Both the position numbers and the translations under genes were made by a program. Of a stretch of 64,000 bases of DNA, positions 1-64,000 are shown piece after piece. Under the pieces are notes generated by a model. The model was given only the letters and a program-made list of their open reading frames with translations, was not told where the DNA came from and searched no databases. The number at the start of each line of letters is the position of its first letter. The stretch's first letter is position 1. Origin of the DNA: Isoetes taiwanensis (Eukaryota; Streptophyta; Lycopodiopsida; Isoetales; Isoetaceae); contig JAJEKV010000005.1 of NCBI GenBank assembly GCA_021234155.1, positions 10,348,572 through 10,412,571 of the forward strand. The letters run 5' to 3'.

Positions 1-418
1 TATCCTCGATTGGAACAGAAACATCTTCTCCAACCCACACCCTCCACTTGTCAAACTTCTTTCTGGCCCACTGACTTACCCTAGGAGTCTTATCCTTACC
101 TCCTCCATCAATCTCCTTTAACATTCTCTCATCTAAGGCCATAAACTCTTGACATTCATCATCCTTCACGTCTGGTTCAACAAAATCCACGTGAAACCAG
201 TCTTCCTTTGCCACACTTTCCATTAAGTCCCTAACATCTTCATGATTTACAGTTTGCAACACAGAATCCAAGTCTGTTCCTGTTTCCTCCCTACAGAGGT
301 CTTCATCCGCATCAAGAATGGCAAAAGATGGTCTGCTAGCCCCAATGCAGTCAGTTAATACTGCATGCAAGCTAAGGAACAACAAAATAACAATGCAGAA
401 CCTGCTTTCCTCCACCAT
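1..418 (-). CDS. Unidentified gene, 5' coding part cut by window edge
   Basis: Reading the minus strand from the ATG at 418-416, a frame stays open for 139 codons to the window edge. The first ~27 residues look like a signal peptide or anchor: a charged start, then a hydrophobic run (CIVILLFLSLHAVL). The middle is acidic (Asp/Glu-rich), and the last part is basic and Trp-rich (SQWARKKFDKWRVWVG). Upstream there is a good 64-bp intron in the 5' UTR: donor GAAG|GTAATT after 494 and acceptor TTTCTTGCAG ending at 430. That supports a transcribed gene. The terminal W..F..W spacing faintly recalls the start of the Crypton-derived DUF3504 recombinase-like domain, but too little is present to claim it. 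The product is unknown; the reading frame itself is fairly secure. Confidence 0.55.
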   Translation of the reverse strand, partial: MVEESRFCIVILLFLSLHAVLTDCIGASRPSFAILDADEDLCREETGTDLDSVLQTVNHEDVRDLMESVAKEDWFHVDFVEPDVKDDECQEFMALDERMLKEIDGGGKDKTPRVSQWARKKFDKWRVWVGEDVSVPIED

Positions 419-429
419 ACTGTCCACAA

Positions 430-493
430 CTGCAAGAAATAAACAATAAAGTGTTAGAAATTTATAAAGAAAACTAAAAACTAAAAAAATTAC
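430..493 (-). other. 64-bp intron in 5' UTR of the left-edge gene
   Basis: On the minus strand the sequence reads AAG|GTAATTTTTTTAG at its 5' side and TTTATTTCTTGCAG at its 3' side, a good donor and acceptor. The next ATG is 11 bases into the following exon. The upstream frame does not continue openly through the splice, so the first exon is best taken as untranslated. Confidence 0.5.
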
Positions 494-499
494 CTTCGG

Positions 500-830
500 A
501 AGCTCGGCAAACTACAAAAACTCGCCAGAAGAGTCCAGAACTCCCAAGAACTCGTCCCAAGAACTCTAGAACTCGCCAGAACTTGGCACAACGTCGCCAG
601 AACTCGCCAGAACTCCTCGGAACTCAAAAAGTCGTCAGAAGACTTGAAGCAACCTTTAAATCCAGAAAAACTTGAAGCTAAGGACGATCTGCCACTGTAC
701 AACTCGCAAGAACTCACAAGAACTCGCCAGAAGTCAAAAAGATATCACAGGGCTTCAAGAAAGCTCCAAATCCAGAAAACTCGGTATCAAAATGAAGCTA
801 AGAGGATGGCGCCACTGTTAAACTACACGC
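500..830. repeat. Degenerate ~10-bp repeats (AACTCGCCAG type) and a duplicated block
   Basis: Between about 520 and 740 the motif AACTCGCCAG and close variants (AACTCCCAAG, AACTCTAG, AACTCACAAG) recur many times in one orientation. A segment starting AAATCCAGAAAA and containing GAAGCTAAG and GCCACTGT appears twice (around 657-700 and 768-825). No open frame here looks genic. It lies upstream of the minus-strand left-edge gene and may be its 5' leader or promoter. Confidence 0.5.
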
Positions 831-1432
831 CGAGGCGAGCGCCACAGCAGCGCCTCAAAAAAACGACTCCGAGCTGCCGGAGTTACGCCATCGCCAGAGC
901 TTGGATTCAAAAGAAACAGATGACAATTCATCAAAAAAATTCCACGTAGGCGACACGTCAGCGCCACCTCGGAAAAAAGCCCTCCCCGGTTGTTTACGTA
1001 AGCAAACCGCCACGTGTCGGAGTTTCCGTGGCGGAAACTCCTCCCCGTAGCGGTTTCCTATTACGTAAAAAAGAGAACAATCTTTTACAAACAAACATGA
1101 AAAAACAAGGACCATCTTCTAGAGGCAGAATGAAAAAGCAAACCATCTACAAACTACAAATTGCTAGATGAAAAGAAGCCTACGATTTAAGCAACCCTTC
1201 CACAAACTACAAACTATTAGATCAAAACAAGCCTACAATTTAAGCAACTCATCTAAAAAATCGAATAAGTAACTACTTAGAAACACAGGAAAGTAGGAAG
1301 ACAAAACACAAAAAATGGAACGCTCAAGAGGAAGGCCGATGATGAAAACCTAGAACTGATGAGATATGTAGCCTGTAAAAAAGTTCTGATGGAAAAAATA
1401 GACGTTCCAAAAAAGGCCCGTCTTCTCCAAGA

Positions 1433-2119
1433 ATGATGGTTCTATGTTGCCATAGAACCATTGCATTGTCGAATGTAATATGTCTTCTGAAAGAGACTTG
1501 TCTCGAGTCACAGGACTTAAATGACTTCCTAGCAGCGGCATTCCCTGATGTTTCAACAAATTATAGAAGTATGTCCTATTGGATGCAAAGGACAATCCTT
1601 ATGCCACTAACTGAGGATGTTGACGGAATAAACAAGAGGATGACAGAGTGGTTGCCTGCTACACCTATCGATTATTACAATGCTGATCGAGCTGTAAATG
1701 AGAATGATGCAGGTGTCTATCCTATTGAATTTTTCAATGCACAAACTACGAGTGGGATGTCTCCACAGAATGTTAGGATGATTATCATATTATTGAGGTC
1801 TATTTCTACATGTAAGGGACTCTACAATGGCACTCGTCTCATTACACGTTCATTGAGAAGGCGTGCTACCGATGCTAAGATTGTCGCTGGAAAAAATATC
1901 GGAAGCAGAGTGTTCATTTTTCGAATTCTTTCGGTGGCTAATAATGCAGAACTCACATTCCAGTTTGAGCGCATGCAATTTTCGTTGCGTTCAACTTTTT
2001 GTATGACAATCAACAAGTCCCAGGGCCAAAAAATGAAAATGGTTGGTTTGTATATGCCAAATCTAGTATTCAGTCATGGACAACTCTATGTAGCACTCTC
2101 GAGAGCTCAAGGAATCTAA
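1433..2119 (+). pseudogene. Helitron PIF1-like helicase, C-terminal part (unit 1)
   Basis: The 228-residue frame carries the C-terminal landmarks of Helitron RepHel helicases: [52 protein letters not shown] and [11 protein letters not shown] (helicase motifs V-VI). Complete RepHel proteins exceed 1300 residues, so the Rep nuclease and the helicase N-terminal motifs (Walker A/B) are missing. This is a truncated, inactive remnant. This copy keeps one frame through the whole region, whereas the sister copies at 6048 and 19043 are broken. It ends 68 bases before a Helitron-like 5' terminus at 2188. Confidence 0.88.
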
Positions 2120-2187
2120 GGCATAAAGGTTATCAAAGGATGGAGATGTTTTCCTAGATGGCGACAGAGCAAGATATACAACAAATA

Positions 2188-2245
2188 TCTTATATTATAA
2201 GTTTTTGGCGTAAGTATGTAATGCATCGCGCCCTAATTTGGGCAG
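2188..2245 (+). mobile_element. Helitron-like 5' terminus inside the composite (unit 1)
   Basis: A TC start preceded by A (A|TCTTATATTATAAG) is followed by GTAAGTATG and CGCGCCCTAA. It aligns with the proven Helitron start at 9415 (TCTTTATATTATAATG, then CACGCCCTAGAT). The same sequence stands at 6805 and 19797. No matching 3' hairpin plus CTRR was found in the unit, so the element is at best a 3'-truncated relative of the 9415 Helitron. Confidence 0.45.
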
Positions 2246-2470
2246 CCCAGATTTTATCATTGATTTGACGGTCGAGATCACGCCCTAAATCGGGGTTTTG
2301 CTTCCTCCCAATTCATATGGAAGGGAATTCTAAGGGGCTCAGTCCATGTTGTCTCTGCACTGCAAATAATCCTCAGTCCGTTATTCACATACAGTCGTAC
2401 TAGTATGTTGTAACCCCGCCAAGTTAAACTAACGGAAATTCTTCCTTCCGTAACCAGGTATTGGAAGGAG

Positions 2471-2625
2471 TAATTCTCATGAGGAAAAAATATTTCTTGA
2501 AATTTTGTGGTGGCCGCCAACTGACCTGATGGCACCGCTCGCTGTTTGTGGCCACAAATGGTGCCGGCAGGTTAGTTGGCGGCCACCACGAAATTTCAGT
2601 GAAATTTTTTTCTCACGAGAATTCT
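2471..2625. repeat. Foldback (hairpin) element, MITE-like, unit 1
   Basis: Arms 2499-2536 and 2560-2597 are inverted repeats matching at 34 of 38 positions around a 23-bp spacer. With gaps the pairing extends outward to about 2471 and 2625 (AATTCTCATGAGG facing CTCACGAGAATT). No convincing target-site duplication is visible. Sister copies have arms at 7120-7157/7181-7218 and 20112-20149/20173-20210. Reading frames on both strands here are by-products of the hairpin. Confidence 0.7.
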
Positions 2626-3231
2626 CTGACAAGATTTCAATCCGCTTGGAATTTCGCATGTTCTTGAGGTTTGATTTAGGTAGCAGATTAGAGCTACTCA
2701 TTTCTATAGCAATCTTTTCTTTGTTTTTGGTTTAGAAAGTTGTGATCGGTGCTTATTTGGCCAGATTTTGGTGTTCATTTTCCGGATTTGCTCATGTCAT
2801 GGTAGTAGAGGCTGGTGTAGGCCGGATACTTTGGGTTACAGATGCTAGAAATTAACAAATTGGCTGAATAGAAAATAGAAACAGAGATCTGAAGTTAAGA
2901 AATAGCGACCTAGGCAGTGCCATCCAAAAATTTGGCAGGCTAAACTGGTTCAAAAGGGCGAAATTTCAAGGTGGTTGAAATTTCGGCACGTGAATAGATT
3001 AGGATCAGCAAATGATTTTGTGCTAATGCAGTAGTTGCAAAATTTGGGTATCAGCCCTCGTGCCATGGACATCGCATTACGGGGATCTACCTGAGCCATC
3101 ACTAAAAATTTATCCCGCGGCTTATCAACATAGGGCTAAAAATTGCTCATGTGATTTACCTGTTACCTTCTGCAGAGTGGACAACCCACAGGTTTTCTTC
3201 TTGCTTCTCTTGTCAATGTTACTAAGGGTTC

Positions 3232-3447
3232 TGTTAGAAATCAGAAATATAGAAAACATAATGTGCTGATCAGAGGAAAACCGGTTGGACAGGGCCTAAC
3301 CCTGACCATGAATATATAGCATAAACTATGAAAGGATGTGCCTCTCTGTGTAAATTGATCTAGCCCAAGAGCCATCTCTAACTGTTGGTGACTCTTGATC
3401 AGAACCCTCTATTTGTACTGTGAGGATGTGAGATTATTCTCTCAACA
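3232..3447. mobile_element. 216-bp LTR-like block (TGTTAG...CTCAACA), unit 1
   Basis: The block begins TGTTAGAAATC and ends TTCTCTCAACA, so it has TG...CA ends and short TGTT/AACA inverted termini, with a TATATA box near 3312. Length is exactly 216 bp in all three units (also 7855-8070 and 20842-21057). Downstream an ATG opens MPSSAAIPATNPF, which could be a gag start. There is no recognisable tRNA primer-binding site beside it and no clear flanking duplication, so Copia-like solo LTR is a guess and the orientation is unsure. Confidence 0.35.
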
Positions 3448-3873
3448 CTCCTTGTTGATCTGACATTCGAACCAGAACAAGATCTTCAAATAACTTCCCC
3501 TCAAACTACAATGCCATCTTCTGCTGCTATACCTGCAACAAACCCCTTTGTAGGTCCTTCTAGACCAATTGGATTTGGACCAGACTTCTCTACAGGGATG
3601 AATTCTTGCGTAACAAACTTGAGTCTCTAACATACATCTTAAATGTACCTTCTTGGGCTTTATATCCTCCACTGCAAATTCTTCACAACATCTAAATAAC
3701 ACAAGCAAAAGATGCCTTCACCGACACCATATCCAGGATGCATGCGGGCACTGTTGGGGTGGTATAGGAGACTGTATACATGGTCATATATGGAGTGGTA
3801 TATACACAAGTATATACATACATATACCTATCGAGGAGACATACACGTACGCATTATGTATCTGGGCTATGAG

Positions 3874-5460
<1,587 letters not shown>

Positions 5461-6047
5461 GCCATCGCCAGAGCTTGGATTCAAAAGAAACAGACGACAA
5501 TTCATCAAAAAAATTCCACGTAGGCGACACGTCAGCGCCACCTCGGAAAAAAGCCCTCCCCCGGTTGTTTTACGTGGCGAACGACCGCGTGTCGGAGTTT
5601 TCAGTGGCGGAAACTTTTCGGCGGCGACGCGCTGAAAGTTTCGCCACGGAAACTCCTCCCCGTGGCGGTTTCCTATTACGTAAAAAAGAGAAAAATCTTT
5701 TACAAACAAACATGAAAAAACAAGGACCATCTTCTAGAGGCAGAATGAAAAAGCAAACCATCTACAAACTACAAATTGCTAGATGAAAAGAAGCCTACGA
5801 TTTAAGCAACCCTTCCACAAACTACAAACTATTAGATCAAAACAAGCCTACAATTTAAGCAACTCATCTAAAAAATCGAATAAGTAACTACTTAGAAACA
5901 CAGGAAAGTAGGAAGACAAAACACAAAAAATGGAACGCTCAAGAGGAAGGCCGATGATGAAAACCTAGAACTGATGAGATATATAGCCTGTAAAAAAGTT
6001 CTGATGGAAAAAATAGACGTTCCAAAAAAGGCCCGTCTTCTCCAAGA

Positions 6048-6736
6048 ATGATGGTTCTATGTTGCCATAGAACCATTGCATTGTCGAATGTAATATGTCT
6101 TCCGAAAGAGACTTGTCTCGAGTCACAGGACTTAAATGACTTCCTAGCAGCGACATTCCCTGATGTTTCAACAAATTATAGAAGTATGTCCTATTGGGTG
6201 CAAAGGACAATCCTTATGCCACTAACTGAGGATGTTGACGGAATAAACAAGAGGATGACAAAGTGGTTGCCTGCTACACCTATCGATTATTACAATGCTG
6301 ATCGAGCTATAAATGAGAATGATGCAGGTGTCTATCCTATTGAATTTTTCAATGCACAAACTACGAGTGGGATGTCTCCACAGAATGTTAGGATAATTAT
6401 CATATTGTTGAGGTCTATTTCTATATGTAAGGGACTCTACAATGGCACTCGTCTCATTACACGTTCATTGAGAAGGCGTGCTACCGATGCTGAGATTGTC
6501 CTTTAAAAAAAAATATCGGAAGCAGAGTGTTCATTTTTTGAATTCTTTCGGTGGCTAATAATGCAGAACTCATATTCCAGTTTGAGCGCATGCAATTTTC
6601 GTTGCGTTCAACTTTTTGTATGACAATCAACAAGTCCCAGGGCCAAAAAATGAAAATGGTTGGTTTGTATTTGCCAAATCTAGTATTCAGTCATGGACAA
6701 CTCTATGTAGCACTCTCGAGAGCTCAAGGAATCTAA
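6048..6736 (+). pseudogene. Helitron helicase C-terminal remnant (unit 2)
   Basis: Same fragment as at 1433 but in two frames (6048-6506 and 6551-6736). The break near 6500 replaces CGCTGG of unit 1 with CTTTAAA, and a TGA at ~6538 stands where unit 1 has CGA. Motifs MTINKSQGQ and [11 protein letters not shown] remain in the second part. The first break is at a CTG trinucleotide and may be a sequencing artefact; the TGA is shared with unit 3. Confidence 0.85.
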
Positions 6737-8498
6737 GGCATAAAGGTTATCAAAGGATGGAGATGTTTCCCTAGATGGCGGCAGAGCAAGATATACAACA
6801 AATATCTTATATTATAAGTTTTTGGCGTAAGTATGTAATGCATCGCGCCCTAATTTGGGCGGCCCAGATTTTATCTTTGATTTGACGGTCGAGATCACGC
6901 CCTAAATCGGGGTTTTGCTTCCTCCCAATTCATATGGAAGGGAATTCTAAGGGGCTCAGTCCATGTTGTCTCTGCACTGCAAATAATCCTCAGTCCGTTA
7001 TTCACATACAGGCTGTACTAGTATGTTGTAACCCCCCGCCAAGTTAAACTAACTGGAAATTCTTCCTTCCGTAACCAGGTATTGGAAGGAGTAATTCTCA
7101 TGAGGAAAAAATATTTCTTGAAATTTTGTGGTGGCCGCCAACTGACCTGATGGCACCGCTCGCTGTTTGTGGCCACAAATGGTGCCGGCAGGTTAGTTGG
7201 CGGCCACCACGAAATTTCAGTGAAATTTTTTTCTCACGAGAATTCTCTGACAAAATTTCAATCCGCTTGGAATTTCGCATGTTCTTGAGGTTTGATTTAG
7301 GTGGCAGATTAGAGCTACTCATTTCTATAGCAATCTTTTCTTTGTTTTCGGTTTAGGAAAGTTGTGATCGGTGCTTATTTGGCCAGATTTTGGTGTTCAT
7401 TTTCCGGATTTGCTCATGTCATGGCAGTAGAGGCTGGTGTAGGCCGGATACTTTGGGTTACAGATGCTAGAAATTAACAAATTGGCTGAATAGAAAATAG
7501 AAACAGAGATCTGAAGTTAAGAAATAGCGACCTAGGCAGTGCCATCCAAAAATTCGGCAGGCTAAACTGGTTCAAAAGGGCGAAATTTCAAGGTGGTTGA
7601 AATTTCGGCACGTGAATAGATTAGGAATCAGCAAATGATTTTGTGCTAATGCAGTAGTTGCAAAATTTGGGTTTCAGCCCTCGTGCCATGGACATCGCAT
7701 TACGGGGATCTACCTGAGCCATCACTAAAAATTTAGCCCGCGGCTTATCAACATAGGGCTAAAAATTGCTCATGTGATTTACCTGTTACCTTCTGCAGAG
7801 TGGACAACCCACAGGTTTTCTTCTTGCTTCTCTTGTCAATGTTACTAAGGGTTCTGTTAGAAATCAGAAATATAGAAAACATAATGTGCTGATCAGAGGA
7901 AAACCGGTTGGACAGGGCCTAACCCTGACCATGAATATATAGCATAAACTATGAAAGGATGTGCCTCTCTGTGTAAATTGATCTAGCCCAAGAGGCATCT
8001 CTAACTGTTGGTGACTCTTGATCAGAACCCTCTATTTGTACTGTGAGGATGTGAGATTATTCTCTCAACACTCCTTGTTGATCTGACATTCGAACCAGAA
8101 CAAGATCTTCAAATAACTTCCCCTCAAACTACAATGCCGTCTTCTGCTGCTATACCTGCAACAAACCCCTTTGTAGGTCCTTCTAGACCAATTGGATTTG
8201 GACCAAACTTCTCTACAGGGATGAATTCTTGCGTAACAAACTTGAGTCTCTAACATACATCTTAAATGTACCTTCTTGGGCTTTATATCCTCCACTGCAA
8301 ATTCTTCACAACATCTAAATAATACAAGCAAAAGATGCCTTCACCGACACCATATCCAGGATGCATGCGGCACCTTTGTTGGGGTGGTATAGGAGATCAG
8401 ATACATGGTCGATATGGAGTGGTATATACACAAGTATATACATACATATACCTATCGAGGAGACATACACGTACGCATTATGTATCTGGGCTATGAGT

Positions 8499-9414
<916 letters not shown>

Positions 9415-9500
9415 TCTTTATATTATAATGTTTTAGTGCAAGTAATGGACCACGCCCTAGATCCGACAGTGAGGATTTGATTTTCCGAAGGGACGGTGGG

Positions 9501-9596
9501 GATTCAACAACAAAAGAGGGCTTCGGCCATAGCAATGACGGCCACCGTGATTCAATACAAAAAGAGGGCTTTGGCCATAGCAACGAGGGCCACAGT
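9501..9596. repeat. 48-bp tandem duplication near Helitron 5' end
   Basis: Two 48-bp units (9501-9548 and 9549-9596), each starting GATTCAA and containing AAAGAGGGCTT and GGCCATAGCAA, about 85% alike. Part of the Helitron subterminal region; 9600-10170 shows nothing else recognisable. Confidence 0.75.
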
Positions 9597-10170
9597 GATG
9601 GCAACTGCGGCATAGCGACAGGGTTAGAAATGTGGCATAAGCATCTTTCGGTCTTTTGTTTTGATCTCTTCTAATCCATCTTCCCAACTAGCACGATTCA
9701 ATTTCTTTCTCAAAGTATGGTATGGTTGTAGTTTGAGATGCCTCTTGATTCTATTTTGGTTCTAACAAAGCATTCATTCCACAGGGCAAGCAGGTCAAGT
9801 AAAGCTTTTAATCAGATATATATGCCTCTGCTAAGGAAGCAAGCAAGCAGGGCAAGCTGAGCTATAAAATCTGATATACATGCCTGTGCCCAGGAAGCAA
9901 TTAAAGCACATAAATTGAGGAGTTCTTATTAACTGCAGGCTGACAAGAAGCAGAGGGATGTAGATGAATTACAGCAATAGGTACAGGCAGAAAAAGATGT
10001 AAGTTCTCTTCCAATCTCTTAAATAATCAAAATGCTTAATCAGTATAACTCCAACAGGATGTTTCTCATGCATCTGAAGATGCGATGGAGTATGCTCCAA
10101 CAATTAGAACATATTTCTGGTTTCTGTTTCTACATGCTTATGCTCATATGGGGCTTCTACATCTTTATAG

Positions 10171-10468
10171 AGGGTCTCTGAATCTTTGAATCCAGAGATT
10201 AAGCACTGGGCTGCTGCTGGCAAGGAAGGCAACTTACGTGCCCTTCTTTCTAACTGTAATATACGTCATATGCAAGCTGCAATTTCGTTAGTAATAATGA
10301 TTTTATGGGTTGAATTTGTATTAGTGCAGGTGTTATGGCTAGCCAGTTTCCTTAACGGATCTCATTACATGAGCATCTGTGAAGAGAGTATACAGGAAAT
10401 CAATACTTTGTGTTCACCCTGACAAGGCGCAGCAGACATATGACAAGGTGCAGCAGACATATGGATTT
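10171..10468 (+). pseudogene. Captured auxilin-like J-domain gene fragment (two exons)
   Basis: Exon one (10171-10255; acceptor TTTATAG before it, donor GTAATA after it) encodes PEIKHWAA.GKEGNLRALLS. Exon two (10330-10468, after acceptor TTAGTGCAG) encodes PVSLTDLIT and VKRVYRKSILCVHPDK in one frame. These match the C-terminal end of plant auxilin-like proteins, whose J domain (HPD motif) recruits Hsc70 to uncoat clathrin vesicles. Compared with the family, the stretch between VLW and PVSL has lost several residues and changed frame, and a TGA separates LIT from ASVK. The fragment lacks the rest of the protein and sits inside the Helitron, so it is a captured, broken piece with introns kept, as expected for DNA-level capture. 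Confidence 0.85.
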
Positions 10469-10804
10469 GTATGCTGGGGCTTACTTTCAGATAAACACAT
10501 TGGGACCATCTCTTATAACAGAGAAAAAGTTATACTATATATGCGGTAAGTTTTATCATATTGAGTGGTAATACAATCTGTTTGCTCCATTTACATTCAA
10601 TTTGGTCTATTTTGCATTTCTGCAGATCCAGAAATCAAGTATGAGTCATGTACAAGGCACAGGACAATCCAAGCCTCATCATCAGGTCGAACAGGGGCCT
10701 TAAAGCATGGTATCGAGTTTCTGTCCTCAATCAATACTTCGTTTTTGGTGGGGAACAGTTGGAACTTTAAGTTTCTTATATAGAAGCTGGAGGCATTGGG
10801 ATAA

Positions 10805-11094
10805 ATGGCAACAACTGTTCATATAAGCTCTTCAACATATGTTGTCTCCAGTATTCAAAGCCAGGGACTTCTTTCCTCCAAAGGACCAAAAACATATTTT
10901 ATGTTGCGTGCAAAGGTAGAATCACTATTATCCATTAACTCTGAATATCTTCCTTGATTGTTTGCTTTACTTTGGATGGGAAAAAGCAGGTTGATGCGTC
11001 TGAGCAAGCAGCAACATTTGATGGTTATTCAGTTGGATCATGTAAAAGCATGTGTTTGGACTTTCCAGACATACTTCAGCCATACATACTTCAG
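10805..11094 (+). pseudogene. Second captured exon pair, unknown source gene
   Basis: An ATG at 10805 opens 37 codons (MATTVHISSSTYVVSSIQ...), Ser/Thr-rich and basic like a plastid transit peptide. It ends at a donor (AAAG|GTAGAA). After an acceptor (AAAAAGCAG at 10989) the same frame continues for 35 codons (VDASEQAATFDGYSVGS...) to another donor (TTCAG|GTATAT at 11094). Splice phases agree, which argues for a real captured 5' gene piece. I do not recognise the protein. It follows the auxilin fragment in the same Helitron and the same orientation, so a chimeric transcript is possible. Confidence 0.4.
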
Positions 11095-11139
11095 GTATAT
11101 TCTCCGCGTCTGTTAAGGAATAAATACATTTTGTAAAGT

Positions 11140-11920
11140 ATCTACGTTTTTTGTATTCCTCTTAAAACTGTTCTGTCTTTTGAATTCATTCATTACCTAG
11201 CAAGCTCTTGTGCAAACACATTTCTGCAAGGGATGGTTTAGGCTCTGTTAAGGTGAATGCCACAATTTCCTTTAGAAGTACCACATATCATCTTAGAAGG
11301 TAAATTCGATCCCAAAATTTTTTCTTCTTTTGATACTAGCTGAATCTCAGCATTGCTGTTTCTTCTGATAACCATTCATTCTAAAACTCTTGCGTCAGAA
11401 GTGGAAAAACTTCTCTGAATTCGAATCACAATGCATGATGGATATACTTTTGTCCGACAAGCTGGCTTCTTTGCCATCTACAACTATAAATTCCAACGAG
11501 TCTTTTAAGGTCATAACCGACCATAAGATATGCTGCAAGCACACACACTGTCTGTGAAAATAAACACTAATTGTGACTTGAGAGATGAGATGGCACATTG
11601 CTAAACTGAGTTTCCTTCTTGCACATGATTTTACAAGGTTAGTATGAAAGTGGATTCTGCTTTGCAATAGTGCTGCATGCAGTGCGAGATTTGATTTATG
11701 GCAGAAGACTATGCTATATTGTAAAGTTTTAAGGTGATCTAGATTTACCAATGTGTTGAGATGGCCGAGATTGATTCTGAAAAAGAAGGGCCCCAACCCT
11801 AACTTGCAGCATCGAGTATGGCTCCCTCAAGCCTCTTATGGGTTAGGCCAAAAATATATTTTCTCCTGTAAATGGAATAGCTGTCGTCTCCGACCTGCAT
11901 TATAGTGATGTTTTCGTGGC
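11140..11920. other. No gene recognised; Helitron interior before nested LINE
   Basis: AT-rich sequence with short frames on both strands and no domain, repeat or splice pattern that I can support. The 5' end of the nested LINE probably lies in here, because its ORF1-like segment begins near 11921. Confidence 0.4.
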
Positions 11921-12172
11921 ATGCCAGAAGAAGCATCAGAGGACTTGCAACAGAAGGTACAGACTTTGGTGTTAGCTAAATTGGACTTCACAACACCAGT
12001 TGTTGTCACTGCTGCACATAGGGTTGGAGCATTGCATCCCCACCACCCGCGCATAGTGAAATTTACAGTGCAAAATTTGAGTACTAAAATGGATATCCTC
12101 AAGCAGGCCAAGCAATTGAAAGGGACATCTCTCTATCTGGATTTTGATCTTACTAAGTCCCAACTTGATTAG
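11921..12172 (+). pseudogene. LINE ORF1-like fragment (L1 ORF1p-type domain)
   Basis: An 83-residue frame begins MPEEASED and contains AHRVGALHPHHPRIVKFTV and AKQLKGTSLYLDFDL. This follows the order of the C-terminal region of L1-type ORF1 proteins (G.PE...ED, then HRVG, R.IIVKF, K..KGT), RNA-binding chaperones that coat LINE RNA. The N-terminal coiled coil is missing. It lies just upstream of the ORF2 remains in the same orientation. Confidence 0.55.
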
Positions 12173-12639
12173 CCGACGCTTGAGAATTTGCAAAAGGTCC
12201 ATGACATTCAAAAGAATGGTGGTAAAAGCCGCACCGATTCGTGGAAAATTACATTATTTTTACACCATCACATGCAACCTTTGGCGGCGTCTTTCATCAT
12301 GCTCGGGCCACTCATATTTGCTGGTGTTAAAGTCCATTCTCCCATTTCCCATGCACATACCAATGCCGCAAATGCGCCGTGTTGTTCCATCTTACGCACC
12401 CACCACATCTTCTTACGCTCAAGGCCATTCCTCTCATGATGTTGCTAATGGTACCCTTGATGCTGCTGGCTGGCCGGCGATGTTTTCGCTCTTCTCACGT
12501 TACCTGCCGCCTCTATTGCTCCAACCTCCTCGATTCGACCGATCATACCTCAAATGTACCTTCCTAGGAAATGTGCCTTCGGTTGGTGTCACGGAATTGT
12601 CGAGGTTTTCCCGGCGTAAAGGTGATGGCTTGAATCCCA

Positions 12640-15600
12640 TTGCAAAAGATATGGATATCATTACGCTCATGGAAGCGTGGGAGCATTCAGCCAAAGCGGC
12701 TACCTCATTTTGACATGGGCTATCAATTCTTTTCATTATTTAATGAATGTCATGGGCAACGAGGTTGCGGTGGAGTTGCTTGCTATTTCAAGGATGCCCT
12801 TTCTCCATATATCACGCTTCATAAAGCTGATAGATATAATCGCTACATGTGGATCAAACTTCATTGCCACAATAGTAGTACCATTTTTGTTCTTTGCCTG
12901 TTACTTCCCACCTACATCATCACCTTTTTATGATGAATATGATGTAATTCGCAGATGATCCTTATGGTGATCTTTATGATGACATTGCTCAATTCAAACG
13001 GTTGGGGCATGTTATTCTTCTTGGTGATTTCAATGCTCGCGCCTTTGCTGAAATGCAAGTCGCTCAACTCATACTTGAGGATGTTCGTGACCCTTTATGG
13101 ATGTGCGCTAATGATCTGATCTTTCCACGTTCATCGCCGATGCTAATAAACCCGTCTCAACATTTGGAAGGGAGCTCATCCGGTTTGTGTGAAGTCTTTG
13201 AGATGGTACTTTGTAATGGCTTAGAGCAATGGCCACACTCTAAAAGGTATTACATGCAGCGAGGATAGGCGAGGGGTGGTGGTACTAGTGTTGTTGATTA
13301 TGTCATTTCCCAAGTGCAAGCCTTGGATCTCATTTCAGATTTTCGAATTGGCACAAGGCATAGAGATGAGGAGATAAAATCTGATCACTATCCACTTTAT
13401 TTGTCATTAAAGTGGCGACTTCCACCTCTTCAACCCATTGCTATCGGGGCTCTCGTCCCTCGCATTTTTGACTTATTCTAGATCTTTTGAATATGAGCGG
13501 ACATTAGCTCTGGCGGCTTGCGGTATTTTGGATTACCCAACTCTTCAAGAGCGTAATCGGCATTTCGCGTCGATACTTTGCTTACTGGCGTCTCTTGCTT
13601 TGGTACACGCGCCACGGTGTTGCTCATCTTTGGTAGGAAATCCTTTCCTAGAAATGCACAGTTTGATGAAGGCGCAAGCGGCTTAAAAACAATTGCGAAT
13701 GATAGTTGAGGCGGATCTGCGACATAATGCCATTCATAATTATAAGTCCGTTTTGAAACGCAAGAAGGCATGCTTTGTTCCGAAAGCACCGAAGCAAATG
13801 TTTGAATTATCTTTCATTGAGCCTCGGACCTTACGGCGCAAAATATTATATCGACCACCTCCTACCCTTGGACATATTTCTATGCGGCAATGGGATGGCG
13901 ATTGGTCCACTTATATGATCATCCAGGGTCCTTAATTGCAGTGCCTCCTTTGGTAGGTGATATTCTTCAATTCACGAGGAGGAGGAAGTCAAAGAAGGAT
14001 TGCGGCATCTATCTAATGGCAAGTCTCCTCGATCTTCAAGGTTTGCAAGCGAATTGCTTAAATGGGGGTCCGCTATTGCTTCCAATCATCACTACTCTTT
14101 TAAATCAAGCTTTGCAAGAAGGCTTGCCGAAACTTGGTTTTGTCGGTAAGGTCGTACCAATTTACAAAGCGGTGATAAGCATGACCCTTCTAATTATCGC
14201 ATGATCATGGTAAGTTCCATATTTTCAAAGCTCTTAGCCGGTCTTCTTGAGAAGCGAGTTGACATCATGGGCGAGAACATCTTGGTATGCGTCTTTGTAG
14301 GACAAGGCGGGGCTTTCGTCCATGCCATTCTACAATAGACCATATTTTCACATTGCGCATGCTTATTGAACATAGTCGAAGTTTGAAACAAGACCTCTAT
14401 ATATGCTTTGTAGATTTTACTTCTGCTTTTGATACTGATTACCCGCTGAGCTTCTTTTGGCGGCTTATGTGCACTTGGGGTTCCACAAGATCTTCAAAAT
14501 GCAGTTTATCGGCTCTATGAAAGGGTTTTTGCTAAATTTCCAAAGATCGGTACTCAAATCACTAGCAATATTGGAGTTCGACAGGGTTGCCCTTTATCTC
14601 CTACACTTTTTGGCTTGTACATTGATCAATTGGAAGAATGGCTTGATAATCATGGCGGCGGAGGTCCACATTTGGCACACTATATCATTAGGCAACTTAT
14701 GTATGCTGATGATGTTTCACTTCCCGCACATACATTTGCTAGTATCAAAGCAACATTTACATGCTCTGCACAGTTTCTGTGAGAACACAGGTCTGCGTGT
14801 TAATCTGCAAAAGACCAAGCTTTTGGTAGTTCAATCTTCTCGTCACAATGTTCCCCCTATGCACTATGATAGCCGCGAAGTTGAAGTTGTAGATAGCTAC
14901 AAGTATCTTGGTGTAGAATTCTGTAAGAACACACTCTGGGAACAGTGTATTACCAAGCGGGTGGCTGCTGGATGGAGAGCACTCTATGCAATGCAAAACA
15001 ATTGTTTTCGCGCAGAAATTCATGATTGGCCACGGAAAGCCCACTTGTTTCGGGCTTTGGTAGAGCCTGTTTTACTGTATGGTTCTGAAGTGTGGGGGCC
15101 TGCCATTAGTGCTAGTGCTTGGGAGAGCTTGGAGCGGGTGCAAAAGTCCTTTCTCACTTACAGCCTTGGAGTTAAAACAACGGTGCCCTATGCTATTCTT
15201 TTACAAGAGACAGGTTTTTGGCCTCTTCAACATTCTGCCATGAAGCGCCATCTCCACTATATCTGCAAGGTGCACCACATGGACGATGTTAGATATCCCT
15301 GTTCTTGCACTTGCCATGGTGAATCTCCTCGGCGTTTGAACGATGTTGGAAAGAGCATTGCACTACATGGTTTGCCCGTTGAAACGTGTAAAGCGAGAAC
15401 CGCCGATGCTTGCCAGTTCTGATCCTGAGCTTTTGCAACAATATCTTAATGGTCGTTTTTCTCAAAAGATATGGGGCCTTGATTACTTTGGCCCAAGTGA
15501 AAACCGGTCATTATCATGCACACATAAATCCCACTTTGGCACCAGGGCCCCAAGCTTATTTGCTTGCTTCATTGTCCAGGAACAAGCTTGTAGCTATTGC

Positions 15601-15889
15601 ATCAATTCGCACGGGGTCCCACAGGCTACGGATTGAGACAGGTAGATGGGAGCGGCCGCAATTGCCGCGAGAAGCGAGACTATGTGCCTGTTGCCAGTTA
15701 CAGGTTATTGAAGATGAAAGCCATACTCTTCTGAGTTGCCCTGCTTTTGAGATAGTCCGGAATCATTTTTCGACCTTAGCATTCCATTCCACGCTTCCAC
15801 AACTTCTCAGCGCACCATCTGTGCATGACTTGGCATTATACATACTTGAGGTTCTAGATAAACGTCTGCAATTACTGAGCCCTCAGTAG
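12640..15889 (+). pseudogene. LINE ORF2 remains: endonuclease, RT and C-terminal knuckle
   Basis: Pieces in shifting frames follow LINE order. The apurinic-type endonuclease shows ITLMEAWEH, YNRYMWIKL, GHVILLGDFNAR (13002 on) and SDHYPLYL (~13380). The RT shows DPSNYRMIMV, GFRPCHSTIDHIFTLRML, RQGCPLSPTLFGLYIDQ and MYADDV (~14700). Then follow SYKYLGVEF, LLYGSEVWGP and the knuckle CACCQL...EDESHTLLSCP. The longest clean stretch is 14770-15420. About six frame changes are needed, so it is dead. Its subfamily differs from the minus-strand LINEs: it has a different C-terminus and an ATTCT tail instead of TC. Confidence 0.88.
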
Positions 15890-16043
15890 TCATTATCTAA
15901 GCTTGTCTAGTATCATCATTACTGCAAAGGTTTTTCCCTTGAAAACCTTTCGAGGCAGGGGTTTTTTAATCCTAGTAGTAATGATTGTACTAGCCCATTG
16001 TATGGGTCCCATGACCTATTGGTCTTCGTGGACGTTAAAAAAA

Positions 16044-16070
16044 CTATTCTATTCTATTCTATTCTATTAT
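16044..16070. repeat. (ATTCT)n tail at 3' end of nested LINE
   Basis: Four to five ATTCT units follow GACGTTAAAAAAACT. They lie ~150 bp after the ORF2 stop and mark the LINE 3' terminus. The preceding bases resemble the 3' end of the SINE at 17834. Confidence 0.75.
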
Positions 16071-16671
16071 GCTGATATTTTCATTCATGCATTGATTGGC
16101 CATGGGACCTCTTCTTCAAATGGCTCTTCCTTTGCTTCCATGTCTCTTATTCTTTTCAATGGCTTTGCAAAAAACGTACACCTCCTTGGTAACATGCTGC
16201 TTTCTCTGCGAGTTTAATGCATGGATTTGTTGCAGACTTAAACCAAAAAGGTATAGGAAAATGGGTTTACAAATTTTCAATGACATAATGTTACACATTT
16301 AATGTATTTACACTACATTTTGTTGCAATCATGGATTTCATGATCTTGATATCTTAGGCTTTATCCAGAATCAACAAGCAGTTTTGTTTCCCTTCATTGT
16401 TATGTGCAATAAGATTGATCTATGGACTCTTGATGATTTTGTTCTATTATGCTGATGCCATACCTTGATTTTGTGTTAATTGTTCTGTGCATTGAATAAC
16501 AGAGCTGTACATATGTCACTAAAGATGATAAAGATGATCATAAAAAATTGAAGCATCTGTTAGCTGGAAAAAAGGCCTCAAATTCAATTGCATTATCTCA
16601 GGGATTCATATCACTATAGTTCCAGCCTACTCAGGAGCGGACGAGTTACCAATTGGAATACGGGAAGAAAG

Positions 16672-16902
16672 GATGCTTGGCAAGTGTTAAATGATACGAC
16701 AATGACTACCAAAAAACATATCTTTACCTAAATTGCAACTATTGTAAGTTAATTGCAACTTTGCAGGCAATAGTCACATAAAATAAGGGAAGCACGCAGG
16801 ATGCTTGGCAAGTGTTAAATGATGTGACAATGATTAAAAAAAATGATTGTAACTATTGTAAGTTAATTGCAACTTTGCAGGCAAAAGTCATATAAATAAA
16901 GG
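16672..16902. repeat. 127-bp tandem duplication
   Basis: Two diverged copies start GGATGCTTGGCAAGTG at 16672 and 16799, and both contain GTAAGTTAATTGCAAC. They lie in the Helitron 3' part. Nothing genic is seen at 16070-17480. Confidence 0.8.
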
Positions 16903-17240
16903 TTCCTTATGTCTTATGCATTCCATATAACTAATGTTGGACAAATACCTAGCTGTTTGCACAATACAAGAATCATGGCCACGTATGTTACACATGCAAA
17001 AACTGTGAAGAGTTTCTTAAACAAGTCATGCATCATCGATGCATATCGTAGGTAGGAAGAGTTTTTCCAACAAGTATGGAACGTTAATATATGAAACCTA
17101 AAAAAACAAGAGGTGCCATAACCAACCATCTCGGTGTGTTATTCCTTAAAGTGGTATTTAGTAGAGGTAGATAAAAATGTTCAATGAATACATCAACATT
17201 GATGCGAAAACCAAGTCAGCACGACTATTATACTTCTTTC

Positions 17241-17442
17241 GTCATCTGGTGTAGTCCACTATTTATATAGAATTTTCCTTCTCTCAAATTCCATATAGAA
17301 GGGGCTTTTATTAAGCATCCTAATGACATTTACAGGTCTCCATATTATGTCATCTGTCATAGTCCGCTATTTATATAGACTTTTCCTTCTCTCAATTTCC
17401 AGATACAAAGGGCTTTTATTAAGCATCCTAATGACATTTACA
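17241..17442. repeat. ~108-bp tandem duplication near Helitron 3' end
   Basis: Copies at 17241-17334 and 17349-17442 share GTCATCTG, TATTTATATAGA and TTATTAAGCATCCTAATG. They immediately precede the Helitron terminal hairpin. Confidence 0.8.
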
Positions 17443-17452
17443 TTTCTTATTA

Positions 17453-17481
17453 TGCCCAGCAACGCTAGGCACTGTAACTAG
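17453..17481 (+). mobile_element. Helitron 3' terminal hairpin and CTAG end
   Basis: The 19-base hairpin (8-bp stem, one mismatch, 3-base loop) is followed by six bases and CTAG, then the host T. This is the standard Helitron replication terminator arrangement. Confidence 0.88.
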
Positions 17482-18456
17482 TATCATATGGAGTTTGTGC
17501 TTTTGTACCCAATTCCGTTCTCAAAAACTTTTTCTGCACTTTCTCTACCTTTTTCCATGTATCAGCCGCCAATCCTAGCCCCCAAACCTCACATCCATAT
17601 AGCAATACTATCTGAACAAGCATCTTATATAACATCTTTTTCATGTTAAAATTCCAAATTTCCGCTTTACCACTTCTACGTTGCATGCTGTATAAGGCTT
17701 TCAGGCCCGCATTCACTCTATGTTCAACAGCCATATTCCAACTAGGGCTTTTGTCAACTTCCACTCCCAGATACTTATACGAGTTTACCAACTCCACCGA
17801 CATGCCCTTATAATAAAATGCCAGATGTTCTGTAAGACGTTAAACTGCCATATCCAAGGTCACGGGTTCAACGCCTCGTTGTGAAAGTGGCCATGCAATG
17901 TAAAGTTGGTGGGGGAAGGACCCACTTCAGCAATGTAAAGTGGTGGGGGCAGGACCCATCTAGGTGTGTTGTAAAGTGTCACATGTCCGATAGGACGCTG
18001 CCTTGTGGCGTGACGTTAAAATCTCTTCTTCTTCTTCTTATTAGCTCCAAAGACTATCAATTTTGTTTTTGCTAAATTTACTTGCAACCCTTTGCTATCA
18101 CAAAAATGCGCGAGAGCATCCAAATGTTTCTACATCCCTGTTACTGAGCGAGATAGGATGACTACGTCATCTGCATAAAGCAAAAGCAATATCATATAGT
18201 CATTCACCAATGTCCCATCCCCTCCATGTTCCATCATCCAGTTTTCCAACTCATCAATAAACAACCCGAACAATGTAGGAGATAAGGGGCAGCCCTGTTT
18301 GACTCCAATATTACTCACCACAACATCTTCACATTCATTGACATAAGGGAGGGAAAGTTGCATACTGACTTTCTCATACAATATCTTGACCGTTTGTCTT
18401 AGCTCCATTGGGACCCCAATTAGTTCCATTCTTTGCCGGAGAGTGTATCTATTTAC
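17482..18456 (-). mobile_element. LINE RT part, unit 2 (second half, split by SINE)
   Basis: This continues the LINE from 9414. Minus frames carry LLYGCEVWG and SYKYLGVEVDKSPSW (17803-17465). After the SINE they carry the RT palm with QGCPLSPTLFGLFIDE and LLLYADDVVILSRS (18447-18130). It keeps the ~96 bp deleted in unit 1. It ends at the duplication junction at 18456. Confidence 0.9.
17834..18036 (+). mobile_element. SINE-like insertion, 203 bp, with tRNA B box
   Basis: Sister LINE copies read GTTCTGTCTTATTAGC without a break; here 203 bp stand between GTTCTGT and CTTATTAGC. The insert has a Pol III B-box-like GGTTCAACGCC at 17865-17875 in a T-arm context (AAGGTCACGGGTTC). It also has an internal ~30-bp duplication (GCAATGTAAAGT..GGTGGGGG) and ends GTGACGTTAAAATCTCTTCTTCTTC. 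An A box is not clear. The 3' end resembles that of the ATTCT LINE (GTGGACGTTAAAA at ~16029), as SINE/LINE partners often do. Confidence 0.6.
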
Positions 18457-19042
18457 GCCATCGCCAGAGCTTGGATTCAAAAGAAAGAGACGACAATTCA
18501 TCAAAAAAATTCCACGTAGGCGACACGTCAGCGCCACCTCGGAAAAAAGCCCTCCCCGGTTGTTTACGTAAGCGAACCGCCACGTGTCGGAGTTTCTGTG
18601 GCGGAAACTTTCAGGCGGCGCACGCCTGAAAGTTTTCGCTATGGAAACTCCTCCCCGTGGCGGTTTCCTATTACGTAAAAAAGAGAACAATCTTTTACAA
18701 ACAAACATGAAAAAACAAGGACCATCTTCTAGAGGCAGAATGAAAAAGCAAACCATCTACAAACTACAAATTGCTAGATGAAAAGAAGCCTACGATTTAA
18801 GCAACCCTTCCACAAACTACAAACTATTAGATCAAAACAAGCCTACAATTTAAGCAACTCATCTAAAAAATCGAATAAGTAACTACTTAGAAACACAGGA
18901 AAGTAGGAAGACAAAACACAAAAAATGGAACGCTCAAGAGGAAGGCCGATGATGAAAACCTAGAACTGATGAGATATATAGCCTGTAAAAAAGTTCTGAT
19001 GGAAAAAATAGACGTTCCAAAAAAGGCCCATCTTCTCCAAGA

Positions 19043-19728
19043 ATGATGGTTCTATGTTGCCATAGAACCATTGCATTGTCGAATGTAATATGTCTTCCGA
19101 AAGAGACTTGTCTCGAGTCACAGGACTTAAATGACTTCCTAGCAGCGGCATTCCCTGATGTTTCAACAAATTATAGAAGTATGTCCTATTGGGTGCAAAG
19201 GACAATCCTTATGCCACTAACTGAGGATGTTGACGGAATAAACAAGAGGATGACAGAGTGGTTGCCTGCTACACCTATCGATTATTACAATGTGATCGAG
19301 CTATAAATGAGAATGATGCAGGTGTCTATCCTATTGAATTTTTCAATGCACAAACTACGAGTGGGATGCCTCCACAGAATGTTAGGATGATTATCATATT
19401 GTTGAGGTCTATTTCTATATGTAAGGGACTCTACAATGGCACTCGTCTCATTACACGTTCATTGAGAAGGCGTGCTACCGATGCTGAGATTGTCACTGGA
19501 AAAAATATCGGAAGCAGAGTGTTCATTTTTTGAATTCTTTCGGTGGCTAATAATGCAGAACTCATATTCCAGTTTGAGCGCATGCAATTTTCGTTGCGTT
19601 CAACTTTTTGTATGACAATCAACAAGTCCCAGGGCCAAAAAATGAAAATGGTTGGTTTGTATTTGCCAAATCTAGTATTCAGTCATGGACAACTCTATGT
19701 AGCACTCTCGAGAGCTCAAGGAATCTAA
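19043..19728 (+). pseudogene. Helitron helicase C-terminal remnant (unit 3)
   Basis: Same fragment as at 1433, now in three frames (19043-19306, 19258-19533, 19543-19728). The first shift is GCTG to GTG near 19292; the second break is a TGA at ~19532, shared with unit 2. MTINKSQGQ and [11 protein letters not shown] are intact. Confidence 0.85.
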
Positions 19729-21488
19729 GGCATAAAGGTTATCAAAGGATGGAGATGTTTCCCTAGATGGCGGCAGAGCAAGATATACAACAAATATCTT
19801 ATATTATAAGTTTTTGGCGTAAGTATGTAATGCATCGCGCCCTAATTTGGGCGGCCCAGATTTTATCTTTGATTTGACGGTCGAGATCACGCCCTAAATC
19901 GGGGTTTTGCTTCCTCCCAATTCATATGGAAGGGAATTCTAAGGGGCTCAGTCCATGTTGTCTCTGCACTGCAAATAATCCTCAGTCCGTTATTCACATA
20001 CAGGCTGTACTAGTATGTTGTAACCCCCCGCCAAGTTAAACTAACTGGAAATTCTTCCTTCCGTAACCAGGTATTGGAAGGAGTAATTCTCATGAGGAAA
20101 AAATATTTCTTGAAATTTTGTGGTGGCCGCCAACTGACCTGATGGCACCGCTCGCTGTTTGTGGCCACAAATGGTGCCGGCAGGTTAGTTGGCGGCCACC
20201 ACGAAATTTCAGTGAAATTTTTTTCTCACGAGAATTCTCTGACAAGATTTCAATCCGCTTGGAATTTCGCATGTTCTTGAGGTTTGATTTAGGTAGCAGA
20301 TTAGAGCTACTCATTTCTATAGCAATCTTTTCTTTGTTTTTGGTTTAGAAAGTTGTGATCGATGCTTATTTGGCCAGATTTTGGTGTTCATTTTCCGGAT
20401 TTGCTCATGTCATGGCAGTAGAGGCTGGTGTAGGCCGAATACTTTGGGTTACAGATGCTAGAAATTAACAAATTGGCTGAATAGAAAATAGAAATAGAGA
20501 TCTGAAGTTAAGAAATAGCGACCTAGGCAGTGCCATCCAAAAATTCGGCAGGCTAAACTGGTTCAAAAGGGCGAAATTTCAAGGTGGTTGAAATTTCGGC
20601 ACGTGAATAGATTAGGATCAGCAAATGATTTTGTGCTAATGCAGTAGTTGCAAAATTTGGGTTTCAGCCCCGTGCCATGGACATCGCGATGGGGATCTAC
20701 CCGAGCCATCACTAAAAATTTAGCCCGCGGCTTATCAACATAGGGCTAAAAATTGCTCATGTGATTTACCTGTTACCTTCTGCAGAGTGGACAACCCACA
20801 GGTTTTCTTCTTGCTTCTCTTGTCAATGTTACTAAGGGTTCTGTTAGAAATCAGAAATATAGAAAACATAATGTGCTGATCAGAGGAAAATCGGTTGGAC
20901 AGGGCCTAACCCTGACCATGAATATATAGCATAAACTATGAAAGGATGTGCCCTCTCGTGTAAATTGATCTAGCCCAAGAGGCATCTCTAACTGTTGGTG
21001 ACTCTTGATCAGAACCCTCTATTTGTACTGTGAGGATGTGAGATTATTCTCTCAACACTCCTTGTTGATCTGACATTCGAACCAGAACAAGATCTTCAAA
21101 TAACTTCCCCTCAAACTACAATGCCATCTTCTGGCCGCTATACACGCAACAAACCCCTTTGTAGGTCCTTCTAGACCAATTGGATTTGGACCGGACTTTC
21201 TGGCTGAGGGATGAATTCTTGTGTAACAAACTTGAGTCTCTAACATACATCTTAAATGTACCTTCTTGGGCTTTATATCCTCCACTGCAAATTCTTCACA
21301 ACATCTAAATAACACAAGCAAAAGATGCCTTCACCGACACCATATCCGGGATGCATGCGGCAATCGTTGGGGTGGTATAGGAGACTCCAGATACATGGTC
21401 ATATATGGAGTGGTATATACACAAGTATATACATACATATACCTATCGAGGAGACATACACGTACGCATTATGTATCTGGGCTATGAG

Positions 21489-25275
<3,787 letters not shown>

Positions 25276-25530
25276 GCTCTAACATACATCTTAAATGTAC
25301 CTTCTTGGGCTTTATATCCGCCACTACAAATTCTTCACAACATCTAAATAACACAAGCAAAAGATGCCTTCACCGACACCATATCCAGGATGCATGGGGC
25401 ACTGTTGGGGTGGTATAGGAGACCGTATACATGGTCGTATATGGAGTGGTATATACACAAGTATATACATACATATACCTGTCGAGGAGATATACACATA
25501 CGCATTATGTATTTGGGCTATGAGTGTACA
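25276..25530. repeat. Fourth partial copy of the composite unit's right end
   Basis: This matches 3628-3880 (CTCTAACATACATCTTAAATG through GCATTATGTAT.TGGGCTATGAGT) but stands alone between LINE C and LINE D. As in the full units, its right side abuts a LINE 3' end. It probably marks the ancestral sequence into which a LINE inserted. Confidence 0.85.
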
Positions 25531-27188
<1,658 letters not shown>

Positions 27189-27575
27189 TTGGCCACATGC
27201 GGACTTAGAGGTTAGGAGAGACAATACGAGAGATGGGAGAAGGGGAGAGATGGGTAAGAGTGGGTTTTCTTGACTCTCACCTCCAGAGACAATTTCTCCC
27301 TAACAAGAGAGAGGGACATTCCCATTGACTTTTAATTGTTAGAAGTGTACTCTCCGGAAGTTTTTTTTTTTTCCTGAAATATTTTCTGGCTATATGTGTC
27401 TGGTCGCTAGCAGCTATGCCTTCTGGTCGTTTCTAAAGCTTTGTGCATGGATCATTCACTCGCAACTCGAAATCCGGCCTACAGCTCTAAATTCGACCTA
27501 CAGGAACTCGAATCAAAATATAAAAATCGTAAACATAAAATTCGTAGAAGATCTATCGGATATAGAAGCTAAGCT

Positions 27576-28297
27576 ATGGCGGATGGCGATGATCAGCTGC
27601 CATTATTCTACACCATGGAACACCTTGATACCTCCAATTTCTTATATCCTTTGCCGGATCAACCTCCTTGTTCTATCTCTTCTTTGCTGCAGAAACCGGA
27701 AGATGACCTAGCGCTGTTTCATGACATGCATGCAAAGGAACGAGAAGATTTTCTGCATCCGGCAGCAGATTTCATGGATATTTATCTTCCAATCCATATC
27801 AGAGGTAGATCCGAGTATCCTCCATCTCCATCTCGAATTTTTTCCAAGGAATTATTGCAAGAATCGGCAGGGCCTTTTAAGAATGATTATAACTGGTTAT
27901 TGAGTCCCCCCTTCCACTCCCCTGTTTCCCTATTTGGAGGATAAAAAAACCAATTCTGGCGTTTCTGGTCACAGAAAGTGCGAAATGTTTTGCTCAAGAG
28001 GATGAATTTGGTCGTCCTCTGCGTTTGCCGGCATGTAATCCAACAAAGAATCATTTACAGACGCATTCCGGCAAGGAGTTGGGGATTTGTAACCTTGAAA
28101 TCAAGGAGAAAATCTGCAATCCGAAGCCCTGCCGTGGAAAGGATTTAAAGGCAGGGGCTTTAAAATTTAGGAAATCATTGCCTCTGCCATCGCCGGATTT
28201 GTCCCAAGCTCCAGTAGTACAAAATTTAGGCAGAGTCCAAGGGGTTTTATCCGGAGTAAACTATGCACCTAAGCCGATTTGCTCAGCTTTTGGTTGA
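27576..28297 (+). pseudogene. BPP-like (basic proline-rich, microtubule-binding type) N-terminal gene part
   Basis: Frame 27576-27944 reads MADGDDQLPLFY..., then DDLALFHDMHAKEREDFL and FKNDYNWLLSPP. Plant BPP-type proteins (microtubule-associated, Pro/Ser-rich) share an N-terminal ENLALF.E...RERDNFL block and NDYDWLLTPPGTPLFPSLE. Here TPLFPYLED continues in another frame at ~27918, so one small indel breaks the motif. A further frame (~27995-28297) carries a basic, Cys- and Pro-bearing stretch (LPSPDLSQAPVVQNLG) and a stop. The long Pro/Ser/Arg-rich remainder is missing. It is the only non-TE gene piece in the LINE cluster and is boxed in by two GA tracts. Family assignment rests on remembered motifs. 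Confidence 0.6.
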
Positions 28298-28523
28298 ACA
28301 ACGACAATCCGGGAGCAGAACCTTTTAGATTTGTTGTCGTAGCTAAGAAAGGGATCCAAAACTAAAGGCAATAAAAATATTCCGGCCGGTATAGGAATTT
28401 CAGGCCGAACTAGGCCAAACTGGGCTAGTTAGTGTGCGAGAGATAATTGTCTCTCGTCATCTCTCATGCACACACATATAAAAATCGCGTGATCTCGGCC
28501 AGATAATGAGATCGAGAGATGTG

Positions 28524-29085
<562 letters not shown>

Positions 29086-29100
<15 letters not shown>

Positions 29101-30779
29101 GCAGACAGAGTGGTGTCCGAGCGTGAGAGGGCAGCTCGACGGCGAGAAGATTCTGCCAAAGCCGCACGAATGCTGGAGGCCGCCACCAGACACAGAGATG
29201 CGAGGAAACAAGGCGCTATAGCAATGCGCCTGCAGCATGTCCTAACCCCTGAGGCGGCCCTGGAGGCTTTTCCAGAGGGACCGGATGCTATGTTGCATGA
29301 GGCCAGCACACAACATAGGCGGGAGCATGAGAGGATGCAGCCTTTTCATGAAGGTAGCATCAGAGTCAGAGCTAGTGCCACAGGTGGGGTTCGGCCGGAA
29401 GACTGGACCGCACATGCTCTTCTCAATGATGGGCCATTGCACAGACGTTGGCGGGCCATTTGCCCACAGAGCAGGAGCTGCTAACTGAGCTCCTCAGGAT
29501 ACGGGAGTCTCAACTAGGTTATGGTGCGGGTCCATCTTCACCACTAGTTTTTGGGGCTGGCAGGGTCCACACTCCATCTGATCCCTCCTTCGTCCGGGAG
29601 GAGAGTGCATTGCAGCCGGCGGGGACGAAGTTCGGTCCGAAGGGGAGGGGTCGGTCGGGCTCGGCCATGGGGCAGTCCGCTCCAGGCTGATCTCTATATG
29701 GCCACCCCTCCTTCCATAGGCCGCTTGCGAGGTGACAGGGCTGACCCGCATAGGGGCCGCCAGGTCTTTGATGACATAGTGAGGACCGCAATGGCTGGCA
29801 CAGGCATGGCACATACCTTGACCTCACCATTTCCGCCCGATCGTAATGTCGAGGGAGCTGAGGCATGGATGAAAGACCGAGCACGAGGTTTCTTCATATA
29901 CCACCTTGGAGAGTTTGACAGGCACACCATCTGGAGCTATCTGGTGTGTGTACCCATTCGAGGATGGTCCCAACCCCACAGAAGGTCAGCACAGTTCCCC
30001 GAGCACTTGCAGATCCCGGCCAGGTTGCAGCTTCCGTCCCTCTTCTGGGAGGAGGTTAGGGTCTTCACCCACTTTTACGGCCAGCAGATCACCGACCACC
30101 TTGCTGTGGTCGCGAGCAGGGTGGCGGATAGTGTAGCTAATTGGATACTGCAGGAGGGCGCCGGGCCAGCATGCGGCGTGCAGCTCATACCTGACCTCAT
30201 CGAGGCTTGCACACCCGATGGACAGTGGGAGGAGGGACACATTCGAGTGCTGATGAGGTACGTCTTGGGTTTACTTTGTATGCATCGTCGTTCACAGCTA
30301 ACCACTGGACGCCTCTGTCTGTAGCGCCTTGCGGCACATGTTGGGAGAAGCAGAGCGTCGTGAGTTGCTGATGATGGACCCCCGTGTCTATCACGACTAC
30401 GTTCAGTCGGAGTCACACAACGTGCCTCCTGAGGAGTGCGTATCCCACCTTCTTCCTGCTGAGCATCCTGACTGGGGTACACTCCGTCTGGTCCTATGGC
30501 CCATCGTCACAAAGTAAGCACGCACTTCATTGCTTCAGTTTCAATTTTAAAGGTCATTTCCGCCTTGAATGTGCACACAGAAGAGCTGAAAATATTACAT
30601 CTTTGGCGTGCAGTGGTCATTGGATGCTTGTTGCCCTCATACGAGACGCGGTCCTGCGTAACCGCCTGGGCCTTGGAGATGACGATCATGTGGGGTGGTG
30701 GTACTTCGACAACCTGCCTACACACCCGGGCATCTCAGGCGTACGCATCAACCTCCCCGCGCTTCGCTCGTGAGTGTTT
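29086..30779 (+). CDS. Ulp1-like (C48) cysteine protease gene, TE-borne, 3' end missing
   Basis: The core model has three exons. The first ends at 30257 (donor GTACGT), with a long frame from 29551. The second is 30325-30513 (donor GTAAGC). The third is 30614-30779 (donor GTGAGT). Splice phases join perfectly to give LRLVLWPIVTNGHWMLVALI, then GWWYFDNLP. A hydrophobic stretch, an invariant HW, and a distal aromatic-Asp-Asn/Ser-Leu are the His and Asp sites of Ulp1/SENP-type deSUMOylating proteases. The Gln and Cys sites (Q...CG) should follow but no exon for them is found before the opposing MULE gene end at 30804. An N-terminal Arg-rich, helical frame (29086-29484) and a second (29448-29690) probably belong to it but need frame changes. 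A Ulp-like gene next to a MULE transposase is the Kaonashi-MULE arrangement. Confidence 0.55.
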
Positions 30780-30803
30780 CTTGTGCCCTTGTGGTCTCCC
30801 ACT

Positions 30804-33800
30804 TCATGCGCCCTTGTGCTCCATTGTGCTCCATTGGTCACAAGCCCATTCGAACTCGTAGATGGCTTGTTCGTAGCTGGCTCTCAAGTCAGCCACCTCA
30901 TCTGTGCTTGCTTCTGGAGGCAAGTTCCACAACATAGTTCGAAGCTCGTCCATGATTGCAATGCTATCCCTCAGGGCATCGACTGTGCGTCAACCCTCTG
31001 CTTCGCAGGAGCAACCGTCCGCTATCTCATGGTTGAAATCGTACACCTCCAACCATTTGATGTATGCTTTCTCGGCATCACCACTTGTCAAAGAAGGCGT
31101 TGGTGACCCCTGCCCATCTTCACCTTGCGAGGCGTGCCCATCTTCCATTGCTGCACCAATATAAATGTTAGTTACTTGCGCACACATGTAAAAGCAGCAA
31201 ATAAAGTGGACTCTATTACAACCTAATGAACCTAATTATGGGTGATGCCCCATCAGCTCCCCCTGTGGTCCCTTGCCCTTGTGCGAAGTCGTGGGGGGTG
31301 CTCCCTCGCTATGGTGGGCCCTGCACGCCACGTGTGGACTCTAGCGCGGGCATGTTGTTGCTGTCTGTCGTACCTGCCATGAAACATGTGGACCGGCAGG
31401 ACGGCTGCATCTCTATGGAATCGGATCTACCTGCGAACCTTGGATATCATTTCACGCACATCTGCTGGGCCAAGACCATGAGCATTCTGCATGGTGGCTT
31501 GCACGGTCTGGTGTTCGGCCATGAGCGAGGTTAGGACATCGACGTCATTCGCAGGTGCGGGCGGTCGCGGAGGCATGGGCGGAATGAATTGTCGATTGGG
31601 ATATGACTCATTGTACAACACGGGGTGGCTGCTGGTAAGGAAGTAGTCTCCCGCTATGAGATGCTTGCACACAGCATGAGGGCATGGGCAGTCGCAATAT
31701 CGCATTCTCATATGCTGAGTGTATCTCAATCCCTCCGTTGACTGGCTAGCCTTAGATAACCTCACGTCCACAGCATCTTCCAGTAGGATAGCGTTGGGGT
31801 TTTCGTGCAAGGATTGGATAAGCGAGTGAGCACCTGCATGTCTCTTCGGATATGAGCGTATGCTATATCGTCCAAACTCGGCTGGACAGCCGCAGTGCCA
31901 TGTCTCTCTTTAGCACCTCCCCGGCTAGGCGTGGCAGTAGATATTTTTGCCACGCATGCTTCGCATGGAACCAACATGCAAGAACATTGCCTGCAACCTG
32001 CTTTCAAAAGCACGAGTGTCATTTTCCATCTAGTGATACAATCAATGCACGCTCATCATACCTACTCACCGTCTTCCCAACAATGTCGGTCTTCTAGCAC
32101 GACCTCGGTGATAGCACGTCTCTCACACCTGTCCATGTCAATCGTGATTGACCTGGGCCTGATTGTGCCCATGCGTTCAAAGACAAGACATAGTGCTATC
32201 TTTAGGGCATGACGTTGGTGCCCCTCGTCGGCCTCCACGCTGCAGAGCATATAAAACACTGGGTACCCCACACCCCCGGCAATCGGTACAATCGCTCCGT
32301 ACAACGGAAACTTCCACAGATTTGTGCAAAAGGTTGAATCCATAGCCCAACTGCCACCGCCGCTCCACCTTACAGCAGCCTCCAACATCTTGTCATCTTG
32401 GATGACTAAGATCCATGGCCGGACCAACGGGTCTGCAGCATTAGGATTCCAGGGCTGGTGGAAAATTACCTTCCCGGAGGCTTTCCAATCGTCTATGCCG
32501 TTCTCAAGGCTTTCCCAGTCCGTGCCCAGACTCCCGCCTACGAGGTGCAAGATGGTGAAATTGAAAGATAAAATATTTTTCGTGAAAAGGTCATTGAAAC
32601 AACAGTTAGGACTAAAGGGTAACCATATCGAACCAAAAATAGAGTGAGAACTCGGAGTTAAATATTGTACCACTCACTAAGCATTATGAGGAGTCTACGA
32701 CAACATCACTGCTCCATGGAAAAACAATATTCAAGGGATCTTACCGAGAATTCTCTACCGGTACGCCAGTTGCCACACATCCTCCTGCGCCATCGTGAAG
32801 CGGTATATGACTCGTTCAATTGGGCTTACTGTCATACGTATTTGCGGACCTCGTGCTCTTGCGAAGTCCCACGCAGCACGGGTCATCCCAATACTTCTAA
32901 GCTCTTGTGCGGCAGCCCCAAGCAGTTCAGGATGCACGGGCATTGACCAGTCCTCCGCATTTGTGAAAGGGTCATGGCCAGTGTGTTCTGTGCTCACGTA
33001 TATTCGTGCACCACTCGATGTAGCACCGTTTCCATCTACTTCACTGTCCGCAAACGAAACAAGCATCCTCTGCGGTGCGTCCGTCTGATCTGCCTATCCC
33101 CCCGTGTCCCTCTCCTGCGCGGTTGCCTCCATCGGTGGCAGGCGTAGTCATCCACAACCTCACCCATTGCAGCCCAGACACGTTGGTGCGAATGGACCAA
33201 ACGGACACGATAAGTGGTTTGAAGCTCAACCACCCTTTGCTCGAGGCGGTCCATGGTGGTCTCCTCAGAGTAATTGAAGTCGCTATCCTTCATGGTGCGG
33301 CCACTTTTGCACGTGCACACTTCCATGCACGCCGTTATGTATTCCTGCAAAACGCCATGGCGCTGTAGACCGACTTCCCATTCCTCTGAAATCTTTTGAG
33401 ACGTGGCAGTGGGGGGCCGATGGATGCTTCCATTCAGGTGGGCCATGGCAACTAGCTGGCTCCAAAACTCCACGTAAGGGACTAACTTGTGAGGCCCGGT
33501 TACGCGCCTGTACAACCAACCGCCGGAGTCATCGTCAACTGCAAGCTCGTCACAATATGCAGCCCACCGGTGCATCAAGCGAACATGGTTCTCGATGGGT
33601 GCCCTCCCGCTTCTCTGCGGGATCGGGGGTAAGCGGGGATCGGCAGCACTTACTTCCGACGGGTGGGGAACATAGTGTTGCTGTAGGCACAGCTTCATTA
33701 ACCCATACACAGACTGGTTGAGTGCATAACCACCCTGAGGCGCAACGCGAAGCCATTGAACTGGGTCCGGGTAGAGACCGGCCAGTTCATGTACAAGTTG

Positions 33801-33983
33801 TTGGGGATCTTGGGTGGGAGTAACGTGTGAAGTGGTATGGCCAGACGGGTTCCTCCCATCGCCCACATTTTTCGCGGTTTCCTCCTCCGACATTGTGTCA
33901 TCCTCGGTGTCATGAAGGTCGTACTCACTATCATTTTCATCTGAAATCTGACTGACTGAGTCATCGGTGTCTACCTCTGCCAT
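30804..33983 (-). CDS. MULE transposase with SWIM zinc finger (copy M1)
   Basis: Multi-exon minus-strand gene, start MAEVDTDD at 33983. Segment 33983-33036 is acidic then helical (LVHELAGLYPDPVQWL; HRWAAYCDELAV). Segment 33066-32756 follows. After an intron ending CTCGTAG, exon ~32547-32066 holds the RNase-H-like core (GGGSWAMDSTFCTN, GVGYPVFYML, ITIDMDRCERRAI) with two catalytic-type Asp. After a GTGAGT intron comes AGNVLACWFHAKHAW. Frame 31810-31427 carries the SWIM finger CDCPCPHAVCKH. A last exon (from ~31155) runs to the stop at 30806-30804, with one in-frame TGA at ~31000. Mutator-like transposases cut and paste DNA. One or two frame changes remain (33060, 31880), so activity is doubtful, though this is the cleanest copy. 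It is convergent with the Ulp-like gene. Confidence 0.82.
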
Positions 33984-34822
33984 TGTCGTGCACTCTACTT
34001 GGAAGACAAATATAAACTGTTGCAACACGAACCTGGTACTCAAGCGATCGTTGCAGCACAAATCTCTAGAAAGTCGCCTGTTTCAATGAACCTGCAAGAC
34101 AAAATGTGAATACAGGCTCACTATTGACAAACGTATGGTCAATATTGAAAATGCAAAAGGAGATGAGAGAGAGAAAGAGTGCACCTGCTCTAGCACGACT
34201 TCTCACCGCAATGCGCCTTCCCGAAAGAAAAGTGAGGGTAGAAGGGCCATGCGCGCCCATAAATAACCCATAAATAACCCATGCGCGCCCATGAATCTCT
34301 GTTCAGAATGTCACTTGCAAATAATGCTAGATTTTAAGAAATCGAAGTCTCTTGCAAAATGCGGCGAGCCGAAATCCCTTGGAAACAATGCCAGATTTTA
34401 GAGAACTCCCGGTGTCTGAATCCTGAAGAAAAAGAAAGCAGTTAAGATGCATAACGTTTGGATAAAATATGCACAATATAATTTGCATCAAGGACAGAAA
34501 CTTGAGTACCCAGATATTAGATGAGAAACATAAGTAAACTAAGTAAATGATTGCTGCAAATCTGAAGCTCAAAATTGAAATGAGAATTTGGGGTCCAATC
34601 AATTCCAATAAGGAAAGCAGAAGCTTGAAAGGACGCTGAGCAGCCAAACAAAATGATGGTATATCCTGGTACCTGCAAATGCACATGTTTGCGCTAAGGA
34701 TCACCCTGCAAACACATGACAGACCATTTTGTGCCAAGCAGAACCAGTGTAAGAAACATACCTAAGCAATAGATCCGTAGATCCTTGGTGTTGCAGGTCA
34801 TTGGTAAATAGATCAAGAGCTA

Positions 34823-35470
34823 TTGAACTCTTCAACAAAACCTTTTGAAAATGGATTTAAGGCATGCTGCTTCTGCATGCATAAAAACAAAATGAGAACA
34901 TACTCAGCATGTGGACTGCCTAACAAAAGTATTGCATTTGTTGGAGATTCTGTGAGAAGGCAGCAATTTCAGTCTCTACTGTGCCTTATAACAGGTGCCA
35001 ACCCTCTATCAGCAGAAGATATTGGTCGTGAATTTGATTTCCATGATGATACAAAACCAGAAGGTTGGGCATATAGATTCAAAGCCACTAATACAACTAT
35101 CTTATTTCATTGGTTAGCAAATCTTTGCAAGATTTAGTTCTACAATGCCACCAATCCTCGTGCAGGATCAGCATTACATATAGATTACCCTCCTCTCTTC
35201 CTAGGTGCCAACATGCATAAATTTAATATTATTGTTCTCAATACAGGGCATCACTGGAATCCCAATAAGCTAAGATTAAACAAGTGGGACATTTATGTTG
35301 GTGGTGCTAAGATGACCAAAGGACATCTGAGAATAGAAGATGCACATAAGCAGATTGTTACTAATCTAGCAGGTTGGCTGAATAAAGAGATGAGAAAAAG
35401 AGAAGATTTAGCAGTGTTCATGAGGTCCTTATCTCTTAGACATTATATGAATGGGGAGACAGAAGACTAA
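34823..35470 (+). pseudogene. TBL: TBL acyltransferase fragment (copy T1)
   Basis: The frame reads LPNKSIAFVGDSVRRQQFQS (GDS block of the PMR5/TBL family), WAYRFKATNTTILFHW and LANLCKI. Then comes a TAG at 35135, followed in the same frame by FYNATNPRAGSALHIDYPP, IIVLNTGHHWNPNKL and VFMRSLSLRHYMNGE. TBL proteins are Golgi enzymes that O-acetylate cell-wall polysaccharides. The motif GRQQFQSL/TNTTIL/VLNTGHHW set is closest, from memory, to the TBL14-16 type. The N-terminal anchor exon and the C-terminal DxxH block are missing. The same stop codon is present in copies T2 and T3, so it predates the duplications. Confidence 0.85.
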
Positions 35471-36141
35471 TCGAATCCAGAGAAAATTTGAATCCATACA
35501 AAACTCTATTAAAAAGGCCGTCCAATTCATAGAAAACCCTGTCCTTGCAACAAAAAACGGGTACAGAGGGCACAAAAGAAGCATTTACCTGTCCGGAGAT
35601 CGGTTGGGCAGAAATAAAGCATGATGGTTCAAAAGCGGGTTTAGGTTCGATCACGGTGAGACCGAAAGACATTATTTGCCAGAGCTCCAAGTTCTAGCTC
35701 CAACCTCCATGAAAGCTTCAGCTCCAAGCTGCAAATGAAAGCTCCAGCACCAACCTCATTACGATTTTCCAAAAACGCCCTAAAACCCTAAGACATATTG
35801 TGCAAGTGGCCAAATAACCCTAATGTAAATCCATGACTGCCTCAATACCACGAATGGAAGCACCATAGCAGCAAGATTTTGATCGCAGGAAATGATGTTT
35901 TCCTTCGTTTCACCGAATAGAAAGAAAACAAGGTTCTAGAACTACGATGCGGTTGTAGTTAGTTATTTTGGCAGTTCCTATTTATCTTCTTGGTCGCTCC
36001 TTCTTTGGCATCAGCTCTCGTAGCATCTCCTTGCCTTCTTTCTACAAATTTGGTCCCAAGGCTTTTTACGGTTGGGCCTTTGCCGTGCTTCCTGGTCCGT
36101 TCCTGGTCCCTGTTAGTCTATAGGTTTTCTAGGTATCCACG

Positions 36142-36588
36142 TTGTCGGCTATGGCCCCAAAAAATGGTTCGTTAAAGTTTAGGAAGAGGCATGCAGGCGA
36201 CACTGCTTCAGAGCAGACTCCCGCATGGCTTGGAGCCATGGAAGGAAGGCTGGAAGCCAAGCTAAACGGTCTGAATGACCTTATGGAGAGCAAGTTGCAA
36301 GCTAGGCTGGACGATTTGATTGGCACAAAGGCTGAGGTTATTGTGGCCTTGGAGTCCAAGATTTCGGCCCTTCAAGAGCAAATCCAGCAGAAGACCAGCA
36401 GAGCGAGAGCCCCTCTCCTAAAGTTTCATGAGAATATAAGGCAGTATGATGTTTTGAATCAATTGGAGGACTGTTTTGCAGATTTGGAGCGCCATTTGCT
36501 ATTGCATAAATCCCTGGACGCAGCAGCCAAGAGCATCATAGATAGAGGTAACTCTGTGATTTCTAACAGGAAAAATATTATCTGTTAG
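36142..36588 (+). CDS. Coiled-coil protein fragment, unknown (copy T1)
   Basis: A frame of 148 residues starts MSAMAPKNGSLKFRKRHAG. It is basic at first, then strongly helical with heptad-like Leu (GRLEAKLNGLNDLMESKLQA; ALESKISALQEQIQQK), then HLLLHKSLDAAAKSIIDRG. It follows the TBL piece by ~670 bp, and the two travel together in T1, T2 and T3. It could be a captured host gene's first exon or an ORF1-like coiled coil of a retroelement; there is no decisive motif. Confidence 0.4.
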   Translation: MSAMAPKNGSLKFRKRHAGDTASEQTPAWLGAMEGRLEAKLNGLNDLMESKLQARLDDLIGTKAEVIVALESKISALQEQIQQKTSRARAPLLKFHENIRQYDVLNQLEDCFADLERHLLLHKSLDAAAKSIIDRGNSVISNRKNIIC

Positions 36589-36779
36589 CCGGTTTCCAGA
36601 AGTGCTGCCAAGCAAGAGAAATGACCGCGAGTTTATAGCCAGTAATGGATTTGTAGCAGTTTTTGGCATATTCAGGGTATATACTGGCATATACCTGAAA
36701 TATGCCATGTTTATTTATAACGAGGGTTTGCCCCTTAGGGGCAACCCAAAAATGGCACCTTGATAATCCATGGTGCTAT

Positions 36780-37215
36780 TTGCACCTGTAGCACCCAAAA
36801 AAAAAAAAAAAGAAAAAAAAGAAAAAAAAAATGTTTGATGCATATTGAGGATGCAAATGGCATGCATCCTTAGCATGGTCTGCTCTGAGGATGCAAACGG
36901 CGCCGTGGCGCCATTTGCATTCACTAGCATGCATTTGGTATGCTATATCAAATGCATGTTGAGGATGCAACGGCTCCATGGGCCATTGCATCATCAACAT
37001 GCTTAGAAATGGCATGGAGGATGCAAATGGCGTAAAGTGCCATTTGCACCATAAATATAAAAACATTTATAAAAATAAAAAAAAAATAATAAAATTTGGG
37101 CGTTGCGGGTGCAAATGGCGCCTCGCATGCATCCTTGTGGCACCTTGAGAGTGCAAATGGCCATTTGCACCCGCAAAGAAAAAAAATAAAATAAAATAAA
37201 ATAATTTAAATATTT
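36780..37215. repeat. A-rich run and ATGGCGCCAT-type palindromes (T1 tail)
   Basis: An interrupted poly(A) (36798-36830) is followed by repeated inverted motifs such as GATGCAAATGGC, GCCATTTGCATTC and TGCAAATGGCCATTTGCA. The parallel stretch in the next unit (41805-42225) shows the fuller form TGCAAATGGCGCCATTTGCA. The stretch is non-coding and ends in AAATAAAATAAAATAA at the array junction. Confidence 0.7.
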
Positions 37216-37221
37216 TCGGCC

Positions 37222-39060
37222 TCCCTCCACGCTGCAGAGCATATAAAACACTGGGTACCCCACACCCCGACAATCGGTACAATCGCTCCAGCATAACGGA
37301 AACTTCCATGATTTGTGCAAAAGGTTGAATCCATAGCCCAAGCGCCACCGCCGCTCCACCTTACAAAGACCTCCAACATCTTGTCATCTTGGATGACTAA
37401 GATACATGGTAGGACCAACGGGTTCTGCGCACATTAGGATTCGGGGCTGGTGGAAAATTACCTTCCGGAGGCTTTCCAATCGTCTATGCCGTTCTCAAGG
37501 CTTTCCCGGTCCGTGCCGGACTCCAGCCTCACGAGGTGCAAGATGGTGAAATTGAAAGATAAAATATTTTTCGTGAAAAGGTCATTGAAACAACAGTTAG
37601 GGACTAAAGGGTAACCATATCGAACCAAAAATAGAGTGAGAACTCGGAGTTAAATATTGTACCACTCACTAAGCATTATGAGGAGTCTCACGACAACATC
37701 ACTGCTCCATGGAAAAACAATATTCAAGGGATCTTACCGAGAAATTCTCTACCGCATACGCCGGTTGCCACACATCCTCCTAGCGCCATCGTGAAGCGGT
37801 ATATATTTCGTTCAATTGGGCTTTCTTTGTCATACGTTTTGCGGACCTCGTGCTCTTGCGAAGTCCCACGCAAAGACGGGTCATCCCAATACTTCTAAGC
37901 TCTTGTCGGCAGCCCCAAGCGATTCGGGATGCCGCGGGCATTGACCGGTCCTCGCATTTGTGAAAGGGTCATGGCGGTGTGTTTACGTGCTCGCGTATAT
38001 TAGTGCACCACTTTCGATGTAGCACCGTTTCCATCTACTTCACTGTCCGCAAACGAAACAAGCATCCTCTGCGGTGCGTCCGATCTGCCTATCCCCCCGT
38101 GTCCCTCTCCTGCGCGGTTGCCTCCATCGGTGGCAGGCGTAGTCATCCACAACCTCACCCATTGCAGCCCAGACATGTTGGTGCGAATGGACCAAACGGA
38201 CACGATAAGTGGTTTGAAGCTCAACCACCCTTTGCTCGAGGCGGTCCATGGTGGTCTCCTCAGAGTAATTGAAGTCGCTATCCTTCATGGTGCGGCCACT
38301 TTTGCACGTGCACACTTCCATGCACGCCGTTATGTATTCCTGCAAAATGCCATGGCGCTGTAGACCGACTTCCCATTCCTCTCAAATCTTTTGAGACATG
38401 GCGCGGGGGGTAGATGGATGCTTCCATTGGTGGGCCATGGCAACTTCTTTGGCTCCAAAACTCCACGTAAGGGACTAACTTGTGAGGGCGGTTGCAGCGC
38501 CCATTACAACCAACCCCCGAGTCATCGTCAACCGCAAGCTCGTCACAATATGCAGCCCACCGGTGCATCAAAGTTTAACATGGTTCTCGATGGGTGCCCT
38601 CCCTTCTCGCAGGATCGGGGTAAGCGGGGATCGGCAAAGACTTACCAGAAGCGGGTGGGGAACATAGTGTTCTTTGTAGGCGCGACTTCATTAACCCATA
38701 CCGCATTTGGTTGAGTGCATAACCACCCCGAGGCATAACGCGAAGCCATTGAACCGGGTCCGGGTAGAGACCGGCCGATTCATGTACAAGTTGTTGGGGA
38801 TCTTGGGTGGGAGTAACGATGTGAAGTGGTATGGCGGGCGGGTTCCTCCCATCGCCCACATTTTTTCGCGGTTTCCTCCTCCGACATTGTGTCATCCCGG
38901 TGTCATGAAGGTCGTACTCACTATCATTTTCATCGAAATCGATCGACCGAGTCACCGGTGTCTACCTCCGCCATTGTGCGTGCACTCTACTTGGAAGACA
39001 AATATAAACCTGTTGCAAACACGAACACGGTACTCAAGCGATCGTTGCAAAGACAAATCT
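37222..39060 (-). pseudogene. MULE transposase fragment, damaged copy M2
   Basis: Homologous to 32229-34070: pieces GAWAMDSTFCTN, GTQCFICSAA (shifted), the QEYITACMEVCTCKSGRTMK block and an N-terminal acidic stretch. The reading frame is broken many times, mostly where copy M1 has CTG or CAG. The part of the gene beyond 37222 (SWIM finger, C-terminus) is absent. Confidence 0.8.
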
Positions 39061-39823
39061 CTAGAAAGTCGCCTGTTTCAATGAACCTGCAAGACAAAAT
39101 GTGAATACAGGCTCACTATTGACAAACGTATGGTCAATATTGAAAATGCAAAAGGAGATGAGAGAGAGAAAGAGTGCACCTGCTCTAGCACGACTTCTCA
39201 CCGCAATGCGCCTTCCCGAAAGAAAAGTGAGGGTAGAAGGGCCATGCGCGCCCATAAATAACCCATAAATAACCCATCTTGGCGCCCATGAATCTCTGTT
39301 CAGAATGTCACTTGCAAATAATGCTAGATTTTAAGAAATCGAAGTCTCTTGCAAAATGCGGCGAGCCGAAATCCCTTGGAAACAATGCCAGATTTTAGAG
39401 AACTCCCGGTGTCTGAATCCTGAAGAAAAAGAAAGCAGTTAAGATGCATAACGTTTGGATAAAATATGCACAATATAATTTGCATCAAGGACAGAAACTT
39501 GAGTACCCAGATATTAGATGAGAAACATAAGTAAACTAAGTAAATGATTGCTGCAAATCTGAAGCTCAAAATTGAAATGAGAATTTGGGGTCCAATCAAT
39601 TCCAATAAGGAAAGAGAAGCTTGAAAGGACGTATTTGAAAGCAGCCAAACAAAATGATGGTATATCCTGGTACCTGCAAATGCACATGTTTGCGCTAAGG
39701 ATCACCCTGCAAACACATGACAGACCATTTTGTGCCAAGCAGAACCAGTGTAAGAAACATACCTAAGCAATAGATCCGTAGATCCTTGGTGTTGCAGGTC
39801 ATTGGTAAATAGATCAAGAGCTA

Positions 39824-40465
39824 TTGAACTCTTCAACAAAACCTTTTGAAAATGGATTTAAGGCATCTTACGCATGCAAAAACAAAATGAGAACATACTC
39901 AGCATGTGGACTGCCTAACAAAAGTATTGCATTTGTTGGAGATTCTGTGAGAAGGCAGCAATTTCAGTCTCTATTGTGCCTTATAACAGGTGCCAACCCT
40001 CTATCAGCAGAAGATATTGGTCGTGAATTTGATTTCCATGATGATACAAAACCAGAAGGTTGGGCATATAGATTCAAAGCCACTAATACAACTATCTTAT
40101 TTCATTGGTTAGCAAATCTTTGCAAGATTTAGTTCTACAATGCCACCAATCCTCGTGCAGGATCAGCATTACATATAGATTACCCTCCTCTCTTCCTAGG
40201 TGCCAACATGCATAAATTTAATATTATTGTTCTCAATACAGGGCATCACTGGAATCCCAATAAGCTAAGATTAAACAAGTGGGACATTTATGTTGGTGGT
40301 GCTAAGATGACCAAAGGACATCTGAGAATAGAAGATGCACATAAGCAGATTGTTACTAATCTAGCAGGTTGGCTGAATAAAGAGATGAGAAAAAGAGAAG
40401 ATTTAGCAGTGTTCATGAGGTCCTTATCTCTTAGACATTATATGAATGGGGAGACAGAAGACTAA
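39824..40465 (+). pseudogene. TBL: TBL fragment (copy T2)
   Basis: Same structure and same TAG as copy T1 (frames 39824-40132 and 40208-40465). The upstream part differs only by a few bases lost where T1 reads GCTGCTTCTGC. It keeps FVGDSVRRQQFQS, TNTTIL and VLNTGHHW. Confidence 0.85.
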
Positions 40466-41153
40466 TCGAATCCAGAGAAAATTTGAATCCATACAAAACT
40501 CTATTAAAAAGGCCGTCCAATTCATAGAAAACCACGTCCTTGCAACAAAAACAGTCTGAGAGGGCACAAAAGAAGCATTTACCGTCAGGGAGATCGGTTG
40601 GGCAGAAATAAAGCATGATGGTTCAAAAGCGGGTTTAGGTTTCGATCACGGTGAGACCGAAAGACATTATTTGCGAGCTCAAGTTCTAGCTCCAACCTCC
40701 ATGAAAGCTTGAGCTCCAAAGTCGCAAATGAAAGCTCCAGCACCAACCTCATTACGATTTTCCAAAAACGCCCTAAAACCCTAAGACATATTGTGCAAGT
40801 GGCCAAATAACCCTAATGTAAATCCATGACTGCCTCAATACCACGAATGGAAGCACCATAGCAGCAAGATTTTGATCGTTGAGGAAATGATGTTTTCCTT
40901 CGTTTTCATAGAGAATAGAAAGAAAACAAGGTTCTAGAACTACGATGCGGTTGTAGTTAGTTATTTTGGCGGTTCCTATTTATCTTCTTGGTCGCTCCTT
41001 CTTTGGCATGTCGGCTCTCGTAGCATCTCCTTGCCTTCTTTCTCAAATGGCCTGGTCCCAAGGCTTTTTACGGTTGGGCCTTTGCGGGTGCTTCTGGTCC
41101 GTTCACGGTCCCTGTTAGTCTATAGGTTTTCTAGGTATCCACGTTGTCGGCTA

Positions 41154-41596
41154 TGGCCCCAAAAATGGGTTCGTTAAAGTTTAGGAAGAGGCATGCGGCG
41201 ACAATCGCCTGAGCTTGAGACTCGCATGGCTTGGAGCCATGGAAGGAAAATTTGGAAGCCAAGCTAAAAGCGGTGCGAATGACCTTATGGAGAGCAAGTT
41301 GCAAGCTAGAATTGGGACGATTTGATTGGCACAAAGGTGAGGTTATTGTGGCCTTGGAGTCCAAGATTTCGGCCCTTCAAGAGCAAATCGGCCAGAAGAC
41401 CGCCAGAGCGAGAGCCCCTCTCCTAAAGTTTCATGAGAATATAAGGCGTTATGATGTTTTGAATCAATTGGAGGACCATTTTTTTGCAGATTTGGGGCGC
41501 CATTTGCTATTGCATAAATCCCTGGACGCAGCAGCCAAGAGCATCATAGATAGAGGTAACTCTGTGATTTCTAACAGGAAAAATATTATCTATTAG
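41154..41596 (+). pseudogene. Coiled-coil fragment (copy T2), frameshifted
   Basis: Counterpart of 36142-36588. The N-terminal half is shifted (around 41200-41330) relative to copy T1, again at CTG/CAG positions. From VIVALESKISALQEQ onward it agrees. Confidence 0.5.
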
Positions 41597-41804
41597 CCGG
41601 TTTCCAGAAGTGCTGCCAAGCAAGAGAAATGACCGCGAGTTTATAGCCCGAGAATGGATTTTGTAGATTTTTGGCATATTCAGGGTATATACTGGCATAT
41701 ACCTGAAATATGCCATAAGCCGACATAAACGAGGGTTTGCCCCCTTAGGGGCAACCCAAAAATGGCACCTTGAGAATCCATGGTGCTATTTGCACCTGTA
41801 GCAC

Positions 41805-42225
41805 CCAAAAAAAAAAAAAAGGAAAAAAAAGAAAAAAAATGTTTGATGCATATTGAGGATGCAAATGGCATGCATCCTTAGCGTGGTCTTTTACGAGGAT
41901 GCAAAGCGGGCGGGCGCCATTTGCATTCACTAGCATGCATTTGGTATGCTATATCAAATGCATGTTGAGGATGCAAACGGCTCCATGGCGCCATTGCATC
42001 ATCAACATGCTTAGAAATGGCATGGAGGATGCAAATGGCGCCAAAGTGCCATTTGCACCCGCAGCGCCCAAAAACATTTATAAAAAATAAAAAAATAATA
42101 AAATTTGGAGCGCTATGGTGCAAATGGCGCCTCCGCATGCATCCTTGTGGCACCTTGAGAGTGCAAATGGCGCCATTTGCACCCGCAGCACCAAAAAATA
42201 AAATAAAATAAAATAATTTAAATAT
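41805..42225. repeat. A-rich run and TGCAAATGGCGCC palindromes (T2 tail)
   Basis: This contains an interrupted poly(A), then repeated CAAATGGCGCC / GGCGCCATTTG half-sites and complete palindromes, for example around 42163-42182. It is the better preserved of the two array tails. Confidence 0.75.
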
Positions 42226-42230
42226 TTTCG

Positions 42231-44122
42231 GCCTCCACGCTGCAGAGCATATAAAACACTGGGTACCCCACACCCCCGGCAATCGGTACAATCGCTCCGT
42301 ACAACGGAAACTTCCACAGATTTGTGCAAAAGGTTGAATCCATAGCCCAACTGCCACCGCCGCTCCACCTTACAGCAGCCTCCAACATCTTGTCATCTTG
42401 GATGACTAAGATACATGGCCGGACCAACGGGTCTGCAGCATTAGGATTCCAGGGCTGGTGGAAAATTACCTTCCCGGAGGCTTTCCAATCGTCTATGCCG
42501 TTCTCAAGGCTTTCCCAGTCCGTGCCCAGACTCCCGCCTACGAGGTGCAAGATGGTGAAATTGAAAGATAAAATATTTTTCGTGAAAAGGTCATTGAAAC
42601 AACAGTTAGGACTAAAGGGTAACCATATCGAACCAAAAATAGAATGAGAACTCGGAGTTAAATATTGTACCACTCACTAAGCATTATGAGGAGTCTACGA
42701 CAACATCACTGCTCCATGGAAAAACAATATTCAAGGGATCTTACCGAGAATTCTCTACCGGTACGCCAGTTGCCACACATCCTCCTGCGCCATCGTGAAG
42801 CGGTATATGACTCGTTCAATTGGGCTTACTGTCATACGTATTTGCGGACCTGCCGTGCTCTTCGCGAAGTCCCACGCGGCCGCGGGTCATCCCAATACTT
42901 CTAAGCTCTTGTGCGGCAGCCCAAGCGATTCGGGATGCACCGGGCATTGACCGATCCTCGCATTTGTGAAAGGGTCATGGCGGTGTGTTTCAGGCTCACG
43001 CGTATATTCGCGTGCACCACTTTCGATGTAATGCCGTTTCCATCTACTTCCTTTGTCATAAGCGAAACAAGCATCCTGCGGTGCGTCGTCAGGTCGATCT
43101 GCCTATCCCCCGTGTCCCTCTCTGCGCGGTTGCCTCCATCGGTGGCGGCGTGAGTCATCCACAACCTCACCCATTGCGGCCTGCACCGCGTTGGTGCGAA
43201 TGGACCAAAGCGGACCACGATAAGTGGTTTGAAGCTCAACCACCCTTTGCTCGAGGCGGTCCATGGTGGTCTCCTCGAGTAATTGAAGTCGCTATCCTTC
43301 ATGGTGCGGCCACTTTTTGCTGCGTGCACACTTCCATGCACGCCGTTATGTATTCACGCAAAACGCCATGGCATTTTGTAGACCCGACTTCCCATTCCTC
43401 ACGGGGAAATCTTTTTGAGGCGTGGCGGTGGGGGGCGATGGATGCTTCCATTGGCGGCCACTTTTGCGTGCACACTTCCATGCACGCCGTTATGTATTCT
43501 GCAAAAACGCCATGGGCGTAGGCCGACTTCCCATTCCCTCGAAATCTTTTGAGGCGTGGCGGTGGGGGGCGATGGATGCTTCCATTCAAGGTGGGCCATG
43601 GCAACTAGGCGGCTCCAAAACTCCACGTAAGGGACTAACTTGTGAGGCGATTCCTACAATACAACCAACCGAGTCATCGTCAAGCGCAAGCTTCGTCACA
43701 ATATGCAGCCTACACCGGTGCATCAGCGAACATGGTTCTCGATGGGTGCCCTCCGCTTCTCTGCGGGATCGGGGTAAGCGGGGATTGGACTTACTTCGGC
43801 GGGTGGGGGAACATAGTGTTCTTTGTAGGCCGCGACTTCATTAACCCATACGCATCGGTTGAGTGCATAACCACCACGAGGCTAACGCGAAGCCATTGAA
43901 CGGGTCAGGGTAGAGACCGGCCAGTTCATGTACAAGTTGTTGGGGATCTTGGGTGGGAGTAACGTGTGAAGTGGTATGGCCAGACGGGTTCCTCCCATCG
44001 CCCACATTTTTCGCGGTTTCCTCCTCCGACATTGTGTCATCCTCGGTGTCATGAAGGTCGTACTCACTATCATTTTCATCTGAAATCTGACTGACTGAGT
44101 CATCGGTGTCTACCTCTGCCAT
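42231..44122 (-). pseudogene. MULE transposase fragment (copy M3)
   Basis: Start MAEVDTDDS at 44122, as in M1. 42231-42850 and 43900-44330 are nearly identical to M1, including the RNase-H core (AMDSTFCTN, GVGYPVFYML). 42850-43900 is dense with small indels and holds an extra duplicated ~150-bp piece (the ITACMEVCT stretch appears twice, 43299-43604). Sequence corresponding to the SWIM finger is absent. Confidence 0.82.
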
Positions 44123-44408
44123 TGTCGTGCACTCTACTTGGAAGACAAATATAAACTATTGCAACACGAACCTGGTACTCAAGCGATCGTTGCAGCACAA
44201 ATCTCTAGAAAGTCGCCTGTTTCAATGAACCTGCAAGACAAAATGTGAATACAGGCTCACTATTGACAAACGTATGGTCAATATTGAAAATGCAAAAGGA
44301 GATGAGAGAGAGAAAGAGTGCACCTGCTCTACACGCGACTTCTCACGCAATCGCCTTCCCTAAAGAAAAGTGAGGGTAGAAGGGCCATGCGTGCCCATAA
44401 ATAACCCT

Positions 44409-44893
44409 TTGCCTCGTAGAAGGATTCGCCCAGGCGAATCCTTCTACAGGCCGGAGATGCTAGGCGTGCCTGAGGTAATATGCCAGGCGTCTTTGGGGCT
44501 GTGACCACCAAATGCCTTCCCTACGGGTTCGCCCAAGAGGGCGTGCCTAAGGTAATATGCCGGTGCGAGGCTCGCTTCGCTAACCACAAAATCTTTGGGT
44601 CACGATGTGTGCGACCCATGCGGATCTGCAACCCGGATTCGCCCGAGAATCCGGCTCCTGACAATGCTCACCAATGGGGTTGAATCGAACCGGGGAGGAC
44701 AATAAATGCCTGCCTCCCATTCTGACGGCGATGCGACGCGGCGCACGCCCTCCCATTCGGCGTGGCGTGCCGGCCGACAGGTAAGAAGGCAATAAATGCC
44801 TTACACGCCTGCCATTTTCTGGGGGCCGCCATCGACCGGGGTTAGGGTTTGCACTGGGCAAACCGTTACCGGTAGGAGGCGCTCCACGAAGGC
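44409..44893. other. GC-rich non-coding region with a perfect hairpin
   Basis: Arms GTAGAAGGATTCGCC (44416-44430) and GGCGAATCCTTCTAC (44433-44447) pair perfectly over 15 bp with a 2-base loop. Further TTCGCC/GGCGAA and GGTAATATGCC repeats follow. Composition changes sharply from the array at 44408. No credible gene. Confidence 0.6.
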
Positions 44894-45633
44894 ATGACGG
44901 CCCGCCCGATCCGCCACGTCATTTTGTGTTGGCGTGGGCGAATCGAGGGTTCGCTTAGGCGAATTTCTGGGGTTCGCTTGGGTGAACCCGGTTGGCTTGA
45001 CGAGTCAATTTCGGGAGCCAATAAAGTGGGCGATAAGGCACTCCATGCTTTCGATGCCGTTCTATCGTTATTGGAAATCGGATACTCGAAGTCGACCTTC
45101 AAATTGCAAAAAAAACCAGGAAGCTGGTAAGCCTGTTGTGTTCGTCCGATCAAAAGCAGATTTGGACATCCAAAATCTGGCCCTTGCCAAGGAAATAACC
45201 ATGGCGCAGGCTGTAGCTGAATTCCATGATAAAGTGAAGAAAAACTTCCAACATCAAATGCTTAGGGCTGGTTTGACAGGCATTGATATTCTGATCGTCA
45301 GTTCGTTTTTCTTCGAAAAAACAACATATAAACTTCTTTCTGATACAAGCTTGAAATGCATGGATGAAAAGCTGGCTATGGACTTTCTGTTAAGAACAGG
45401 GGCAACTCGATTCCATGATTTAACTGGTTAGTGTCTTCTTTTGTAGTTTAATTGTTTCATTTCAATTACAAGTAGCCTATATAATTTGACGTTTAAGTAC
45501 GTACGCAGGTGGCTATGATGAGACTTCAAAAATAGAAACCAAGAATGTTCTGCAAATCCAAAGGCGAGAGGCTTATGTAAAGAATTCATGGATGGATAGA
45601 TCATTTCTCTCTTTAAATAGAAAAATGGGATAG
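44894..45633 (+). pseudogene. IRG-like (interferon-inducible-type) GTPase, C-terminal part
   Basis: The main frame reads PVVFVRSKADLDIQN (G4-like RSKAD block as in IRG GTPases, usually RTKVD), then VKKNFQHQMLRAGL, DILIVSSFFF (G5-like (I/V)SS) and MDEKLAMDFLLRTGA, up to 45426. An 82-bp intron (GTTAGT...ACGCAG, 45427-45508) joins in phase to a last exon ending with a stop at 45631-45633. Upstream coding (HAFDAVLSLLEIGYSKSTFK) is in the neighbouring frame and would join across the A8 run near 45107, so a one-base indel is likely. The G1 P-loop and switch regions are not found; the segment upstream of 45000 is GC-rich repeat. Family call from motif order only. Confidence 0.5.
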
Positions 45634-48600
45634 TTTTAACTGCTTATGGACACTCAAGCATGTTTCAATGCAGAAATGCGCCATAATGCTGCAAAATGTA
45701 AAGCTAGCAAACACATGTTGTATGTGTGTGTTGAGGCTTATAATACATATGCAAAGTTCAAGCAACCATAAGTGCTCTCTAATGGAATGAGGTATTAAAC
45801 TTCGAAGTGTTCTTGCCAATCTAGGATCCTCTTTCGAAAACCATCTTATAGATTAAAGAGAAACAATTCGCTGCTGTAAGAATTACATGTCACACAGTTA
45901 TATAGCTCAAAGGTCATGGTCTCAATAAAATTCCTGATCTTTAATCAAGCAATTGCAATGCCTTACACAAGGAAGTATTTCAACAATAAATCGAATGCTC
46001 TACATGATGAATATTGAGCAATGTCAGCCCATTTGGCTTCACCCCTTGACAACATATCTGGAGATTTTCAGTGTTTTGTTTATGGTATTGCATTGGGAAT
46101 AACTATTTTTGCTTATCCAAGTTGATTAAATACAGCATTGACAACTTTAAGCTTCCATAATCGAGATCCATCATAACAAAATAACCAGACTTTTTAGTGG
46201 TACGAAATTCATAAAGCTATTTTCTACATTCTAAAGAAAACAGCTTTATGGACTTCTTTAGAAAATAGCTTCATCGTAGAAATAGCTTTATGGATTTTTT
46301 TTACCATTGTCTAAAATACCCCAATTCCTTAATCAATACGTAAACCACTACGGCCAGTGTTTTGTTTGTATTTTTTTGGTGTTTTTTTTTTTTTGGTAAC
46401 CTTAGTTACCACTTTCCTAAGTATTTGGCGCTGCTTAGAGCCCCACCACAAGTCTATAACTAGCTTTTTAAAAATAATGTTCAATATAGATCGGTTAACA
46501 ATAAAATCGAGTATTCATTAATCATCAAAACTTACATATATTTCAAAGATCTACCTAATCTAAATTCCTATTATCCAAGCCACTGATTTGCTTGAGTCTA
46601 GCAACTACGATCTCGAATTCCAAGCTAATCAAAAGCTCTGGGGTAAAATCTGCCATTTTGGGATACGGCATCCATGCTCTTTCTGTTCAAGCTAATCAAA
46701 AGCTCACGGGGTAAAATCGCCATTTTGGGATACCTCATTTGGAGCCGATCTTGCCGGGAGCAACAACGATAAATCCATCCCATTATAATACATTGCTATG
46801 CTTGTTGGAAAAGCATACTTCATTAAGCCAAATGGTAACAGAGGCAAGGAATCAAGCAATGAAGAATGAGGTAAAGAAGAAAAAGCTATGACAAGTTGAA
46901 GAAACCCTGCGAAAATGGACTTAAACAGGACAGAAGGAGGGAACAAGTTCGACAAAAAACTCCAGAGCCAAGAAACTAGAAGACAAGAGCTGACTAGGGG
47001 GGATACTCCTCTGCAAATGCTTACAATGATCTATTTGAAAGAAGGGGGCATCTGGAATTGCTTGTGAAAAGTTTAAGAAACCCCAAAACTCTGCATGGCC
47101 ACTCTTTGGATCCTTAATCTGGCAGAATCTTTCATGCTGAGAGATATAGGGGAGGGAGGCCTAGTTTGAATGTATTTTTTCTTTTTGAAATTATTCTTAT
47201 GTGTTTGGTAAAATATTAGGTGATGATAACTATGTTTAGCACACCCGCTGAGAGATTCTAGGTTTGACAGTATGTGATAGCTTCTTTTTCGGCAGGTAAC
47301 AATATTCTATAGAGCTTGGCAATTCTGGAACTTTTTTCTAAGAGAATATTTCATCTGGACATATTGATATATTGTCATCTGATCTGTATCGTTGGGCAAG
47401 GTTGTATAGTTGTCCCTTACATGTTCTCTCATAAGCAGGTTTGGCTGGAGAGCACAATTATGTATTTTGTATGATGTAAGTGTTATGTCAAGTCCTAGAT
47501 TTGAGTTTAGTTATGTAGCAATATAAGTTTAGAAAAGAAGTTGTAGAGTCCATGCATGCATGCAATATCTAAGTCGATGCCATTCTATTTCATTTCTGTC
47601 TGCTTTAAACTCTGTAATATAATGACACATTCTAGAAGGTGATGTAGGCCTCATAGCTGCCCATATAAGTTTGCAACTTTACTCCATGATGAATGTCTTT
47701 GACTTTTGTGAAGAACTAAACATGCATGCAAGATGAAGTCCTTTGACCCCAAATTTCTATGTGTGCTGCTTTCTGACCAGTTTCATAATATTGATGAGCC
47801 CGGATCTGGATTTTTAGCCCATCAAGCTGGTTAAATTCTAGAATTCTATACTCCCTGCATTGGATTGCAGTTGTAAAAAGATTCATTTGCATTTTTCACA
47901 ATCCTCAAAAAGATGTATATGTGGCATCTTTTGATTGGACTTGTGATGTTATGTCGCGTGGCTCGCGTGACCAGCCCCTTCTCTTATTGGAGGATTGTGA
48001 TTTGTCATGGACCAGCCCCCTTGTGAGGCTTCGCCGAGCCGGCGTGATGGCTTCTATTTTTTGAGTTGATTGCTTCTTTTTATGTTGTTTCTTTTCAGGT
48101 CATCTCATCCTATAGCGACTTTGTTGAGTTACTTTTCTAACGTCTAATGCATTCTGTTTGTTTTCTTTTCTCATAAGTTCAGGAGATCATGGCTATTTCT
48201 TTCTTGTGTTCGGTTGTGACCTCCATCTTGTGCTTCCTCGATTTTTTCCTCAATGATATCAACTTTGACGGCCTGGGCTTTTCTTTGGGAGCCATCGGGC
48301 GAACGTTTATCATTAAGGTTTTCCTCGAAAACCTGAAAGGGCGGAGTTTTTCATCCCGGTGATAAACTTTCGCACGTTGTCTCCTATTAGCCTTTCTTAC
48401 TTTACGTCGTCTTAAGGGGTCTGGGTTGTTCCTATGGCAGGTTCCCTTTATGATTATTAGTGAGTAGTCAGATCGAATTGGTGGACTACCCTACCCTCCA
48501 CCTTAGATAGTTTTTCAAAATGTTTGTACACTGCTGTGATGAAAGATATGCCTATCTATCATCGGCCGGTTTTCCCCTCCAGACGAGTCTCTCATCAAAA

Positions 48601-48700
48601 TTACCTATTTTACACAAGGAGGGGCATCATTAACTTCTCAAATTGACAAACTTAAACACATCAAGAAATTTTTTATGAAGCAGCGCATGAATGTTGACTT
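45634..48700. other. AT-rich region without a recognised gene
   Basis: I see no domain or convincing exon chain. A ~40-bp sequence (CAAGCTAATCAAAAGCTC, then GGGGTAAAATC.GCCATTTTGG) occurs twice, at 46622-46665 and 46688-46731. The second copy differs as CTG to ACG and CTG to CG. A 57-codon frame at 48189-48362 (MAISFLCSVVTSILCFLDFF, hydrophobic) is possible but unsupported. Confidence 0.4.
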
Positions 48701-48713
48701 GTTAAAAAAAAAA

Positions 48714-49004
48714 TTACGAAATTTGTTGCTGAATTGAATCACTGCCATTAGTAGGATCATGTTTTTCTTTGACAACATTCACCTCTTCGTCAAAGTTGTA
48801 AGCTGCATTTTGAATCTCGACGTAACTGAAATCTTCAGTGGTACCAAGCTGGACGAAGTTGGCTCCGTGGACGCCAAATCTCCTGGCATACCTGAACATG
48901 CATCCTCTACATGCTTTCAAATTAAAATAAACAAGGTGCTGCGCATGGAGGGTTGCCCTCCGTGGCCAGAGGGTGAAGTGGCTTAAATCATAGTTCAAAG
49001 TCAT
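48714..49004 (-). CDS. Small unidentified reading frame
   Basis: A 96-residue minus frame. Its second half (RRFGVHGANFVQLGTTEDFS, then YVEIQNAAYNFDEEVNVVKE) looks protein-like and follows a possible acceptor (CATGTTCAG|GT) at ~48894. The first half looks non-coding. It may be the last exon of a gene whose other exons I cannot identify. Confidence 0.3.
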   Translation of the reverse strand: MTLNYDLSHFTLWPRRATLHAQHLVYFNLKACRGCMFRYARRFGVHGANFVQLGTTEDFSYVEIQNAAYNFDEEVNVVKEKHDPTNGSDSIQQQIS

Positions 49005-51196
49005 ATTTTGACAATCAATTCAAAACCATAACCCCGAACATTTAGAAACAAAATCCTCTGTAGCCAACGAACTACCTTTATTTTCCAAAATGCAGCTAAA
49101 GAGTTTAGCAACCTGTGAAATAAAGAACCTGTGAATTTATATATCAGCCACGCACGGAGGGGGATTGTATAAGACACTCTACCCATGATTCGTTGTTAAT
49201 AATATTGAAGACTACGGTGAATTTTGATCTATTTTTTGAGATTTATTTTAAGTAGCTATTTGCAGGACCTGGGTTATAGCTTCTCATACCAGTTGTCGAA
49301 TATATTTTGTTGCGCATTTCAATTGATCATCTGGGCCAAGAATTGAGACTAGTAGTGACCCTTACTATATTATTATTGTGATATTCGAGTGAGGCTTATG
49401 CATTGTGGAATGCCTCTACAAGTATTTCGTCTCCTTTTATGAATGAACTTTATCATGTAAAGCCCCAAGCTATGAGTTATTGTTCTTTGGTCGTAAAAGA
49501 CTATGGAACGGTTAAAGAAATCAAGCAAGGAAGAAAAGTTGCATTAACGTTTTTAGGAGACCACCTAGGCCCATGACACAGCTAGGAGCTTAGCTAGGAC
49601 CTGGAGCAATGACAAAAGAATGATATTTCCATCTTGCCTTTTATGAAGATTACATAAGTAAATAAAGGCAAAGGAAAATTTTAGAAACAGGTAAGAGGAA
49701 TAGTCACAAATTGAAAATTAAAACATAATTATCCAAGTGAATAAACAATCAAATTTAAGCGAGCATGCCTTACAATAATACTGGCACCTTGCCTCAACTA
49801 TGTAAGATGTGCACCACAACTTCACAACATGGCTCCCTAATTTTAGGTTGCTTTGAATTCTACCTTAAAAATAGAAAACCCTAACTATTTTTCTTAGCAT
49901 TGATGTGATTTTAGATTTTAGGTTGACCATTTTAGACCCTAAATTTTTGTATCTCTATAGCTATACATGCCAGTGTGTATTTATATCTTCACCAAGGGGC
50001 AAAAACGACTCTAGCCTGAAGCTCTTGCTCATGCATTAAAAGGGAGGGCTACCACATAAGTGAAAGCAAATGTGAAGCACAACCGGTTTTCAAGGGAAGG
50101 CCAAAACATGAAGCACAACCCTGAAACAAACATGAAGCATTACCCAAACTCATTGACCTCAAGAGTCGCGTTTCCTCAAAATTACCCAAACACTTCCAAG
50201 ACTCAAGAGTCATGTTTCCTCAAAATTACCCAAACACTTCCAAGACAGCTGGCATATGACAAGCATTTTTAAATAGGTATTATTTTCATATTGATGTCAA
50301 GTTGAGCGTACATAATTTCCCCAAACATATTGAGATGTCTTGTTTTGCATCGATGTTGAATTGAGCCTAAACAATTTCTTCTGAACATTTTAGGATAGAT
50401 CTTGTTTCATATAATTTATCCAAACCACACAGCATGTATAGCATGTACAATGACTTAACATAATTTACTTGCAAGGGTAAAACTCTTTGAAAGTCTTGAC
50501 AAATTGCAGTTCCATGTAGTAAGTTTCATCGGAAGATAAGCATGAATCTATAGGAACAGTTTTCAACCATGTATATGCCCCATGAACAATCAATGGAGGC
50601 AAAAGACTACCTCTTTGACAAGTTTGTGTGTTGTACAGCAAGCAGGAGTATCAATCTTTTTTGAAGACACCGCTTAAAAATTTTATTGATGATTTTCATA
50701 CGCATGGAACCGGTTAAAGTATACCAAAATCTATAGCCCTGCAGGGCTCTGAAAGCAAAATTCTGAAAAGTTAAATATATTAGGATCACTCGCATAGCAG
50801 GTTATATGCTGGAAATATATTAGGATCACTCGCATAGCAGGTTATATGCTGGCATATCTCTGATGGATGTAACATTTTTCAGTGACAATTCCCTTTCAAT
50901 CTGGTTGTAAGTTGCACTGAGCACAGCCTGGACAAGGAAATTCAATTAGATAATAGCAATTCATTAATCACACATTAAATTCCATATATGAAGCACGCAT
51001 TGCGAGCCATTGTGCATCCATACTTCAAATGCCACATAATACAGCATATCGAATGCCATCACATCTTCTGCACAAAAACAGAAATTGATCAAAATGCTGC
51101 TTGCTAAATGAACTACATGCAGTCAATTATGAAATCCTAGATTCCCAAGTCGAAATTGGAATGTTTTTTAGATAAGCAGTTTGTTCAAACAACACG
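49005..51196. other. Non-coding region with two short tandem duplications
   Basis: A 45-bp duplication at 50161-50250 (AAGAGTC..GTTTCCTCAAAATTACC) and a 44-bp duplication at about 50773-50860 (ATATATTAGGATCACTCGC, TTATATGCTGG). No gene is recognised. This is the sequence to the left of TBL copy T3 and might include introns of the source TBL gene. Confidence 0.45.
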
Positions 51197-51726
51197 GAAT
51201 CTCTGTTCAGAATGTCACTTGCAAATAATGCTAGATTTTAAGAAATCGAAGTCTCTTGCAAAATGCGGCGAGCCGAAATCCCTTGGAAACAATGCCAGAT
51301 TTTAGAGAACTCTCGGTGTCTGAATCCTGAAGAAAAAGAAAGCAGTTAAGATGCATAACGTTTGGATAAAATATGCACAATATAATTTGCATCAAGGACA
51401 GAAACTTGAGTACCCAGATATTAGATGAGAAACATAAGTAAACTAAGTAAATGATTGCTGCAAATCTAAAGCTCAAAATTGAAATGAGAATCTGGGGTCC
51501 AATCAATTCCAATAAGGAAAGCAGAAGCTTGAAAGGACGCTGAGCAGCCAAACAAAATGATGGTATATCCTGGTACCTGCAAATGCACATGTTTGCGCTA
51601 AGGATCACCCCGCAAACACATGACAGACCATTTTGTGCCAAGCAGAACCAGTGTAAGAAACATACCTAAGCAATAGATCCGTAGATCCTTGGTGTTGCAG
51701 GTCATTGGTAAATAGATCAAGAGCTA

Positions 51727-52411
51727 TTGAACTCTTCAACAAAACCTTTTGAAAATGGATTTAAGGCATGCTGCTTCTGCATGCATAAAAACAAAATGAG
51801 AACATACTCAGCATGTGGACTGCCTAACAAAAGTATTGCATTTGTTGGAGATTCTGTGAGAAGGCAGCAATTCAGGTCTGCGATGCAGGGACATGTGCAT
51901 GCAAGAAAGGGGGTTTTTATAAGCGGTGCCAACCCTCTATGAAGAAGATATTGGTCAGATGTGAATTTGATTTCCATGATGATACAAAACATGATGATAC
52001 AAAGGTTGGGCATATAGATTCAAAGCCACTAATACAACTATCTTATTTCATTGGTTAGCAAATCTTTGCAAGATTTAGTTCTACAATGCCACCAATCCTC
52101 GTGCAGGATCAGCATTACATATAGATTACCCTCCTCTCTTCCTAGGTGCCAACATGCATAAATTTAATATTATTGTTCTCAATACAGGGCATCACTGGAA
52201 TCCCAATAAGCTAAGATTAAACAAGTGGGACATTTATGTTGGTGGTGCTAAGATGACCAAAGGACATCTGAGAATAGAAGATGCACATAAGCAGATTGTT
52301 ACTAATCTAGCAGGTTGGCTGAATAAAGAGATGAGAAAAAGAGAAGATTTAGCAGTGTTCATGAGGTCCTTATCTCTTAGACATTATATGAATGGGGAGA
52401 CAGAAGACTAA
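51727..52411 (+). pseudogene. TBL: TBL fragment (copy T3, outside the array)
   Basis: Same exons as T1 within a 2.2-kb homologous segment (51197-53391). It keeps FVGDSVRRQQF, then a ~50-bp foreign stretch (around 51880-51935) replaces the exon end; 51950-52075 also has small rearrangements. The TAG of T1 and T2 is present, followed by the intact ALHIDYPP, VLNTGHHW and SLSLRHYMNGE. It is therefore no better than the array copies and cannot itself be an intact donor. Confidence 0.85.
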
Positions 52412-53081
52412 TCGAATCCAGAGAAAATTTGAATCCATACAAAACTCTATTAAAAAGGCCGTCCAATTCATAGAAAACCCTGTCCTTGCAACAAAAAACG
52501 GGTACAGAGGGCACAAAAGAAGCATTTACCTGTCCGGAGATCGGTTGGGCAGAAATAAAGCATGATGGTTCAAAACTGGGTTTAGGTTCTGATCACGGTG
52601 AGACCGAAAGACATTATTTGCCAGAGCTCCAAGTTCTAGCTCCAACCTCCATGAAAGCTTCAGCTCCAAGCTGCAAATGAAAGCTCCAGCACCAACCTCA
52701 TTACGATTTTCCAAAAACGCCCTAAAACCCTAAGACATATTGTGCAAGTGGCCAAATAACCCTAATGTAAATCCATGACTGCCTCAATACCACGAATGGA
52801 AGCACCATAGCAGCAAGATTTTGATCGCAGGAAATGATGTTTTCCTTCGTTTCACCGAATAGAAAGAAAACAAGGTTCTAGAACTACGATGCGGTTGTAG
52901 TTAGTTATTTTGGCAGTTCCTATTTATCTTCTTGGTCGCTCCTTCTTTGGCATCAGCTCTCGTAGCATCTCCTTGCCTTCTTTCTACAGCTGGTCCCAAG
53001 GCTTTTTACGGTTGGGCCTTTGCCGTGCTTCCTGGTCCGTTCCTGGTCCCTGTTAGTCTATAGGTTTTCTAGGTATCCACG

Positions 53082-53450
53082 TTGTCGGCTATGGCCCCAA
53101 AAAATGGTTCGTTAAAGTTTAGGAAGAGGCATGCAGGCGACACTGCTTCAGAGCAGACTCCCGCATGGCTTGGAGCCATGGAAGGAAGGCTGGAAGCCAA
53201 GCTAAACGGTCTGAATGACCTTATGGAGAGCAAGTTGCAAGCTAGGCTGGACGATTTGATTGGCACAAAGGCTGAGGTTATTGTGGCCTTGGAGTCCAAG
53301 ATTTCGGCCCTTCAAGAGCAAATCCAGCAGAAGACCAGCAGAGCGAGAGCCCCTCTCCTAAAGTTTCATGAGAATATAAGGAAGCACAATTTCATTATAA
53401 TGGGAAAATTTTTAGTAAACTGGAATTTTTTTATTATGGGGGTTGTATAG
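53082..53450 (+). pseudogene. Coiled-coil fragment (copy T3), 3' replaced
   Basis: Identical in frame to 36142-36441 (MSAMAPKNGSLKFRKRHAG... to LLKFHENIRK). At 53391 homology stops and unrelated AT-rich sequence (AAGCACAATTTCATTATAATG) takes over, so this copy is cut off. Confidence 0.5.
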
Positions 53451-53570
53451 ACCTTATGCAGGGGTTGTATACACGTGTACAGTACCCTGTATCATAGACC
53501 TTATGCAGGGGTTCTATACACGTGCAGTACCCGTGTATCATACATACATGAATATTTAGAGAACATAATA
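53440..53570. repeat. ~55-bp tandem duplication
   Basis: TAGACCTTATGCAGGGGTT and TATACACGTG occur twice, with GTACCC.TGTATCATA between. Non-coding. Confidence 0.7.
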
Positions 53571-53654
53571 ACACGGTATCATATACCAACTTCCAAACAC
53601 AATAGAGACCAAAGTATGAACTATGTATGTCCCTAGTAACCTTCCCCCAGGTTC

Positions 53655-54242
53655 CTAACCCCTTCCCCTTCCCCTTTCCCTTCGCCTGCGAGGTCTAACC
53701 CACGCATCTGGGTTAGGAGTCAAGAGCTCACGCTCATCCCATGCTGATTCTTCCCACCATATGGGGTACCTAGTCATTAGAAAAAGTAATTCCACAGGAT
53801 AATACTCACGGAAGAAGAGCGGACCCAACTCCACAAAACCGTTGTACTCATTGTAGTACACCCTAATAAGGCCATACATCTGTCCCTTACAAATTTCATG
53901 AATGAACTCTGATATGTATGCATCCAGAGAGTGTGCTAAATATCCAGCACGAAGAAGAGGCCTCAATTGTTGTAGCATCTCGTCCAGATAAGGAGGGGGT
54001 TCAAGCATTCCCCTCATTGCAAGTCTCCTATAACATTCGGGATGGATTAATTTCCATCGGTGGCTCATGACCACAATCAAATCGCTCGAATGAAGTTGAT
54101 CAACTCCATTGTAAGCTCCTTGGTGGGGCGTGGCGCAACCTCCACTCCAAGAAATGGTCCCATAGCTCATCCATTCCAGCCGCATGGAATGCCGGGGCAT
54201 GCTTGCGAGCCTTCCGAGTAGCCAGGGGAGGATTGGGTCCAA
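53655..54242 (-). CDS. Unidentified 195-residue protein frame
   Basis: An uninterrupted minus frame, MDPILPWLLGRL... It has a helical, Leu/Arg-rich middle (ECYRRLAMRGML; LDEMLQQLRPLLRAGY), an aromatic stretch (YNGFVELGPLFFREYYP) and a basic RG-rich end (RPRRRRERGRGRG). The composition is protein-like and the frame is long for this AT-rich region, so I think it is or was coding, perhaps as part of a TE. No family recognised. It ends where the AAGATCAAG minisatellite begins. Confidence 0.4.
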   Translation of the reverse strand: MDPILPWLLGRLASMPRHSMRLEWMSYGTISWSGGCATPHQGAYNGVDQLHSSDLIVVMSHRWKLIHPECYRRLAMRGMLEPPPYLDEMLQQLRPLLRAGYLAHSLDAYISEFIHEICKGQMYGLIRVYYNEYNGFVELGPLFFREYYPVELLFLMTRYPIWWEESAWDERELLTPNPDAWVRPRRRRERGRGRG

Positions 54243-54249
54243 TCATTTA

Positions 54250-55090
54250 AAAAGCAAGCAAGGATCACCGAGGGAGCAAGGAACACGGAGGCGAGCAAGT
54301 AGCAAGTTCAAGAGCAAGCAACAAGATCAAGTAGCGAGAGGAGCACGGGAATGAAGTAGCAAGGAACAAGGATCAAGATCAAGTAGCAAGATGCAATGAA
54401 CAAGAAAGATCAAGTAGCAAGAAGATCAAGGAACAAGGAAGATCAAGGAGCAAGAAGCAAGGATCAAGATCAAGTAGCAAGGAACAAGATCAAGTAGCAA
54501 GATCAAGAGCAAGGAACAAGATCAAGTAGGAAGGAGCACGGAATGAAGTAGCAAGGAACAAGGATCAAGATCAAGTAGCAAAGAGCAAGATCAAGAGCAA
54601 GGAACAAGATCAAGTAGGAAGGAGCACGGGAATGAAGTAGCAAGGAACAAGGATCAAGATCAAGTAGCAGGAAGCAATGAACAAGGAAGATCAAGTAGCA
54701 AGAAGATCAAGGAACAAGGAAGATCAAGTAGCAAGAAGATCAAGGAACAAGGAAGATCAAGGAGCAAGAAGCAAGGATCAAGATCAAGTAGCAAGGAACA
54801 AGATCAAGTAGCAAGATCAAGAGCAAGGAACAAGATCAAGTAGGAAGGAGCACGGAATGAAGTAGCAAGGAACAAGGATCAAGATCAAAGAAAGAGCAAG
54901 ATCAAGAGCAAGGAACAAGATCAAGTAGGAAGGAGCACGGGAATGAAGTAGCAAGGAACAAGGATCAAGATCAAGTAGCCGAAGCAATGAACAAGGAAGA
55001 TCAAGTAGCAAGAAGATCAAGGAACAAGGAAGATCAAGTAGCAAGAAGATCAAGGAACAAGGAAGATGAAGGAGCAAGAAGCAAGGATGA
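54250..55090. repeat. Minisatellite (AAGATCAAGTAGC / AAGGAACAAGG), ~314-bp higher order
   Basis: About 840 bp built from purine-rich 10-14-bp words (AAGATCAAGTAGC, AAGGAACAAGG, GGAGCACGG.AATGAAGTAGC). A longer pattern beginning GGATCAAGATCAAGTAGC recurs at 54461 and 54775 (period ~314). Leu/Ser/Cys-rich minus frames across it are by-products. Confidence 0.9.
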
Positions 55091-55140
55091 AAAGTGAGAA
55101 GTGAAAACAAGGTAAAAGAATTTATAGCTCTTAAATCCAA

Positions 55141-55255
55141 TAATGTTGAAGTATAATACCAATAATGTTGAAGTATAATACCAATAATGCCGACGATAAT
55201 ACCAATAATGCTCACGTATAATACCAATAATGCTGAAGTATTATACCAATAATTC
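55141..55255. repeat. 22-bp tandem repeat, five units
   Basis: Five copies of TAATG(T/C)TGAAGTATAATACCAA split as TAATGTTGAAG and TATAATACCAA. Units three and four read GCCGACGA and GCTCACGTA where the others have TGAAGTA. Confidence 0.85.
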
Positions 55256-55305
55256 TATAACGACTATAAAAGCAGCTCCATTTGGTAAGTCATTCATCTC
55301 CCATC

Positions 55306-55470
55306 ATGGCTTATAATATTTATGATGATCGGTTTGAGACCATTCTTTGCTCCATGAGCTACAATGATATTAATCGCTGCATACGTAAAGGTGTTAAAAT
55401 TTGGATCCTTACTTACAATCCAAAGCGAAGGTCGTGGAGTGTGATTGCCCCGGCCTTACTCGTGTTGTGA
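55306..55470 (+). CDS. Small reading frame, unknown
   Basis: Fifty-four codons, MAYNIYDDRFETILCSMSYN... ending IAPALLVL. It follows a TATAAAAG box (55264-55271) at a plausible promoter distance. It could be a short gene or a first exon. No family recognised; 55471-55797 shows nothing more. Confidence 0.3.
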   Translation: MAYNIYDDRFETILCSMSYNDINRCIRKGVKIWILTYNPKRRSWSVIAPALLVL

Positions 55471-55797
55471 TCCATCTTCTTTGGGTTCCGGCGCCATGCC
55501 TACGAAGGCTGAATGCGATCACAATAGCGAGGGATTGATGATGAGTGAATCATCGACTCTATAATGCCATCAATAATATGTGCATCTAAATTATATGTAT
55601 GCCATCAATAATGTGTGCATCGATGTAATGATGTGTATTAAACACCTATTATAATAGATGTAAGGATGTTAGTATAAGCATAAATTAGGATGTATCGACA
55701 ACGTATTAATTGTCCAAAATGCTTAAGTATTATAGCAAAAGAAATTACATACATGATTATCGAGAACATGACTGAGATTGAGAGCTTTTAGCTAATG

Positions 55798-58700
55798 CTA
55801 TGTCCCCCCACATGTCAACAATGTATTTTGGAATCTGAAGAGTCTTGGTCTTTTGCCATTTGCATCCCATGCATAATGTATGGCATCTAACTTCTCATAC
55901 CTTGATGGATCTGATGGATTGGGTCGCCAACGTTTAGTTAAGCAACCTGTATAGTCACGACCAACAGGCATCCACCATGATACATAAATGTGACCATAAT
56001 TGGTAGACTCTGGATCTAGGATGGCATCTTCTTCTGTAAAGCCCAACCACGTTGGAGTTTCATCGATCTCAGGTGGGACTAAAACAAACATACCTTCGTA
56101 ACATGTGCATGAGGATCGAACTCATCCATAGGCAACACTGGACGCCCATCTGCTGGCCCACAATATGTAGGCAAAGGTCTTACAAGCACAGCGGCTTCAT
56201 CGACCTCTGGAGTAAATGCAGCTTGTAGAGGTTCTTGCCTTGTACGCAACCAAAAGTTATCATTTTGAGGTCGTCCTGGAGATACATCTTCCAAACACAA
56301 AAGAATCTCGTTCCAGTAATCCATAGTTGCTTTGTCTTTGTCGTTGCAAACACACTATCTTCTTGATTTTTTGCGAAGGAATTCCATAATGCTATGTACT
56401 TGCGTCTTTGTCGCGAGCGAGGAGATCTTTCAATGTCTTCCTTGGAGGGATATTTTTAGGCACCCTCGTTGGTAGCGTTGGCTCACCATTTTCATCCTCC
56501 TTCCACATTCTTATTCCATTTTACGGAATCCACTCTTTATGGGTTGGCCGCATCTTATATTGCATAATGGGCCATTTCCCATCCATTTTAAATCGAATAG
56601 CAATGGCTCGGTATGGGCCTGTTAGACGTTGGCCCTTATATGGGGATATATCCCTTGACAAAGCCTTTCCAACCGGAACTTCATCCACAAAATATGGAGC
56701 GAGGAGACTTTGCATTGCACTTGCTAAACAAGTAAAAGCAACTTCGAAGGCAAAGTTAGAGCATCCGATGAACTCATTAACGTCGAAAAGTTCCCAAACA
56801 ATGCATCAATATCGTCATGAGTGTGCCCAACCATCATGAAGCCAACCTGAATCTCATCGAATACCTTAAGCCATGTCAAATAAAGAGGTAGGAGAACACA
56901 TATCTATTTTTATTTTGACCCGATGCATTATCCAAGCTGTAAGTAGAGATTTCGAGGAAGAGGATTGAAGCCTTCTAAGTTGGCACTAGAAGATGAAGGC
57001 ATCTTCTCTTGTATGCCGCACTAGCTTATGTTGCGTTGGTCGAGTATCTTTTAGGGCTTGCATCAATTTGCAATCTGTAGTTTACGCTTCCACACAAATC
57101 ACCACACTTGTCTTCTTAGGCAACTCAAGATAGTGTAGGATCCTAGAAAGTGATCCAACATGAAAGTTTGAGTCATCCTTCCAAAGATCAAGAGAGAAAT
57201 GGCCATAAGCCCGTCCACCATGACCATGTGTCAATGCTCTGTCAAAGTTTGCTCTTCAAGCGATCTCCTCTCCAAACAGACTTTGCGAGATGGTGACTTC
57301 TTGGTGTGAGTGTTATGACCTGATCCATCTTATCATGTATTATGCAGAGGTGACTTTCTGGCGAACGATGTGATAATGCACGCCAATGCCAATATTGACT
57401 CCTACATGAACGTTGTTCCAACATATGTGCCCGTTGAATTGAAAGGTTGCGCCTCTCCCTTATATCTTTTGTTCTTTCCAATTTTACGCTTGATGACTAC
57501 ACATATGTTACACTTGGAGAATCTTTGTATTTTTGCTATCGACGCCCTGGAAACTCTTTCTTCCAAATATTGTAAAAAGAGGGCAAGGTTACACTCTTTC
57601 CTGTCAATTCTTCCACCACGGCGCCCACCTCCTTATGTATGCTCTTCTTATTAAGGATGGAAGGAAGTTTGCGAACATTCTCCCTTATATCATCCTTTCC
57701 TTTTTTGCTTCTATGTGGAATGCTCTCGCATTCTCACTAATGAAGGTATCAAGCACACTTTTCGTAGCTAGTGTCACGGATCTAGGCTTCTTAGAGCACA
57801 GATTACCATGCTCTCGCGTTTTTTCCACCTAACTTTCGAACCTCTTCCTCCAACTATAAAGCGTGGATCGAGCAACTCCTAAAGCCCGCGCCATGCGAGT
57901 GTGACCTCCACTCCCACAGACCACTACTTTTCGCCTCCGAGCGCCTGTATAAGTTACACTCAACACATCAAAAACAAAGCGTAATCCACGGCTTTGCTTG
58001 ATTGAGAATAAAATTCTTTTCTTAAGGCACATACTTGCTTTGTCGGCGGGTTTTTGACACATTCGTCCCTTGCGGCATGTTGATTTTAGATCACTCTTAA
58101 TTGCCTTGAAGCGCACATCCTCTCCTCCTTGCCATCCCCTTTGGTTCCCTCCCGACCCTCTTCACATATGTATATTTCCTTTTCCTCTTGAATTGCTTCT
58201 CAACATCAGCTTCCAAGCACTCAACTTCTAAATCATCATGTTCGAGGCAAAGAAGAGCTTGTAAATGTTGTGAAACTGTCCTACCATCATGAAGCAAAAG
58301 CAAAGCATGGGTCTCCCGGGTTACTAGGATCATTAGCTATAGGCCTCAAAGACAAGCATGACATGACTGATATTTTGGTTTCCCGTTGGATCTATTATGT
58401 TACCCACTGAAAGCCCGACCTTTGATACACCCAAGAACTCATCGTCTATAGCATCCTGAGGATCACTAAAGACTATATTCGCCTCCGAATATTTAGATCC
58501 GGTGCAGGAGTGAAGAATGTAGCATGGCAAACCTAGTAGATGTTGCGGAGTAGTAGGATCATCTCATCTTCGGGCTTAAACAACACGAGACCAAGACGAG
58601 CAGCTAGATTCTCATGACCTCCAATCTCCTCTACTATCTCGTCTTCTTCATTTGTTGCTGTGTTGCTTGGTTCACCACAGTGAGCAGTGAAACTGATGTC

Positions 58701-58856
58701 CGGCGGGCTACTGACAGATGGACTACTAGATGAATCCTCTTGTGAAGAGGGCAAATTGAGGGATCTCGAAGACGTATCTTCACTTGAGGGCCACTCATTT
58801 GGTTTTACATCCCTCTTAGGCCCTTTGAATGAATGTGCCCTCTTTTGCTTCACCAA
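55798..58856 (-). pseudogene. Decayed TE-like gene with DUF7869-type motifs
   Basis: Minus-strand pieces in consistent order. A Ser-rich N-terminus (58856-58533) is followed by KSTCRKGRMC and an HTH-like GGHTRMARALGVARSTLYSW (57905-57840). Then come IIHDKMDQVI (~57340), GHGGRAYGHFSLDLW and DDSNFHVGSLSRIL (57240-57115). LDNASGQNKNRYVF (~56935-56892) and GFMMVGHTHDDIDALFG (~56847-56795) follow. The C-terminus has PYKGQRLTGPYRAIAI (~56660), IYVSWWMPVGRDYTGC and KRWRPNPSD (56091-55798). The D(N)...ENKNRY and GHTH.DID pair is the signature, from memory, of a eukaryotic family listed as DUF7869, found in TE-like genes. Many frame changes, so inactive. The activity of the family is not known to me. 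Confidence 0.6.
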
Positions 58857-59099
58857 TGTTATGCACCCCTCCCAGGCCCGGAAGCTCTGTCGATGGGATC
58901 ACGGACTCCGTGACCTCAATTGCTACATTTGAAGGATCTATTTCCTTCCCATGAAGAGTGGTTCTATTCAAAATATGTCCCCGGGCAACAATTGTCCCTC
59001 CGACGAATAGGTTGTACAGGGGAAAATTAAACCTGTTTCAATCAAGCAAGGCGACACTTTTCAGAACATATGAAATAGAGGAAAAATAAGCAAAAAATA

Positions 59100-59345
59100 A
59101 GCGAAAATGGCGCTATTTAGTACAAAAGTATAAATTTTGGTCCAAATTTGGAGCTAAATGGCGCCATGGCGCCATTTGGTCGAAATGGTGTTTGGATCAA
59201 ATGGCGCCATGGCGACATTTGATCCAAATTCACACCTATGGCACATTCATAGGTGTGAATTTGGATCAAATGGCGCTATGGCCATTTGATCCAAACACCA
59301 TTTTCGATAAATGGCGCCATGGCGCCATTTGATCCAACACCATTT
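59100..59345. repeat. Cluster of GGCGCC palindromes
   Basis: Repeated AAATGGCGCCATGGCGCC and reverse halves, plus a larger inverted repeat around GATCCAAATTCACACCTATG / CATAGGTGTGAATTTGGATC (59220-59267). Non-coding. Related to the clusters at 36.8, 41.8, 60.7 and 63.1 kb. 59350-60560 shows only basic low-complexity frames and a very GC-rich stretch (60395-60450). Confidence 0.85.
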
Positions 59346-60567
59346 CCACCAAATGGCTTAACTCCATCACAAAATCTACACGAGGTGCCTATGTTATGCA
59401 TTCTTGCTCCCATTGTTGTATATGTGTCAATAAGAGCAGGCATGCATAACATGGGCACCCCATGCCAACTTTGCAATTGAAACCAAGGTTACGTGTCCTA
59501 GCAAAGCATTAATGTCGGCATTTGAACACTCTATACACACATGGCTGCAATAGAGCGTAATTTATACGTAAAATGATGGACTTACTTGATATTAGATAGA
59601 TCCATAGTGGTATGTCCCGGAGCAAGAGATAGATAGAACGGGGAAAATGAAGCTGATCCCAAAGCAGATATATTGGCGGAAGAATGCGCCAAGAAGAGCG
59701 CCAAGAAGAAAGCGCCAAGAAAGATTCGAGAAGAAGAAGGAGGATTCGCCAAGAAGAAAGCGCCAAGAATCACACAGGATTTCTCAGAGCGAAGAAGAAA
59801 GCGCCGACAAAGACGCATAGCGCTTTGCAAAGTTTCGCCTTACCGAGAAAAGAAGCCGCCTTTATGCGCGCGAAATTGACCTAACAACAAAGGGATTCGA
59901 AGCTCAACGAACTGCATCTAAAACGCCTGGGCCGTGGCATGGTCGCATTAAGTGGGAGCACGGGCAAGAAGAGGAGCTTTAAAGGCAAAGTACAATTTTC
60001 AAACGGACGCATTCAAATTTGATTGTGGCAGTCAAATTTCAATATACGGGGCGGGAATTTTGACTTTTATGTTAATTAAGCAGCGGCGGAATTTTGAATT
60101 TTATGTTCAAATTTGGGCTAAGGGGCGAGGGGAAATATTCAATTTCAAAATTAATTGTGGCGCATGGAATACCGGACGCCACGGGCATGGACGGGAGGGC
60201 GGCCGGGGCGGCATAGCGGCCGGACTGCTGACGCGCACGGCGTTGGATCCGCTGAATTTCCGCAAGGGCGTATAATTTGCGTGGGCGGGCATGGGCGCTG
60301 GACCCGCGGGCATGGCGCTGGGCAATGATGGGCCCTAGTTGGCGCTGTTTTAAAAGCTTCTCATTCGCTTTATTCGTTTTCGATTCGGCTCAGCCTCGAC
60401 CTTAGCGCGGCGCCGGCGCTTCCGCGGCGCCCTGGCGCCCGGCGCCCCTAAAGCAACCCTTTTTCATCCTTTTTTTTCAGTGATTTCTGGCGCCATTTCC
60501 CCGCAGTTCACCGCCTCAACACATCTAGATACACACCGGTTTTCGGACCAAATTCAAGGCGCGCGAA

Positions 60568-63500
60568 ATGGAAATGGACAGTGCGGAGCTCAACAAAATG
60601 TGGAGGCGAAGCAAAGCTTACCTCAAGGGACAGGTATGTCGTCTACTTGCATTGTTTGTTTGGGCTAAATGGCGCCACCGCGCTATTTAGATGCCTGGTA
60701 ACCACTTTAGGGTCTTATAGTTGACAAATGGCGCCATGGCGCCATTTGGATGATTGAGTGCACTTTAGGAGTCTTAGCTTACTTTAGGATGCCTGGTAGC
60801 TTACCATAGGGTCTTGTTGTTGGCAAATGGCGCCATGGCGCCATTTGATGTGTATTAGCATACATTTGGGACTTGTTGTTGGCAAATGGCGCCATGGCGC
60901 CATTTGATGTGTATTAGCTTACCATAGGGCCTTGTTGTTGGCAAATGGCGCCATGGCGCCATTTGATGTCTATTAGCATACATTGGGAACTTGTTGTTTG
61001 CCTAGTCATCCGGTGCATGTTCGCTGTTTCATTTGTGGTATCTCCTCACGAATCGAGGGTGCCTCCCACCAGATCCGATCCACTCTCCTTGAACCATCTT
61101 CCTCGAATATTGCGAGAAGGGGAGTGGTTTGACTGGGTGGAGGCCTCTTCGACCAAACGTTAGGGATAGGCATACGATCGGCCTCCGTGCTTATGCATGC
61201 GGATCGATACAAATGGCGCCCGGCGCCATTTGCCAACCACAACCTATTGTGCACTGCTTGTTCAAACCATTTATCGATGCCTCTTTGTTGCCGATGCCTC
61301 TTTGTTGCAGGCTATCTTACGTGATGAAACACAATTTCAATCCGACCCGCACTATGATCTTTGATAGACGAATGTACTGGTGCATGGAAGTAATGCGGGT
61401 GAGCCCCTCACCGCTACAGGCTCTAAAGGAGACTGCAGAAGAGAGCTCTGCCTCCTTATAAGGGGAGACAGACACGTAAAATTGTGCGGCATTTACCGGC
61501 CCGGGTATCTTGGTCCAAATGAAGTTGGTTGCCAAGAGCGGTCGCGAGGATTGGATCCGGGTGGTCTGTGAAGATACTTTGAAGCAGAGAATAATTGTGT
61601 ACTATGTGGATTTGGAAGTTTTATGATCCCATCAGAATGTCCGCTAGCATTGCAAATGTATTTGGTTCTGAAGAAGCAAGGTAATTTGCCGCCGCCATGA
61701 CAACAGACTTTGAAGAAGCCGACATCAAAGGTCCACAAGAAATCTTGAGGGGCTTTATGATTCTTCGCAATCGGATGAACGAGTCGAAAAACTCGCCTTC
61801 ATTCGTTGTCAAGGCAATAGCCCAGCAGAAACTACCCGCCATTGTGGACACGGCCTGGCTAAAAACAGTGAGCAAGAAGAAGACAAGACAACCTAGGGAT
61901 ACACTGCAGCCGACAAAGACTCCTCATCTTCATCGAGGATGTCCAGGAACCGGAGGAAGGAAAAAGGCGGCAAGAGGAAAGTTAAGAGAAAGGATCACAA
62001 AGATCCAGATATGGAAAAGAAGGAAAAGAAACAATCTAAAGAAAAGGAAGAGAAGGAAAAGGAAGAGAAGGAAAAGGAAGAGAAGGAAAAGAAAGAGAAG
62101 GAAAAGAAGGAGAAGGAAGATAAAGAAAAGAGGGAAAAGAAGGAAAAGAAAAGGGCAAGGAAAGAAAAGGATAGGGAAGGCAAAGGGGGCGAAGGAAGGA
62201 AAGGCAACACAGAAACGGAGGGAAAGGAAGTGGAGACAGAGAGGAAACGGATGGGAAAAAAAAAGAAGAAGCACAGTAGGAGACCCTTGAGAAGGAGAGG
62301 ACACCAAAAAACAAAGGAGAGCCTCCGGACTCCAAGTCTATTTGGAAGTCCTAGAAGTGGTGGTGAACCTCCGAGCCCAAGGCATAGCGAGGATCCCGCG
62401 GACACACCGCCAAAAGGGTCCCCATTAAGAAGCTAGAGCCAAAGAAGCTCACATTAAGAATAGCTCAAAGACTTGCTAGAGGTGCCCGCAAATCTTCGGG
62501 TGGAAAGGTCAAGAGGAAAAGACGGCAGAGAATACACCGCAAAAAATTTACGATCACCTAAGATCTGTTTCCTCTCGGTGTCACATTCATTAAAAAAATA
62601 GACGCGTGTTCAAATTATATCAAGGACCAGCAAATCGACATCTAGACCAAGGAATATGGAGCACGTCAAAACTTTGGTGGAGTCCTTTTCAGAGAGACCC
62701 ACATCCAGTCTTCACTCCGTGATGTGATTCCATTCAATCCCCTCACAAACAAACCGGTCCCTTGGAAAACCGAGGATGACCTCATGGGGATGCACTATTA
62801 TATAGTGAATGGTAATCATTGATTATGGCTGCTCAACTTGTATGTAGAAGACTCGGCACACCAAAGTCCCAAGAGCAAATGTCAAAGATTTATCTTCAAC
62901 GGAATTGCCGAGAGTGTTGTGCGCGCGATCAAGCGAACAGGAATGCCTGCGGCTTCGGTTAGAAGTCAATGATATCAACTGCGAAGACTATTTTCAAAGA
63001 GCCATTCATTGATAACATAACCCCACTGGCAGCAATATGCTCTATGCGGGAAGCCCGATCCATCGGGGACGCGGGCAATCTCGCGAGAACCATACAAGGT
63101 ACATGTTTTAATTTTCGAAGATTATGAAATGGCGCCGTGGCGCCATTTTTGTTCCAAACGGCGCCGGGCGCCATTTCCTCACCAAACGGCGCCGCGGCGC
63201 CATTTCCTCACCAAATGGCGCCCGCGCGCCATTTGCTCATTAAATGTTCAAGTCTAACTTCTTGTTGTTTCCAGCGTTATCCGGCTCGGCTGAAGTTACC
63301 ATCGTGGTAAGCATCCTAAAGATTTCAACCGGTGGGTCTTCATGCGAGAGGATATTTTTCGATTATTCGTGTCCCTATGGAACTTGTGGAAATCTTGCAA
63401 GCTAAAAGACAACAAGGGACAAACTATTACATGTGAATCGGGCAAAAGAATCGACTACGCCGGTCGGACCTACCCGAGGTGCATGAGGGGTATGGACTAC

Positions 63501-63570
63501 TTAAGACCGTCGGGTTACATTCGTGAAGTCTTTGGATGGGAAGACCTTCGTCAAGGTCACTAGTGATTAT
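60568..63570 (+). CDS. Unidentified multi-exon plus-strand gene, frames interrupted
   Basis: First exon 60568-60633 (MEMDSAELNKMWRRSKAYLK; donor CAG|GTATGT). Further protein-like pieces, all plus strand: LREGEWFDWVEASSTKR (~61110-61160); after acceptor TTTGTTGCAG (61310) MKHNFNPTRTMIFDRRMYWC; GILVQMKLVAKSGREDWIRV (~61505-61625); IPSECPLALQMYLVLKKQG (~61628-61685); MTTDFEEADIKGPQEILRGF (61697); FNPLTNKPVPWKTEDDLMGM and FIFNGIAESVVRAIKRTG (~62730-62960). Donor AAG|GTACATG at ~63100 opens a palindrome-bearing intron ending TTTCCAG (~63272). Stops and shifts between the pieces mean either a pseudogene or sequence errors. No family recognised. Confidence 0.35.
60725..60965. repeat. Four perfect 24-bp palindromes, three on a 59-bp period
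   Basis: Identical 24-bp palindromes (CAAATGGCGCC, AT, GGCGCCATTTG in outline) lie at 60725-60748, 60824-60847, 60883-60906 and 60942-60965. The last three are spaced exactly 59 bp, with linkers containing TTGTTGTTGG and GATGT.TATTAGC. They sit in the presumed first intron of the 60568 gene. Confidence 0.95.
61939..62436 (+). CDS. Lys/Glu-rich low-complexity frame
   Basis: 165 codons, mostly K/E/R from a 15-bp purine repeat (AAGGAAGAGAAGGAA type, 62035-62165). It ends with a Ser/Pro-rich tail (SLFGSPRSGGEPPSPRHSED). It may be a charged linker of the surrounding gene; on its own it is weak evidence for a protein. Confidence 0.25.
   Translation: MSRNRRKEKGGKRKVKRKDHKDPDMEKKEKKQSKEKEEKEKEEKEKEEKEKKEKEKKEKEDKEKREKKEKKRARKEKDREGKGGEGRKGNTETEGKEVETERKRMGKKKKKHSRRPLRRRGHQKTKESLRTPSLFGSPRSGGEPPSPRHSEDPADTPPKGSPLRS
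63120..63240. repeat. Four GGCGCC palindromes in a presumed intron
   Basis: GAAATGGCGCCGTGGCGCC, AAACGGCGCCGGGCGCC, AAACGGCGCCGCGGCGCC and AAATGGCGCCCGCGCGCC occur ~30 bp apart, separated by ATTTCCTCACC-like linkers. The centres differ while the arms are kept. 63571-64000 shows no supportable gene. Confidence 0.85.
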
Positions 63571-64000
63571 CTGGTAAGCAATTCTTCAAGGCAAGGGCAA
63601 AGACACTAAGATCCATATCTTTCTTGAAGAAGGAGATTTTTGCATCGTGAAGGATAATTTTCGAGGAAGTTCAAGTCCTTCATCGATCAAGATCGGGCAG
63701 GTGTCGGGCCGAGGATACCGACCTGATTTCCATGGCCACCTTGCATAGTAAGTGGGTTGAAACCGAGAGTGGGCAAGGAAGGCATTTTCGTAACGTGCCA
63801 CCGCCTTTGGCAAGATTCATACGCAATGCTTTGTCTTGAAGAGAGAGGATCTTGAAGACTTCCGTTCGCGGTTGAACTAATGCATGACAAAGGGACAAGT
63901 TGTTTGCACTCTGTACCGGTATCCTTGATTGCCCCGGACACTAGAGGCATATTTCCAATGTGGGACAAAACCACACTAACAAATTTCTTTATACCGTTGT

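Follow-up and report, generated by a model that had tools for sequence, protein, structure and literature searches.

Differences between transposon copies in an Isoetes taiwanensis assembly probably stem largely from misreading of methylated CAG/CTG

Based on the comparison of repeat copies in the window, i.e., the whole 64,000-nucleotide stretch of the Isoetes taiwanensis assembly analysed here, we conclude that the differences between its transposon copies probably result in large part from misreading of methylated CAG/CTG. Judging from the sequence, we consider it very likely that they are consensus sequencing errors rather than mutations, methylated CAG/CTG having been misread by a nanopore caller. 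At the assembly level this is supported by context bias, a CpG-forming spectrum of changes, recurrence at the same sites and CAG/CTG depletion without CG depletion. A sequence-only reading had proposed that copy differences cluster at CTG/CAG owing to methylation-linked base-calling error. The clustering was borne out, and all six example sites it named are present in the sequence. The proposed cause is supported by the context, the type of change, the variable misreads of one site and the way in which the assembly was probably produced, but it has to be narrowed, as CG contexts are affected too and some CTG/CAG differences, mainly in clean copies, are real deamination.

In the repeat groups at 32-53 kb (B1 and B2), 64 of 357 CAG/CTG sites were altered versus 19.2 expected (z 10.8), a value reached by none of the 500 circular shifts used as null, and CAG/CTG ranked first of 32 trinucleotide classes. 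Family A gave 21/294 versus 7.8 expected (z 5.0, 0/500 shifts). For these counts, events longer than 12 consensus bases were kept out of the masks and three-state columns (26 in B1, 4 in B2, 14 in A1) were not scored as differences. Multi-base changes or indels made up 116 of the 172 B events; considering only these, CAG/CTG was altered at 50/357 sites versus 14.2 expected, and the control CAC/CTC at 33/768 versus 36.2. In family A, differences were mostly ordinary point changes (46 transitions in 87 events). CG-containing classes were enriched as well (B: CCG z 3.8, CGC 3.4, ACG 3.3; A: CCG 5.0, ACG 3.2). Among multi-base events in an alignment of 23 copies, CCG/CGG (166/1454 versus 95.2, z 7.5) and CGC/GCG (z 6.5) outranked CAG/CTG (136/1343 versus 87.7, z 5.4), meaning that genuine decay at CG or its miscalling contributes as well. 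In 100-bp bins selected for at least three events, 28/38 CAG, 24/38 CTG and 25/88 CCG/CGG sites were altered.

The differences are patchy along the tandem copies of a 5-kb MULE-like unit. The mostly clean copy at 32232-36444 serves as internal reference. The second tandem copy is damaged at 37224-38080 and 38340-39120 (limits approximate) and at 40530-41440, where two largely agreeing references exist (35530-36444 and 52475-53384); the third is damaged at 42850-43900 (CAG/CTG O/E 0.40, CG O/E 1.05), and a dispersed copy (51170-53384) at 51870-52010. Within 33365-33690, all three tandem copies differ mutually at several common sites. The sharp switch claimed near 42850 is evident in the third copy, whose events per 100 bp run 1, 0, 0, 0, 1, 0 before it, 5, 5, 4, 4, 2, 5, 7, 5, 4, 2 after it and then 0, 1, 0, 4, 1. 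Out of 2000 uniform placements, the observed clustering was reached by 0 for copy 32232, 4 for 42228, 22 for 51170, 30 for 39255, 128 for 37224 and, for copy 34260 with its single event, 1806. The family A copies showed no clear clustering (814, 75 and 199 of 2000). In this family, damaged patches lie at 5570-5670 (copy 5457-9415) and 21130-21210 (copy 18453-22940), and 3740-3795 has three readings in three copies (counterparts near 8370-8415 and 21360-21405).

Individual sites illustrate the changes. Relative to 36242-36300, the stretch 41239-41300 shows GGCTGG>AATTTGG and GGTCTGAA>GGTGCGAA, and AGCAGTTCAGG at 32925 reads AGCGATTCGGG in both other copies (37915 and 42920). ACCTGC at 3530 corresponds to ACACGC plus adjacent changes at 21133, and ACTGG at 7036 to ACGG at 2428. 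In a local duplicate (46640-46740), the second copy carries CTG>ACG and CTG>CG (CTCTGGGG>CTCACGGGG and ATCTGCC>ATCGCC, 46640 versus 46710), and two units of the 22-bp repeats at 55137-55253 are damaged (GCTGAAGT to GCCGACGAT and GCTCACGT, near 55185).

Overall, altered CTG became NCG in 20 of 43 cases and altered CAG became CGG in 10 of 43. The 57 B events touching CAG/CTG gained CG in 32 cases and lost it in 2. Among the 46 multi-base events at CAG/CTG in B, 32 contained CG compared to 18.0 ± 3.6 for random replacements (0/2000), the corresponding values for five other contexts ranging from 83 to 1826 of 2000. Not included in this test were 6 events of A and 38 of B, of which 32 had ambiguous flanks, 4 were themselves ambiguous and 2 were long. 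Three-base replacements contained CG in 36/67 cases at CAG/CTG, in 46/207 within 3 bases of it and in 35/323 at non-CG trinucleotides away from it (first versus last, Fisher 1e-13). The CG excess was weak when the replacement letters were shuffled (39 versus 34.0, 63/1000), and for CAG excluding one-step CGG, 4/22 replacements contained CG (p 0.051). In family A, CG gain was not significant (15 gained and 10 lost in 81 events; multi-base at CAG/CTG, 5 versus 2.7, 129/2000, n 7). Identical CTG sites are misread differently between copies, e.g., CTGAGG/CCGAGG/ACGAGG, and one LINE hotspot has 5 alleles among 5 copies. At the assembly level, the same sites are altered in separate copies and the alterations persist in the consensus.

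Base composition points in the same direction. CAG/CTG O/E is 0.35-0.43 in damaged stretches versus about 0.9 in clean ones, and CG is not lost (O/E 0.93 and 1.05 in damaged patches versus 0.74 in clean homologues). CAG O/E fell below 0.45 in 33 of 297 tested windows, the next class being CCG with 4 of 203 (not counting those that cover the 54-kb tandem array or an AG tract). Outside the window, 20 genomic places were chosen non-randomly at round coordinates on 10 contigs; two consisted entirely of N and were dropped, and in the 18 readable ones the respective numbers were 91/810 and 13/350. Within the window, a high-copy LINE part with a broken coding frame (12000-14500, plus strand) is depleted (O/E 0.38, CG 0.83); in four copies sampled from it, the differences fall at hotspots between 12600 and 13015. 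The high-copy repeat at 56400-59700 (O/E 0.35) shows 88 differences from one other copy, of which 45 touch CAG/CTG; the random expectation of 0.07 is too low in this kind of comparison, since it uses one allele of a CAG/CTG-poor copy and the observed count uses both. The end of the window (62400-64000; O/E 0.39, CG 0.97) is probably damaged as well, judging from its composition. A pairing of 8.5-12 kb with a copy designated C1070 was dropped, being unaligned outside its core (identity 0.376). Pfam searches of 10 frames gave MULE, RVT_1 and helicase hits, of which just RVT_1 (22430-23278) exceeds the curated cut-off; they serve solely to label the repeats as transposon-like.

The 5-methylcytosine deamination footprints of plant transposons are TTG, CTA, TAG and CAA, not NCG or CGG. 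Such real mutations, CHG and CG 5-methylcytosine turning to T while old copies decay, do occur here: C>T changes favour CHG over CHH both in family A (11/744 versus 10/3465 site-copies, p 3e-4) and in B (6/960 versus 2/3822, p 0.001), the stretches at 49.5-50.5 and 25.5-26.4 kb resemble deamination decay, and the deamination type makes up 83 of the 142 altered sites in 16 lightly altered copies (CG at 22). In three heavily altered copies, however, this type accounts for just 18 of 114 altered sites and CG for 52, i.e., the TTG/CTA or TAG/CAA outcome characterizes the lightly but not the heavily altered copies. Multi-base changes and indels dominate instead (41/58 events in copy 37224, 31/51 in 42228, 26/29 in 39255), and CG, which should decay likewise, is not depleted jointly with CHG in the damaged patches. 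Deamination is therefore a very improbable account of the copy differences, and for the damaged patches the spectrum already contradicts it. The assembly does carry a deamination signature of germline CHG methylation, which shares sites with the damage but is distinct from it; both spectra are present, mainly in different copies. Even less credible is real divergence acquired from diverged relatives through gene conversion or recombination. The abrupt patch edges and at least 41 genome matches to the element would suit such a mosaic, but a diverged donor should differ at every type of site, and the copies are near-identical between altered ones: 34260 and 39255 differ at 114 of 2166 B2 columns, with three isolated substitutions, every one at CAG/CTG. 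For tandem copies 1 and 2, alignment identity is 91.3% in the B1 part and 94.7% in the B2 part; outside CAG/CTG, the former has 5 isolated substitutions over 2057 columns and the latter none over 2166. By a stricter count (5/909 clean columns, 0.55%), copies aligning at 91-95% may really differ by less than about 0.6%.

As expected for modification-mediated nanopore errors, the changes concentrate at a modification motif, although CG contexts are enriched too, and recurrence at the same locus survives consensus at the assembly level. The underlying mechanism is probably as follows. Native plant DNA carries 5-methylcytosine at CHG (CAG/CTG, symmetric on both strands), chiefly in transposons, and an R9.4.1 basecaller naive to it would report a nearby sequence with methyl-C followed by G (CTG>NCG, CAG>CGG), often gaining or dropping a base. 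Being systematic, the error would survive read consensus; Illumina polishing would clear it where short reads can be placed, and patches would stay in near-identical or high-copy repeats. We infer that the altered sites are methylated, that CpG was the main context in which the caller knew methyl-C and that the patches arose where short reads could not be placed. The assembly was probably made from native-DNA ONT R9.4.1 reads with Guppy 3.1, racon and pilon (PMC8566536).

Failed short-read polishing in repeats may explain why clean and damaged patches alternate. A review describes such failure, and a small copy-number comparison agrees: damaged sequence at 12.6 and 57.3 kb has 467 and 757 first-look candidates versus 35, 69 and 115 for three other stretches, and both heavily damaged copies in the window possess near-identical, cleaner siblings. 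On the other hand, damage did not correlate significantly with closeness of the nearest copy (Spearman −0.28, p 0.20, n 23). A variant compatible with misreading, in which the patches follow the methylation state of individual CHG sites and not failed polishing, seems unlikely. In its favour are this result and the findings that fewer than 0.25 of CAG/CTG sites are altered in 16 of 23 copies, that the near-identical L017, L024 and L028 span 0.07 to 0.33 altered, that the heavily altered L026 lacks a close sibling in the set of 23 and that 32232-33000 is clean with 231 first-look candidates. Unpolished gap filling is improbable: the published pipeline has two LR_Gapcloser rounds with pilon in between (PMC8566536), and the last may leave unpolished sequence, but single-read filler should err in all contexts, and errors concentrate at CAG/CTG, with ATG/CAT altered at 7/519 sites versus 29.6 expected.

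Related errors are known from bacteria; the following comparisons draw on parts of the cited papers. Dcm sites (CCAGG/CCTGG) held about 70% of consensus errors with then-current ONT callers, and signal-level polishing corrected them only partly (Wick et al., 2019, PMC6591954). As here, untrained 5mC in a C-A/T-G context led to systematic consensus errors, but there a 5-base bacterial motif is concerned and here CAG/CTG with any flank, patchily, in a probable plant genome. CCWGG was neither favoured nor spared in our data, unlike in the Dcm case (3/15 altered versus 67/342 other CAG/CTG, Fisher p 1, small n), and a Dcm-aware caller sparing it was discarded as a candidate. The Listeria error motifs GCAGC and GCTGG have CAG/CTG cores (Modpolish; Chiou et al., 2023, PMC10687267); they concern lineage-specific bacterial modification, with the mechanism left open by the authors, whereas here eukaryotic transposon CHG methylation is probable. 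Generic ONT models lose accuracy when the DNA is native and from plants, a loss that Ferguson et al. (2022, PMC9749173) associate with methylation; this concerns read accuracy rather than residual repeat errors, and a term search of the text gave no CHG, CTG or CAG. In a narrow literature search, no earlier account of plant assemblies with CHG-to-CG miscalls was found.

If CAG/CTG is misread, part of the apparent copy age and gene damage is false. In agreement with the earlier suggestion that many pseudogene lesions may be artefacts, open frames are shorter where damage is greater: the longest minus-strand frame has 348 aa in copy 32232 (33036-34082), 128 aa in 37224 and 150 aa in 42228. A published plant reference would then hold systematic false repeat differences, biasing the dating of elements, their division into families, the calling of pseudogenes and CG content in such repeats. 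CAG/CTG depletion, normal CG and CHG-to-CG swaps form a read-free signature with which further R9 plant assemblies made from native DNA could be screened, and the spectrum separates real CHG deamination from miscalls. More tentatively, and with slightly more doubt than confidence, we suggest that methylation can be read from the errors: swaps of CHG to CG in an archived assembly would reveal, copy by copy and without reads, which CHG sites are methylated. Much of the divergence seen among transposons of this genome would then be false and would conceal that near-identical copies arose in a recent burst. One example of such divergence is the LINE, at 92-95% identity and with 467 first-look candidates.

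Self-comparison of the window revealed two main repeat families, and three copies per family made majority polarisation possible. Family A lies at 883-5317, 5457-9415 and 18453-22940; B, a mainly tandem 5-kb MULE-like unit, comprises the parts B1 (32232-34269, 37224-39264 and 42228-44407) and B2 (34260-36444, 39255-41446 and 51170-53384). An event was defined as a run of columns where a single copy disagrees with the remaining two (129 in B1, 43 in B2 and 87 in A1 of family A). Trinucleotides were strand-collapsed to 32 classes and compared with 500 circular shifts. CAG/CTG was the most enriched class in B (64 of 357 sites vs. 19.2 expected, z 10.8, 0/500 shifts) and shared the top place with CCG/CGG in A (21/294 vs. 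7.8 expected; z 5.0 for both). When only multi-base and indel events were considered, CAG/CTG was hit at 50/357 sites in B (14.2 expected) and 10/294 in A (3.0 expected), and the CAC/CTC controls stayed at expectation (33/768 vs. 36.2 and 7/762 vs. 7.9, respectively). In 100-bp bins selected for at least three events, 52 of 76 CAG/CTG sites were altered vs. 25 of 88 CCG/CGG sites. The enrichment in both families thus bears out the sequence-only reading, according to which copy differences cluster at CTG/CAG; the six examples it named were all located in the window sequence. Family A also carries a helicase-like frame (1379-2116) with weak UvrD/Pif1 matches below curated cut-offs, possibly a Helitron.

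Most events in B are multi-base or indels (116/172). Across both families, altered CTG cells (43 in total) became TCG (7), ACG (5), CCG (5) or GCG (3) among others, and 10 of 43 altered CAG cells became CGG; deamination products were few (TTG 2, CTA 3, TAG 2, CAA 3). Some sites are read three ways, e.g., CTGAGG/CCGAGG/ACGAGG and AACTGGG/AACCGGG/AACGGG. The 57 B events touching CAG/CTG gained CG 32 times and lost it twice. The 77 B events without a majority CAG/CTG show the reverse trend (21 losses, 8 gains); we interpret part of these as positions at which a damaged pair outvotes the third copy. For multi-base events touching CAG/CTG in B, the CG count was 32 vs. 18.0 ± 3.6 under random replacements; when the letters of each replacement were shuffled instead, the excess was not strong (39 vs. 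34.0, 63/1000), and the CG gain in family A was not significant. Three-base replacements contained CG in 36/67 cases at CAG/CTG vs. 35/323 at other non-CG trinucleotides farther off (Fisher 1e-13), and in 46/207 within three bases of CAG/CTG.

A genome search with the B1 start listed at least 41 matches, three inside the window; 20 of the 38 listed outside it were fetched, giving a 23-copy alignment in which the altered fraction of CAG/CTG sites ranged from 0.07 to 0.75. In the three copies with at least 0.5 altered (37224, 42228 and L026, from another contig), 52/114 altered sites carried CG and 18/114 were deamination-type; in the 16 copies below 0.25, the values were 22/142 and 83/142, and in the four intermediate copies 23/67 and 21/67. 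Since heavily and lightly altered copies show opposite spectra, real CHG decay and CG-forming rewrites are different processes, acting mainly in different copies. Among multi-base events of this alignment, where true subfamily differences are mixed in, CCG/CGG (z 7.5) and CGC/GCG (z 6.5) exceeded CAG/CTG (z 5.4). Independently, in family A, C>T was more frequent at CHG (11/744) than at CHH (10/3465; p 3e-4), as expected from germline CHG methylation.

Base composition separates damaged patches, rich in copy-to-copy differences at CAG/CTG, from clean ones. Damaged copies had CAG/CTG at 0.43 and 0.40 of expectation and CG at 0.93 and 1.05, vs. CAG/CTG 0.89 and CG 0.74 in clean homologues and CAG/CTG 0.93 and CG 0.58 in the background. 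Three further stretches were chosen for low CAG/CTG, so that this value is not independent, while their CG levels largely are: 12.0-14.5 kb (CAG/CTG 0.38, CG 0.83), 56.4-59.7 kb (0.35, 0.69) and 62.4-64.0 kb (0.39, 0.97), all with deamination products near expectation (0.94 to 1.17). Unlike the damaged patches, 25500-26400 (CAG/CTG 0.26, CG 0.32) and 49500-50500 (0.41, 0.28) may reflect real deamination decay: TAG/CTA reaches 33.3 and 34.0 per kb vs. 26.1 in the background, with CAA/TTG raised only in the latter. Across the window, CAG fell below 0.45 in 33 of 297 tested 1200-bp windows (next class 4/203). Of 20 further places sampled across the genome, 18 were readable, and CAG was below the same threshold in 91/810 of their windows (next CCG, 13/350); CG was at least 0.6 in 51 of these 91, and real decay may account for the remaining 40.

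Two of the CAG/CTG-poor stretches were tested directly against copies elsewhere. For the LINE at 12.6 kb, 40 of 467 first-look candidates were scored, giving at least 39 further matches with 92-95% identity. The window copy and four copies from other contigs differ in 17 variable clusters over 402 columns, separated by long identical stretches; CAG/CTG occurs in some copy in eight clusters and in none in nine, and one cluster has five alleles in five copies. At positions with CAG/CTG in some copy, 21/40 cells differ, nine with CG and seven deamination-type by letters. One frame change near 14.75 kb was found by tblastn, the frame open at 14439 to 15422 carries on in another frame from 15392, and ORF pieces are read as more frame changes upstream of about 14.75 kb. 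In the repeat at about 55.8-59.5 kb, 45 of 88 events against one other copy touch CAG/CTG (one longer event excluded), and 27 swap CAG/CTG for CG, the computed chance level of 0.07 being an underestimate. Palindromic GGCGCCATGGCGCC-like units are repeated in several tandem blocks at 59147-63239.

The Isoetes taiwanensis genome paper describes an assembly of 1658.30 Mb in 204 scaffolds and 909 contigs, from ONT LSK109 libraries on flow cell 9.4.1 called with Guppy 3.1 flip-flop, assembled with miniasm, racon and pilon (2 x 150 bp) and two gap-closing rounds; the string "methylat" does not occur in its main text (PMC8566536). The assembly containing the window has 1,658,258,908 bases in 1110 contigs, which agrees closely with the paper, though the sequence count differs slightly. 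Untrained 5mC is described as a source of systematic consensus errors (PMC6591954), as are unlearned modifications generally (PMC10687267); plant DNA lowers the accuracy of generic models (PMC9749173), heavily methylated sites trouble signal processing (PMC9650304), and 5mC in plants occurs at CpG, CHG and CHH (PMC8514461). The context, spectrum, recurrence and patchiness of the differences are seen at assembly level; CHG methylation of the altered sites, with base calling biased towards CpG at methylated sites, would produce them, and patches would be left where polishing failed. For the damaged patches, the attribution of the CTG/CAG differences to methylation-linked nanopore error is most probably correct. 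The artefact is of a known kind; no description of CHG rewritten as CG was found in the literature searched.

That short-read polishing fails in repeats, as also proposed, agrees with the unreliable short-read mapping described there (PMC10095996) and may explain the patches. Among five stretches tried, the damaged ones had 467 and 757 first-look candidates vs. 35, 69 and 115 for the others. However, the clean stretch 32232-33000 had 231, and nearest-copy distance does not predict damage in the 23-copy alignment.

Identity between tandem copies 1 and 2 is 0.913 in B1 and 0.947 in B2, but isolated non-CAG/CTG substitutions number only 5 in 2057 columns and 0 in 2166, respectively (23-copy alignment: 5 per 909 clean columns). 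False differences probably make up most of this divergence. On the minus strand, the longest open frame spans 348 aa in the mostly clean copy 32232, compared with 128 aa for 37224 and 150 aa for 42228.

Downstream on this contig, at a distance of about 23.6-23.7 kb, parts of 42228-64000 are found again (97% for 47000-47700, 100% for 49600-50300 and 98% for the B1 unit); a large tandem duplication is one possible explanation, a retained haplotype another. Finally, long (AG)n tracts, each about 120-160 bp, occur at six places in the window (3877-4017, 8501-8631, 21492-21613, 24287-24439, 27026-27184 and 28524-28672), and several of them adjoin reverse-transcriptase-like frames.
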